A DNA stretch of 64,000 nucleotides from Patiria pectinifera (taxonomy: Eukaryota; Echinodermata; Asteroidea; Valvatida; Asterinidae). The notes under the pieces are model-generated. The model had not been told where the DNA came from. It searched no databases and saw only the letters and a program-made list of their open reading frames with translations. This document shows positions 1 to 64,000 of this stretch, piece by piece (position 1 is the stretch's first letter; every line of letters starts with the position of its first letter). The stretch covers positions 6,324,001 to 6,388,000 of the forward strand of contig CM057141.1 in assembly GCA_029964075.1 (NCBI GenBank), read 5' to 3'. The translations under genes and the position numbers were made by a program.

Positions 1-1516
1 GGCACTGTATGTCACACAACATCCACAGTATCGTGGTGGTTTGAAACCTTCCCAGAATTCCTATGTGATTATATTGTTTTTTTACATGCGTTTGAAAAAT
101 GAAAAACTTGAAATAACTCAACAACCAAATAAGTCAGGAATATGAAATTTAGGAATTAGAGATAAAAAAATACACTGAACAGGGCTGCAAAGATTTAAAA
201 TGTAAAACAGTTTTTGAATTTTGTTTCATAAAAAGACCCTTACTGACCAATAGGTGACCACTGGCCAAATTCTGTGAACAACTTTTGCGAGGCTTGGTCT
301 AAAGATACAACTGACCAAGTTTTACATCAATTGGGTCAAGACTGTGGGAGAAGAAGCATTTTGTAAATATTCATTAAATGACCTCTAGTGCCCCTTTAAT
401 GACCAGTGGCTGGATTTTACGAACATGGCTAGGTAGGGCATGTGACAAGGTTTAATTTGGCCAAGTTTGTTTGAAATCGGCTGAATAGTTTAGGAGTTAT
501 GGCCATTTGTATATTGGTCACGTGACCGTTTGCCCGAAGAAAGAAAGAAAGAAAGAAAGAACTAGAGCTAATGTGCTTCCCGAAGCACGGATATCAGCCT
601 AAATTGCCGTTTTATCGGTTTGTCTGAATACGGACTTGCACTGACCACAAGGTGATCATTGCTAAATGTGGCTGAGATCGGCAAAAGAATGTAAGAGGAA
701 CAACTATGAACATTTGACATTAAGACTGCCGAAACATTACATAAAATAGCCGTCAAGACAATATATGAAACAGCAGTTAATGCCAGTAGAATAATCCTCA
801 AAAACTCTCAAAAATTATTCACAGCAGCAGTGTTATTTATTGGCCTCCGTAGTTTTTAATCCACGGTGGAGTATCTGGCTGAACACATATATCTTTACAC
901 AGGTGGCACTGCTGCTATAACAGACCAAAAGTATGCAGTGTCAAGGCCACATAGCGGTTAAGTGCAAAGTCTGTGGAGAGTGTGGCACTGTATGTCACAC
1001 AACATCCACAGTATCGTGGTGGTTTGAAACCTTCCCAGAATTCCTATGTGTTTATATTGTTTTTTATGTGTGTTTGAAAAATGAAAAACTTAAAATAACT
1101 CAACAACCAAATAAGTCAGGAATATGAAATTTGAGAATTAGAGATACAAAAATACACTGAACAGGGCTGCAAAGATTTAAAATGTAAAACAGTTTTTGAA
1201 TTTTTTTCATAAAATGACCCCTACTGACCAATAGGTGACCATTGGCCAAATTCTGTGAACAAGTTTTGTGAGGCTTGGTCTAAAGATACAACTGACCAAG
1301 TTTGACATCAATTGGGTCAAGACTGTGGGAGAAGAAGCACTTTGTAAATATTCATTAAATGACCTCTAGTGCCCCTTTAATGACCAGTGGCCGGATTTTA
1401 CGAACATGGCTAGGTAGGGCATGTGACAAGGTTTAATTTGGCCAAGTTTGTTTGAAGTCGGCCAACTAGTTTAGGAGTTATGGCCATTTCTTCATTGGTC
1501 ACGTGACCGTTTGCCC

Positions 1517-1545
<29 letters not shown>
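1..1545. repeat. Direct duplication, 983-bp offset
   Basis: Bases 1-560 recur at 984-1545 with a few substitutions. Each copy ends in a (GAAA)n run after a CACGTGACCGTTTGCCCGAAG motif. Bases 561-983 lie between the copies and are different. No coding potential is convincing. The (GAAA)n tail suggests a dispersed repeat, duplicated locally. Confidence 0.8.
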
Positions 1546-1546
<1 letters not shown>

Positions 1547-1547
<1 letters not shown>

Positions 1548-1690
1548 CTGGACGATCACAGTATATCAGCGTGCTGCGCACGGCTGATATAAAGAAACCG
1601 GACGATCACAGTATATCAGTGTGCTCCGCACGGCTGATATAACTGGACGATCACAGTATATCAGCGTGCTGCGCACGGCTGATATAATGG
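1547..1690. repeat. Three tandem copies of a ~48-bp hairpin unit
   Basis: A unit containing GGACGATCACAGTATATCAG followed by GCACGGCTGATATA occurs three times in a row. Each unit can form a short stem (TATATCAGC with GCTGATATA). It follows directly on the (GAAA)n tail and looks like part of the same repeat. The open frame across it is only a by-product of the repeat. Confidence 0.75.
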
Positions 1691-1884
1691 GAGTTGCTGA
1701 AAAAAATTGTAAGTCCAAACCAACTACCCTGTTGGCGGCTACGAGGCTACGGAGTGGGAGTCCCTTGAATATGCTTGAGAACGAAGCAACACAAAAGGAA
1801 TGGGAGTTGCTGAAAAAATTCTAAGTCCAAACCAACTACCGCGGTCACGAAGTGGGAGTGCAATGGAGCATGACGCATAGTACA

Positions 1885-2375
1885 TTCAAGGGTGCAGACC
1901 AGTAAATCGGTCCGAAATTGCCTGCGCCGGCCAAATCACGATTTGCATGCCCTCAAAATCTTCGGTATTTGAGCATGCTGTGGGCCATGAACTTCAGGGT
2001 TTGTAAAAAATATGGGTGGAAACCGTGCACAGGACTTGGAGCTTGCAGTTCTGTGTAATTTTGATGTAATTTGGACCCTAAAAGCGCTCTACTTTGCAAT
2101 GGAGTGTAGGCATCGTTTTTCAAAATGGCGATGGGCTTCAGGACTATTTTCAGGGGTGATCATCTTCAGATGGAAATTTCTCCTAAAAGTCATCAGTTGA
2201 CCCCCCGAAAATTGAAAAGAAAATGAAAGATGATGAAATAAGCTTTAATTTGATGTGTGTCTCGAACACCTTGGAGAGTTGTGAGTATTTTTCCCGAATT
2301 TTTGAAGTGGGAGCATTTACCATTGGGGTCAATGGAAGTTTATTTACTGGTCTGCTACCTCAAGTAGCGCTGAGA
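1885..2375. mobile_element. Possible short TIR element
   Basis: A motif near 1,890-1,905 (GCAGACCAGTAAAT) recurs inverted near 2,339-2,352 (ATTTACTGGTCTGC). The flanking bases are also partly complementary. This is the pattern of a ~0.5-kb non-autonomous DNA transposon. No clear target duplication was seen. The stretch 1,690-1,880 holds a short imperfect direct repeat (GGGAGTTGCTGAAAAA at about 1,688 and 1,801). Confidence 0.35.
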
Positions 2376-2401
2376 ATGTTTATTGAGGTCAATCAACTGG
2401 G

Positions 2402-3307
2402 ACCTCGTAGCCGGTGTGGACGGTAATTCTGTCCCCCGGTAAAAGTGTCCGGGGCCCTGTCCCATTAATTGTGTCCCCCTCCAGGTAATTCTGTCCCCTC
2501 CAGTTAATTCTGTCCCCCCTGGTTTTGCACGCATAAGTTGTTATATTGATGTCATAATAAATTCAGCGCACAGGTAGGGCCTATACATTTTTAGATTTTT
2601 CCACCCTTCATCAATAATTATCAAAATGACATTAACGTTTAGATGTTAATCAACCGATCTATGTTTCTGCAAGAAGGCACGCGTAGTAAAACCGTGATCG
2701 CTAGCGCGCACGCGCATCAGCCGCCGATACGTACGCGTGTGACTGTCATGGCGGTGTCACATGAAAATCCGACTCCTATGAAAATCGGACCCCTTTTTGC
2801 CTATTATTGGTTAATCCCTCTCACGTGACCGGTCACTTTCCTAATTACCATACTTACGCATGCGCGGTATTACCAGTGAGTCCGAATTTCATAGAAACGT
2901 AAATTCACGCTACACCGGCCGCGGCCCTGGCGCGGCCCGGCCCGTAGGTGCGGTATCGCGCGTGCACCACCATGCAAATCGTTCGCTCCCGAAGTCGTCA
3001 TCAAAACGGGAGTTGTGCTTTGACGTAAGCACCATTCCCGAATTTAGCAAGGCGCCGCGCAAAAACAGTTTATAACTTCACTAATATATACAGTATGGGT
3101 GCTAGACTTGTGACGTTGCACGGGGACACATTTACCAGGGGGACACATTTAACGTCGTGCAGGGGGACAGATTTACCTAGAGGGGGACAGGTTTACTTAG
3201 GTAAAAGTGTCCCCCCGGACAGATTTACCAGGTCACGACCCAGTAGATCTGTCCGGGGGACATATTTACCAGGGGGGACAGAATTACCTGCCACACCGGC
3301 TACGAGG
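2402..3307. mobile_element. Non-autonomous TIR element built on GGTAATTCTGTCCCCC repeats
   Basis: The ends are inverted copies: CCTCGTAGCCGGTGTGG then GGTAATTCTGTCCCCC on the left, and the complement ending CCACACCGGCTACGAGG on the right. Next to each end the block GGTAA(A/T)(T/A)(C/G/A)TGTCCCC is repeated several times. The ~900-bp element has no plausible transposase, so it would depend on a partner in trans. The middle part is GC-rich and CpG-rich. Confidence 0.65.
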
Positions 3308-3412
3308 TGGATAGATCGAGTGGCGGGGTATATTCTGCAATTGTGCCGCATTGGGCACGTAAATTCTCCATAAATCGGCTCGGAGCGCTCGAGCGGCATC
3401 GGACCATGACGT

Positions 3413-3493
3413 AGCCCGACTGCGTCTGGCCGTACAGTACTATCGCAAGCTCTGTAGTTGCGATAGTACTGTACGGCCAGACGCAGTCGGGCT
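3413..3493. repeat. Near-perfect palindrome, 36-bp arms
   Basis: AGCCCGACTGCGTCTGGCCG starts the left arm, and its exact complement closes the right arm around a ~9-base loop. The motif CCATGACG flanks both sides, which may be a target duplication. The structure would extrude as a stable hairpin. Confidence 0.8.
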
Positions 3494-3691
3494 AACCATG
3501 ACGGTACATTTTCATTGTGTTTGCGAAGGTACTTCAACTAAAGGCAGTGTATAGTTGATGATTTTCCTCACTAATGAAACAGATTAGGGCCCCTTACTCA
3601 TTTGAAATAACATTTGCATGTGATGTTTTCCTAAGCAAAATGCTTGCCTATTTCATTCATAAGCAGTTGGCCGGCTGGCCTAGGCCTAGCC

Positions 3692-3786
3692 CTAGCTGGA
3701 GTTACCCAGCCGTGAGTTTTATCATTGGGTTGTCATCTAGGATGACAACCCAATGATAAAACTCAGGGCTGGGTAACTCCAGCTAG
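3692..3786. repeat. Hairpin, 46-bp arms with 3-base loop
   Basis: The left arm begins CTAGCTGGAGTTACCCAGCC and the right arm ends in its complement. Only a few mismatches separate the arms, around a TAG centre. It lies directly beside the larger foldback at 3,788-4,233. Confidence 0.8.
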
Positions 3787-3787
3787 C

Positions 3788-4233
3788 CTAGCCCCATAAA
3801 TGTGGCCAATTTACTGGACTACCTCCGTAAACATAGGCTACACTTCCACATGTACAAAAACGTGTCGAACTTTGTCAACTTTCACATTTAGGCTTAGTTT
3901 GTAGGGGTTTTTTGCTTTAGAAGCATACTCATCCTCTTTATAGGCTTATCAGAAAGTGCTGCCTTTTTCAGATGTCTATTTTTCGTGAAATTTCCAGATT
4001 CATTTGCACACGTTTGCATATCAAAATTTCAACATGAAATTTCACAAAAATTAGACATCTGAAAAAGGCAGCACTTTCTGATTCGCCTATAAAAGGGTGA
4101 GTATGCTTCTAAAGCAAAAAAAAAAATACAAACTAAGCCTAAATGTGATAATCAAAATTTGACAAAGTTTGACACGTTTTTGTAGTATGTTTACGGAGGT
4201 AGTCCAGTAAATTGGCCACATTTATGGGGCTAG
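3788..4233. repeat. Large foldback element, ~200-bp arms
   Basis: The left arm begins CTAGCCCCATAAATGTGGCC and the right arm ends with its complement at 4,233. Between them the arms match for about 200 bp each, including the blocks around the poly-T/poly-A tracts and GCAGCACTTTCTGAT. There is no reading frame of note. A CCA/ACC microsatellite follows at about 4,277-4,325. Confidence 0.8.
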
Positions 4234-4433
4234 CCTAGGCCCAGCCCGGTTCTGTTGCAAACCGACGTCGACGACGACCACCATTTTGACCACCACCACC
4301 ACCACCACCCACGACCACCACGACAGTCCTTCTGATTTGAGGAGTGCGATCACACCCCCACACCATCGCACACTGTAACGTGCGGGGAACGCACGGCAGA
4401 AAGAAATAAGTAATAAAAACAGGAATCATGACT

Positions 4434-6400
4434 TTTGAAGCAAAGGCAAAAAAGAGACCAAGATATGATTAACAAAATTTAATGAATTCTCCCAAATCAA
4501 TCAACAGGTCAATGTGTGATACAACAACCATTCTCAGTTAGTCTGCAACTTTAAACTTCATGCAAGAACCCCAAAGCATTAGATACAGGTGTGACAGCAA
4601 AGATTCTTTTCTAGAGGTTGGATGTAATTTATTTACTCCGAATTTACACCACACAAAAAAAGGGGTTGGTATTAGCTATAAAGAAAAAAGAAAGAAAGAA
4701 AACAATCATAAGTAAACATCAAAATTAAACAAAAGAATTAACACTTTCCAATGATCAACAAAATAATATCTTGGTGAATCTCAAGTAATTTAAAAGATGG
4801 CTAATAATGCAAAAAGGAAAATACATGTACCTAATCCTCTAAAGAACAACATGATAAAGTTTCCTTAAATTCAAAGTTAAAATGTTAGTGTTCTTTCCTC
4901 TACTGTTCTAAAGCCTGTAAGAATAAACAATGCCTTTAACTTTAATCTCCTTAACAACTAGTGCCTGGCCCAGCCTCTCCAAGAATAAACAATCTCCTGT
5001 CCACTCACTATACAACACTGTACAGAGCAAAAAAGACTAATACATATATAATGAGCAGGAAACAAAGACTCCAGTCAGGCCTCATGTGGAGTTAATCACT
5101 CAACTCCAAACTTGGAATTTGTGGTTGTCCCACCCAGGGCTGGCAATGGTGCAGTGACCACATATCAATTACCTGTCTAGTGTGCATACACTGTATAGCT
5201 ACTCGGCACTAGCACCACAATATCGATATCATCGATACTAGTCTTTAAAGTGATACAACTAAAGCTAAGAATTGATAAACTATAAACAATTACACAACGC
5301 TCAGTTTTCTGCCTAAAGAAAATTTCCACAGTAGTCTCATAACACTTCCACTAATAAAAGAATACGAAATAATCAGAATGAAATGATAACTGCTCCTAAC
5401 TTCTACTTTAACGAATTCAAGAAAAGAATTTCTGTACAAATTTGAACCTGATCACTGTTTCTGGCAAAGTAAATTCACTAAGAATGCTGTTTCAAGATCC
5501 AAATGTCAAAATAGTAAGAGTACAAACATCACAAAATAACACAAAATCTCAACTTGAATTCAGGGGCCAAACAGTAAACTAAATCAAAACCAATAACCAT
5601 AAATACATCTCAAGCTTTTCAGAAACCAATAAATGCATTTTCTCTCTGAAAAGACTCCAAGTAAGTACGTGTTAACAAACTAAAAATCAATGCACTAAAC
5701 TAGAATATCAATGAATTCAATGAAACCAAGCAAATCACTTCCAAGAAATGGAAACTTTGTAAGCATGACTGGAAACTTTCAAAGAGATCCTCCTAGCAAG
5801 ATATCTAAACCCTTAACTTCTTAAAGTATCAAACTAAAATCAATTAACTGACTTGTATAAGAAATGGTCCTCAAAACAATATACAAGTGTAAACTTACCA
5901 CAAATCTTCAACAACAAGGATTCTTCTAGCCTCAGAACTTTGGTGAAACGAGCATGGAACAAGAGTGAATAAATGACTGCGTGTGCACTGCTTTGCATCA
6001 ACTGAAGGAATGGCTAGATAAGCCACATGTCTCAGAAGTGGGTACCACAGGAAGTGCTTTGTGGTCTACCTAGTGAATTATTCATGATCCACACTTAAAG
6101 AGGAAACGGCTATTTCAGTGCTCAATGAAGCAAGTTAAAAGAATAACAAATTACACAATTAAGAAACTGCTTTAAACATAAAAGAAATAGCCAGATAGTA
6201 AAAACATAAAAAAATTCTGTCACACAGGCAAAGCAAAATATATTACAAAGATATTAGCAAAGCAGCAAGTTATACAAATAGGCAAAATACAGTAAAGAAC
6301 AAGCCGGCAAAATAGGGTTAATAAGCAAAACAACAAAGGCAAATTGTATTCGGCCGAATATAATTACCAATAAGGAACCAGTAGCAGGAACAGGCCCCGC
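4434..6400. other. A-rich stretch, no gene seen
   Basis: I find no credible exon, RNA gene or repeat structure in these ~2 kb. The plus strand is A-rich. On the minus strand the only clear AATAAA I noticed downstream of the SRCR gene is the complement of 4,628-4,633. If used, the receptor mRNA would have a 3' UTR of ~2.3 kb. That is a guess. Confidence 0.4.
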
Positions 6401-6506
6401 CCAGCCAGTGCCCACAACAGTATTAGCGCAGCCGTCGAACCAAGCATCTCTGTACCCAGCCGTAGATCAGCCAAGCCACAGGTAAGTTAGTGTTGAGCCC
6501 CGGGAA

Positions 6507-6555
6507 GTCAGCCACATCAGGCGAGCCACGACGTGGCTCGCCTGATGTGGCTGAC
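6507..6555. repeat. Perfect 49-nt palindrome
   Basis: GTCAGCCACATCAGGCGAGC is followed by its perfect inverted complement, giving arms of 24 bases around a single central base. It lies ~340 bp downstream of the receptor stop codon, so it may lie in the 3' UTR and could form a hairpin in the transcript. Confidence 0.8.
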
Positions 6556-6895
6556 AGTCCAGGTCTCCATCCGGAAGTACCGTCAGCCTCGGCCACGATC
6601 CAGCGATGAGGGTACATCGGTAAGAACGGTGGGAGATGCTGGCTCAACGACGCGCTAATGGAAATTGCACATATTGGTTGTACATGGGCACCAACTGAGA
6701 CCGAATAAAAGCCAGTCAGTGCTTTTATAGGGTATTTACCCGTGCGTTGCCACCATAACAAACATTCATTAAATACTAGTGCGGGAGCAAACCCTACTAA
6801 AGGATTACAGGATAAGTGGGTTCGTAACAAACCACAATGTTGGCGCATTGGACAACTGGAATTTTCAAGAGTAGATACATGCCTCAAAATCCTAA

Positions 6896-7105
6896 TTATT
6901 TCTTCACAAAAGTAATGGCTAGCACCTCTGTGCCAGTTACCAGTGGGTAGTTTGTGGGCTGAGAGTTGACTGACTCGTAGGGAGGGGGCGGGGCCTCGAC
7001 ATCTGACAACTGGGGGGACTGCTGAGGATGGTAGTGGACCACGGGATCTCCAGGATTACTTCCGCTGGTTCGTAACCGGACCCGGGAATAGGTAGTCGAC
7101 GAAGC
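6896..7105 (-). CDS. SRCR receptor exon 14: cytoplasmic tail, stop codon
   Basis: The acceptor is TGTTTGTGACAG, joined in phase 0 to the transmembrane exon. It encodes 69 residues and TAA at 6,898-6,896. The tail contains [12 protein letters not shown]: a PPxY motif (WW-domain ligand, as used by Nedd4-type ubiquitin ligases) overlapping YESV, a tyrosine sorting motif of the Y-x-x-hydrophobic type. A second such motif, YPLV, follows. A possible GT donor (CCACTG/GTAACT) inside the exon would remove the last ~15 codons if used. No ITAM or kinase motif is present. Confidence 0.8.
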   Translation of the reverse strand, partial: ASSTTYSRVRLRTSGSNPGDPVVHYHPQQSPQLSDVEAPPPPYESVNSQPTNYPLVTGTEVLAITFVKK

Positions 7106-10100
7106 CTGTCACAAACAATAAACACTTTTGACAATCGCATGGCGTTTTGGGTATGGATGACAAACAAGCGATGCAATATACTCACAAACCTATCGGGGCA
7201 GTGAACCAGTCCCACTTTAAATTCCATTTTTTTCTTTAGAGTTTTTCAAAAAGTACTTGATCATCAGTGCTCATTTTAATGCAGAGAATATTTGAAATGC
7301 AATTGAAAATTAAAATCAAACTTTAAAACTTTGAAAACTAAAAATTATCCTAAAATTTCCAGTGCGCAGGCATTGAGGAATGATTGGTTACAGTTCGCTG
7401 AGAGAGCTTGAAATCCCAATTCTGATTGGCCAACATCGGCTTCTCCAGTTTCAGGGTCATAGTTACCTTTTTTTCCGAACAAGGGAATCCCAAAACTGTC
7501 TTCATTCTGATCAGTTTGAAACAATGATTTTTCAAACAATTGTATTTCACATCACTTATGTACCAAAGTGTGAAAAGATGATCACAAACTTTCAGATATA
7601 ATACTTAGGACGAATCAAACGAAAGTTAATTAGCTGGTTCACAGCCCCGTTGTTTTTGTGCACAAATTGCCTGGTTTCATTGTCATCCATTCTCAGAATG
7701 CACCGATCATTTCAGACAGGTTTATTTATGCCATTTAGTTTTTGTTTTGAATTGAAAAAATCTGGATAAATATGTGCTGGGCCAGTGGGGCCTGGACGCG
7801 GATTCAGAAAGGGCCATTATCGGCGACAGTTTTCCCATTCATGAATACTTTTCGATCAAAAATGCAAAACAAGTCAAAATTATAAATTTCCAACGATTTT
7901 GTTCAACTACATGTATTTCACTTCATGTTTTGTGAAACACCCCTCTAGCTATGGTTATGGTATGTGCCTCTCAGGAGTAGTACTAATATAGTAGTAACCA
8001 TTCTCTTGGTAGTATTGCATATACCAAAGTGTAGACTATGAACATTCAACCAATAAAAGGGTAAAATGGACCAGATTTCGTAGCGTTCCAAATTCACGTG
8101 ACACCGAAAAAAAGTGTTTAAAACCAGTTGGCGTTTCATCAACCGTTTAAAACCACCCAAGTGACGGGCTCCACCAGTAGGAATGGGTCAACTGTCCCGG
8201 GTATTTATAAATGATACATTAATGATCTTTTTTAGTAGAATGTTTTCAATGCAGTCACCATGGGCCTTATGCACAAGTTGGCCATTTGTCTCAAGTTCCC
8301 TGAATATATTTCATAAATTGTTAACTGTTGAATGGGATGGCACCAGACTATTTATGCCGCCTTAATTCACTGTCTTTTTTTTTAAATCGGGCTTAAAACA
8401 TTAGGGAATGTTTAATTACCAAATTTAAATATTTGTTGAAGCAGATTTGATTTAATTAAAACAATTTCCTTGCTTTAATTTCTTTTTGTAAGTTCCAAAA
8501 ATGAAGATGTTACCTCACTTTCAATTCAATATGGGCGACTCGTGCATAAGGCCCATTCTCTAGCAACGTGCAAATGAAGGGAACGGGGCCAAACTTACTG
8601 CCGTTGTTATGTTGGCAGGGCCTTCTTTCGACTTGCAACAGCACAGTTTGCAACAGACGCACAACAGAATACAGCCACCAATCACCCCGCAAACAATCCC
8701 AATTATCGCTCCGGAAGAGAGTCCTGGTTGGTATACTGTGGTTATCAAATGGTGACATGTCATTGGTTGAAACTGATCATGTGACATATTGCATAAAATA
8801 TCCCTATAATGCACTGGAGTATACCTCGGGTTAGGGGTGTGCATTTATGGGTAGTACAGGAATCCGGTACCCGATTGGCAAAAAAAAAAAGAAAAAGGGG
8901 AACCGTTAAAGGAACCAACACCAACAGTTTAATCTCGGAAGTTGCTCTACAGATTGTCCATAAAGGTCCGCAAGATAATATTTTAAGTTTGAGGTAAAAT
9001 TTGCTCTAGCAAGGCATCAAAGTTTTAAGTAAAGGTACTAAACTGCTTTAGTGAACAGGATTTTTGTGGGTGTTTGTTCCCAGATATGCAGCTCTATACA
9101 TACCTGGAGCACCGTTGCATTTCACCCACACGTCTTTAGCATGAGAACAGTAGTTATTATCCCACTGGCCATGGTCGCAATGGACTAGTCTGGTTTCGTA
9201 TCCTCCACAGGCAACATCATCAAGCCAGATGGGTTTGGTACTACTCCTTCCGGTTTCGTACTCTAAACCAAGCAATGAAACAAAAGGCTGAACACTATAT
9301 GTTCAAGTATTCGTCAATATTCCCCCAGGTAAATTTTCAAAATAAACAAACTGCTACCCAAAATTTACATCATTAACCTAAACCTTGCAAAACATAAAAC
9401 CTAAAAGTCTGTGTATGCACATCACGCACTCCAGGTTCCTTAGTGGAAGAGAATGTTGACGCCCCTTTTTTTCATCATATATCATCTCAATGAAGGTCAG
9501 TGAAAACGTGAAAAAGCCATGAATCTGGGACTGAGATTACAAAAATGGGGTTACAAAAATGCGCTCACATCATGCGGTATGCGGTTGCGGTTTTATGTCA
9601 AGAAATGGCTTCTAATTTAAAGCTACAGTCCATCATTTGCAGCTATCCAAAGAGTAACTGACGTAATTATTGTTGAAAAACATACTTCGTTGAAGACAAT
9701 TAAGGGAACTAAACTCCCTATGAAATTGTTCTTTCTGGCATGCTGTCATTTTGAAGAAATCAACGAAAGAAGGCCTTTCCTACGATGTGTCTAAAGATAG
9801 GTAGTTTATTTCTTTATTCGGCAAAGCGCGCACAGCGTTGATAAGACACACACGTGCGTGCAGTTGCTTTAATTCGTTGGATCAGTGTGCGATTTCACAT
9901 CAGCTGCAATCGGCTCAGTGAGAACGTGGACGCTGAATTCAGGCCCAATTCAAAACATGATTCAGCAACTTCTAATTTGAAATCGAGATCCTGGAATGTT
10001 GCTTTTCTCGAAACATACAGCTGAAGCTGAGGTGAAACTTCATCAGGTTAAATGTTCAGCACCTTTCATTAGATTTTGAGCTCGTTTGTTGCTTCAAACG

Positions 10101-13100
10101 AATAAAATGCACAAATTACAAATGATGGACTATACCTTGAAATATGGGCAATTTCAAAATTTGTAAATACCTGAAGCGTCAGATGTGGAGATGGCAAACT
10201 CCCGTCCCAGCTCCTTGCAAACCACGTCTGCATCCGTCTTGTCCCATTGGTCATTGCAGATGGTACCCCATTGTTGCTTGTAATAGATCTCAACGTATCC
10301 GTCAAACTCCGAATTACCCTCGACCAGACGTACCTGACCAAACTCATAGGCTGGTGAAAAAAACAAGAACCGCATTGAACATCACACTTGTGATGAACAC
10401 GACTACTGCATTTCTGACTCATCACCCAAGTTTGGCACATTTTGTTATTATGGCAATTTCTTAGCAACTTAAAAAAAAACCACAGCTATTTATTGTGTGT
10501 TAAATTTGGGAAAATTTTAAGATGATAATCAGAGTTTTGCACAAGTAAACCCCCCCCCTCCCCCCGCACCCCTGACAGTAAAGAAAAAAGACAGACACAT
10601 GAAGTTGAGAGGCACTGCCACTGTGCGCAAAATGCTTACATTAAGACGCTACATGTTTTTACATATTAATGAGCATTTTTGCATATTCAAATCAGTGTTT
10701 TTGCATATGAATTATGAAAAAGTGTATGTATAAGCATCGTGACACCAGTTAGCGCCTAAAGGGAGCAGGCAAAATAAAAATAAAAAAGTCCCATCTATTT
10801 CTTATGTCTACAACTGATGAAGAAGATTTTCCGGTGAGTTAAAGCCAGAGTCCATCATTTGCAGCTATCCAAAAAGTGAGTGACGTAATTAGTCATTGAA
10901 AACATACTTGGTTGAAAGATAGTAAGGGGACTAAACAGTGTTGTAGTCGAGTACTTTTTTCCAAGTACCGAGCACTGCCGAGTACTTAGATTGTTGAGTA
11001 CGAGTACGAATACTTGTGCTTCCGAGTACAAGAACAGGTCTCCGAGTACGAGTACTTGAATGTCCGAGTAAAAGTACGAGTACGAGAACTTGTACTTCCG
11101 GGTACGAGTACGACTACAAGTACTTCTATTCCAAGTACAAGTACTTGTAATTCCGAATACAGCACCGGGAACATTGTGCTTAAAGCCTAAAATTATGTTG
11201 TTAATCACTTGTGATACAAACTAGGGTTCGTCTTTGTAAGCTTTTTCAATTATTTGAAATTAATTTGTGTTTTTTAATCGTCAACAGCAGTCTCAAATCA
11301 ATGTAAATGTATTTTCCAAGGAAATGCTACACAGCTGAGATACTGACATGAAAGTTTAGGTCAACTGTCATTTAATAAAAATGTATTTATACAGTGTTGT
11401 GCATTTTTTATTATTGTTATGCATGTACTTTCGTGTCCTTGGATTCAAGTGAGACTAAAAAAAACCACAAGTACAACTAGCATTCAGATGGCTGAGAAAA
11501 GATTTCTTTATTTCTACTTAGTTTCAACCACTGTTCTTGGTGTTCTTACAAAAGCAGGGTGTTTCTCTCTTCTGCATTATGCTTGATGAAGTTCAGCAAA
11601 TATGCATGATGAAGTTCAAAGTTGTCCCATATGTTTCTGATATGCGAACAGCACAAAACAATTGCACGCTGCACTGTGGCCTTTCACGCCATTTTGGACA
11701 AATTCCCTGTGATCCTTGAACCCAAACTTCACAACAGTGGACACAGACGACATGATACATGTATTTTGAGGTTGTTTGCACGAACATCGTATACAATTTG
11801 GGTAAAAAAAAATTCAAAAGTGCCACACAGGCAAGCGTATTAAGCGAACGTCGACGGTACACGTATATGTACACGTACAAAAGTACATGCAACGTGTATG
11901 CAAAAAAAAACGGCAGATTCGCGTTTTTTTGGTGTGTAGGCCTATGCATTTAGTCTGCTTCCCATCCCTAGGCCTCTGTTTAAGGCTAGGCCACTGTGAA
12001 CCTGATGCCCCAACCAGATTAAGGGGCTCATTACTGGACCAAGCCTAGTCTAATGTGGCTTTCGCGAACCCGTGAATCCCGGGTTCGTATTCATGAGCCC
12101 CCTACTAAGATAATGGCTATTTAATCAGTTGATGACCATAAAATATGTTCTGGATAAGCACTCAGGCTATCCCCAATGTATATGCGTCTGTTGTTTAGAG
12201 CCAGCCTGCCTCCCATCAGAATTTAAGTGATGAGTGATGCGCCAGTTAAGTGCTGGAAAGCTACCTACAGCTAAGAAAGCCACTTTAGACTGGGCTTGGT
12301 CCAGTAATGTATTCATTTTGTGTCAGGTAATAAAAATCAATCTGTTTATAGGGTGCACAGACCTAATTCAAGCGAGAATTTCTACGCCAGCTGATTGTGC
12401 CCCCACAATTTCTTTTGAAAACGGAGACCGTTTGGCTTTAAAAAACGGTGGAATTGTTTAAATATACCCAAGGATCAACTCCCTGGTTTTGGGGCTTCCA
12501 TCTGAGGGCAGGCTTGATAAAATCACGGACGAAAAAATGGGTCCTATTTTCCTGTGACAGTGGAAGGGTGCCACTCTTAAAATGGCTACATGCAGGCTCG
12601 GGAACTATCACTTTTCGGCAGGTGATTTTATTTGGGTGTGAATATTTAAAAATGTAATTTGCTACGGTACGTAAAATTGAAAAGAAATGAAAAGATGAAA
12701 GACAAGACAATAATAAAAATTTTGTTTCAGAAACCCCAGTGATGTTGGCTTGCATGTTACTTGGCCCTGAACTTTGTTGATTTTACACTGTTTTCAATGG
12801 GGCTTGAATTAGTACAGTGGACCCTATATATATATTTCAAAATGGCGGCCTCCTGTACTCATGCGGGCGGGGGACTTAAAAACAGTTTTTTTTGTTTACG
12901 TTCGTCGTAGAAGTCGATAGAGAGACAAAAACTAGCTTTGGGAGACAGTTTTCTGGATTGTGAACAGAATAAGGCCTGGATAGGGCATAGCCTCATCCAA
13001 AGTGCATTATTGATGTACATGTACATGATATTCAGACTTAACTGGCTACAGTAATATAACCCTAGCTCAGGCCGACTTCAACCCTAACGGAGGGTATAAA

Positions 13101-16100
13101 CCTAATGGAGAGCACCCCTAACGGATCGTAACCCTAACGGGAGGCAACCCTACCGGATCGTAACCCTAACGGGAGGCAACCCTAACGGATCGTAACCCTA
13201 ACGGAGGGCAACCTTTGTGAAACGTAACCCTAACTGGAATGGTGGTGGTGGTGGTGGGGGGGGGGGTGTTGTTGTTGTTGAAGGGGGTACTCGGTGTGGG
13301 TGGTTGGTTAGGGGTGGGGATGGGGTGGGGGTGGATGGGGGTATCCTTTAAAGACATGAGTCTTCTAAGTAAAACCTTCAAAGACCAAGAAACATTTCCT
13401 CCCCACCCTTTTCAAGATAACCACGCCCACCCCACACAAAGGAATTTAATATTTAAATAATAAAAAAAAATCAAAGAAAACAAGCAAACAAAATAAAAAT
13501 GCTCCCATGCGCTCAGCCAACAACCCATACACCCACACCCACGCACATTTGGCAACAATAGAACTTTATTAAAATGATGCTATCATTATTTCTGAAGACA
13601 TTGCAGATTCCGTGTGTGTGCTGGTTTCATTACTGGACCAAGCCCAGTCTAATGTGGCTTTCGCGAACCCATGAATCCCGGGTTCGTATTCATGAGCCCC
13701 CTACTAAGATAATGGCTATTTAATCAGTTGATGACCATAAAATATGTTCTGGATAAGCACTCAGGCTATCCCCAATGTATATGCGTCTGTTGTTTAGAGC
13801 CAGCCTGCCTCCCATCAGAATTTAAGTGATGAGTGATGCGCCAGTTAAGTGCTGGAAAGCTACCTACAGCTAAGAAAGCCACTTTAGACTGGGCTTGGTC
13901 CAGTAATGTGTTTTTCATACCTCAGCTTCGGCCGTGTCTCTTTCTCCATTCATGCAGATTGGCAATGGGGCTGGAGCCGTATTATAGGACCGAAACCGGG
14001 GCTCAGAAAACGGCTTTGCTCCAAGCACCCAAGTTAATCGTACGCCCATTTTGTGGAACACCTCGGCGTACAGTGTGAACAATGATTGGCCATTGTACCC
14101 ACAAACGGCAAATGGGTCTTTGTGCGTAATTGGCCCAGGCCCAGACAGACATACAAACAGACCCAGTCACGGCTAGCTGTTAATTGTGTTTGTCCGGACG
14201 TGCGTAGAGTAGAGAAAATTTCGATTTCTCCGCAATCGACCATTTGAAACTAAAAGTATCAATAAAATAAAGCTGTGCACATGGTAACGTAAGTGCTTTA
14301 TACAATTTTTCTTATCGAGTACCGCTATTCGAGTACGAGTACTTTGTTTTATCGACTACTGTTATTCGAGTATGAGTACTTTGATGATCGAGTACAATTT
14401 GGACATGTGCGAGTACGAGTACTTTGCTGCCCGAGTACGAGTACCATTGTTTTAAGTACGAGTACTTTGACATTCGAGTACGAGTACGAGTACTCCAAAA
14501 AAAGTACTCGAGTAGTACTCGAGTACGAGTACCGAGTACGAGTACTACAACACTGGGACTAAACTCCCTGTGAAATTATTCTTTATGGCAAGCTGTCATT
14601 TTGAAGAAATCAACAAAAGAAGGCATTTCCAAAGGTGCTTCCTATGAAGCATCGTAGGAAATCTGTGTTGTTATTCGGCGAAGCGTGCGCAAGCATTGAT
14701 ACAACGCACATGCGCATGCATCATGTAGCTGCAATCGGCTCAGTGAGAACGTATATCGGACGCCTGAATTCAGGCCCAATTCAAAACATGATTCAGCAAC
14801 TTTTGATTTGAAAACGAGATCCTAGAATGCTGTTTTTCTCGGAATATACAGCTGAAGCTGAGCTGAAACGTCATCAGGTTAGTTGTTCAGTACCCTTCTT
14901 TGGATTTTGAGTACTTTCGTTGCTTCAAACAAACAAAATGCACAAATTACAAATGATGGACTATACCTTTAAGCCTTCTTTTTCGGATGGCAGGTGGATT
15001 TGTTTGTAGGTGAAAGGAATTGACAAAAATGCCCAGGAGGAAAAACAGAGGGACTGAGGAGATAATTTGTTACCTGCCGACGAACTGCTACAAGAAACAC
15101 TCGCGTCTTCACTGTGATGGCAGTTGTCCATAGTAGCATAAGAGCAATCCTGTATAGTGTCTTCGGTTCCCCGACAATTCACTTTGTCAAAAACTATCGA
15201 TCCGGTTCCAGGGCCATAGAATGCTTCCCCTGGAGCTGTCAGTGCTTCTCCGTAGCCAAGCTGGCGACAAACCACGGTGGCGTCTGCGAGATCCCAGTAA
15301 TCGTCGCAGACGGTGCCCCACACACCCCCGACATACACCTCCACACGGCCCTCCAGCGCGCTGTAACCGTCAACAAGTCGGATTGTAGACGAATCTGTAA
15401 TCACACGGGAAATAAATTTGTGTCGATACATTGAGACAGAAAAACATCCACCTAAGAAGAGGAAGTTCGGCGAGGACCATTAGTCGACTAGTGGTTGATT
15501 TGTGACAGAACTTTAGCCTGCACACCAATGGCAAGGCATGAATGCCTCTAGTCAAATGTCCTGGCTCCACCTGGCTATTGGTAACCAGCGATGGAACCAT
15601 GCCCCGGGCTCCGGTTTCAAATATTCGACAAAGGTACTCCAACCATCCTTTGTTTGAGTGCAGTTACTCAAACTATAGTTACCGGTAACTATAGCTTGTG
15701 TCCAAAATTGCTCTAAAGTGTTCGAACCCTCATCCTATTGAGCTTCAAACTTCCGATCTAAAAATAGAATAGAAACCTGTCAACCAAGTCTAAGACATCT
15801 GTAGCAGAAAGCAGGAGGTTGTGGGTTCGAATCCTGCCTGAGGAATACAGGGAAGAGACAAAAACCAAATTATTTGCCTATAGGTAATAATAGACTGGCC
15901 TACCTGACCCGGATGTACCACAGATGACACCCGCATCCTCACCATGTCCACAGTTTATATTTACAGTTGACTTCGTGCAATCCAGTAAGCTTGTCTCCGA
16001 TCCAGTGCACCCCACGTCATCAAACAAAATATCTCCGCTGCCCTGGCCAAAGCGTGCCGAGCTGACAGCTCGAACGGCTTCGCCATATCCCAGCTGGCGA

Positions 16101-19100
16101 CATACCACCCTCGCATCATCTAAATCCCAGCCGTCATCACAGACGGTTCCCCAAATCCCATTTACGTAAACCTCCACTCGGCCCTGGGTTTCACTGCTGC
16201 CACCGACAAGACGTATGGCGAACCCAGCCTCTGAAAAAAACCAAGGGCAAAAAAGTTGAATGAATTAACCGTCAGTTGCATAAACATACTATCCCTAAGC
16301 CTGCCACACGCAACACAGTGCACCGGGTGGAAAAGTCGGGTGTATTTTGATGCATTGAGCTACCAACACCAGTGCATAAACGGCCACTTCTGAGAGCTAG
16401 TCCCATTGAACAATGCCACAGTTGTATCCTGCTGCATTCAGGGACCACAGACTCTGAGGTAGTTTGCGACTTTTAGCTGATGGATCTTGCTACACCAGGC
16501 AGGCTCGTCACTTACATCGCGTTCCCACTTGAACTGGAAAAAGGTGGATCAAGATCCGGCATTTTGGTGTGATCGTTATCGTACCGCAACGAAACCGCAA
16601 GTCGCGTTCCCACTTATGCTTGATCCACCTTTTCAAATGGCAATGTCGAGTCCGAAAGGTCACTGAGTTTGGAATTACGCGAGCTCTGTGGGAGTGCAAG
16701 TGTTGAATGCTAGGCCAGGATGGGTCAGTTTTCAAACAGCGCTATGCAGAATTCACCGACAAAATTGTTCACTGACATAAATCACGGATCCGTAGAGGAT
16801 CCGTGCGTGCATAAATTAACTGGTGAAATTGAACAGCGCCGCTCATTGTGTAACATCACGGCAGAAACCAATGCATCGATACGGGATTCCCTGGTTCTGA
16901 AGCTTCTCATTGGTTAAAAATGGTCACATGATGTACTACGACGTCATTTTCCAATTTTCTATAATCAATACTACAGATTTGTCACCTCAGTTCGTACCGC
17001 GTTATCAGCACTATTCTCAGTGCATACTCGTAAGCTTTTCCATGATTCTGTGCCAAAGGGAAGTGTTTTGGTGGTTGCGGACTCAGAGGCATTTATGGAT
17101 GGAAAATAAGTAAAATTTCAAGAATGAAAAAGGTGTAGAAATGGACGAATACGCCAAGTGTGCTGCAGGCATGCCATGCGATATGCATGCATCGTGCATG
17201 CACGGTGCCAGCCCGTAATTCAGCGGTTGTTTATTGTGCATGTTGTGTACGTTGGAAATTTTCACATGAGTATACACGCCTGAAAACGTGTTCCTTAATT
17301 CGTTCATAAGACTGCAACATTTTCGCGCCATTCGTGCACTGGGCGGATGTTAACAGGTCAAATTGCCGGATCAAATCCACCTTTTGGGTTCCCATCTGAT
17401 CGTGATCCGCCAATTGCCGAATCTGATCCACCAATTGGGGGATCTGTATCCTGGTCCAGAGGTGGATCAGAAAAGGTGGATCTGATCCTGATCCACCTTA
17501 TAACGGTTAGCGTTCCCACTACACACAATTGCCGGATCTGATCCACCAATTGGGGGATCTGATCCGGCAATTTGGCAAAAGGTGGATCATATCCCCCAGT
17601 TGGTGGATCAAGTGGGAACAGGGTCTTAGACAAGTGTTGCATGCATTTGGCAGGGTTTCTAGCCCAAATACCCGGGAGAGTTAGGGTGAATAAGAAAACG
17701 TTGATGTCAATAAAGCACCACAGGTATGGATGACTATTGTGGTTTGAAGCCAATCGGATGACTAAAAGTGTTAAATTTTGTAAGCAAATAAAATTGTACA
17801 TATTTAAGAAAAAATCATAAAAATTATTACCGATGTTCGTGACGTCATTCAGGTTTTGTGTACTAGTATTATTTTCTTACTACCCGCCAAGTTTTATGAC
17901 GATCGGACTCTCCCTTATGTGTGTAAAAAAAAAAAATTGCATCTTTGGTGTCGTCACCATGCTGTCACACATTTTGAAAAAGTGTGTACATATGCCTATA
18001 ACAAGGGTAATGCAAAAAGAATTTTGAATTTGGCTTCTTGCGTTAATGAGATATGGCAAAAGTCTTCAAAAGTTCAAAAATCTATATAAAATCACATGAT
18101 GATGTCATGATGACGTCACCTTGATTTTCATATACAACACGTCCTGGTCTACCTGCATACCCAGTTTCAACCCAATCAGACGTACCGTTCATGAGATATA
18201 AAGGCTTAAAGTATGCATCTTTAAGATAACGTCACATGTCCCATTATTACTGCATCATTACTGCATCTATCTTCACCAAAGACCTTCGCTATGTGCTTTT
18301 TGATTATATTAAGTTTCAATTTCATGTGACTTTGTTTTATGCCCAAAGTGCCCACGAGACAAAACGTGTACAAGGTCTATAGGATTAGGAATAGAAGAAG
18401 ATGAAGAAGAATTAAGAAAAAAAAAGTAGAGAAACAAAGGCTTTTCCACAAGTCTTGCCTATTTGCCTATAGGTAATAATAGACTGGCCTACCTGACCCG
18501 GATGTACCACAGATGACACCCGCATCCTCATGATGTCCACAGTTATTTACGGTTGACTTCACGCAATCCAGTAAGCTTGTCTCCCATCCAGTGCACGCCA
18601 CGTCATCAAACAAAATATCTCCGCTGCCCTGGCCAAAGTGTGCCGAGCCGACAGCTTCAATGGCATTGCCGTATCCCAGCTGGCGACATACGACCCTCGC
18701 GTCATCTAAATCCCAGCCGTCATCACAGACCGTTCCCCAAACCCCATTTAGGTAAACCTCCACTCGGCCCTGGGTTTCACTGCTGCCACCGACGAGACGT
18801 AGGGTGTACCCAGCCTCTGAAAAAACAAGAGCAAAAAAGTTGAATAAACCGTCAGTTGCATAAACATATTAACCCTAAGCCTACCACACGCAACACAGTG
18901 CATCGGGTGGAAAAGTCTGGTGCATTTCAATGCATCTAGCTAGTACACCGGCCAGTGCATAAATGGCCGCTTCTGAGAGCTGGTCCCATTGAACAATGCC
19001 ACAGTTGTATCCAGTTGTATCCTGATCTTGCTACACCGGGCAGGCTTGTCACTTAGACAAGTGTCGCATGTTGCTGCGTTTGGCAGGGTTTCTAGCCAAA

Positions 19101-22100
19101 ATACCCTGGAGAGTAAGGGTGAAAACGTTGATGCTAGGTAAGAATGACTATTGTGGTTTTGATCTGTACCAAGTTTGAAGCCAATCAGATGACTCAAAGT
19201 GTTAAATTTTGTAAGCGAATAAAATTGTACATATTTAAGAAAAAATCATAAAAAATAACCGATGACATCATTATGACGTCATTTCAGGTTTTGTGTACTA
19301 GTATTATTTTCTTACTAGGCCCACCAAGTTTCATGACGATCGGACTCTCCCTTATATGTGTAAAAAAAAAAAAATTGCATCTTTGATGACGTCACCATGA
19401 TGTCACACATTTTGAAAAAGTGTGTACATCTACCTATTGCCCAACAAACACAATGCAAAAAGAATTTTGAATTCAGCTTATTGCGTTCATGAGATATGGC
19501 AAAAGTCTTCAAAAGTTCAAAAATCTATATAAAATCACATGATGACGTCACCTACATAATCATCTATAACACGTCCTGGTCTACCTATACCCAGTTTCAA
19601 CCCAATCGGACTAACCGTTCATGAGATATATAAAGGCTTAAAGTTTGCATCTTTAAGATGACGTCACATATGTTCCATGATGACGTCATTACTGCATCTA
19701 TCTTTACCAAAGACCTTTGCTATGTGCCTTTTTACTATGTTAAGTTTCAATGTCATATGACTTTGTTTTATGCCCAAAGTGCTCACGAGACAAAACGTGT
19801 ACAAAGTCTATGGGATTTGGGATAGAAGAACATTACGTGAATTACCCATTAGAACCAGACCCGAGTTTGCTTATGACAAACTGGGTCTGTACTCAAAGGT
19901 TTGGGACCAGCAGTTTTCAACAGGACCTTCTAAATCTGACTGAACTACCCCTAACAGTCCCCAAGCTTCCAATTCTAATAGGATTTTACACACCCAGAAT
20001 CTGGCGCCAGAATTACCAACGTAAATCAGCCGTCGTCTGGCGCCAGACAGCAAGCGCGCCATGGTGGCTTGCTGTTGCTTGTAACCCCAAACCACCATTA
20101 GATGATTGGTTTATATTGCTTGATGTATATTACGTGAATAAATGAATAAGTGATTAGTACCACGAGATAGTAAAGGCCCTCGCAGCTCCGCCGCTTGTGC
20201 AAGTCTTTTTACATCCGGGCCGGATGCGTTAACGCATCCGGTCCGGATGCTGGCACGTAAAAAGACTAGCACAAACGGCGGAGCTGCGAGGGCCTTAACT
20301 ATCTCGTGGTACTAATCACTTATTCATTTATTCACGTAATATACATCAAGCAATATAAACCAATCATCTAAAGGTTTTAAAAAAATATTTAGAGAACCAG
20401 ACGTAAATCTCTCTCTGAGGCCGGGAAAATAAAAAAAGGGGATGACGATTTTATTCTTCATTTATTAAAAAAAACACATGGCCTACATTATTTCGTGTAC
20501 CGGTACATGTTCTACTCTAGAATATATTTTGGAATATATTTTGACATGAAGTATTAAATGCAAGTGCTGTATTAAATGTGCCCCCTATTCCAGCCGGGAA
20601 ATAGAAAAGTGTCTTATTAAAATATATTCTTGCTTTGAAAGAAATTTTGAGACAATGATTGACAGGCGACCTTCAAAACATTGTATATTTTTGTTGATAA
20701 TTATGTATGATAGTTATGTTCAAAGCGATTGATTTGATGACCGCCCGTCCGCCCGCCATAATGACTCCTAAAAAACGAAAAAGATAGCCATGTTCTCAAA
20801 GGGATGTATTTAATGCCCGCCCGCCCTTCGACGACTCGTAAAAAAAAAAAAAAAAATACAGTTGCGAAAAGGGGGGGGGGGCACGGGCCGGGTGTGCCCC
20901 CATCTGGATCCGCGGGTGTCTAAACCCATGTTGTCAAGGTCAGGGATCACAATAAAACTATTCTGCAAGTGACCACATGTGGCATAGGAATATGCAAATT
21001 AGTGCCGTTATTCCAGAAAATCATGTTTTTGGCATATCTCGGCCAATATAGCACATATATACACAAGTATTAAAGGTGTCTAAACCCATGTTTTGAGGGT
21101 CAGGTATCATTAGAAGACCATTCACGATGTAACTATGTGTGTCCCTGGCAGGTGCTATATGTAAATTTTAAAGTGGCGATTTATCAGAAATTTGATTTTT
21201 AGCCAATATCTCAGCCAATATTGCACATATATACACAAGTAAGGCGTCTAAAGCCATGATTTGAGGGTCAGGTATCATTAGAAGACCATTCACGAAGTAA
21301 CTATGTGTGTCCTTGGCAGGTGCTATATGTAAATTTTAAAGTGGTGATTTATCAGAAATTTGATTTTTAGCCAATATCTCCGACAATATTGCACATAACT
21401 ACACCAGTAAGGTTAAGCCATGTTTTGAGGGTCAGGTTTATCATTCGAAGACCATTCACGAAGTAACTATGTGTGTCCTTGGCATAAAAATATGCAAATT
21501 CTAAAGTGCCGATTTATCAGAAATTTGATTTTCAGCCAATATTTTATTCAATTTCAGCCAATATTACAGTTTATTTTGAATATGATGGTTTATAAGATCA
21601 ACTTTGATCATTACTGCTTATCAGAAACCAATCTGTCAACATTAGCTGCAATATTGGCCGAGATATTGGCCAAAAATCAAATTTCTGATAAATCGGCACT
21701 TTAAAATTTACATATTTACCTGCCAAGGACAAAAATAGACTTAGTTACATCGGCAATGGTCTTCTAATGATATCTGACCCTCAAAACATGGCTTTAGACG
21801 CCTTACTTGTGTAGTTATATGCAATATTGGCCGAGATATTGGCTAAAAATCAAATTTCTAATAAATCGCCACTTTAAAATTTACATATGTATAGCACCTG
21901 CCAAGGACACACATAGTTACATCGTGAATGGTCTTCTTATGATACCTGACCCTCAAAACATGGGTTTAGACACCTTTAATACTTGTGTATATATGTGCTA
22001 TATTGGCCGAGATATGCCAAAAACATGATTTTCCGGAATATCAGCACTAATTTGCATATTCCAATGCCACAGACACATGTGGTCACTTGCAGAATAGTTT

Positions 22101-25100
22101 TATTGTGATCCCTGACCTTGACAACATGGGACATTTTTTAAATTTTTTAACATAGCAAATCATTTTCTACGCATTTTTTTTAAAAAAATGGCCATGTTCT
22201 AGCACATGGCCGGCCATGTGCTAGAACAAAAGGCAGCATGGTAGAAAACCTCCATTTATGACTCGTAAAAGAGAATAAATCTACACTCGTGATAGTTATT
22301 ACGTGCCGTTTTCACCCACATTTTGATCGATTTTTCTTTGAAAAGATAATTTAAATAAAATCACGTATTGTGGAAAAATCGTTACAAAATCAAATTTTGT
22401 GGAACAAATCATAAAAAAATTGGATACTTCGTTGGAAAAGTCAAAGACAGTTTTCCGATAATAAAATTAAAAAACGGGTTCCCTTGGCGTACGTAAAAAT
22501 ATTACATCGTTCGTTACATGTTTCACATTGTGTTCACGAAGAGAAAGTTTTGTATCAGGCAAAGATTGATAAAAAGTGCAGGAACAGTGAATAGTCCTCG
22601 CTTAGCGCTCATTCAAGTTATCATCATTCTCAGTACTAACTTGCACAGACGACCCCGGCATCTTCGTTGTGGTTGCAATCATTAGTGCTTGCTGACTCGC
22701 AGTCCTGCAACCGACTCTCCCGTCCTGTACAACGTACGTCGTCTAAAGCTATCGGGACTGATCCGGCGCCAAAAGATGCCGAGCCGGGCGCTGAGATGGC
22801 ACCGGTGTAGCCCAGCTGACGGCACACTACACTTGCATCGTTGATGTCCCATTCGTCATCACAGACTGTTCCCCAAGCGCCGTCTACGTACACCTCCACT
22901 CTACCTTGAAAAGCGTCCACACCGCCGACAAGACGTACGCTGGAATTGGCTGGAATTGGAGAAGAAAAGTTGTTAAAAAAAGACACACTCACCTCTCACC
23001 CTTCAAACTAGCAATATCTGATTTTCATAGATTTTGGTGGATTCAGGAATAAAGAACTGTATCTCTAATAGCAGAGAGACGGTTCAGATTTAGCCCCGAT
23101 TGACATCCAACATGCTTGTATGTATCCATTCACTACTGGTGAAAGAGATTAGATCTACACTCCTGATAGTTATTACGTGCCGTTTTCACCCACATTTTGA
23201 TGATTTTTCTTTAAAATGATAATTTAAATAAAATCAAGTATTGTGGAAAAATTGTTACAAAATCAAATTTTGTGGAACAAATCATAAAAAAATTGGATAC
23301 TTCGTTGGAAAAGTCAAAAAGTCAGTTTTCCAATTAAAAAATCGAAAAATGGGTTCCCTTGGCGTACGTAAAAATATAGCATCGTTCGTTATATGTTTCA
23401 CCGTCTATGTACACCTCAACCCTACCTTGAAAAATGTCATCGCCGTCGACAAGACGTACGCTGGAACTGGCTGGAATTGGAGAAGAAAAGTTGTTAAAAA
23501 AAAACACACTCACCTCTCACCTTTCAAACTAGCAATATCTGATTTTCATAGATTTTGGTGGATTCAGGAATAAAGAACCGTCTCTCTATTAGCAGAGAGG
23601 TGGTTCAGATTTAGCCCTGATTCATGTCCAACATGCTTGTATGTGTTCTACATAATCCCCAAGGACCGACACACTAAAGGGAGAAAAACAGATCCTTTCA
23701 GTCCTCGGTGTTGAGTCTTTTGTTGAAAATGGTCCTCTATCGTACGGTTATGTGCTCAGTCTATAAGAGAGTGTTATATTACATGTACAGGGACATTAGG
23801 GAAAGACAAAGCATTGTCCTGGAGAGTATACTAAAACACGACTGTATGTGAGCGGCGCTTGTGTATGATGTGTGTGGCAGGAATGTGCAGTGTGGCATTG
23901 AAAAGACGCATACTTGTATGCTGTTACCCACGTACACAGTGGGCGACTGGGCGTGGCCTAAAGAAATGTACTCAAGTATGTCTACGAGTACTACAACACT
24001 ACTCTAAACTGTCATGGAGAAACAATGAGTAATTTTTCTTAAGTGAGCTACTTCAAAACGAAAACACAATATGAAAGGTTTACTTGTCCTCGGCCTCTAC
24101 TTAAGCACTTGCCGAGCTTAGATACCATCTTGCAAACATTGAATTCTGCATTGAGCTGCAATCATGGTATACAGTATATTTGTTAAGTCTTATTTCAAAT
24201 TCAATATATTGAAACAAGTCAAATTTTATTGTGTACAATACACTTTCAACAAAACTATTCAAACGTAAGTATCGCACGTGAACAATCAAGTTAGATACTC
24301 AATCTCCCTGCGGGTCTGTAAACAAAATCACAAGAAAGTTTTTTTTAACAATGTAACTCTTGAAGAACATTCTTTGCAAAGAAAGGACAAAACAACAGGA
24401 ATAGTCTTATCTCCCCCCCCCCCAACCCCTTACAAAAAAAGTAAAACAGAAGTTTGAAATTTACATGACAGAGTGGGCCTGGGTGCTGAGCAGACCACAC
24501 CAGCGTCTCCAGTGTGTCTGCAATTGTTGTCGGTCGACAACGGACAAAGGTGTAACATGCTTTCATCACCCCGACATTTGACGTCGTCGTACTTGATGGG
24601 TCCGCTGCCCTGTCCAAAGTACGCAAAAGAACGAGCGTAGAGGGCATTTCCGTAGCCCAGCTGTCGACACACTACCATGGCGTCTGACAGATCCCAGAAG
24701 TCATCGCAAACTGTTCCCCACGATCCGTCGACGTACACCTCCACTCGGCCCTCCAGATGGCTTCTACCGTCAACGAGACGTATGGGGAATTCCACTAGTA
24801 TTTAAAAACAAAACAATCAAATTTAACATGTTAATTCATGTATAAAATAAGGATCAATCGGAACAGTATGACCCAGGCAACTGTATGACATTGGGGGCCT
24901 TTTCGGTTTAAAATGCTTAATGGTAATTCATACACTAAGACAGTTTACCCTTTCCTATTGTTCGAGAGCCTGTCACATGGCCGGTTTAAAACGGTTGATC
25001 AACACCACCTCGCTGGTCTTAAACACTATTCCGGTATCAAATGAAATTTGGGCTCTCATGAAATCTGGTGCCTTTTACCGTTTTATTGGTTAAACGTTCA

Positions 25101-28100
25101 CTGTCCTCACGAAGGCATGCGCAATACTACCAGTGAGTCAGTATTTCATTGTCCTATTATTCACACCACACCGGCACACAGCTACATTCCACACCACACC
25201 GCGCAGTACGACGCGTGACACGCATGCCAAATCTCATGTAAGGATTTTTTTATGACTATTTGCAACAGGGCCATACTATAATATAGCTAGAGGGGTGTTT
25301 CGAAAAACAAGAAGTCAATATGTTGAACAAAAATGCGTAGAAAACGATTTGCTATATTAAAATTTTTAAAAATGTCCTATGTTTTGTTCTGATGCAAATT
25401 AGTGCCGCCATTACCCAAAAATCTATTTTTTACTATATCTCAGCAAATATTGCAGATAAAACTGAACGAATTACGTGTCTAAACCCATGTTTTCAAGGTC
25501 AGAGATCACAATAAAACTATTCTGGAAGTGACCACATGTGTTTGTTGCATAGGAATATGCAAATTAGTGCCGTTAATAACAGAATATCATGTTTTTGGCA
25601 TATCTCGGCACATATAGCACATAACTACATAAGTAAGGTGTCTAAACCCATGTTTTGAGGGTCAGGTATCATTAGAAGATTCACAAAGTAACTATGTGTG
25701 TCCAAGCCAGGTAAATATGTACATTCTAAAGTGCCCGGTTTATCAGAAGTTTGATTTTTAGCCAATATCTCGGCCAATATTGCACATAACTACACAAGTA
25801 AGGTGTTTAAACCTATGTTTTGAAAGTCAGGTATCATTACAATCTATGTGTGGCATGTAAATACATAAATTCTGAAGTGCCGATTATCAGAAATTTGATT
25901 TTCAGCCAATATCTTATTCACTTTCAGCCAATATTACAGTTTATTTTGAGTATGATGGCATAAAAGATCAACTTTGATCATTACTGCTTATCAGAAACCC
26001 ATCTGTCAACATTAGCTGCAATATTGGCTGATATATATTCGCTAAAAATCAAATTTATGATAAATCGGCACTTTAGAATTTACATATTTACCTGTCAAGG
26101 ACACACATAGTTACTTGGTGAATGGTCTTCTAATGATACCTGACCCTCAAAACATGGCTTAAGACACCTTACTTGTGTAGTAATGTGCTATACTGTCTGA
26201 GATATTGGCCAAAAATCAAATTTCTGATAAACGGCACTTTAGAATTTACATATTTACCTGCCAAAGACACACATAGTTACATCGTGAATGGTCTCCTAAT
26301 GATATCTGACCCTCAAAACATGGCTTTAGACACCTGGTACTTGTGTAGTAATGTGCTATATTGGCCGAGATTGATATGCCAAAAACATGATTTTCTGGTA
26401 TAGCGGCATTAATTTGCATATTCCTATGCCTCAGATACATGTGGTCACTTCCAGAATAGTTTTATTGTGATCTCTGACCTTGAAAACATGGGTTTAGACA
26501 CTTAATTCGTTCAGTTATCTGCAATTTTGGCTGTGATATAGTGAAAAATACATGTTTCGATAGTGGCGGCACTAATTTGCATAAAAACAATACGTAGGAC
26601 ATTTTTTGGAATTTTTAACACAGCAAATCATTTTCTACGCATTTCTTTTTATCTATAGACGTTGATTAGAAGTTGATTTCCGAGGGTGCACAATACCCCC
26701 CTCTTCAACTAATGTGATTCATTCATGTCCACGATACAACCAAAGTCCATTAACGTACATGGGAAAAATCAGGCATATTTGTTTTTTTTCTTCCAACAAC
26801 TGCCAGCGAAATGTATCATTTATGCTCCCTTCACCAGCCTCAAGGTAATTATCGTGACTTTTAAACCAATGCATTTTGTAAAACTAAATTTAAAACCTCC
26901 GAAAATCGCACATGTTGAATTTTATCCATTGGATCGTTCATGTGGCTGGCTATCCATACCCGGCCAGCCATGTGCTAGTGGGCAGCTGGGTAGAAACCCT
27001 CCATTAATGACTGGTGAAAGAGATTAAATCTACACTCGTGATTTTAATTCAAATCACGTATTGTGGAAAAATTGTCACAAAATCAAATTTTGTGGGACAA
27101 ACCATAAGAAAATTTGACACTTCGTTGGAAACGTCAAAAAGTTGGTTTTCCAATTAAAATCGAAAAACGGGTTCCCTTGGCATACATAAAAATATTACAT
27201 CGTTTGTTACATGTTTCACATTGTAGATGTGTTCATGAAGAGAAAGTTTTGTATCAGGAAAACATAGATGAAAAGAATGGCAACAGTGAATACCCTCGCT
27301 TAGCGCTCATTCAAGTTATCATTCTCATTACTAACTTGCACAGACGACCCCAGCATCCTCGTAGTACTTGCAATCATTAGTGCTAATTGCTGACTCACAG
27401 TCCTGCAACCGACTCTCCCGTCCTGTACAACGTACATAGTCTAAAGCTATCCGGACTGATCTGACGCCAAAAGACCTGGAGCCAGTCGCTGACATGGCAC
27501 CGGTGTAGCCCAGCTGACGGCACACTACACTTGCATCATTGATGTCCCATTGGTTGTCACAGACTGTTCCCCAAGCGCCGTCTACGAAAACCTCCACTCT
27601 ACCTTGAAAAGTGTCATCGCTGCCGACAAGACGTATACTGGAATTGGCTAGAATTGGAGAAGAAAGGTTGTAAAAAAAAAACACACTCACCTCTCACCTT
27701 TTAAAATAGCAATGTCTGATTTTCATAGATTTTGGTGGAATCAGGAATAACGAACTGTCTCTCTGTTAGCAGTAGTTTTGACGTCCCAATAACCCCACAC
27801 CCCTTCTCCAATTTGTTCAGATATAGCCCTGATTCATGTCCAACATGCTTGTATGTGTTCTACATAACCCCCGAGGAACGACACAAAAAGGAGAACAACA
27901 GATCCTCTCAGTCCTCGGTGTTGAGTCTGTTGTTGAAAATGGTCCTCTATCATACAGTTATGTGCTTATAGTCTATGGGAGAGTGTTATATAACAGGAAC
28001 AAAGGGAAACACAGCATCGTCCTGGAGAGTATAGTAAAACACGAATGTATGTGAGCGGCACTTGTGTATGATGTGTGTGGCAGGAATGTGCAGTGTGACA

Positions 28101-31100
28101 TTGAAAAGATGCATACTTGACAGGGCGTGGCCTAAAGAAATGTACTCAAGTATGTCTACGAGTACTACAACACTACTCTAAACTGTCATGGAGAAACAAT
28201 GAGTAATTTTTAAGTGAGCTACTTCAAAACGAAGACACTACATGAAACGTTTACTCGACCTCGGCCTCGACTTTAGCACTTGCTGAGCTTATATACCATC
28301 TTGCAAACATTGAATTCTGCATTGAGCTGCAATCATGGTATACAGTTTATGTGTTAAGTCTTATTTCAAATTCAATATATTGAAACAAGTCAAATTATAT
28401 TGTGTACAATACACTTTGAACAAAACTATTCTAACGTAAGTATCGCATGTGAACAATCAAGTTAGATACTCTATCTCCCTGCGGGTCTGTAAACAAAATC
28501 ACTAGAAAGTTTTTTTAACAATGTAACTCTTGAAGAACAATCTTTGCAAAGAAAGGTCAAAACAACAGGAATAGTCTTATCTCGATCCCCCCCCCCCCCC
28601 ACCCCAACCCCTTACAAAAAAATTTAAAAAGAAATTTGAAATTTACATGAAAGAGTGGGGCTGGCGCCGGGTGAAGAGCAGACCACACCAGCAACATCAA
28701 CAGGTCCGCAACGGACATCGGTGGACAACGGACAAAGGTGTAACATGCTTTCATCACCCCGACAATTGACGTCGTCGTACTTGATGCGTCCGCTGCCTCG
28801 TCCAAAGTACGTGTACGCCCGTGAATATGCAAAGAGGGCATTTCCGTAGCCCAGCTGTCGACACACTACCATGGCGTCTGACAGATCCCAGTTGTCATCG
28901 CAAACTGTTCCCCACACTCCGTTGACGTACACCTCCACTCGGCCCTGCAGATAGCTACTACTGCCAGCGAGACGTATTGGGAATTCCACTAGAATTTAAT
29001 AACAAAAACAATCAAATCTTACATGTTAATTCATGTTTAAAATAAGGAACAATCAGAACAGTATGACCCAGGCAACTGTATGACATTGGGGGCCTTTTCG
29101 GTTTAAAATGCTTAATGGTAATTCATACACTAAGACAGTTTACCATTTCCTATTGTTTGAGAGCCTGTCACATGGCCGGTTTAAAACGGTTGATCAACAC
29201 CACCTGGCTGGTCTTAAACACTATTCCGGTATCAAATGAAATTTGGGCTCTCATGAAATCTGGTGACTTTTACCGTTTTATTGGTTAAACGTTCACTGTC
29301 CTTGTTGTGCCCATTCTTGAAAATCACGCATTCTCGAAAATGGGCGGGCACATTCTCGAGAATGTGCAACTGGATCCTTGCTCAATCTTGGCAAAAAATA
29401 ACTCTTCCAGATTGAGCGCGACAAGATAACGGTCTTGTCGATGCCGAGCACCGGCTGCGCTTGGCAAGTCTAGCTGCATCCTCGTTCACTGATTCTCAAT
29501 AGTTATACTGTTGCAACGCAAGGCGCTGAAAAGTAGAGTGGATATGAAAAGTATACGCGTATTGGGGGAGGGGACCAGGGGAAAAAATAAGAAGAAAGAA
29601 TTCAGATTTTTGGGATAATAAAAGAGGGGGGGGGGGACGTAAGAATGAAGAATGTGAAGAATGAGAATGAATGCTGCGACATCCCATAGTGCTAATGCTA
29701 TTTCCCATTTAAATTGCCACCAATTTATTGTTCACACCCCACCATAACGTCGCAGAGCTGGATTCTAGAGGATTACCAACCTTTCTTAATCATATTACAT
29801 TTCCGTTTGTCTATTTGCAGACCGTGTTCATTGTTGAAGTGACCAAAACAAAGAGACAGCGTTCTTATTTATGAACACGGAAGCCCTAAGACACAACAAT
29901 GCCTGTTGTATCATGCCCCATCCCCGGCTGTGACTACGCCACTCAGGATTTCGATGCCGCTATCGTAGCTGCACTCCTCACTGCCCACAGCGCTGTACAC
30001 ACCTCTGGACATGCTGCCAAGGTTGAGAAGGTCAAAAGGCCAACGATTGCTGCTGCTGGCTCCAGTGAAGAGTGGGCTTATTTCAAGTCACGGTGGTCAG
30101 ATTACGTCGATGCCACCAAGATAGCCGGCAAGGACAAAGTAGTACAACTACTTGAATGCTGTGATGAACCCTTGCGCAAGGACCTCACAAGATCCGCGGG
30201 TGGTAGCCTCACCAACAAATCTGAAACTGAGGTACTGGCTGCCATAAAAAAACTTGCTGTGCGTGAAGAGAACACTATGGTTGCCAGAGTGACACTTCAC
30301 AATATGCGTCAGGATCGTGATGAAACAGTGCGCAGCTTCGGGGCTCGCCTACGTGGTCAAGCAGGAATTTGCAAGTTCCTAATAAAATGCCCTGGCTGTG
30401 ACATTGACGTTAACTACACAGAAGCAATCCTGCGGGATGTACTCACCCGAGGCATCGCAGACCCTGAAATCCAGCTTGATCTCCTTGGCGATAAGAACCA
30501 AGACATGACCCTGGAGGAAGTCTTCCAATTCATTGAAGCTAAAGAGGCAGGCAAACGGTCTGCATCATCACTACTACACTCACTCAGTGGATGCGACCAG
30601 CAGCACGTACAAAAAAGCCAAGCAAGTGCACCTCAAGGAGAAACATGACCCATGCTCCTACTGTGGCAAGAAAGGATATGGGAAGAACGCCCCGGCCCGC
30701 ACTCGTAAAACCGAATGTGCAGCATATGGCCACAGGTGTGGGCATTGTGATAAAGACCACCACATGGAGAGTGTGTGCCGCAGTAAGGCCAAACCAAAAC
30801 ATTCGACACCCGCCCCTCCTGATGACCGTGAAGGTGCTGTCTTTGATGCCTTATGTACCATCTCTGATCCAGTACAACACCCCAATGGGTGTGCATTTGA
30901 CGAGTTAGTTACTGTCAATGACTTGGAAAAACCACACCAAGGACTGCACATTCCCCTAGACCATCACATATATGACAACCTCTCCAACACGTGGCTCAGG
31001 AAAAGATCAACGCCACAACCTTTCATCGATGTAACCATCAACATTGTACCGGAAGACTACGCAGCCCTCGGTTTTGACCTTTCCACTCCCACCATGACTT

Positions 31101-34100
31101 GCTCTGTCCCCGCCATGGCAGACACAGGGTGCCAGAGTTGCCTCGCCGGTATGAAGGTCATTCACCGCCTCGGTCTACATAAATCCGACCTCCTCCCAGT
31201 GACCATGAGGATGCACACCGCCACCAATGGAGGCATCAAGATCCTTGGGGCCACTGTACTCCGCTTGTCAGGCAAAGATGGACGGGGCCGGGTCATTGAA
31301 ACCAGGCAAATGACTTACGTCACGGACAGTTCTGACAAGCTCTTCCTCAGCAAAGAGGCCTGCATTGCCCTTGGAATCATTCCGGATGGCTTCCCCACGA
31401 TGGGCGTAACTCAGAAGGCATGCAAGCTGGACACGACAGCAGCCCTACAGGAAGACCACACCTCAGATTGCCATTGCCCTCGGCGTCAGCGACCCCCACC
31501 ACCCCCAACAAAACTGCCGTTTCCTGCAATCGACGCTAACCGTATGAAGCTACAACAGTATCTCCTTGACTACTACAAGTCGAGCACATTCAACACATGT
31601 GAGCATCAGACTTTGCCTCTTATGGACAGCCCCCCCATGACACTGATGGTAGATCCCAACGCCGAACCGGTTGCGCATCACACACCGGTACCCGTCCCAC
31701 TCCACTGGCAGGATGCCGTTAAAGCTGGGTTAGACCATGACGTGCAGTTGGGCGTGCTTGAGCCAGTTCCCATTGGCGAGCCTGTCACCTGGTGCCACAG
31801 GATGGTAGTTTGTGCAAAGAAGAATGGCAAACCACGACGTACTGTCGACTTCCAGGCTCTTAATGCTCATGCTACGCGGGAAACGCACCACACGCCATCA
31901 CCCTTTCACCAGGCTAGATCAGTCCCAAGCGGGAAAAAGAAAACCGTCTTCGATGCATGGAACGGTTACCACAGTGTTCCCATCCGCAAGGAAGACCGAC
32001 ACTTGACCACATTTATAACACCCTGGGGTAGATACCGTTACAAAACGGCTCCTCAAGGGTACATTGCCTCCGGCGATGGATACACGAGGCGGTATGACGA
32101 GTTTGTGTCAGACATCCCAAACAAAACCAAGTGTGTAGATGATGTCCTGCTTTGGGCTGACTCGCTAGCAGACTGCTTCTTTCAAGCTGTTCAGTGGCTC
32201 GACACCTGTGGACGGAATGGGATCACCCTTAACCCTGACAAGTTTGTGTTTGGTGAAGACACTGTAGAATTCGCCGGGTTCGAGATATCTCCTGACAGCG
32301 TCCGGCCTTGTAGGAAGTACCTACAGGCCATCCTGGATTTCCCAACACCCAAGGACATCACTGATGTACGTTCCTGGTTTGGGCTTGTCAACCAAGTTTC
32401 GTACGCCTTCAGCATGGCTGAGAAGATGCTGCCATTCTGGCAACTTTTGAAACCTAGCTCATCATTCAAGTGGGATGAGAACCTCCAAAATGCTTTTGAG
32501 GAATCAAAAGCTGTGATAGCTCGTCGGTAGCAGATTCACACACCCTGCTGAATCACGCTATGCCCCAGTGGAGGGTGAAGCCCTTGCAGTCGCTGATGCC
32601 CTAGATAAAGCCAGACACTTCGTACTGGGATGTGAAGACCTTATAATTGCTGTTGATCACAAGTCCCTCTTGAAGATCTTCACTGACCGATGCCTGGAAG
32701 ACATCCCTAACCCTCGCCTAAGGAACTTGAAAGAGAAAACCCTGCGATACCGATTTCGCATGATCCATGTGCCAGGCATTAGACATCGTGCCACAGACTG
32801 TATCTCGCGTCACCCTACTGGCGAGCCTGTCAAACTGATCCTCCCTGACGATGTAGCGTCCATTGATTCCGCACCCGTCATCTTGGCACATTCTAAACGT
32901 CTCATGGCTGGCCTGCGCACCCCAGCAACACACACAGACACCATCGAAGAATGCATCTTCCCCTCTGCTGTGTCCTCCCTAGACTCACTCAGCCTCAAAT
33001 CTGTTACGTGGGACAGGGTTCGTACCGCTACAGCCAGTGACGACAACATGCAGGGCCTTGTTGACCTCATCGAATCTGGCATACCTGAATTCCGCCATGA
33101 GCTCCCTAGACCCCTTCGCGAGTACTTCCAGTTTCGGGATAGCCTACATACCGTCGACGGCGTGATACTCTACAAGGACCGTGTCGTTATACCCCTCTCT
33201 CTGAGGGAGGAGGTGTTAGCCAATCTACATGCTGCCCATCAAGGGGTTACCTCGATGACCGCAAGAGCCAAGGCATCTATTTTCTGGCCTGGTATCACCC
33301 CTGCCATTGCAGCCCTTCGTGCTGGGTGCAATCATTGTAATCGGATTGCACCCTCTAATCCGAGCGCACCACCCACCCCCCTGACGCCCCCGGACTACCC
33401 ATTCCAGTGTGTTTGTGCCGACTTCTTCACCTACAAATGCTGCAACTACTTGGTAGTGGTTGACCGTTATTCCAACTGGCCGATTGTCGAGAAGTCCTCC
33501 CATGGCGCAGCTGGGCTCATCAATTGCCTACGACGCACCTTTGTCACCTTCGGTATTCCTGATGAGCTGGCCTCTGACGGTGGTCCTGAATTCACGGCTA
33601 TAGCTACACGTCACTTCTTGAAGGACTGGGGTGTACATCATCGCCTTTCCTCAGTAGCTTATCCACATAGCAACTGTCGTGCTGAAGTTGGTGTCAAGAC
33701 CGTAAAACGTCTGATCATGGACAACACCAGCTGTAATGGTGACCTCGATACTGACGCATTCCAACGCGCAATGCTCCAGTATAGAAATACTCCCGACAGA
33801 GACACCAAACTCTCCCCGGCAATGTGCATATTTGGACGCCCGATTCGGGACTTCATCCCCATACCACCTGGCAAATACAGGCCCCATAACACTTGGCGTG
33901 AGACCTTGGCGGCTCGAGAAGAAGCTCTCCGCAATCGCCACATGACAGGTGCCGAGCGCTGGTCCGAACACACCAAAAGGCTCTTGCCCCTTGTCGTGGG
34001 TGACCACGTCCGCATCCAGAATCAGACAGGGCCACACCCCCTTAAATGGGACAAAACTGGCATCATAGTTGAAGTCCGCCAGTTTGACCAATACGTTGTG

Positions 34101-37100
34101 AGGATTGATGGTTCAGGAAGAGTGACCCTGCGTAATAGGAAATTCCTGAGAAGGTACATTCCCGTTCAAATACGCACACCACGATTGACAATGGATGATG
34201 ACATCGGAGTGCGTCAGCCTACAGTTCACCGGATCATCCCACGCCAAGGCGTTGTGTGCAAGACAAATCCGACAAGTCACGAGGAGGTTCATTATCCACC
34301 AAAGCCGACTGCTAACCCAGTGCCCAAGTCTACACACTCCCCCACCGCAACTGGCGCCATTCCACAGCGACTCTCGTTGCCCTTGGCACATGCTACACAT
34401 CCTGGCACATCGCCCAGAATGACCCAGGACCCTCTGAGTCAAGACCGTCGGCCCCTTGTTGATGCTCCGCCCCCACCTATGGATGAGTCGTCACAAGCCA
34501 GCAGGCCCAGCGGCCCAGCACCTTCGATGTTGCCTCCCCAGGTCATTGGTACCAAGCCCGCTACCCCTCCCGCAGTTGACACCCCAGCTGCTGCACCCAG
34601 GCGGTCCGGTCGCAGTACTAACAAGCCTGCCTGGCACTCTGACTATGATATGTGATCCTATTAATTGGATCATACTTTACCCTTACGTTTCTGGTTTTTG
34701 GTGTTACAGTTTAGTCTAGATTAACCGTTAATAATGTTCTTGATTCATGTTCTGTCTAGATTAACCGTTAATAATGTTCTTTATTCATGTTCTCAGTCTT
34801 TGTCATTCCAAAGGACACATAGGAACGTTTTATGCCAAAGACTCGGGGGGAGATAGAGGATTACCAACCTTTCTTAATCATATTACATTTCCGTTTGCAG
34901 ACTATGTCTACTACTTGTCTATTTGCAGACCGTGTTCATTGTTGAAGTGACCAAAACAAAGAGACAGCGTTCTTATTTAGATTCTATCTAGTCAAAAGAG
35001 CAATTTTGGCAGCTTCTGGACATCGTTTTTTTTTTTTGTGGCACGCATATGATACATACAGGGACTTGTACTTGTCTAGCCTAAACAAAGCACTTACCAG
35101 ACTAGTTCCCAGTCCTCCGTTATTACAAAACTTCCCATAAGTAGGCAGGAAAAAGCAATAATAGCAGGTTTAATTTGATTCAAATTATCGTAGTTATACG
35201 AGTACACAAGCATGGAACATTTTCTTTCCTCTTTATATGAATTGTTTCCCTTTTAACCGCTATACAATTCATTTAACATAATTATGTCGTGCAATGTTTG
35301 TTAAGATTGGGCAAAATTAATAAATTGTGCACGTGGTATTCCCACCCAATCTTAAGAATGAGCGCTCATTTTCAAGAATGAGCGCTCATTTTCAAGAATG
35401 GGCGCTCATTCTTAAGAATGCGCGCTCATTTTCGAGAATGCGTGATTTTTAAGAATGGGCACAACATCCTCACGAAGGCATGCGCAATACTACCAGTAAG
35501 TCAGTATTTCATTGTCCTATTATTCACACCACACCGGCACACAGCTACATTCCACACCACACCGCGCAGTACGACGCGTGACATTGCATGCCAAATCTCA
35601 TGTAAGGATTTTTTTATGACTATTTGCAACAGGGCCATACTATAATATAGCTAAAGGGGTGTTTCGAAAAACAAGAAGTCAATATGTTGAACAAAATCGT
35701 TGGAAACATATAATTTTTGACTTCATGCACACTTTCTGGACATCGCCTCCTGTAAATTTTACAATGAGAAAAATGCTCAGTGTTTTCATAAAAAATTTAC
35801 AAGCCTGAATTACAGTGAGAGTAATGGACTAATCAACAAAAAAGTTAACTTCTTACTTGAGAACGTCGAGGAAAAAGTCCGAAAGACAAGGGCACCATTC
35901 ATGTAGTTTAGTGGGAAGAAGGGGGTACACCCTTGGAAATCAAATTTTGATTGACGTCTTTAGATCAGCAAAAATGCGTAGAAAACGATTTGCTATATTA
36001 AAATTTTTAAAAATGTCCTATGTTTTGTTCTGATGCAAATTAGTGCCGCCATTACCCAAAAATCTATTTTTTACTATATCTCAGCAAATATTGCAGATAA
36101 AACTGAACGAATTACGTGTCTAAACCCATGTTTTCAAGGTCAGAGATCACAATAAAACTATTCTGGAAGTGACCACATGTGTTTGTTGCATAGGAATATG
36201 CAAATTAGTGCCGTTAATAACAGAATATCATGTTTTTGGCATATCTCGGCACATATAGCACATAACTACATAAGTAAGGTGTCTAAACCCATGTTTTGAG
36301 GGTCAGGTATCATTAGATCAATATGATACATACAGGGACTTGTACTTGTCTAGCCTAAACAAAGCACTTACCAGACTAGTTCCCAGTCCTCCGTTATTAC
36401 AAAACTTCCCATAAGTAGGCAGGAAAAAGCAATAATAGCAGGTTTAATTTGATTCAAATTATCGTAGTTATACGAGTACACAAGCATGGAACATTTTCTT
36501 TCCTCTTTATATGAATTGTTTCCCTTTTAACCGCTATACAATTCATTTAACATAATTATGTCGTGCAATGTTTGTTAAGATTGGGCAAAATTAATAAATT
36601 GTGCACGTGGTATTCCCACCCAATCTTAAGAATGAGCGCTCATTTTCAAGAATGAGCGCTCATTTTCAAGAATGGGCGCTCATTCTTAAGAATGCGCGCT
36701 CATTTTCGAGAATGCGTGATTTTTAAGAATGGGCACAACATCCTCACGAAGGCATGCGCAATACTACCAGTAAGTCAGTATTTCATTGTCCTATTATTCA
36801 CACCACACCGGCACACAGCTACATTCCACACCACACCGCGCAGTACGACGCGTGACATTGCATGCCAAATCTCATGTAAGGATTTTTTTATGACTATTTG
36901 CAACAGGGCCATACTATAATATAGCTAGAGGGGTGTTTCGAAAAACAAGAAGTCAATATGTTGAACAAAATCGTTGGAAACATATAATTCTTCACTTCCT
37001 GCACACTTTCTGGACATCGCCTCCTGTAAATTTTACAATGAGAAAAATGCTCAGTGTTTTCATAAAAAATTTACAAGCCTGAATTACAGTGAGAGTAATG

Positions 37101-40100
37101 GACTAATCAACAAAAAAGTTAACTTCTTACTTGAGAACGTCGAGGAAAAAGTCCGAAAGACAAGGGCACCATTCATGTAGTTTAGTGGGAAGAAGGGGGT
37201 ACACCCTTGGAAATCAAATTTTGATTGACGTCTTTAGATCAGCAAAAATGCGTAGAAAACGATTTGCTATATTAAAATTTTTAAAAATGTCCTATGTTTT
37301 GTTCTGATGCAAATTAGTGCCGCCATTACCCAAAAATCTATTTTTTACTATATCTCAGCAAATATTGCAGATAAAACTGAACGAATTACGTGTCTAAACC
37401 CATGTTTTCAAGGTCAGAGATCACAATAAAACTATTCTGGAAGTGACCACATGTGTTTGTTGCATAGGAATATGCAAATTAGTGCCGTTAATAACAGAAT
37501 ATCATGTTTTTGGCATATCTCGGCACATATAGCACATAACTACATAAGTAAGGTGTCTAAACCCATGTTTTGAGGGTCAGGTATCATTAGAAGATTCACA
37601 AAGTAACTATGTGTGTCCAAGCCAGGTAAATATGTACATTCTAAAGTGCCCGGCTTATCAGAAGTTTGATTTTTAGCCAATATCTCGGCCAATATTGCAC
37701 ATAACTACACAAGTAAGGTGTTTAAACCTATGTTTTGAAAGTCAGGTATCATTACAATCTATGTGTGTCCTTGGCATGTAAATATATAAATTCTAAAGTG
37801 CCGATTATCAGAAATTTGATTTTCAGCCAATATCTTATTCACTTTCAGCCAATATTACAGTTTATTTTGAGTATGATGGCATAAAAGATCAACTTTGATC
37901 ATTACTGCTTATCAGAAACCCATCTGTCAACATTAGCTGCAATATTGGCTGAGATATTAGCTAAAAATCAAATTTATGATAAATCGGCACTTTGTCAAGG
38001 ACACACATAGTTACTTGGTGAATGGTCTTCTAATGATACCTGACCCTCAAAACATGGCTTAAGACACCTTACTTGTGTAGTAATGTGCTATACTGTCTGA
38101 GATATTGGCCAAAAATCAAATTTCTGATAATCAGCACTTTAGAATTTACATATTTACCTGCCAAAGACACACATAGTTACATCGTGAATGGTCTCCTAAT
38201 GATATCTGACCCTCAAAACATGGCTTTAGACACCTGGTACTTGTGTAGTAATGTGCTATATTGGCCGAGATTGATATGCCAAAAACATGATTTTCTGGTA
38301 TAGCGGCATTAATTTGCATATTCCTATGCCACAGATACATGTGGTCACTTCCAGAATAGTTTTATTGTGATCTCTTACCTTGAAAACATGGGTTTAGACA
38401 CTTAATTCATTCAGTTATCTGCAATTTTGGCTGTGATATAGTGAAAAATACATGTTTCGATAGTGGCGGCACTAATTTGCATAAAAACAATACGTAGGAC
38501 ATTTTTTGAAATTTGCTAACACAGCAAATCATTTTCTACGCATTTCTTTTTATCTATAGACGTTGATTAGAAGTTGATTTCCGAGGGTGCACAATACCCC
38601 CCTCTTCAACTAATGTGATTCATTCATGTCCATGATACAACCAAAGTCCATTAACGTACATGGGAAAAATCAGGCATATTTGTTTTTTTCTTCCAACAAC
38701 TGCCAGCGAAATGTATCATTTATGCTCCCTTCACCAGCCTCAAGGTAATTATCGTGACTTTTAAACCAATGCATTTTGTAAAACTAAATTTAAAACCTCC
38801 GAAAATCGCACATGTTGAATTTTATCCATTGGATCGTTCATGTGGCTGGCTATCCATACCCGGCCAGCCATGTGCTAGTGGGCAGCTGGGTAGAAACCCT
38901 CCATTAATGACTGGTGAAAGAGATTAAATCTACACTCGTGATTTTAATTCAAATCACGTATTGTGGAAAAATTGTTACAAAATCAAATTTTGTGGGACAA
39001 ACCATAAGAAAATTTGACACTTCGTTGGAAACGTCAAAAAGTTGGTTTTCCAATTAAAATCGAAAAACGGGTTCCCTTGGCATACATAAAAATATTACAT
39101 CGTTTGTTACATGTTTCACATTGTAGATGTGTTCATGAAGAGAAAGTTTTGTATCAGAAAAACATAGATGAAAAGAATGGCAACAGTGAATACCCTCGCT
39201 TAGCGCTCATTCAAGTTATCATTCTCATTACTAACTTGCACAGACGACCCCAGCATCCTCGTCGTACTTGCAATCATTAGTGCTAATTGCTGACTCGCAG
39301 TCCTGCAACCGACTCTCCCGTCCTGTACAACGTACATAGTCTAAAGCTATCCGGACTGATCTGACGCCTAAAGACCTGGAGCCAGTCGCTGACATGGCAC
39401 CGGTGTAGCCCAGCTGACGGCACACTACACTTGCATCATTGATGTCCCATTGGTTGTCACAGACTGTTCCCCAAGCGCCGTCTACGAAAACCTCCACTCT
39501 ACCTTGAAAAGCGTCCACACCGCCGACAAGACGTACGCTGGAACTGGCTAGAATTGGAGAAGAAAAGTTGTTAAAAAAACACTCACCTCTCACCTTTTAA
39601 AATAGCAATGTCTGATTTCATAGATTTTGGTGGATTCAGGAATAAAGAACTGTCTCTCTGTAAGCAATAACCCCCCCCCCCCACACACACACACACACCC
39701 CTTCTCCAATTTGTTCAGATATAGCCCTCATTTATGTCCAACTAACATGCTTGTAATGTGCTCTACATAACGAGTGAGGACTGACACACAAAGGGAGAAC
39801 AACAGATCCTTTCAGTCCTCGGTGTTGGGTCTTTTGTTGAAAATGGTCCTCTATCGTATGGTTATGTGCTTATATAGTCTATGAGAGAGTGTTATATAAC
39901 AGGGACAAAGGGAAACGCAGCATCGTCCTGGACAGTATTGTAAAACACGACTGTATGTGAGCGGCACTTGTACACGTATGATGTGTGTGGCAGAAATGTG
40001 CAGTGTGGCATTGAAAAGACGCATACATGTACTTGTATGCTGTATATGCACAGTGGCGACTGGGCGTGGCCTAAAGAAATGTACTCAAGTATGTCTACGA

Positions 40101-43100
40101 GTACTACAACACTACTCTAAACTGTCATGGAGAAACAATGAGTAATTTTTTTCTTAAGTGAGCTACTTCAAAACGAAAACACTACATGAAATGTTTACTC
40201 GTCCTCGGCCTCGACTTTAGCACTTGCCAAGCTATATACCATCTTGCAAACATTGAACTCTGCATTGAGCTGCAATCATGGTATACAGTATACGTGTTAA
40301 GTCTTATTTCAAATTCAATATATTGAAACAAGTCATACTATATTGTGTACAATACACTTTGAACAAAACAACATGTATTCAAACGTAAGTATCGCATGTG
40401 AACAATCAAGTTAGATACTCAATCTCCCTGCAGGTCTGTAAACAAAATCACAATGAAGTATTTTTTAACAACGTAACTCCCCCATATCAAAGGTGATTTG
40501 TGAGTCCACGGTACGAGGGGACGATACTAATCCCAATCGCTAGCATTTTATACCACAGTAAATAGCGCCATCAGCGCCAAGGCCCTCCGTACCCACGTCA
40601 GTCTGGTACCCTCGTCTTCTGTATCTCTATCACGAGCACTCAGTAATCCCTGCCAGCTGAGCCCCAAGTGGGGAAGGAGGGTGGGAGGTTTAACAGGTAA
40701 GTATCGTCCCCTCGTGGACTCACAAATCACCTTTGATTTGAGGGAGTGCACTTCTGGGACTCTCTTACCTGTTAAACCTTACATTTGCATAGATTTGCAC
40801 CATCTATAGGAGGAGGGCTAGGGCGAGGCCGCCATATCGGTACTATACTGTTCTAAGCACTACCTGGATTAGATTGGTATGTCCCCTCGTGTCCTCACCA
40901 AAATTGATAGGTAAACATTACCAAAGTATGTGGAAAAGCACTCACCTACTACAGGTATATGGAGTTCTAGTCGACCAGGTGTTGGAGGTAGTCAACCTGT
41001 CCTGACAGTTGGGATGAGATGGCAGCCTAGAGGGCTAGTTGTCCCGTCTGACCTTCTGAACATAGGACGTCCTTCAGGTAGCACGAGCTGAACGTTGATG
41101 GCGTTTTTCAAACAGCTACCTGCCTGTAGAATGTTTGGCAGAGGAACGCCTTTCAAAAATGCCCATGATGTCGTTAATGCTCTTGTGTCATGAGCATGGG
41201 CAGTGTTCTCTGAACGTGTAGGCCAATCTGGTACAGAAGAGTCCATCGGGAGATCGTGTCCCGTGATGCCCCTGAATAAGGCTCAGAGTTGTTGTAATGA
41301 ACAATTGGGTGGTCTCACCCCTGAGGGGCTTGGTTCGGGAGCAATACCACTTGAGGGCCCGAACCGGACACCAGAGTTTGTCATCTCGGACTGAAGAGAT
41401 CTCCGGAATAAAAATATCAGATGGTTGGAAAGTTGATGACTGATTCTTTACATTTTAGAAACATTTTATGAGGAATCAGTCGAAATCCATGTGGTTCCCA
41501 TCGTACATGACCCTGTTCTATGGTAATTAAGGGCATGCAACTCACTGCATCTCCTGGCTGTAGCCGCTGCTATCAGGAAAACTATTTTTAATGTCAAGTT
41601 TAGCAGAGAGGCATTAGCAAGGGGCTCATATGGCTGCTTTGTCAATGCCCACAGAACTGACCCCAAGTCCCAAGAAGGGACTAATCGTTGTCGCGGTGGG
41701 CGAATTACAAACATGCCCCGATGCAGGTGTTTTAAGAGGATGCTGTTTGAAACTGTCGATCCATCAGAAAAACCTGTATGAACTGCTGCTATTGCAGAAT
41801 GGTAGCCTCGAACTGTGGAAACGGAGAGGCCTTGCGTAAACTGTTCCATGAGGAAATCACTGATTTGTCCTACAGATGCTGTAGATGGATCAATAGACTT
41901 GTCTCCGCACCATTTATAATAATGTTGTAGTCGGCTGTTATATGACTGTCTTGTTGAGGCCCTACGACTTTGGGCGGCAATGATGGCAGCATTTGCCGAA
42001 AGTCCTGCTGTTCGGAGAGACTACTGGTGTGTGATCAGAAGATCGACTATCCTCTGAATAAGGCTGACGGGGCCAGAATGGGGCGATGAGGATTATTTTG
42101 CAATATTCCGACTCTGTCTTCCTTAGTACCTTCGGAAGGAGAAAGATCGGTGGATATGCGTATCTGAACATGTTTGCCCAGCTTATGGAAAGGGCGTCCA
42201 TTGCCCACGCATGGGGATCAGGACTTCGTGCACAATATACCGGCAGGTAGTTGTTGAGGGCTGACGGAAACAGATCTATGTCCGAGCGATCGAGCCTTTG
42301 GAAAATGTTCTGGACTACCATTGGGTGTAGTGTCCATTCTGTCAGGATTATTTTTCCCCCGGAGAGAGCATCTGCCATGAGGTTCAGCTTGCCAGCAATG
42401 TGAAGTGCCGTCAACATTATGTCGTTCATGGTGCACCACATTAGGAGATCCTAGGTGTGAAGACAAAGCTTAGGGGACCGTGTGCCTCCTTGACGGTTTA
42501 TGTAGGAGACAATGGTGGAGTTGTCGGACTTTACTAGCACTGCCTGACCCTTTATCGTGCGCTGGAAGTGGATCAGTGCTTTCCTGACAGCCAGCAGCTC
42601 AAGAACGTTGATATGGAGGATCCTCTCGTCTGGGTTCCAATTCCCCGCAACTGATTCTGTGACGAGATGCGCCCCCCAGCCATGGTTGGAAGCATCGGTT
42701 TGGTTGGAATGAAAGACAGACCTATGTTGAGGTTGGACGGATTCAGCCACCAACGTAGATGTGTTTGAATATCTTGAACGACCGGTACGAGATGAGTTAT
42801 TGAATGCAGTTTTGGCCAATAGTGGGCAAGGAGATGGAGCTGAATGGATCGCATCCTTAGTCTGCACCACGGGACTATGTCCACCATACTGGCCATGAGC
42901 CCCAGAAGACGTAACCATGCTATGGCTGGGGCTATTTTGGCATGTAGAAAAAGTGTTAAACACTCTATTAGGTTGAGAATTCTTTCCTGTGTAGGCACAG
43001 CCACGCTCTGCAGGAGATCCAACTCGGCCCCTAAATAGACTGGCTGTGTGGAATGTTCCAGATGAGACTTTTTCTGATTTATCAGAAAACCCAACCGAAC

Positions 43101-46100
43101 TGCTAGTTCTTGCGTTAGATTGATTGCCCCGAGAGTCTCCTCTCTGGTTGAGCCCACGACGAGCCAATCATCGAGGTAAACAAAAATCTGAATGTTCCTT
43201 TTTTGCAGGATTGATGCAACAGTTTTTGCTATTCTGGCAAACACCTTTAGAGCCGTGAAAAGGCTGAACGGAAGGCAACTGAACTCGTAAGTTTTTACGT
43301 CGTACTGAAACCGAAGGAAGTGAACATGGCCCTTTGAAATTGGAACATGTACGTATGCATCCTGCAAATCTAGTGAGGATGCCCAAGCAGGTACCGGTAG
43401 AGCCTCGAGGACTGTACGCAGCGTCTCCACCCTGAATTTTTTTGGGCAAATATACCTGTTTAAGGGTTTCAGATTCAGTATGGGACGCCACTCGCCAGGG
43501 TTCTTCTTTGTTGTTAGGAAGAATGACAAGTGGAATCTGTGCCTGGTATCTCCCCATTGAACCAGGTGAACTGCCTGTTTCTGGAGTAGGGTTTGAATTT
43601 CGCTTTCCATTGCAAGGCGTTTTTGCTTGTCTGTTGAAATAGGAGTTGGAAGTGGAGTGAAGCCCGATGGGGGTGTGCTTGAGAATTCCAATGCATACCC
43701 CTGCCTTACGTTGTCCTGTACCCACTTGTCTTGACAGGAAAGGGCCCAAGTCTGGGAGTCAGCCGGGCCCATACGTTTTTTGTAAGATCGGCGGCATTTT
43801 TCATCTGGTGTCGGTTCGTCAGCCGGCGATATGTTGAGCACTCTGACCATGTCTTTCATCAATACCCGTAACCTTTGGTCAGAGGGGGAAAGAGGTAACA
43901 AAATGGCAGACTCGTCATTGGACGAGACAACCGTGGGGAGTTTGGGCATTTCGCCCTCCCCGCGGCACTCGGGCTCAGTGGGTTGATCTTTGTGTCCCTC
44001 AGCGCTGAAGCCGATTGTGTGTCTATGGCTGCACGGGGACACGATGGACAGTTGTCAGAATCGTAAGATAAATTATCGGAGGGAAAAACTGACATCTGAT
44101 CACCTGACTCGTGACCCTGTGATCCTGTGTAACAGTAACAGGTTCGCTGACCGAGGTTTGCCCAGTCGGTTTAGGAACCAACGATGTTATCGTGGCCGAT
44201 AACTGCTTGAAACCCTGTAATAACATATGTTTTATGCTGTTGGAGCGAGAGCTCCGGTAAGGCGAATGTTGGGAGCCCCAAGAATAGCTTGAGACGGACT
44301 CTACTGAAGAGGAACTGGAGCTATAATTACGGCGCCGAGGCCTCTTGTGATGGCGATGCTTACCCTTCAAAACCGTATCTCTCCGGCTCCGGTGAGTCCC
44401 GGGCGATCCGGTTTCCATCAGGGTCAGATCTGTATCCTGGAAAATATTCAGGTCATCCCGGTCAGGCATAATATTTCTGGCAACAGAGGCTGAGGGCCCG
44501 GAGGATGTCTGCTCATCCCCGGTTCAGCCCACTTTCTTACCGGACGCTTTGCCGGAATTCGAGACTAGGGGTCCGGAAGGAGCCACCCGGTTATCCCTCT
44601 CCGGTGCACCGGAGACTAGAGGCCTGGAAGGCATAGCTCCGGACCCGGCAGCGTGGTCTGATTTTTTGCTTTTCTTTTTACCGGGAGTAGGGGCTAGAGG
44701 CCCGACAGGCGTAGCCCTATTCCCTGCGCCCGGTGTACCGGAGGCCAGAGGCCCGGAAAGCGTGTCTCTGGTACGTGGGTAGCTTGGTCGGTTGCTGTCT
44801 GAAGTACACATGGGGACTGGAGGCCCGGAAGGCGCAGCTCCAGCGTGTTGGTATTCTTACTGGGGGCCAGAGGCCCAAAAAGCGTGTCCCCGGTAAGCGA
44901 CTTAGGTGTACCCGATTTTTTTCTTGGTCGATCGTTTGTGTTGTGATGACCCGGGAGAATTACTCACTGCCGAGTCCACCGATGGCGACCGAGAATTAAG
45001 CAAAGCCGAAACTACGTCCCATTCGTCTTCTACCCAAGTATGACATACCTCGCAGGCATTTTCTGGGGTGCATGAACGGCAACGTGGGCGCAAATCATGA
45101 GCGTCCACACGTGCCCGGGGTTTAATGCGGCGACAAGCGCCGCACGTGACATAATTTTGCAGGGTAATGCCGAGCATATATAGTCTTGCGTGACTCCGCC
45201 ATTACAATGAAACAATAGAACTGTCGACTTTCCAGTAACGAAAACGGCAAAAATGTAACCAAGGAGTGGTAATTTTTCTTCACAAATGATGAAAAGACGG
45301 CACACACTTTGTGTACAACTAATTTTAATGTTACTTTAATCAATACTTAGCAATATGAGGAAGGAAAAAGCAAATCCTTCGGGAGCATGAAAATTCTACG
45401 TGTCACTCGTGTGAGCGCTACAGAAAAAGATGACGAGGGTACCAGACTGACGCGGGTACGGATAGGGCCTGGGCGCTGAGGGCGCTATTTACTTTGGTAT
45501 AAAACGCTAGCGATTGGGAGCCTTAGGCTTGAGAAATATGCAATGTAAGGTTTAATAGGTAAGAGAATCCCAGAAGTGGACTCTTGAACATTCTTTGCAA
45601 AGAAAGGACAAAACAACACGAATAATCTTATTTTCCCAGCCCCAACCCAACCCCTTAAAAAAAGTAAAAAACAAATTTGAAATTTACATGACAGAGTGGG
45701 GCTGGCGCCGGGTGAAGAGCAGACCACACCAGCAACTTCCAAATGTCCGCAATGGACATCGGTGGACAACGGACAAAGGTGTAACATGCTTTCATCACCC
45801 CGACAATTGACGTTGTCGTACTTGATGCGTCCGCTGCCTCGTCCAAAGTACGTGTACGCCCGTGAATATGCAAAGAGGGCATTTCCGTAGCCCAGCTGTC
45901 GACACACTACCATGGCGTCTGACAGATCCCAGTTGTCATCGCAAACTGTTCCCCACACTCCGTCGACGTACACCTCCACTCGGCCCTGCAGATAGCTACT
46001 ACTGCCAGCGAGACGAATGGAAAATTCCACTAGAATTAAAAAAAAAAACAATCAAATTTAAAACGTCAATTCATGTTTAAAATAAGGAACAATCAGAACA

Positions 46101-49100
46101 GTATGACCCAGGCAGCTTTATGACATTGGGGGCCTTTTTGGTTTAAAATCCTTAATGCTATTAAGACAGTTCACCCTTTCCTATTGGTCGAGAGCCCGTC
46201 ACATGGCCGGTTTAAAACGGTTGATAAAGACCACCTGGCTGGTCTTAAACACTATTCCGGTGTCAAATGAAATTTGGGCTCTCATGAAATCTGGTGCCTT
46301 TTACCGTTTTATTGGTTAAACGTTCACTGTCCTCACGAAGGCATACGCAATACTACCAGTGAGTCAGTATTTCATTGTCCTAAATTCACACCACACCGGC
46401 ACAGCTACATTCCACACCACTCGCGCAGTACGAGTGACACGCATGCGACATATAAGGATTTTTTTATGACTATTCGCGACAGAGCCATACTATAATATCT
46501 ATAGAGGGGTGTTTCGAAAAACAAGAAGTCAATTTGTTGAACAAAATCGTTGGAAATATATAATTTTTGACTTGTTTTGACTTTGTGACCGAAAATTTTG
46601 ATTTTTGGACTGAAATGGTTTTTATGAATGGGAATAAATATGTGCTTGGCCGGTACGTAATAAACACTATGTTTAAGACCGGTTAATGTCTGAATGCTGA
46701 TAATTACCCTCGCCTTCGGCTCATGTAATAATTATTTAGATTCATCCTGTAGACACTTGGGTGAAAAACATTGATCGCACACATACTTATTGACTCCTCT
46801 GTGCAATATGTCATATCTGTACATGTACGTGTAATAGGGTCTACATGCATGAATCAAAAGTAGTGACTCGTAACTCAAGCCATGGAGGATTCTACCTCCA
46901 TGCTCAAGCCAAGCCAACAGATGGAGAGATGGTCCTTCCTTCCTCAGGTTGTCACCCGATACCTGGCTAGCTCACCCGGCTTCACAGACAGAAGACCCAT
47001 CTGAGTTCAAGAAGTTAACCTTCTGTGGTGCTGTAGTCGTCATTCAGCCCAAATTACCTGATCCATCCAAACATGACACCTGGAGTGACCTTGTTGCAGC
47101 TACCATGCAGCATCTTCATGCAGCCGCGGATGCTGATCCTACCAAGTTGGTTGAACAACGGGTAGAAGCTGAGATGTTTCTTTATCAGCGTGCTCAACAA
47201 GATTCCTTCCCAGAGGAGATTGCTTTAATCCAAGCAGGCAAAGAGCTCCCCCGTGGTAGCAGACTCCTGCAGCTTGCTCCAGAGTATGACGAATCTTGCG
47301 GCCTCATCCGAGTGGGAGGACATCTTCGTCGTACCCAAGATCTACCCAAAGACACCAAGCATTCCATCGTAATGAATCCAGCTCATCCCATAACAAAGCG
47401 CATCATCCATGACTACGAAGAGAAGTTGCTCCACTACAGACCTGAACGCATACTGGCAGAGATCCGACGTAAGTTTTGGATACTACACGGAAGAGATGCA
47501 ATCCGAAAGCATCAACGCCAATTCTTCGAATGCCAGAAGTGGAGAGCGAGCCCTCAAGTTCCAAAGATGGAAGATTTAATTGCCTCCAGCACGCCTCCGC
47601 CTCTTCAGAAAAGTCGCCCGTTGAGACAACTCGACTCGGGACAAGTCAACCGTTGAGACGACTCGACCGTTGAGACAACTCAACTCGCACGTTTTGAGGC
47701 CAAGTTTTGGGGATAGTTTGGGAATATGATACATGAGGTTTTTTTTGTTTCATAACAGAGCCGATATATAGCGCAGCGTGATTGTTAATGCACATCGTTC
47801 GTTTTTGCCGGGCCTGTGCGCGCATCCCCGGTCAACGTGGCCGTACCGTGCACGGTGGCATCGTTTTTGCCGGGCCTGTGCCCCCACTTTACCCATCCCC
47901 GGTCGGTCAACGTGCCCGCTTGCCGGGCCGGGCCCGGTCCTCGTGGGCGGTGTGCTCCGGCCCGACGCGACGGCCACCGGATCGGAGCACCCTCTGTGCA
48001 TCGAGTATGCCAGCGCCGCACCTGGGACCGGTCCCACCACAGATTTATGCTGCATAAATCTGTGCATTTTTTCCCGCTCCACATGTATACATTTCCATGA
48101 AGTTGAGCTGTCTCAACGGTCGACTTGTCCCGAGTCGAGTTGTCTCAACGGTCGACTTGTCTGACCGTTCCTCCCTTCTACTCAACTGGGGTAGACTGTT
48201 TCGGTCTAATGACGTGCAAGTTGGGAGAACGAGCAAGAAGCGTTGGGGGATCATATTTAAATCGTCGCAGAGCTGACATAGTCGCTGGCGATTTCGAGAT
48301 TTTGTTATTTTTAGGGTTTATGAAGGTTGTTCTTTCAAGTATTTATGCAAAAATTCTGAATTTTAGTGGATTTTGAGATTCAGAGCCCCCCTTGTAGCGA
48401 ATCACTCACAAAAACAAATCCATAATTTGACAAAGTGACGAAAACGGAATGTCGCTGGTAACCAGCTTATGTAAGGTGTGCGCTCAAAGTACCATCGAAT
48501 GTTATTCGCCATTTTGTCGGATTGGCGCGCGCGTGCGCGCGCCAATCCGACAAACTGACGAATAGCTACAAGCAATTCGCTGGTAACCAGCTAATGTAAG
48601 GTGTGCGTTCAAAGTACCAACGAAGGTTATTCGTCAGTTTGTCGGATTGCGCGCGCGTGCACGCGCGATCCGAGAAACCGACGAATAGCATACAAACAGT
48701 GTGAAGAACAACCGGCTATTGGAGATTAATGTAATTTGACAAACTGACTAATACGTTTACGATCAAATAAAATCATATCGTACAACTTCTCTGATTAAAC
48801 AATCGACCTGATAGATACTAATTTTCCTATTTTGCTCCGAATACATACTAAAAGGGTTTTTATCGAAACATTAAGGGTAAAATACGGCGCCCAGAAAAAC
48901 GTCAAACTTCAAACGCGAATTACTCGAAACAAGGTTTTCGCTTATTCGTCGGTTTGTCAGCTCTGCGACGAAATGTATGACCACCAGGGCTGTTATGTTC
49001 ACCCCTGGCAGTGTGAGTTGCGATAACCTAGTATTGCGCCCTCTCGTGGTCCTCGTAGTTTTTCGCTCAAGTTACACAATTGTTCAGTCACGCCAAGTTT

Positions 49101-52100
49101 TCATCCATTTTAGTGCCCATATTTCCATCTTTTTGAGACCACTCTATACCGATAGCCTTACACCAGAAGACCACTGGTTGATGATTTCAGTAATCCAGAC
49201 CCATAGGAAGTTTGAGGACACTTCATCTTTTGGAGAGCACAGTTCTTTTTACTATGACGAACATGGAGCGCCGAGGGCGCCCTCTCTCCGACAAGTTAAC
49301 CTCTGACTAATACAGGATTTTTTGAACTTTGACTGCTTTATTCTCATTCCTGTGTCGTGGGTGGACCACATGAGGTAAAACTGAAAAACAAGAAATACAA
49401 GGAAAATACACTAAGTACAATTAACAATGTGCACAAATGTACACAGGTTGGCAAGAGATTTAACACTACCAGACATAAAAAATATAAATGAAATATTCAA
49501 AGTTCAAAAAATCCTGTATTAGTCAGAGGTTAACTTGTCGGAGAGAGGGCGCCCTCGGCGCTCCATGTTCGTCATTGTTAGGTTACTGGTTTAAGGTTGA
49601 TAAGAATTGACAAGATTGCGGAGACTCACCATTTGGGGTTCACCATGCGGGCCGCCATGTTTGCACATGTTTTATTCATGAGTGCGTGTACTTACAGAAC
49701 GTACAGTTCATGTCATGGAACGAACAGTCCGAAGGCCTGTTATAACATCTCCCCTTTTTCTAAAAGAAACAAACTGGTTAATAAACAACAATGTGAATAT
49801 AAATTCCAAGAACTTGAATCAATTGAAAAGTTCAAATCCTTGAGTTGAGAGATTTGAGAGTCTCTGTGACTAAAATAAAGTTGCTAGTGTTCAGCTTAAT
49901 GTTCAGATGAGATGAGGTTTCTTGCAGATCTAACATGTTACAGTTCTATGTCCAATAAAAGTTGATTACTGTAATTTCGCGTCTCAGTGTTGATTCTGAT
50001 TCATTTGGTGCTTATCTAAATGCTAGTTTGTTCTCTTTTGATTAAGTGTGTGACTGGTCTAGTTTTGAGACACAATGTAGTCCTTGTGCCAAACTGGTGG
50101 ACGGGTAACTCGAGTGGGTCGAGATTCAGCTGGTTGAGGATCCTTGGTCTCCTTGCATGATGTTTGGATGTCAAGAACTGGATCCAGGGATGGTTTGGGA
50201 AGAAGAAAGATATGACGTCTGTTTCGACGGTACTCAGTGCCGTTGATGTTGATGATGTAGGACCGTGGAGTCCCAGCCTGACGTACAACTTCACCTTCTG
50301 GGCTCAGCTGTCCTTTGGTTCGGATCTTAACCTTGTCTCCAGGCATCAAATCATCCAGCTGTCTTGCACCGTGTCGCTTGTTGAAGGTTTGTCCGCTTTT
50401 CTGTTTGTTCATGTTGTCTGTAGCCTTCAGCTTGTTGTGATCTACCTTCTTAGGCTGCAGATTACGAGGCAGGATTGGAAGTGTGGTGCGAATCTCCCTT
50501 CCCATTAGGAGACTGGCTGGACTCTGGCCAAGGCTAGGCAGAGGAGTGGACCGGTACAGCATCAAGGCGCGGACTGGATCGTCTTGGCTTAACAGTCTCT
50601 TGGCAATGTGTACAGCTTTCTCTGCTTGTCCGTTGGCCTGTGGGTAATAGGGACTGGAGGTGATGTGTTGGAAGTTGTACTCACGAGCGAATTGGTCAAA
50701 TTCACCCAAAAACTGTGGACCATTGTCAGTCACCACCACTTCGGGAATACCATATCTAGCAAATGTTGCCTTGATGAAGTTTATCACAGATTTGGCTGTT
50801 GTCGAGTGGAGGTGATGTAGCTCTATCCATCGGGAATAGTAGTCTACCAGCACAAGGTACATCTTCCCCTTCACCTCGGCTAGGTCACAGGCAATTTGCT
50901 GCCATGGTCTCTGTGGGAGTGGTGTGGACATGAGTGGTTCGGCGCGTTGCGATGGTTGCATATCCTGGCAATGCGGGCAAGACTGGACATACTGGGCTAT
51001 GTCAGTGCTCATGCCAGGCCACCACAAGGCTTGATTGGCTCGAAGTCGGCTTTTTGAGACGCCTTGATGACCCTCATGGATTCTCTGCAACATTTGTTGT
51101 CTCAGGCTCTGTGGAATCACAATGCGGTCACCATATGTGAGGATACCACCGACTATGCTGATCTTGTCTTGGTCATCCCAGAACCGTTTCAACTCTGGGT
51201 CGACATCCTTCTGGTACTTAGGCCATCCATCTTGGACGTGAGTGATGACTGCACTCAGGGTACGGTCGTGACTGGTCTCTAAGGCTATTTCGACCAGCTT
51301 TGCATCAGATGCTGGCCACTGGGTTGTGATCAAGTGGACATGTGCTTCGATCTCGCCTTCAAGATCTTCATCTGGTTCGGCCACTTTATCTCGCTGGAGA
51401 GGAGCTCGCGAAAGTGCATCGGCCACAACCAGGTCCTTACCAGGGGTGTACTCTGCTTCGCAGTTGTATCGCATCAGCCTCATCAGCAGTCGTTGGCATC
51501 GGAGAGGGGCATCACATAAGTCCTTTTTGTTGATTAGGGACACTAGGGGTTTGTGGTCTGTCTGGAGCGTCACTCGTAGACCGCGGAGATAGATGAAGAA
51601 ACGCTCACATGACCATACAGCAGCCAGTAGCTCCTTCTCGATCTGTGCATATCGTTGTTCAGCACGTGTCAGGCTTCGGGAACAATATGCTACTGGTCTC
51701 CAGGACTCATCTTCCTGCTTCTGAAGGATGTAACCACCAATGCCGTAACTGCTGGCATCAGCACTGACCATCGTTGGCTTTGTTGGGTCATAGTATGCAA
51801 GCGTCGGGGCTGTAGTTAGCAGTGTCTTGAGGTGTCTGAAAGCACTGCGTTGTGCTGGACCCCAAGTCCACTCTGTGTCGCCTTTCATCAGAGCATTAAT
51901 CGGTGCTGCCACTGTAGCTGCATGGGGTATGAAACGAGAAAGCCAATTCACCATCCCCATCAGTCGTTTGACTTCCTCCTTCGTCGTAGGCGGCGACATC
52001 TGGAGGATTGCATCAAGTTTAGCAGGATCAGGGTGAATTCCATGCTTATCGAGACGATGGCCAAGGAAGTGCACCTGCTCTTGCGCAATTTTGCACTTGT

Positions 52101-55100
52101 CCTTATTAAGCTTCAGCCCAGCTCCTTGTAGAATTTGCAGTACATGACGGAGACGTGCGTCATGTTCCTCTGGTGTCGCACCCGTGACAAGAACATCATC
52201 CATGTAGACGACAACTCCTGGTAGATTTACCAGCAGATCACTCATGATTCTCTGGTACAGCTCAGGTGCCGATGTGATGCCAAATGGCAGGCGATTGAAG
52301 CAGAATCTACCAAATGGTGTGATGAATGTGGTTAACTTCTGGCTGTCAGGGTGGAGCGGAATTTGCCAAAACCCATGCTTGGCATCGAGGACAGAAAATA
52401 ACTGGGCACCGGCAATTTTACCCAGGACCTCTTCCAAGGTAGGTATGCTAAACTGCTCCCTGGCCACGGCTTTGTTCAGCATTCGTAGGTCAACACAGAC
52501 TCTGATGTTTCCATTTTTTTTTTGGAGCGATCACGATCGGGGCGCACCAATCAGTTGGTTCTGTGATGCGCGTGACGATTCCTTGTTTCTCCATTTTGTC
52601 TAGCTCTGCCTTGAGTTGGGGGTGCAAGGGCAGTGGGATTCGACGAGGGGCATGGACACAGTGCGGTGTAGCGTTTTCTGTCAGCTTTATCTTGACTGGT
52701 GGGCCTTTTAGGCATCCGGTTCCCTTATAAACATCATCATCATTTATCATGGTGTACACACGCTGCACCAGGTTAAGGGAAACACAGGCATGTTTTCCCA
52801 GAACTGGCTCACCATCACCAATGATAAGAAAAGTCAGGATATGGTACTTGCCCTTGACTTCACATGATAGGCGTTTCTGTCCTCTTGGCTGGACTTTTCC
52901 GCCGAAGAAACCGCACAGACGGGTTGTAGTCGTAGACTGCAGGGTCGGGTTGTGGAGCTTCAGGGTGTGGTAAACATGAAGTGGCAGTATGTTTACCTCG
53001 GACCCAGTGTCAAGCAAGAAGTTGATGGGCTCTTTCTCAACAAGGATGGTCTGGCGCCAAGAAGTGTGTGATGGGGCACTTTTACTGGATACGGAGCCTA
53101 CAAAGAACTCAGTCTCATCGTCAGATGAAGTCGGTGCCATCACAGCTCGCGTGTGTTTAGGTTTGGATCGGCAAACCCGGCTAAAATGTCCAGTTTTGTG
53201 ACAGGACTTGCACTTCTGGCCTCTAGCAGGGCATGTAGCATGACTTGGGTCGTATCCGCAATTGGGACACCTGGCCTGGTGGGTGTTGGGTTTGGTCGCT
53301 CGATTGTAGGGCATCTTCTGTCGAGGTTTGGGGTGCAGCGCGTGAACAGCAGCCGTATTGTGTGCTCCTTTAATTTCACGGAGATCTTTGGTGGCTGTCT
53401 CTAGAGTTTTTGCAACATCCAGGGCTTTCTGGAAAGTGAGGCTATCCTTAGTCAGAAGATGTTTCTGAACATACTCACTTCGGAGGCCACAGATCAGGCG
53501 ATCACGCAAGGCATCATCGAGAAATGTCCCAAACTGGCAGGGGCTGGCAAGATCGCGTAGTGCAACAGCATACTGAGCGATGGACTCATCCATGTGTTGT
53601 TCGCGTTTGTAAAATCGGAAACGCTCTGCTACAACTAGACGCTTTGGGCCGTAGTGTGATACAAGCATATCACAGAGTTCCTTGAAGCTCTTTGCAGACA
53701 CTGGAGTTGGTTCAGCTAAGCTTTTTACAGTCTTGTAGACAGTAGCACCAACTGCACTCAACAGAACTGCCGATTGTTTCGCCGCAGGGATGTCATTTGC
53801 AACAAAATAGAGGTTAAGACGCTCGATGTAGTTGCGAATGTCTTCAACTTGGTCGTACTGGTCGAGACGGCCAATTAACGGAGTGCTGGATACCGCCCCC
53901 AACGATGTAGACTGCGTCATTGCGATGTCTACGTGTTCCCGTGCGTGCGTGAAACTCACAACAATTCGTTCGAAAGTTGTAGCGTAAATGTCACTTTTTC
54001 ATGCGAAAAGTGGAATGCAAAATGACGGTTATTTTATACTGTATCAACCACCGCTGCCACCATGTTAGGTTACTGGTTTAAGGTTGATAAGAATTGACAA
54101 GATTGCGGAGACTCACCATTTGGGGTTCACCATGCGGGCCGCCATGTTTGCACATGTTTTATTCATGAGTGCGTGTACTTACAGAACGTACAGTTCATGT
54201 CATGGAACGAACAGTCCGAAGGCCTGTTATAACAGTCATAAGGGCCATTCTCCTTGACCTACTAGAGAGCCTCGATACTGACGCCTTCTTGATGGTTCAT
54301 CTCCAGACGAGGGAAACCATTCGAGATCCTGTGCGACTGTGGCACTAATTTCAAAGGAGGTGATAATGAGCTACGGGATGCCTTTGCTGCCATGGATCCC
54401 ATCTTACAGCAGGAGCTTACCAAGCACCATGTCAAGTTTGTGTTCAACCCTCCGAAGGCTCTACACTTTGGAGGAACCTGGGAACAGGAGATCAAGTCTG
54501 TGAATGATGGCCTGAGAGTTGCCCTGAATGAGCAGTCAGTTACTGAGTCAGTACTACGCACCGTGCTCATTGAAGTCGAGGGAATCAAAAAAATCCAAGC
54601 CTCTGGGATATATGTCTCATCTCACATGTTGCAGATCCCGATCCAGTCACTCCAAACCTTCTGCTGATGGGGCAGCATGACGCGTCTCTCCCTCAGGTTG
54701 TCTATCTTGCAAGGGATCTACTTGGCAGACGACACTGGAAGCACAGCCAGGTCCTCGCTGATCACTTTTGGTCCGGGATCGTCAAATCCTACTTGCCAAC
54801 TCTCCAGGAGCGCCAGAAGTGGCATACAGACTGTCCAAACCTGACCACCAATGATGTCATTATCATGCAGTGGCGTAGCCAGGAATTTTTCAGTTGGGAG
54901 TTGGGGCGCTGGGGGGCTGGAACATTTCATGGGGGGGCGTCATGTAGATCAATGATAATTTTTTTAGAAACTCAAAATCTCAGTGGGGGCGGGGCGACTG
55001 GGGGGCGACAATGTTTCATGGGGGGCTTGCGCCCCCCCCCCGGCTACGCCACTGGTCGTTATGATTGTCGACCCAGCACTCAGCAGAGCTCGAGTACATG

Positions 55101-58100
55101 GCCCATCGGAAGAGTTGCAGAGACCTTAATTTCCAGGTTCCGACAGTCGTGTCCGCACTGCCAGAGTGAGAGCTCATGGTAAAACCTAGCCCAGGTTGGA
55201 CGAAGTCTTCATTACATTACGACTCCTTCCGTAACGTAGGGAGTAAAGAGAGTCCACCTGGGCTAGATAAAACCTACACTCGCCCAGTGGCACGACTGAT
55301 TAAGGCTTCTGGAGGTCAGTGACGACAACCTACCCGATGGTAAACCCGCCAACACATGAACTGTAAACTTGTATCATTACTCCTGTGATTCTTGGGGACA
55401 CTTTCAGATTTAGTAAATTTTATGCAAAGATCCTATAGCGCCGTGGGCGGTTTTATGCTCAAATTTAGGGGCAGCTGCATGTACGAGAGTGTCCGAGCGT
55501 AAAACTGGTATAGCGCCCTCTTGTGATTATGAATCTAGAAAAGTCCAACGTGATTCCAATTTTAGTCACATCAAACGTAAAATCCCAGGTTAAACCCAAT
55601 TTTCTTGATCATCTGTGTATGCCGTCCATCAGCAGCCATACGTAGATACTAAAAGTGAGTAGATTTATAGGCCTAGATGATTTTAAGGGATACTTTGTGG
55701 GGGGTTTATAATGGATAAATAACAACCCAGGATGTGTCTACCAGATGGGAGGTACCAAACTAGAAGAAACAGATCAAGAAAAAGACTTGGGAGTGTATAT
55801 CTGCAACAACTGTAAGTCGTCTGTTCAGTGTGCAAAGTCTGCCCAGAAAGTGATGAATAGCCTCAGAGTTATCAAGAGAACCTTCAAGCATATAACCAAG
55901 GATAGTTTTGCTGTATTGTACAAAACATACATAAGGCCTCATCTTGAATACTGCGTCCAAGCATGGAACCCAGGGCTGCGGAAAGATATCCACACATTGG
56001 AGAAGGTGCAAAAAAGAGCAACCAAACTGGTTCCTGCTGTAAGACATCTTAACTATCCAGACAGGCTAGAGGCACTCGACTTGTACAGCCTAGAACAAAG
56101 GAGACTAGAGGCGACCTTATAGAAGTGTTCAAGATTTTCAACGGATTTGACAAAACAGAACCAACAAGATTCTTCAAAATCTCCAACACAAGAGAAACAA
56201 GAGGACACAACATGAAGATCTTTAAGAGTGGGATGAGCAAAGCTCTGAGATGCAGGCAAGACTTCTTCTCCCAGAGAGTAGTCAACACTTGGAACGATCT
56301 ACCAAGTTATGTTGTGAATGCCAAGACCACAAATTCTTTCAAACATGAGTTCGACGACTGAGTACTGGAAGAGATATGGGGTCATAAAGGCTTATAAAGC
56401 CTAATACTTATTCCCATTAAATCGTAAGTGTAAGTGTAAGTGACTTAACGTGGGTTTCATCACATGTTGTTATACGGGTACATGCACGTACATTTTATTG
56501 ATCTTTTAACTGAGGATTATGCCCTTATATAGTCATTATTGCTGGTTAATTTAGTGTAACTTGGGGCTTATAATAGCTTATCTATGTGATCAGGCACTTT
56601 CAGTGCATTGCCCCTTTAAGACTAGTTAGCTCAATGGTACAAGGAAGGTCCACTGGTTGCCCTAGTAACAGCCACCCACTGGAGTTCATAGACCCTGAGA
56701 TGTAGTCAGTGTGGTCAGTGTGAACAGTCCGAACTTTCAGCATTTTCATTCTTAGCCATCATCGTGGAAGCATCTATTCCTGTGCACCAGTCGTCCTAGT
56801 CAAGAACTGTGCTTATTTTCCCATCCTTGTTCTGTAAGTTCCAATTATTCTTTATTTCTCGTTATTACTAGTTTACAATTCACATGTGTGTTCATAAGTT
56901 ATTATTATTTAGGGTGATGATTTAGTGCATTTTAATTGTTGGGATTAGTTTATCACTTTTCGTACAGTAAGACTCCCTGGAACTGTTGGGCAAGTCCACT
57001 AGGGATTCATCAATTTCATTTGAGGAGTTCAAGTTCATTGTATTTTGATATTCTCTTATCCTTATCAGATTTCTTACTATTTGATTTACTTTTACTTCTT
57101 GCAAAGTTTCTTTGCTAGTTTAAGCTTAAGTTTAGTTACTTTTTATCTTGGTTTTATTAGGTGTTGGCTGTTGGGCCTTGAGCCCAATACCTATTGGTTT
57201 TGTTAGATTTTACTGTTTTTATTCTTCTCAGCACTTCTCAGGAAACCCTTCTCCAGAGCTGTTTGGAGAAATGGAAACATAATGAACTTCATTTGTCAAT
57301 ACATGAATGCCCAATCCACCGCAGATGGTCTTTTTTGCAATTACGTCATCATGACGTCATCATGGGTCACGTGACGTCACTCGAAAGTTTAATAAATTTA
57401 ATCTTTGAAATTCCATATAAAATCAACCGTGAGAGACCGGAACCTGAAATTTATGGGAATCGACATGGTAATACATGATCTTCGCGCGTAAAATCACGTG
57501 ACCCTTCCTTCAGGTCGAAAGCGGAAGTGCTTGATGATTTAAAAGTGGAAAAAGATATGAACTTGCTTTTAACGATTTAAGTGTCTGCCTGGATTGACCT
57601 TTCAAAAAAAAATAATGGGTGATGCCATAAAGTGTTGGAGTGCCAAAAACGTCAAAAACGCATGTTCACTTGATGTCTGTGGCGAAGTTTGCGGTAATCG
57701 CTTCAAAATTAATGTACATGATAACCATAATGCAGACAATACCTGTGGGCAAAAAAATTGATTACGTCATCAGACCGGAAGTTACAATAAAAAACATTTA
57801 AACCTTAAAAAATTGATAGAAAATATACCGTGATAGATATAATCCAGATTTGGCTGTATACAGCACAGTAAGTATAGCTCTTGAGGTTTCTGGTAATGAC
57901 GTCACAATGACGTCATCAAGTATCATATTAGTTACAAGCAATCAAAGATTTCTAGATTTAATATTTGAAAAGCAATGTAAAATCAACTGCTACAGATTTG
58001 ATTTTGTTTTTTATGGCAATCGATACAATATTGCAGGGTCTTCAGTTTTGGTAATAAGTGCAAAATCACGTGACCCTTCCTTCCGGTCGAAACCGGAAGT

Positions 58101-61100
58101 GCCTTATTATTTGAAATTGGCCTAAGATGCGAACTTGCTTTCAACGATGTGAGTGTCTGCCTAGGCAGTACTGTACAAACACATTACAGGTGACGTCATC
58201 AAATGTTAGAGCACACTCTAGCGGCAGTTTAAAAAACGTCGAAAACGCATTTTCACTTGATGTTTGTGACGAAATTTGCGGTGATCGCTTCAAACCTAAC
58301 ATACATGTTGAACTTAATGCAGAAAAGACCTGTGCGCGAAAAAAAAAATGGATGACGTCATCAGACCAGAAGTTATAAAGAAAAGACCTTTAAACCTTAA
58401 ACTATTGCTGAAAAATCAACTGTGAGAGATATCATCAAGATGTGGCTAAATTTAGCAGAGTAAATATAGCTCTGGAGGTTTCTGGCGATGACGTCACAAT
58501 GACGTCATCAAGTGTCATATTACAAGCAAATAAATATTTCCATATTTAATCTTTGAAAAATCAATATAAAATCAACTGCTACAGTTTTGATTTTGTTTTT
58601 TATGGCAATCGATGACATATTGCAGGGTCTTCAATTTGCAAAATCACGTGACCCTTTCTTCCGGTCAAAAACGGAAGTGCCTTATTAATTGAAATTGGCA
58701 GAAGATGCGAACTTGCTTTCAACGATTTGAGTGTCTGCCTAGGCAGTACTGTACAACAATTATACAGGTGACGTCATCAAATGTTAGAGCGCCCTCTGGC
58801 AGCATGTTGAAAAGTCAAACATGGATTTAAACATGCATATTTTGAGTTGATGTGTGTGGCAAAGTTTGCGGTAATCCATGGCCCAACACCGTGTGGTTGT
58901 ACGTTCCTACAACCTCTAGTTCTTATTTGATTCACTTATTCAGAGGTGGTTGAGATATATTTAATTCTGTAATTCACAATTCTGTTATTAAGTTATTCGC
59001 TTAATATTTTACCAAATTTCGGGGACAACTCCTTTGAAAACATGCAGTTAAAATGAATGTACATGCATGCATAGACTGTAGACCACACGCTAAGATTGCC
59101 AGCAATGCATTTTGTGGTTTTACATTCCACAGCTTAAAGTTACACAACTCACGATCTTCATCAGTAATTTATCAACCTAATCAGCTCAGCTACTATCTTC
59201 ATTATTGTAATTTTGAGAACAATCAGTAATAAAAGGAGAGCAAATCAACCAATCATATACTCGTCACCAGTCTCCTGTCCTGCCCTTTCTTTCAATAGCT
59301 CTCCTGGATTTTCTTTAAATGAAGGACTGCTGTGCCCGCTGGCAACGGAGAATCATAGACTAATTTTCCAGAGGAACTAGCCAAGTGCACACACAAAACG
59401 GGTGACTCGTAAATAGCATTTTGTTGTATTCCTGTCAAATACATGTAGTGCAAAATGTTTATTTTTTCTTATTTATTACACAGGTCTTGTAAAAAAGTTC
59501 AGGTCCAGTAATATTCTTCAGTTCCAAACCTGCTGTCTAGTGCTTTTTTTCATGAAATTTGAGCCCTGGCCCGGCATGGTGCATCAAGAGTGTATCATGT
59601 TTCTCAAGTCATGTCCTTCATGTGCGTCACGTCATGAATTGGTGTGTCTAACAATTTGGGAAGTGTGCCATAGTTTGAATCTTTGGTTTCAATTCTCTTA
59701 ACCCGAACTCCCTATGGTGATTTACTAGGAAACATGATCCCAACACCATATGGTAATCTGTGCACACAAAAAACAGTTGGACTGTGTTTATTTGTGGTAT
59801 GCCTATCCCACGTAACGGTGAAGCACAATCAGTTTACTAGTGCAGTACAGTTCAGTGTTGTAGTCGAGGCCACACCCTCCGAGGCCGAGGCCAAGGCCGA
59901 GGCCGCAACCTTCGAGGCCAAGGCCGAGGCCGAGGCCACAACCGCGAGGCCAAGGCCAAGGCCGAGGCCACCACCTCCGAGGCCAAGGCCGAGGCCGAGG
60001 CCAGCTGTCAAAACACGTAATAAAATATAATCAATAAAACCAGTCTAAGATTATGTTGGAGTTTTAACATCTTTTTAGTTAAATTCAGTGAGTTTTGAAG
60101 TGCCTGGCTTACAAATTTACAGCTTGCAATGGGTTTCCTCTTGTAGGGAGTCCGGCGAATTTTATCTTTTAAAGAAAGAAATCTCAAGTTGTGTATCACT
60201 GAAAGCAAATTACACAACAAAATCAATGGCGTTTGAAACAGGCTCATAGGTGTTTGCCCTTTGGAGATACAACCATTTAAATGGCCAAATTTTGAGTTTC
60301 TATTCTGTAAGATTTACATTATTTACTTTTAGCATGTTTTATAAATCTTATTTTCAAAACCTATCAAAATGCTTAATATCATAGGAATCCCCATTAAATA
60401 AACAACTTGATTTTTCAATCAGGGTTTTACCACTCATAACCAAAAAGTTACGACCCCCCCCCCCCTCCCCGACCTTCGCACTGTCCAGGCGCGCGCCGAG
60501 CAAACACCGCGATGCGACCGGACAATGCCAGACGGCCCGCCGTTACGCACGGGCAAAGCATAGTTCCAATCTCGCTCCACACAACGGTATAAGTTTCCAC
60601 GCATTATCACTGTTAATACCGCGGTACCAGACAAAGTCTGGCAATGGCCAATCCCGCTCCAAACAACACGGCAACACGGAACATGCGTGCATGATATCAC
60701 TCAGTTCATCAAAAAGACCATGAATTCTCGGATCATCCGATTTGAATCCAATGGCTTCGAAGAATTTTAAGATCATGGCAAGAGGTAGGGAGTCCAGAGG
60801 TTTTGACCGTATATCTGTAACCACGCAAAATTAGTCAATTTCAAACCGTGCTTATACATGTAATAAGTATCAACATGGCTCTAACAAATATAAAAAAGTA
60901 TCCTGGTACCACGAGGAATACTGACTCCTATTATTAAAACATTCATTCAGGACTTTGCTTTCATTTGGAAGGAAAAACGAATTCTGAAATCGCGCTTTCC
61001 ATATCGACCATTTGCGCCAAACATTACGTGTGAGCCGGAACTTTCATTTAAATCACCGTGTAAAAATATAATCTACTTGATAAATCGTAACTGTTTTTAT

Positions 61101-63868
61101 CATATCTTTATGAAAAAATGGTACGGACTGAAACACTCGATCGTACCCAGAAAGTTCAGACTTTTACTGAAACAGTGGCCAATAAAAAGAAATTATTAAG
61201 CTTGCTGCACCTTGCCGCAAATCATTTTTAAAGGTCGGGGTACAGAGGCGAAACGAGACAATTTTGTACAACACTGCAACCAGACTAGTCTACTACCACA
61301 TGTTATTGTACGCAGGTGGGATTGGTGCCAGACTTATGTAGTCTGGCACGCGGTAACAGTTATAACGCTTGCACGCACGTGGAAAGCTGAAGCGCAGGCT
61401 AGGCGAAGGTGCTACGTACGTGAGTACGTTCAATGCAACCATTTCCAGTTCATTCGTGCGTACATTGTATATGCGTTCGTTTCACGGAACCCACTGCGGC
61501 AGAATCTCGAGGGTTTGATACGGTAAAAAATTAAAATTAATTAGAATAGAAAACACATCAAAATGGGCGGCCTCGAGCCGGCCTCGACCGATTCGCCGAG
61601 GCCGGAAGGCTCCGAGGACAAGGCCAAGGCCGAGGCCTTGCACCTCCGAGGCCAAGGCCGAGGCCAAGGCCATGAAAATCGGCCTCGAGGCCGGCCTCGA
61701 GGCCGAGGCCGGCCTCGAGACCTTCAACACTGGTGCAGTACTCATCCTAACAGATTCCAACAAACCCTGGTGTTGGAGTTTGGCTGGTTGGGGATCGTTA
61801 GGGTTAAAGCTCATTTCTGTTGTACAGTTTGTAGACATGAACATGAAGTATTGAACAAGGGCGGATCCAGAACACAATTTTTTGGGGGGGGGCAAAAAAA
61901 AATTGTGTCTTTCAAAAAGTGGGTTAAAAAATTACGGCGTGGGGTTCGGGGCCCGCTTAAGGGCCCCGAAATTTTTTTGGATTCTCGATGCTCTGTGGTG
62001 CGATCTGAGGCAATTTCTGACCACTTTAGCCAATGTTTTTTGAGGAAAAGATGGTGGTGTACTCATTGCCTGCCTTTAAGCTTTATTGCGACGTCACGTA
62101 AAAAAAAAACAATTGGTTTCGGGGTTTTTTTGGGGGGGGGGGTTGGCCCCCTTTGGCCCCCCCCCCCCGGATCCGCCCTTCAATACTATTGAATTTACTT
62201 TGTTCAAATGGTGTCTTTGAGAGGAATAGACCTATGTGTTATTGGATTCTTAACGAATAATACTAGCAAACGTCTTTTAGCTTATGAATTCGGACGGAAA
62301 TTTATGCGCCGAGCGAAATGCTTTTGTGTTCATCACATTTCACACTGAGTGGACCAATCCAGAGGCCAGCCCACCCCCTAAAATTCGCTAAATTTACCTG
62401 ATGACTAGTTTGTAAGGTTGATCATCTTTAAAAAAAATAAATAAAAAAAAATAAAAAACATTGTAAAGAAAATCAACATCTTTGGCCGCGCCTTTTCACA
62501 TTGTGACAATCGGACGACCCAAATAATATTCAGACAAGGAAATAAAGCATAATCTGTATCGTACGGAGCTCTGGAAGTGCCATCCGACTTGTTCAGATAC
62601 TGACTCATTTTATCTCAGGATGACGACATAATACAGGCAAGAAGACGACATCCTGAGATGATTTCTAAGGGGGTGACGACATCCTGAAAGTAGGATGACG
62701 ACATCTGGAGATAATTTATTATGGGACAACGACATCCTGAAAATATGATGACGACATCCTGAGATAGTTTATTAGGCCTATGGCATGACAACATCCTAAA
62801 ATAGGATGACGACATCCTGAGATAAATTATTAGGGGATGACGACATCCTGAAAGTAGGATGACGACGATACTGAGATAATTTGTTATGGGATGACGCTAA
62901 ACAGGAAGCAGGATGACGACATCACGACATAAGTTATCACGAGGTGCGTTGAAGCCATCTTGAAAACGCACAGGTGGACGTGCGGCTTGTATAAAATTTA
63001 TCATATTGCTGTATATTCATGGTATTTATTTGATGATGAGAGGTCATGTGCGTTTCCAAGATGGATTCAATGCACCTCGTGATATCTCAGGATGTCCTCA
63101 TCCTACTTTCAGGATGTCGTCACATCCTAATAAATTATCTCGGGATGTCGTCATCCTATTTTCAGGATGTCGTCATCCCCTAATAAACTATCTCAGGATG
63201 TCATCATGCCAGAAGAGATTGTCTTAAGATGTCGTCATCCTATTTTCAGGATGTCGTCATGCCATATTAAATTATGACGAGATGTCGTCACCCTACTTTG
63301 AGGATGTCGTCATCCCCTAACAAATTATCTCAGGATGTCGTCATCTTGCCTGTATTTTGTCGTCATCCAGAGATAAAAAAAGTCCGTATCTGAAGAACAA
63401 GTCAGATGGCACTCCCAGAGCTCCGTAGTATCCAAATTGCACATTCTGACAGTTTTTTTTTCATTGCACCCAAAAATGGCCTAAACTTTGACAACAGCCG
63501 AATATTCAAATCAAATAAAATCAACGGTATATAAACGTTTTGTAACTAGTGAAATATCCGCGAATGAGCTGGCAAATGGACTTGAATTGTTTCTTTTCCA
63601 GTGATTCCAACCGCATAGCCAGAGATTTTAGGGGTGTATTTCCGAGTGGCGGGGTATTCTGCAATTACTCCGAAACTTGATTCCAGTTCACAATCACGAG
63701 CATTTCTTGGCTAGGCCTATTCTTAAATTTTGTAAAGCCCCATACCCCCTTTCCCGACATACATTGCCACACCCACTTACCCTGTCCATTTGCGCCACCA
63801 GTGTTCAGCAAAAGGAAGATAGTCGTCAGAGCCAAAGTCAACCTCGTCCATTCCTTTACTGTTGCCAT
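6896..63868 (-). CDS. Multi-SRCR type I transmembrane receptor (14 exons assembled)
   Basis: The gene would encode a cell-surface receptor with ten extracellular scavenger receptor cysteine-rich domains, a family used in innate recognition and protein binding. The exons (high to low coordinate) are 63868-63781, 46029-45688, 39547-39236, 28988-28647, 27647-27336, 24794-24465, 22949-22641, 18816-18493, 16230-15904, 15394-15074, 10350-10171, 9262-9104, 8735-8599 and 7105-6896. All have AG acceptors and GT donors. All junctions are phase 1 except the last, which is phase 0. The sum is 3,693 nt, or 1,230 residues plus stop, with no internal stop. Each SRCR domain keeps the core G-x-W-G-T-[VI]-C-[DN]-[DN] and VVC[RK][QE]LG motifs and six cysteines. 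Gene span, order and phases are read from sequence; ligand and expression are unknown. An additional exon in the 17.7-kb first intron is possible. Confidence 0.85.
7820..8180. repeat. Dispersed repeat, inverted copy of intron element at 46.2-46.6 kb
   Basis: The block reading GAAACACCCCTCTAGCTATG and its neighbours is an inverted relative of sequence at about 24.9-25.33, 29.05-29.3, 35.47-35.72 and 46.19-46.62 kb (GGTTTAAAACGGTTGAT ... CTAGAGGGGTGTTTCG). It is an old dispersed DNA repeat. It lies in the last intron of the receptor. The rest of 7,106-8,598 shows nothing else I can name. Confidence 0.5.
8599..8735 (-). CDS. SRCR receptor exon 13: transmembrane segment
   Basis: The acceptor is ATAACCACAG (phase 1) and the donor is GGCA/GTAAGT (phase 0). 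After a short stalk (YQPGLSS) comes a hydrophobic span [17 protein letters not shown], then a cysteine cluster [14 protein letters not shown] at the cytosolic face. The cluster is a likely S-acylation (palmitoylation) region. A Gly-rich, Cys-rich span like this, followed by a proline/PPxY tail, resembles the Shisa/WBP1-type single-pass adaptors. That resemblance is inference from pattern only. Confidence 0.85.
9104..9262 (-). CDS. SRCR receptor exon 12 (F2): second half of tenth SRCR domain
   Basis: The acceptor is GGTTTAG and the donor CCAG/GTATGT, both phase 1. It encodes 53 residues with motifs [20 protein letters not shown] and VKCNG, which supply the last four cysteines of an SRCR domain. 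The first half is exon F1 at 10,171-10,350. This is the only SRCR domain in the gene that is split between two exons, and it is the most divergent. Confidence 0.85.
9622..10136. mobile_element. T2/Kolobok-like MITE, copy 1 (uninterrupted)
   Basis: The inverted ends are AGCTACAGTCCATCATTTG and CAAATGATGGACTATACCT. The left flank is TTAA; the right flank reads TTGA, a one-base decay of the same site. The ~515-bp body matches copy 2 at 10,843-14,968. TTAA targets with TTAAAG-type tips are known for T2/Kolobok MITEs. It lies in the intron between F1 and F2 and records the empty site for the hAT-like element inside copy 2. Confidence 0.7.
10171..10350 (-). CDS. SRCR receptor exon 11 (F1): first half of tenth SRCR domain
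   Basis: The acceptor is TTTTTTTCACCAG and the donor TTCAG/GTATTT, both phase 1. It encodes 60 residues: [18 protein letters not shown], then [20 protein letters not shown], the first two of six cysteines. It joins F2 in phase 1 through a split Glu codon. The sequence is further from the consensus than exons A-E (CNDQW instead of CDDxW, CKELG instead of CRQLG). Confidence 0.85.
12029..12309. mobile_element. 281-bp MITE, copy 1
   Basis: The inverted ends CATTACTGGACCAAGCC and GGCTTGGTCCAGTAATG extend to ~35 bp. The interior is AT-rich and non-coding. It is nearly identical to 13,628-13,908, in the same orientation. Confidence 0.8.
13080..13225. repeat. Minisatellite with CCCTAAC core
   Basis: About four to five copies of a ~32-bp unit carry CGTAACCCTAACGGGAGGCA variants. 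The CCCTAA core resembles a telomere hexamer, but it is embedded in a longer unit. A GGT/GGGG-rich run (about 13,240-13,350) follows. Confidence 0.7.
13628..13908. mobile_element. 281-bp MITE, copy 2
   Basis: It has the same length, orientation and ends as the copy at 12,029. The two differ at only a few positions. The 1.3 kb between them is unrelated, so either two insertions or a local duplication placed them inside the hAT-like element. Confidence 0.8.
15074..15394 (-). CDS. SRCR receptor exon 10 (E): ninth SRCR domain
   Basis: The acceptor is GTGTGATTACAG and the donor GCAG/GTAACA, both phase 1; 107 residues. Core motifs are [38 protein letters not shown] and [13 protein letters not shown]. 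The six cysteines lie in TVCDD, VVCRQ, VNCRG, QDCSY, DNCHH and VSCSS. A serine-rich linker (SSSSAG) precedes the donor. It is a complete group-A-like pattern in one exon. Confidence 0.9.
15780..15850 (+). repeat. tRNA-like fragment (possible SINE remnant)
   Basis: The sequence GGTTGTGGGTTCGAATCCTG has a perfect B-box (GGTTCGAATCC) with complementary flanks (GCAGGAGG/CCTGCC), as in the T-arm of a tRNA. A convincing D-arm and anticodon stem are missing. It is more likely a tRNA-derived SINE remnant in an intron than a working tRNA. Confidence 0.35.
15904..16230 (-). CDS. SRCR receptor exon 9 (D): eighth SRCR domain
   Basis: The acceptor is TTTTTTTCAG and the donor TCAG/GTAGGC, both phase 1; 109 residues. 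It has [36 protein letters not shown] and the six cysteines TVCDD, VVCRQ, VGCTG, LDCTK, INCGH and VICGT. It is a close paralog of exon C at 18,493; the adjoining intron sequence was duplicated with it. The linker before the donor is GTSGSG. Confidence 0.9.
16515..17625. mobile_element. PIF/Harbinger-like non-autonomous element
   Basis: The inverted tips are CATCGCGTTCCCACTTGA and, from the right, GACCCTGTTCCCACTTGA. A TTA duplication flanks it (16,512-16,514 and 17,626-17,628). The paralogous intron near 19,050 reads straight through (GTCACTTAGACAAGTG), which shows the empty site. TTA/TAA duplications are typical of PIF/Harbinger. Internal blocks of GGATCAGATCC / TTGCCGGATC repeats form sub-terminal repeats. 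No transposase frame was recognised. Confidence 0.65.
18493..18816 (-). CDS. SRCR receptor exon 8 (C): seventh SRCR domain
   Basis: The acceptor is TCTTGTTTTTTCAG and the donor TCAG/GTAGGC, both phase 1; 108 residues. It has [38 protein letters not shown] and six cysteines (TVCDD, VVCRQ, VACTG, LDCVK, NNCGH, VICGT). It differs from exon D mainly in the loop after the first cysteine pair and in the C-terminal third, so the two are products of one duplication. Confidence 0.9.
18770..19830. repeat. Intron segment duplicated with exons C and D
   Basis: The sequence upstream of exon C (about 18,817-19,830) matches that upstream of exon D (about 16,231-18,400), apart from the Harbinger-like insertion. 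Landmarks shared by both are GAACAATGCCACAGTTGTAT, GGCAGGGTTTCTAGCC, GACGATCGGACTCTCCCTTA and GACAAAACGTGTACAA. Both copies hold several TGACGTCA-like motifs. The duplication therefore included an exon and more than 1 kb of intron. Confidence 0.85.
20098..20371. repeat. 274-bp hairpin, ~130-bp arms
   Basis: TTAGATGATTGGTTTATATT opens the left arm, and its complement closes the right arm at 20,371. The match is near-perfect down to a centre around TGCGTTAACGCA (about 20,227-20,238). No coding. It is probably a foldback MITE in the intron between C and B3. Confidence 0.85.
20918..22177. mobile_element. Long foldback element, copy with 165-bp internal repeats (left tip missing)
   Basis: Bases ~20,918-21,540 recur inverted in ~21,640-22,140. 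Within each arm a ~165-bp unit (TTTTGAGGGTCAGGTATCAT ... TTGATTTTTAGCCAATATCT) is repeated about three times; copies begin near 21,091, 21,260 and 21,422. The right end carries the family tip TTTTCTACGCATTTTT. The left tip seen in other copies is absent. No transposase frame is present. Confidence 0.75.
22196..22227. repeat. Perfect 32-nt palindrome
   Basis: GTTCTAGCACATGGCC is followed by its exact complement. The paralogous sites at 26,955 and 38,875 have only one arm clearly (CATGTGCTAG), so the palindrome is particular to this copy. Confidence 0.8.
22641..22949 (-). CDS. SRCR receptor exon 7 (B3): sixth SRCR domain
   Basis: The acceptor is CCAATTCCAG and the donor GCAA/GTTAGT, both phase 1; 103 residues. 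Motifs are [38 protein letters not shown] and [18 protein letters not shown]. The six cysteines are in TVCDD, VVCRQ, VRCTG, QDCES, NDCNH and GVVCA. It retains the standard CDDEW, whereas B1 and B2 share the variant CDNQW. Confidence 0.9.
23401..23470 (-). pseudogene. Vestigial B-type SRCR exon, truncated
   Basis: An acceptor (AATTCCAG) precedes codons for [20 protein letters not shown] and IDG, then homology stops abruptly where WGTVC should follow. The surrounding ~450 bp also duplicate the area at 22,260-22,480 and 22,950-23,050. With no donor and no cysteines, it cannot code for a domain. It is a relic of a partly deleted exon copy. Confidence 0.8.
24465..24794 (-). CDS. SRCR receptor exon 6 (A3): fifth SRCR domain
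   Basis: The acceptor is AATACTAG and the donor TCAT/GTAAAT, both phase 1; 110 residues. Motifs are [38 protein letters not shown] and [13 protein letters not shown]. The six cysteines are TVCDD, VVCRQ, VKCRG, HLCPL, NNCRH and GVVCS. It is the most different of the three A-type exons. Confidence 0.9.
25329..26646. mobile_element. Long foldback element, complete copy
   Basis: The tips are AAAAATGCGTAGAAAACGAT and its inverted counterpart ending TTTTCTACGCATTTCTTTTT. Each arm is several hundred bp long. It holds the same internal repeat (GGTCAGGTATCATTAGAAGA / GCCAATATCTCGGCCAATAT) as the copy at 20,918. It lies in the intron between B2 and A3. Open frames inside are repeat by-products, since the same frame recurs at 38,073. 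Confidence 0.8.
27336..27647 (-). CDS. SRCR receptor exon 5 (B2): fourth SRCR domain
   Basis: The acceptor is CCAATTCTAG and the donor GCAA/GTTAGT, both phase 1; 104 residues. Motifs are [38 protein letters not shown] and [18 protein letters not shown]. The six cysteines are TVCDN, VVCRQ, VRCTG, QDCES, NDCKY and GVVCA. It is very close to B1 except in the first ~15 codons. Confidence 0.9.
28647..28988 (-). CDS. SRCR receptor exon 4 (A2): third SRCR domain
   Basis: The acceptor is TTAAATTCTAG and the donor TCAT/GTAAAT, both phase 1; 114 residues. Motifs are [38 protein letters not shown] and [18 protein letters not shown]. The six cysteines are TVCDD, VVCRQ, VNCRG, HLCPL, VRCGP and GVVCS. It is almost identical to A1 at 45,688; the substituted residues cluster near the fifth cysteine (VRCGPVD against VHCGHLE). 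Confidence 0.9.
29766..29871 (+). repeat. Gypsy 1 left LTR
   Basis: It matches 34,854-34,979 except for a ~20-bp gap after CCGTTTG. Both end CAGCGTTCTTATTTA. The gap, plus the frame damage in pol, points to an old insertion or recombination among related copies. Confidence 0.85.
29899..30648 (+). pseudogene. gag: Gypsy 1 gag-like frame
   Basis: It starts with ATG 27 bases after the left LTR. The N-terminus has a C2H2-like motif ([10 protein letters not shown]...H..H). The middle has [17 protein letters not shown] and [17 protein letters not shown], typical of capsid regions in this Gypsy lineage. The zinc-knuckle region that should follow lies in the next frame. The change of frame is near 30,575, where this frame turns into unrelated residues. 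It is either a damaging indel or a frameshift site; an indel is more likely, as no slippery heptamer stands out. Confidence 0.75.
30533..32530 (+). pseudogene. pol: Gypsy 1 pol, first part: zinc knuckle, protease, reverse transcriptase
   Basis: The true coding probably begins near 30,577; the upstream Met is incidental. In order: a cysteine-rich knuckle ([12 protein letters not shown] ... [14 protein letters not shown]), an aspartic protease motif ([12 protein letters not shown], about 31,117), and reverse transcriptase with [10 protein letters not shown] (about 31,835), [18 protein letters not shown] and the catalytic box [10 protein letters not shown] (about 32,130). The frame ends at a TAG in 32,528-32,530, just after the thumb region. 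Downstream sequence resumes in another frame, and part of RNase H including its first catalytic Asp region is missing. Confidence 0.85.
32568..34655 (+). pseudogene. pol: Gypsy 1 pol, second part: RNase H remnant and integrase
   Basis: It opens inside RNase H ([17 protein letters not shown], then [10 protein letters not shown]). The integrase follows: an HHCC zinc-binding part ([10 protein letters not shown] ... CNHCNRI, about 33,230-33,350), then the catalytic core with D in VCADFF, D in LASDGGPEF (about 33,575) and E in [12 protein letters not shown]. The C-terminal ~200 residues are proline-rich and end [18 protein letters not shown]. Integrase residues look intact; the N-terminal break makes the element non-functional. 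Confidence 0.85.
34854..34979 (+). repeat. Gypsy 1 right LTR
   Basis: It begins TAGAGGATTACCAACCTTTC and ends GCGTTCTTATTTA, followed by GATTC. It contains the 20-bp segment that is absent from the left LTR. Confidence 0.85.
35046..37593. repeat. Tandem duplication, 1,274-bp unit
   Basis: Bases 35,046-36,319 and 36,320-37,593 are almost identical; I see only a handful of differences (for example CTAAAGGGG against CTAGAGGGG). The unit spans the right end of the TIR element, the neighbouring intron sequence and the first ~345 bp of a foldback element. The junction (CATTAGA/TCAATATGATACAT) has little homology to the unit start, so the duplication probably arose by end joining or template switching. 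Confidence 0.9.
37244..38549. mobile_element. Long foldback element, complete copy
   Basis: The tips are the same as the copy at 25,329 (AAAAATGCGTAGAAAACGAT and TTTTCTACGCATTTC) and the bodies match over almost their whole length. A truncated third copy (35,970-36,315) lies in the first unit of the tandem duplication. Its shared position between B and A exons shows it was duplicated with the exon cassette. Confidence 0.8.
39236..39547 (-). CDS. SRCR receptor exon 3 (B1): second SRCR domain
   Basis: The acceptor is CCAATTCTAG and the donor GCAA/GTTAGT, both phase 1; 104 residues. Motifs are [38 protein letters not shown] and [18 protein letters not shown]. The six cysteines are TVCDN, VVCRQ, VRCTG, QDCES, NDCKY and GVVCA. 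The first ~45 bases match B3 while the rest matches B2, so the exon is a mosaic. Confidence 0.9.
40992..41849 (-). pseudogene. DIRS tyrosine recombinase, broken
   Basis: The upper part (41,466-41,849) has [17 protein letters not shown] and the arginine box [15 protein letters not shown] stop interrupts it. The lower part (40,992-41,246) has the HxxR-like box [13 protein letters not shown] and [12 protein letters not shown]; the region expected to hold the catalytic Tyr is in yet another frame. At least two breaks make it inactive. These motifs are those of DIRS-family recombinases, which integrate the circular element. Confidence 0.75.
41962..44042 (-). pseudogene. DIRS reverse transcriptase and RNase H, frame-broken
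   Basis: The longest frame (42,573-44,042) has [27 protein letters not shown] and the catalytic box [11 protein letters not shown] (about 43,160), then thumb sequence. RNase H continues in another frame (42,451 to about 42,720: [43 protein letters not shown]). A further stop separates 41,962-42,441 ([14 protein letters not shown], then [15 protein letters not shown]). The order RT, RNase H, then recombinase matches DIRS elements. Breaks exclude a functional protein. Confidence 0.85.
44023..45177 (-). pseudogene. DIRS ORF1 (gag-like), broken
   Basis: The start (44,902-45,177) has paired CxxC motifs (CGACRRIK ... CRSC ... CEVCHTW), typical of the N-terminus of DIRS ORF1. A proline/glycine-rich repetitive segment (SGPLAS / VSGAPE / PSGPLVS, 44,524-44,811) and an Arg/Ser-rich segment ([17 protein letters not shown], about 44,340) follow in other frames. 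It is a nucleic-acid-binding structural protein by analogy; too broken to work. Confidence 0.6.
45688..46029 (-). CDS. SRCR receptor exon 2 (A1): first SRCR domain
   Basis: The acceptor is TTTTTAATTCTAG and the donor TCAT/GTAAAT, both phase 1; 114 residues. It joins the signal exon to give [13 protein letters not shown]. Motifs are [36 protein letters not shown] and [18 protein letters not shown]. The six cysteines are TVCDD, VVCRQ, VNCRG, HLCPL, VHCGH and GVVCS. Its downstream intron holds the DIRS element. Confidence 0.9.
46190..46690. repeat. Dispersed intron repeat upstream of A-type exons
   Basis: This block (GGTTTAAAACGGTTGATAAA ... CTATAGAGGGGTGTTTCG) also lies upstream of A3 (24,950-25,330) and A2 (29,150-29,300, continued at 35,467-35,720), and is inverted near 7,820-8,180. 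It was carried along with the exon A-B duplications. Confidence 0.6.
46949..47615 (+). pseudogene. pol: BEL/Pao pol fragment: linker and integrase zinc domain
   Basis: It resembles the region between RNase H and integrase in BEL elements: [20 protein letters not shown], then [17 protein letters not shown] and [20 protein letters not shown], leading to [20 protein letters not shown]. The zinc-binding site is decayed (FFECQKW, where a CxxC is expected). The sequence upstream to 46,915 looks related but is in another frame. The fragment runs into a foreign repeat at 47,617. Confidence 0.75.
47617..48161. mobile_element. TIR insertion with CCGTTGAGACAACTCGAC termini
   Basis: The left end holds CGTTGAGACAACTCGACTCG, GGACAAGTCAACCGTTGAGA; the right end holds the same blocks inverted. 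The middle is GC-rich with repeated CGTTTTTGCCGGGCCTGTGC. The BEL frame resumes directly after it ([13 protein letters not shown]). No transposase is seen. Confidence 0.65.
48262..48971. mobile_element. TIR insertion TCGTCGCAGAGCTGACA with internal repeats
   Basis: The ends are exact inverted repeats (TCGTCGCAGAGCTGACA / TGTCAGCTCTGCGACGA). BEL codons flank it: ATATTTAA before and AAATGTATGACCACC after, with AA possibly duplicated. Inside, a ~120-bp segment is repeated (48,455 and 48,575: GCTGGTAACCAGCT(T/A)ATGTAAGG), each copy leading to an alternating GC purine-pyrimidine palindrome. Confidence 0.75.
49253..49575. repeat. Foldback MITE, ~78-bp arms
   Basis: ATGACGAACATGGAGCGCCG begins the left arm; its complement ends at 49,575. 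The arms include CTAATACAGGATTTTTTGAAC. It forms the right part of the insertion that interrupts the BEL pol at about 48,996. Gypsy 2 inserted at its right tip. The sequence 48,996-49,252 is unassigned. Confidence 0.75.
49576..49747 (-). repeat. Gypsy 2 LTR (3' on element strand)
   Basis: 172 bp, starting TGTTAGGTTACTGGTTTAAG and ending CCTGTTATAACA on the plus strand. I saw no difference from the LTR at 54,063. Confidence 0.9.
50059..52482 (-). CDS. pol: Gypsy 2 pol: reverse transcriptase, RNase H, integrase
   Basis: The frame continues from the gag-protease part after a one-base shift. RT motifs: [30 protein letters not shown] and the catalytic box [11 protein letters not shown]. RNase [16 protein letters not shown] and [11 protein letters not shown]. 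Integrase: [20 protein letters not shown] with CPHCQ, then D in [11 protein letters not shown] in VVTDNGPQF and E in [13 protein letters not shown]. The C-terminus ends [20 protein letters not shown]. All catalytic residues are present. The first Met is incidental; it would be made as part of a gag-pol protein. Confidence 0.85.
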   Translation of the reverse strand: MLNKAVAREQFSIPTLEEVLGKIAGAQLFSVLDAKHGFWQIPLHPDSQKLTTFITPFGRFCFNRLPFGITSAPELYQRIMSDLLVNLPGVVVYMDDVLVTGATPEEHDARLRHVLQILQGAGLKLNKDKCKIAQEQVHFLGHRLDKHGIHPDPAKLDAILQMSPPTTKEEVKRLMGMVNWLSRFIPHAATVAAPINALMKGDTEWTWGPAQRSAFRHLKTLLTTAPTLAYYDPTKPTMVSADASSYGIGGYILQKQEDESWRPVAYCSRSLTRAEQRYAQIEKELLAAVWSCERFFIYLRGLRVTLQTDHKPLVSLINKKDLCDAPLRCQRLLMRLMRYNCEAEYTPGKDLVVADALSRAPLQRDKVAEPDEDLEGEIEAHVHLITTQWPASDAKLVEIALETSHDRTLSAVITHVQDGWPKYQKDVDPELKRFWDDQDKISIVGGILTYGDRIVIPQSLRQQMLQRIHEGHQGVSKSRLRANQALWWPGMSTDIAQYVQSCPHCQDMQPSQRAEPLMSTPLPQRPWQQIACDLAEVKGKMYLVLVDYYSRWIELHHLHSTTAKSVINFIKATFARYGIPEVVVTDNGPQFLGEFDQFAREYNFQHITSSPYYPQANGQAEKAVHIAKRLLSQDDPVRALMLYRSTPLPSLGQSPASLLMGREIRTTLPILPRNLQPKKVDHNKLKATDNMNKQKSGQTFNKRHGARQLDDLMPGDKVKIRTKGQLSPEGEVVRQAGTPRSYIININGTEYRRNRRHIFLLPKPSLDPVLDIQTSCKETKDPQPAESRPTRVTRPPVWHKDYIVSQN
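52490..53920 (-). pseudogene. gag: Gypsy 2 gag and protease, ending in a frameshift
   Basis: The first ATG of the frame is at 53,920 ([10 protein letters not shown]); upstream codons to 53,959 are open but begin with GTG. The gag region has [20 protein letters not shown], then a cysteine-rich part ([20 protein letters not shown]) and knuckle [14 protein letters not shown]. Protease: [14 protein letters not shown] (about 53,020). RT begins ([21 protein letters not shown]) and the frame is lost in an A-run at about 52,511-52,520, read as PKKKWKHQS instead of continuing. The one-base shift in a homopolymer may be a real mutation or a sequencing error. Confidence 0.85.
54063..54234 (-). repeat. 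Gypsy 2 LTR (5' on element strand)
   Basis: 172 bp, apparently identical to 49,576-49,747. Immediately internal (minus strand) is TGGTGGCAGCGGTGGTTGAT, the putative primer-binding site. Confidence 0.9.
54240..55330 (+). pseudogene. pol: BEL/Pao pol fragment: integrase core and C-terminal domain
   Basis: The codons for [15 protein letters not shown] open the fragment; then [19 protein letters not shown] in shifting frames and [20 protein letters not shown], the conserved end of a BEL integrase. The C-terminal (DUF5641-like) part reads [20 protein letters not shown] and [18 protein letters not shown] (54,868-55,054) splits it before VDPA and [12 protein letters not shown]. Several stops and frame changes show it is dead. 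Confidence 0.75.
54868..55054. mobile_element. 187-bp MITE, CAGTGGCGTAGCC ends
   Basis: The tips are CAGTGGCGTAGCCAGGAA and CGGCTACGCCACTG. GTCATTAT (54,856-54,863) and GTCGTTAT (55,055-55,062) look like an 8-bp target duplication with one mismatch. The interior is rich in G runs (TTTCATGGGGGG twice). CAGTGGCGTAGCC ends are widespread in animal MITEs. It is the latest event in this part of the BEL remnant. Confidence 0.75.
55700..56440 (+). mobile_element. CR1/Jockey-like LINE, 3' fragment
   Basis: It codes for the C-terminus of a LINE reverse-transcriptase protein: [60 protein letters not shown] and, after a one-base shift at about 56,115, [12 protein letters not shown] and [20 protein letters not shown]. 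The stop is at about 56,361, followed by a short 3' UTR ending in (GTAAGT)n at about 56,421-56,441. A 5'-truncated copy with a microsatellite tail is typical of CR1-type elements. Confidence 0.8.
56442..57334. other. No gene seen
   Basis: AT-rich sequence without convincing coding, RNA or repeat structure. A tRNA A-box-like string (TAGTTAGCTCAATGGTACAA, 56,623) stands alone with no B-box at the proper distance. Confidence 0.4.
57335..58880. repeat. Three tandem copies of a ~575-bp repeat
   Basis: The marker AAAATCACGTGACCCTT occurs at 57,490, 58,062 and 58,640. Other shared blocks are TGACGTCACAATGACGTCAT, CGGTCGAAACCGGAAGTGCC-like and GCGAACTTGCTTTCAACGAT. Divergence is considerable, so the array is old. 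Each unit carries CRE-like (TGACGTCA), E-box (CACGTG) and Ets-like (CCGGAAGT) motifs. The function is unknown; they may be intron sequence only. Confidence 0.85.
58881..59847. other. No gene seen
   Basis: Non-coding, AT-rich; no repeat structure recognised apart from short (CATG)n-like runs. Confidence 0.4.
59848..61732. mobile_element. hAT-like element with (GAGGCC)n inverted termini
   Basis: The left tip is CAGTTCAGTGTTGTAGTCGAGG and the right tip CCTTCAACACTG. The 8-bp sequence GTGCAGTA lies at 59,840-59,847 and 61,733-61,740. The inner tip CAGTGTTGTAGTCGAG is the same as in the element at 10,936, but the hexamer array beside it is CGAGGC instead of CGAGTA (59,867-60,002; inverted at 61,571-61,726). 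The element has no transposase and holds a glutaminase-like exon fragment on the minus strand. Confidence 0.7.
60690..60814 (-). pseudogene. Glutaminase-like exon fragment inside the hAT-like element
   Basis: A polypyrimidine-poor but proper acceptor (GTGGTTACAG) precedes an open stretch of ~41 codons: [20 protein letters not shown], then [20 protein letters not shown]. The G-[FL]-K-S-x-DPR-[IL] pattern and the preceding LP...F/L spacing recall the helical N-terminal region of kidney-type glutaminases, where a G-L-x-x-x-DPRL motif is found. No GT donor of good quality follows. It looks like a captured genomic piece: intron end plus part of an exon. Identification is tentative because the match is short. 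Confidence 0.4.
61857..62180. mobile_element. 324-bp MITE, AAGGGCGGATCC ends
   Basis: The tips are AAGGGCGGATCC and GGATCCGCCCTT. Near each tip lies a run of G or C (GGGGGGGG at 61,885; CCCCCCCCCCCC at 62,157). The flanks are AGTATTGAAC and CAATACT, which extend the inverted symmetry. It is non-coding. Confidence 0.7.
62556..63433. repeat. Inverted minisatellite, GATGACGACATCCTGA units
   Basis: The left arm (62,556-62,940) has about a dozen GATGACGACATCCTGA-type units with variable spacers (AGATAATTTATTA, AAAGTAGG). The right arm (63,085-63,433) has the same units inverted. The outer flanks are also inverted (TACGGAGCTCTGGAAGTGCC and GGCACTCCCAGAGCTCCGTA). The ~140-bp centre is unrelated. 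It could form a long hairpin. Confidence 0.85.
63781..63868 (-). CDS. SRCR receptor exon 1: signal peptide
   Basis: The chosen ATG (63,868) has a good context (AACATGG). An in-frame ATG at 63,883 lies upstream in poor context. The exon codes for 29 residues: a short basic start (MATVKEWTR), a hydrophobic core ([12 protein letters not shown]) and a likely cleavage after GGANG. The donor is CAGG/GTAAGT, phase 1, which matches all the SRCR exons. It is 17.7 kb from exon A1; assignment to the same gene rests on strand, phase and the lack of another candidate. Confidence 0.65.
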
Positions 63869-63938
63869 GTTTAATATGAACATGGACGATGATGGTATTT
63901 TACGAATTTCTGTTCATTCGATGTTTGTTATTTCGTCC

Positions 63939-63946
63939 CGACGTCA
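63939..63946 (-). promoter_or_regulatory. CRE-like site upstream of exon 1
   Basis: TGACGTCG on the minus strand, ~70 bases upstream of the chosen start codon. It differs in one base from the CREB/ATF consensus. No TATA box is evident in the ~130 bases available. Function is conjecture. Confidence 0.2.
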
Positions 63947-64000
63947 CATTTCCGAGAAGAGAGTCCGATGATGAGAAATGTAGGGATTTTCCCCCTTCGT

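Follow-up and report, generated by a model that had tools for sequence, protein, structure and literature searches.

The window analyzed here is a stretch of 64,000 nucleotides that looks eukaryotic, given that introns divide its coding blocks, which are set amid retrotransposons; no Rfam family matched anywhere in the window at gathering thresholds. With borders set from the sequence, 14 exons on the minus strand were joined into one coding sequence of 3693 nt, encoding 1230 amino acids with a single stop at its end, and all 13 introns of the joined model are GT-AG. The joined frame and hmmscan give the protein order as signal peptide, ten SRCR domains, membrane span and tail. A first-pass annotation had proposed fourteen same-strand exons joining without a stop, this same domain order, and symmetric phase 1-1 SRCR exons; all of this was borne out (11 of 11 SRCR exons are 1-1), and its signal and tail exons coincide with ours to the nucleotide. 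A profile derived from the window recovered nine complete SRCR domains, one in two halves and one truncated copy, all on the minus strand. The ten domains thus occupy 11 exons because nine are encoded by single exons and the tenth, next to the membrane, by two.

Exon 1 (63781-63868, phase 0 to 1) starts with an ATG in the context AACATGG, with a second in-frame ATG at 63883, and encodes a signal peptide of 29 residues. The SRCR arm follows, its domains classified into sequence types A to E (labels of our own) in an order that presupposes a correct assembly. Domains 1 to 9 are single exons of phase 1-1: B3 (45688-46029), A3 (39236-39547), B2 (28647-28988), A2 (27336-27647), B1 (24465-24794), A1 (22641-22949), C2 (18493-18816), C1 (15904-16230) and D (15074-15394). 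Domain 10 is encoded by E1 (10171-10350) and E2 (9104-9262), both also 1-1. The membrane exon (8599-8735, phase 1-0) encodes a span of 28 residues, after which ten residues form a cysteine-rich inner edge before the 69-residue tail; the tail exon (6896-7105, phase 0-0) ends in TAA. Neither AATAAA nor ATTAAA occurs in the first 1,949 nt past the stop.

Membership of the SRCR superfamily is clear from hmmscan, which returned ten PF00530 stretches at E=4e-295. All ten domains carry six cysteines, the number conserved in group A (PMC10855680), and none has the eight cysteines that are usual in group B (WC1, CD163, DMBT1). The exon rule given in PMC3100851, by which group A domains are encoded by two exons and group B domains by one, does not hold for this gene, with one two-exon domain and nine single-exon domains. 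The domains are 34-94% identical to the first, and their sequence relatives in the PDB (28 distinct sequences) include CD163, PIT54, CD5L, CD6, LOXL2 and DMBT1, among others. Pfam matches to YecR, DUF2997 and DUF6156 all fall inside SRCR domains and were discarded as spurious. With its signal peptide, domain array, single span and cytoplasmic tail, the product has the layout of a multi-SRCR type I receptor as far as sequence can tell, and there is good support for describing it as a type I receptor with ten SRCR domains. Given the family to which it belongs, a link to innate recognition can reasonably be inferred for this gene.

The signal exon and the first SRCR exon are 17.75 kb apart and linked only by phase and position. 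The terminal exons could therefore belong elsewhere, the signal exon starting another gene or the SRCR gene having its first exon outside the window, and the several transposon pieces in this long first intron make that easier to imagine. Among them is a Gypsy-type LTR element (49576-54234) with reverse transcriptase, RNaseH and integrase matches in minus-strand frames and a gag match below cut-off, which is judged young because its two 172-bp LTRs (TGTT...AACA) are identical and flanked by a GTCAT target duplication. When the 17,970 nt that precede the first SRCR exon were dinucleotide-shuffled 300 times, 4 shuffles held a comparable signal exon (donor at least 9 bits, hydropathy at least 2.4), and at looser limits (donor 7, hydropathy 1.8) the average was 0.423 candidates per shuffle. 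In the real sequence, a scan of both strands for initial exons with a donor of at least 7 bits and core hydropathy of at least 1.8 gave five candidates, two of which are the alternative starts (63868 and 63883) of the signal exon; these rank highest on both measures, and the exon ends in the required phase 1. The first intron holds 47 non-transposon minus-strand frames of at least 45 aa, and none of the 20 longest reached a curated Pfam cut-off; the sole match among these 20 at E<=0.01, to EF-hand_14 (E=0.005), was below its curated cut-off and was rejected as chance. We thus regard a misassigned terminal exon as improbable.

A similar scan for the membrane exon, run without a shuffle control, gave no plus-strand candidate and two on the minus strand, which are alternative acceptors of this one exon. 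The cut-offs of the signal- and membrane-exon scans were set after the exons had already been seen, and the splice matrices hold approximate, generic textbook values untrained on the source species. On that acceptor matrix several borders score weakly, with B1 and B2 in the top 36% of AGs and the membrane exon in the top 32%.

Self-comparison of the window revealed three units in the same orientation, each composed of a palindromic element of ~166-bp repeats together with an A and a B exon, and all on the minus strand; like the domain order, these units presuppose a correct assembly. Unit 1 (20916-25332) holds A1 and B1, unit 2 (25328-29302) holds A2 and B2, and unit 3 (37243-46573, comprising 37243-40479 and 45586-46573) holds A3 and B3 on either side of a DIRS-like insert. 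The palindromic elements, one beside each B-A unit (20916-22130, 25392-26583 and 37307-38483), are possible recombination substrates. The DIRS-like element (40480-45585) has a reverse transcriptase frame, inverted repeats at 40531-40629 and 45419-45519, and a Phage_int_SAM_1 match (E=0.00098) below cut-off; the homologous site is uninterrupted in units 1 and 2. Unit 1 additionally contains a truncated eleventh SRCR exon, absent from the first-pass annotation. This type A relic, A0 (23401-23470, minus strand), keeps its acceptor and approximately its first 23 codons, ceases to be homologous to the other copies at 23401, and on read-through meets a stop. It is the remnant of one more local duplication together with a deletion. 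Between units 2 and 3, plus-strand retrotransposon frames with reverse transcriptase, RNaseH and integrase matches span 29890-34655. At the window edge, positions 1-561 are repeated at 984-1542 with 95.5% identity.

Repeats this similar could also be allelic copies of a polymorphic genome that an assembler had set in tandem. The segments 25328-28116 and 37243-40026, which include A2 and A3, are 95.8% identical, and a 1271-bp tandem duplication (35047-36317 and 36321-37591) is 99.7% identical, being either very recent or itself an assembly effect. However, the aligned B exons show differences at 3.5 to 13.3% of sites and have conflicting flanks, the units carry different inserts, and a head-to-tail order of three units with a relic of their own is not what two alleles would be expected to give. 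Such an artefact is very unlikely to account for the B-A array.

The three B exons and their flanking introns disagree as to which copies are closest. In pairwise alignments, B1 and B2 are closest in the flanks (K80 of 0.038 upstream and 0.053 downstream), whereas in the exon B2 is closest to B3 (K80 0.036, against 0.147 for B1-B2). Informative sites divide accordingly: in the flanks 23 join B1 with B2 and nine join B2 with B3, and in the exon these counts are five and 37 (Fisher P=1.4e-7). The longest run of B2=B3 sites covers 16 of 90 variable sites, a length reached in one of 20,000 permutations. Because sites in duplicated DNA are not independent, these P values, like the next one, serve as guides. 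Diversifying selection as sole cause of the divergent B1 exon was considered and rejected, since synonymous change between B1 and B2 (~12 of 78 sites) also exceeds change in the flanking introns (36 of 787; P=6e-4). B2 is a B3-like exon within B1-like introns; the conflict between exon and flanks is an observation, and exchange between copies is the cause that we infer for it. Had B3 converted B2 and nothing else happened, B1 and B3 would be equally divergent in exon and flanks. The B1-B3 exon distance (K80 0.144) is higher than that of the flanks (0.080 and 0.112), so that the B1 exon may have taken in other sequence or evolved at a higher rate. For CD163/WC1, gene conversion has been proposed (PMC2906472). 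Apparent small-scale mosaicism was also seen among the A exons, where GD-D residues are common to A2 and A0.

The copies also differ at residues that would matter for ligand binding. In SALSA/DMBT1, cation site 2 consists of D1019, D1020 and E1086 and site 3 of D1020, D1058, D1059 and N1081, and changes at D1019 or D1020 abolished binding (PMC7043408). We placed the corresponding positions in each domain by residue spacing relative to SALSA/DMBT1, rather than by structural alignment, and on this mapping the site 1 aspartates are present in all ten domains. All six predicted cation-site residues are found in two domains, C1 and C2. Five of six occur in A1 (N1081 to D), B1 (E1086 to G) and D (D1059 to K), four in B2 (with R and D) and B3 (with N and H), and three in A2, A3 and E; eight of the ten domains therefore lack at least one. 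Site 2 is complete in B3, A1, C2, C1 and D and incomplete in the other five. This uneven retention makes the C pair the best candidate for metal-dependent binding and indicates that the copies diverged at the site.

The tail carries two short motifs, a 12-residue segment that includes PPPPYESV, and YPLV. A PPxY motif is weak evidence by itself, given that one arises in 7,263 of 100,000 shuffles of the tail. The membrane-tail segment matched no Pfam family at E up to 1, and so showed no match to the Shisa-like family. Use of NEDD4-type ligases or of endocytosis by the tail is what these motifs would predict. A narrow literature search returned no report of SRCR domains combined with PPxY, which is weak ground for calling the combination unreported.

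Uneven loss of site residues, with only three of six left in A2, A3 and E, might instead be read as the decay of a pseudogene array, as might the truncated A0 exon and the Nei-Gojobori dN/dS of some pairs (0.94 for C1-C2, 0.80 for B1-B2 and 0.76 for B1-B3). Further pairs gave 0.64 (A2-A3), 0.53 (A1-A3), 0.52 (B2-B3) and 0.42 (A1-A2). Against decay, all 14 exons are open, the six cysteines are intact in every domain, and three computable older pairs show low ratios (0.13 for A1-B1, 0.18 for A1-C1 and 0.23 for B1-D), with C1-D and B1-C1 saturated. We consider a pseudogene array most unlikely. No computed pair exceeded 1, and positive selection is thus not demonstrated.

Taken as a whole, the locus is probably one minus-strand animal gene for a multi-SRCR type I receptor that combines metal-dependent binding with endocytosis and whose arm grew by duplication of, and exchange between, B-A units. 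Once expressed, the predicted receptor would have a cleaved signal peptide, ten group A domains in the order B-A-B-A-B-A-C-C-D-E, one span and the 69-residue tail. Several domains at once would most likely bind polyanionic, microbial or altered-self ligands through a metal-dependent SRCR surface, which C2 and C1 retain most fully. Uptake by endocytosis would follow ligand binding, with the PPxY and YxxPhi motifs of the tail recruiting NEDD4-family ligases or adaptors. The outer arm would have lengthened by tandem duplication of the two-exon B-A unit, with later exchange between units producing the mosaic B2 exon. The gene may thus serve as a case of how a recognition arm is lengthened, by tandem copying of a two-domain unit accompanied by apparent exchange and by uneven loss of metal-site residues between the copies.

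The first-pass annotation had further described every exon as phase-compatible and any SRCR exon as skippable. The former is true of each consecutive join but does not extend to free skipping, since the phases of the signal, membrane and tail exons are 0-1, 1-0 and 0-0, respectively. As to the latter, the frame does survive the loss of SRCR exons, but the codons split at their borders impose limits of their own. Every B exon has T as its last base, whereas AG opens C2, C1 and E2, so that joining a B exon directly to C2, C1 or E2 reads TAG at the split codon; nine of the 78 forward joins among the 13 exons from signal peptide to membrane span create this stop. Skipping a single SRCR exon leaves the native tail in reach in 10 of 11 cases, the exception being A1, whose lone loss brings TAG at the B1-C2 join and stops the protein after residue 575. 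Because of that join, A1 can be dropped before C2 only along with the B exon that would precede it. Contiguous skips reach the native tail in 57 of 66 cases, and 1523 of all 2048 subsets of the 11 SRCR exons do so, the other 525 all stopping at B-to-C2/C1/E2 joins. Loss of E1 or E2 alone keeps the frame but leaves half a domain. Skipping the membrane exon would yield 1131 residues with a new 16-residue end, possibly a soluble form of the receptor.

These counts bear on whether the gene is above all an isoform generator, in which regulated skipping of symmetric SRCR exons would give rise to many variants, secreted forms among them. That all 11 SRCR exons are 1-1, that most skips preserve the tail and that a soluble product is predicted would fit this reading, as would the donors of the six A and B exons, which on the approximate matrix score 4.4-4.8 bits, below all seven other donors (5.1-10.0). 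Precedent comes from bovine WC1, with described cDNAs from which between one and six SRCR domains, or else the membrane region, are missing (PMC2681482). However, SRCR is named among the class 1-1 mobile modules, in which the same symmetry also makes it easier to lose a domain by exon skipping (PMC3927616), and the phase class, being general for the module, is no special evidence for isoforms; the TAG joins, moreover, restrict the loss of A1. An isoform generator is accordingly a possible but doubtful account. Symmetric phases alone do not license free skipping, since a split codon can forbid particular joins, and the resulting rule is a cheap prediction that applies to SRCR gene families generally and can be checked by cDNA.

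The join rule need not have been selected, since a T before AG makes a stop in any gene. A bolder and rather unlikely proposal ties it to the array, with the B-A pair as an evolving cassette. Units would be gained by unequal exchange, and gene conversion in exon-sized tracts would swap their exons without disturbing the separate history of the introns. The ban on B-to-C2/C1/E2 joins would make the cell keep the last A exon together with its B partner. If true, each step in receptor diversity would cost two whole domains, in the genome as well as in splicing.

For the receptor gene as we interpret it, the closest described parallel is bovine WC1, a gamma-delta T cell co-receptor (PMC2681482), which shares the membrane-receptor layout, single-exon SRCR domains (11 in WC1), a coding region of ~60 kb, one exon for the membrane region and a repeated SRCR block. 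According to the same source, WC1 differs in being group B, with inter-domain exons, a tail of four or five exons and a five-domain block repeated once; the present gene has six-cysteine domains, no inter-domain exon that we found, one tail exon and a two-domain block present three times. Sea urchin SRCR genes share group A membership, single-exon domains and expansion by duplication, and replication units of one or two domains have already been described for sponge SRCR (Figure 5 legend of PMC10855680). The sea urchin and sponge units in that report concern tandem genes, and the present gene also has one domain split over two exons. CD163 and PIT54, the top PDB sequence matches, share the tandem SRCR ectodomain, with no orthology claimed; CD163 mediates ligand internalization (PMC2906472) but is classed in group B, unlike the six-cysteine domains here. 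DMBT1/SALSA likewise has SRCR repeats, with a cation-dependent ligand site of its own (PMC7043408), but is placed in group B (PMC3100851) and its domains are >88% identical, whereas those of this gene vary more widely and differ at the site. CYYR1, a Shisa-like membrane adaptor, shares a single span followed by a PPxY tail (PMC11399591), a resemblance only. Earlier reports thus already cover SRCR modules of phase 1-1, domains encoded by single exons, genes of 60 kb, block duplication and forms that are secreted or have skipped exons, best in bovine WC1; what is new here are the three tandem B-A units, the truncated A relic, the mosaic B2 exon and the uneven cation-site residues.

Viral and prokaryotic contig collections contained one viral-filed and 21 bacterial-filed loci, none informative on the animal gene. 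The viral-collection contig (L001:4554-7055) encodes an 833-residue protein with one SRCR domain at 50% identity, in which an N-terminal hydrophobic stretch, long proline runs and several hydrophobic segments were noted by eye. Two bacterial-filed loci (L020 and L022) lie on one contig, LWTN01000219.1, filed as a Cycloclasticus sponge-symbiont genome; in L020, SRCR and EGF-like pieces are broken across short frames, and the contig looks like sponge host DNA in the bin. The other 19 bacterial-filed loci (L002-L019 and L021) have SRCR-like domains, and by their titles nine are myxobacterial, six are from Gammaproteobacteria and four are from other groups.
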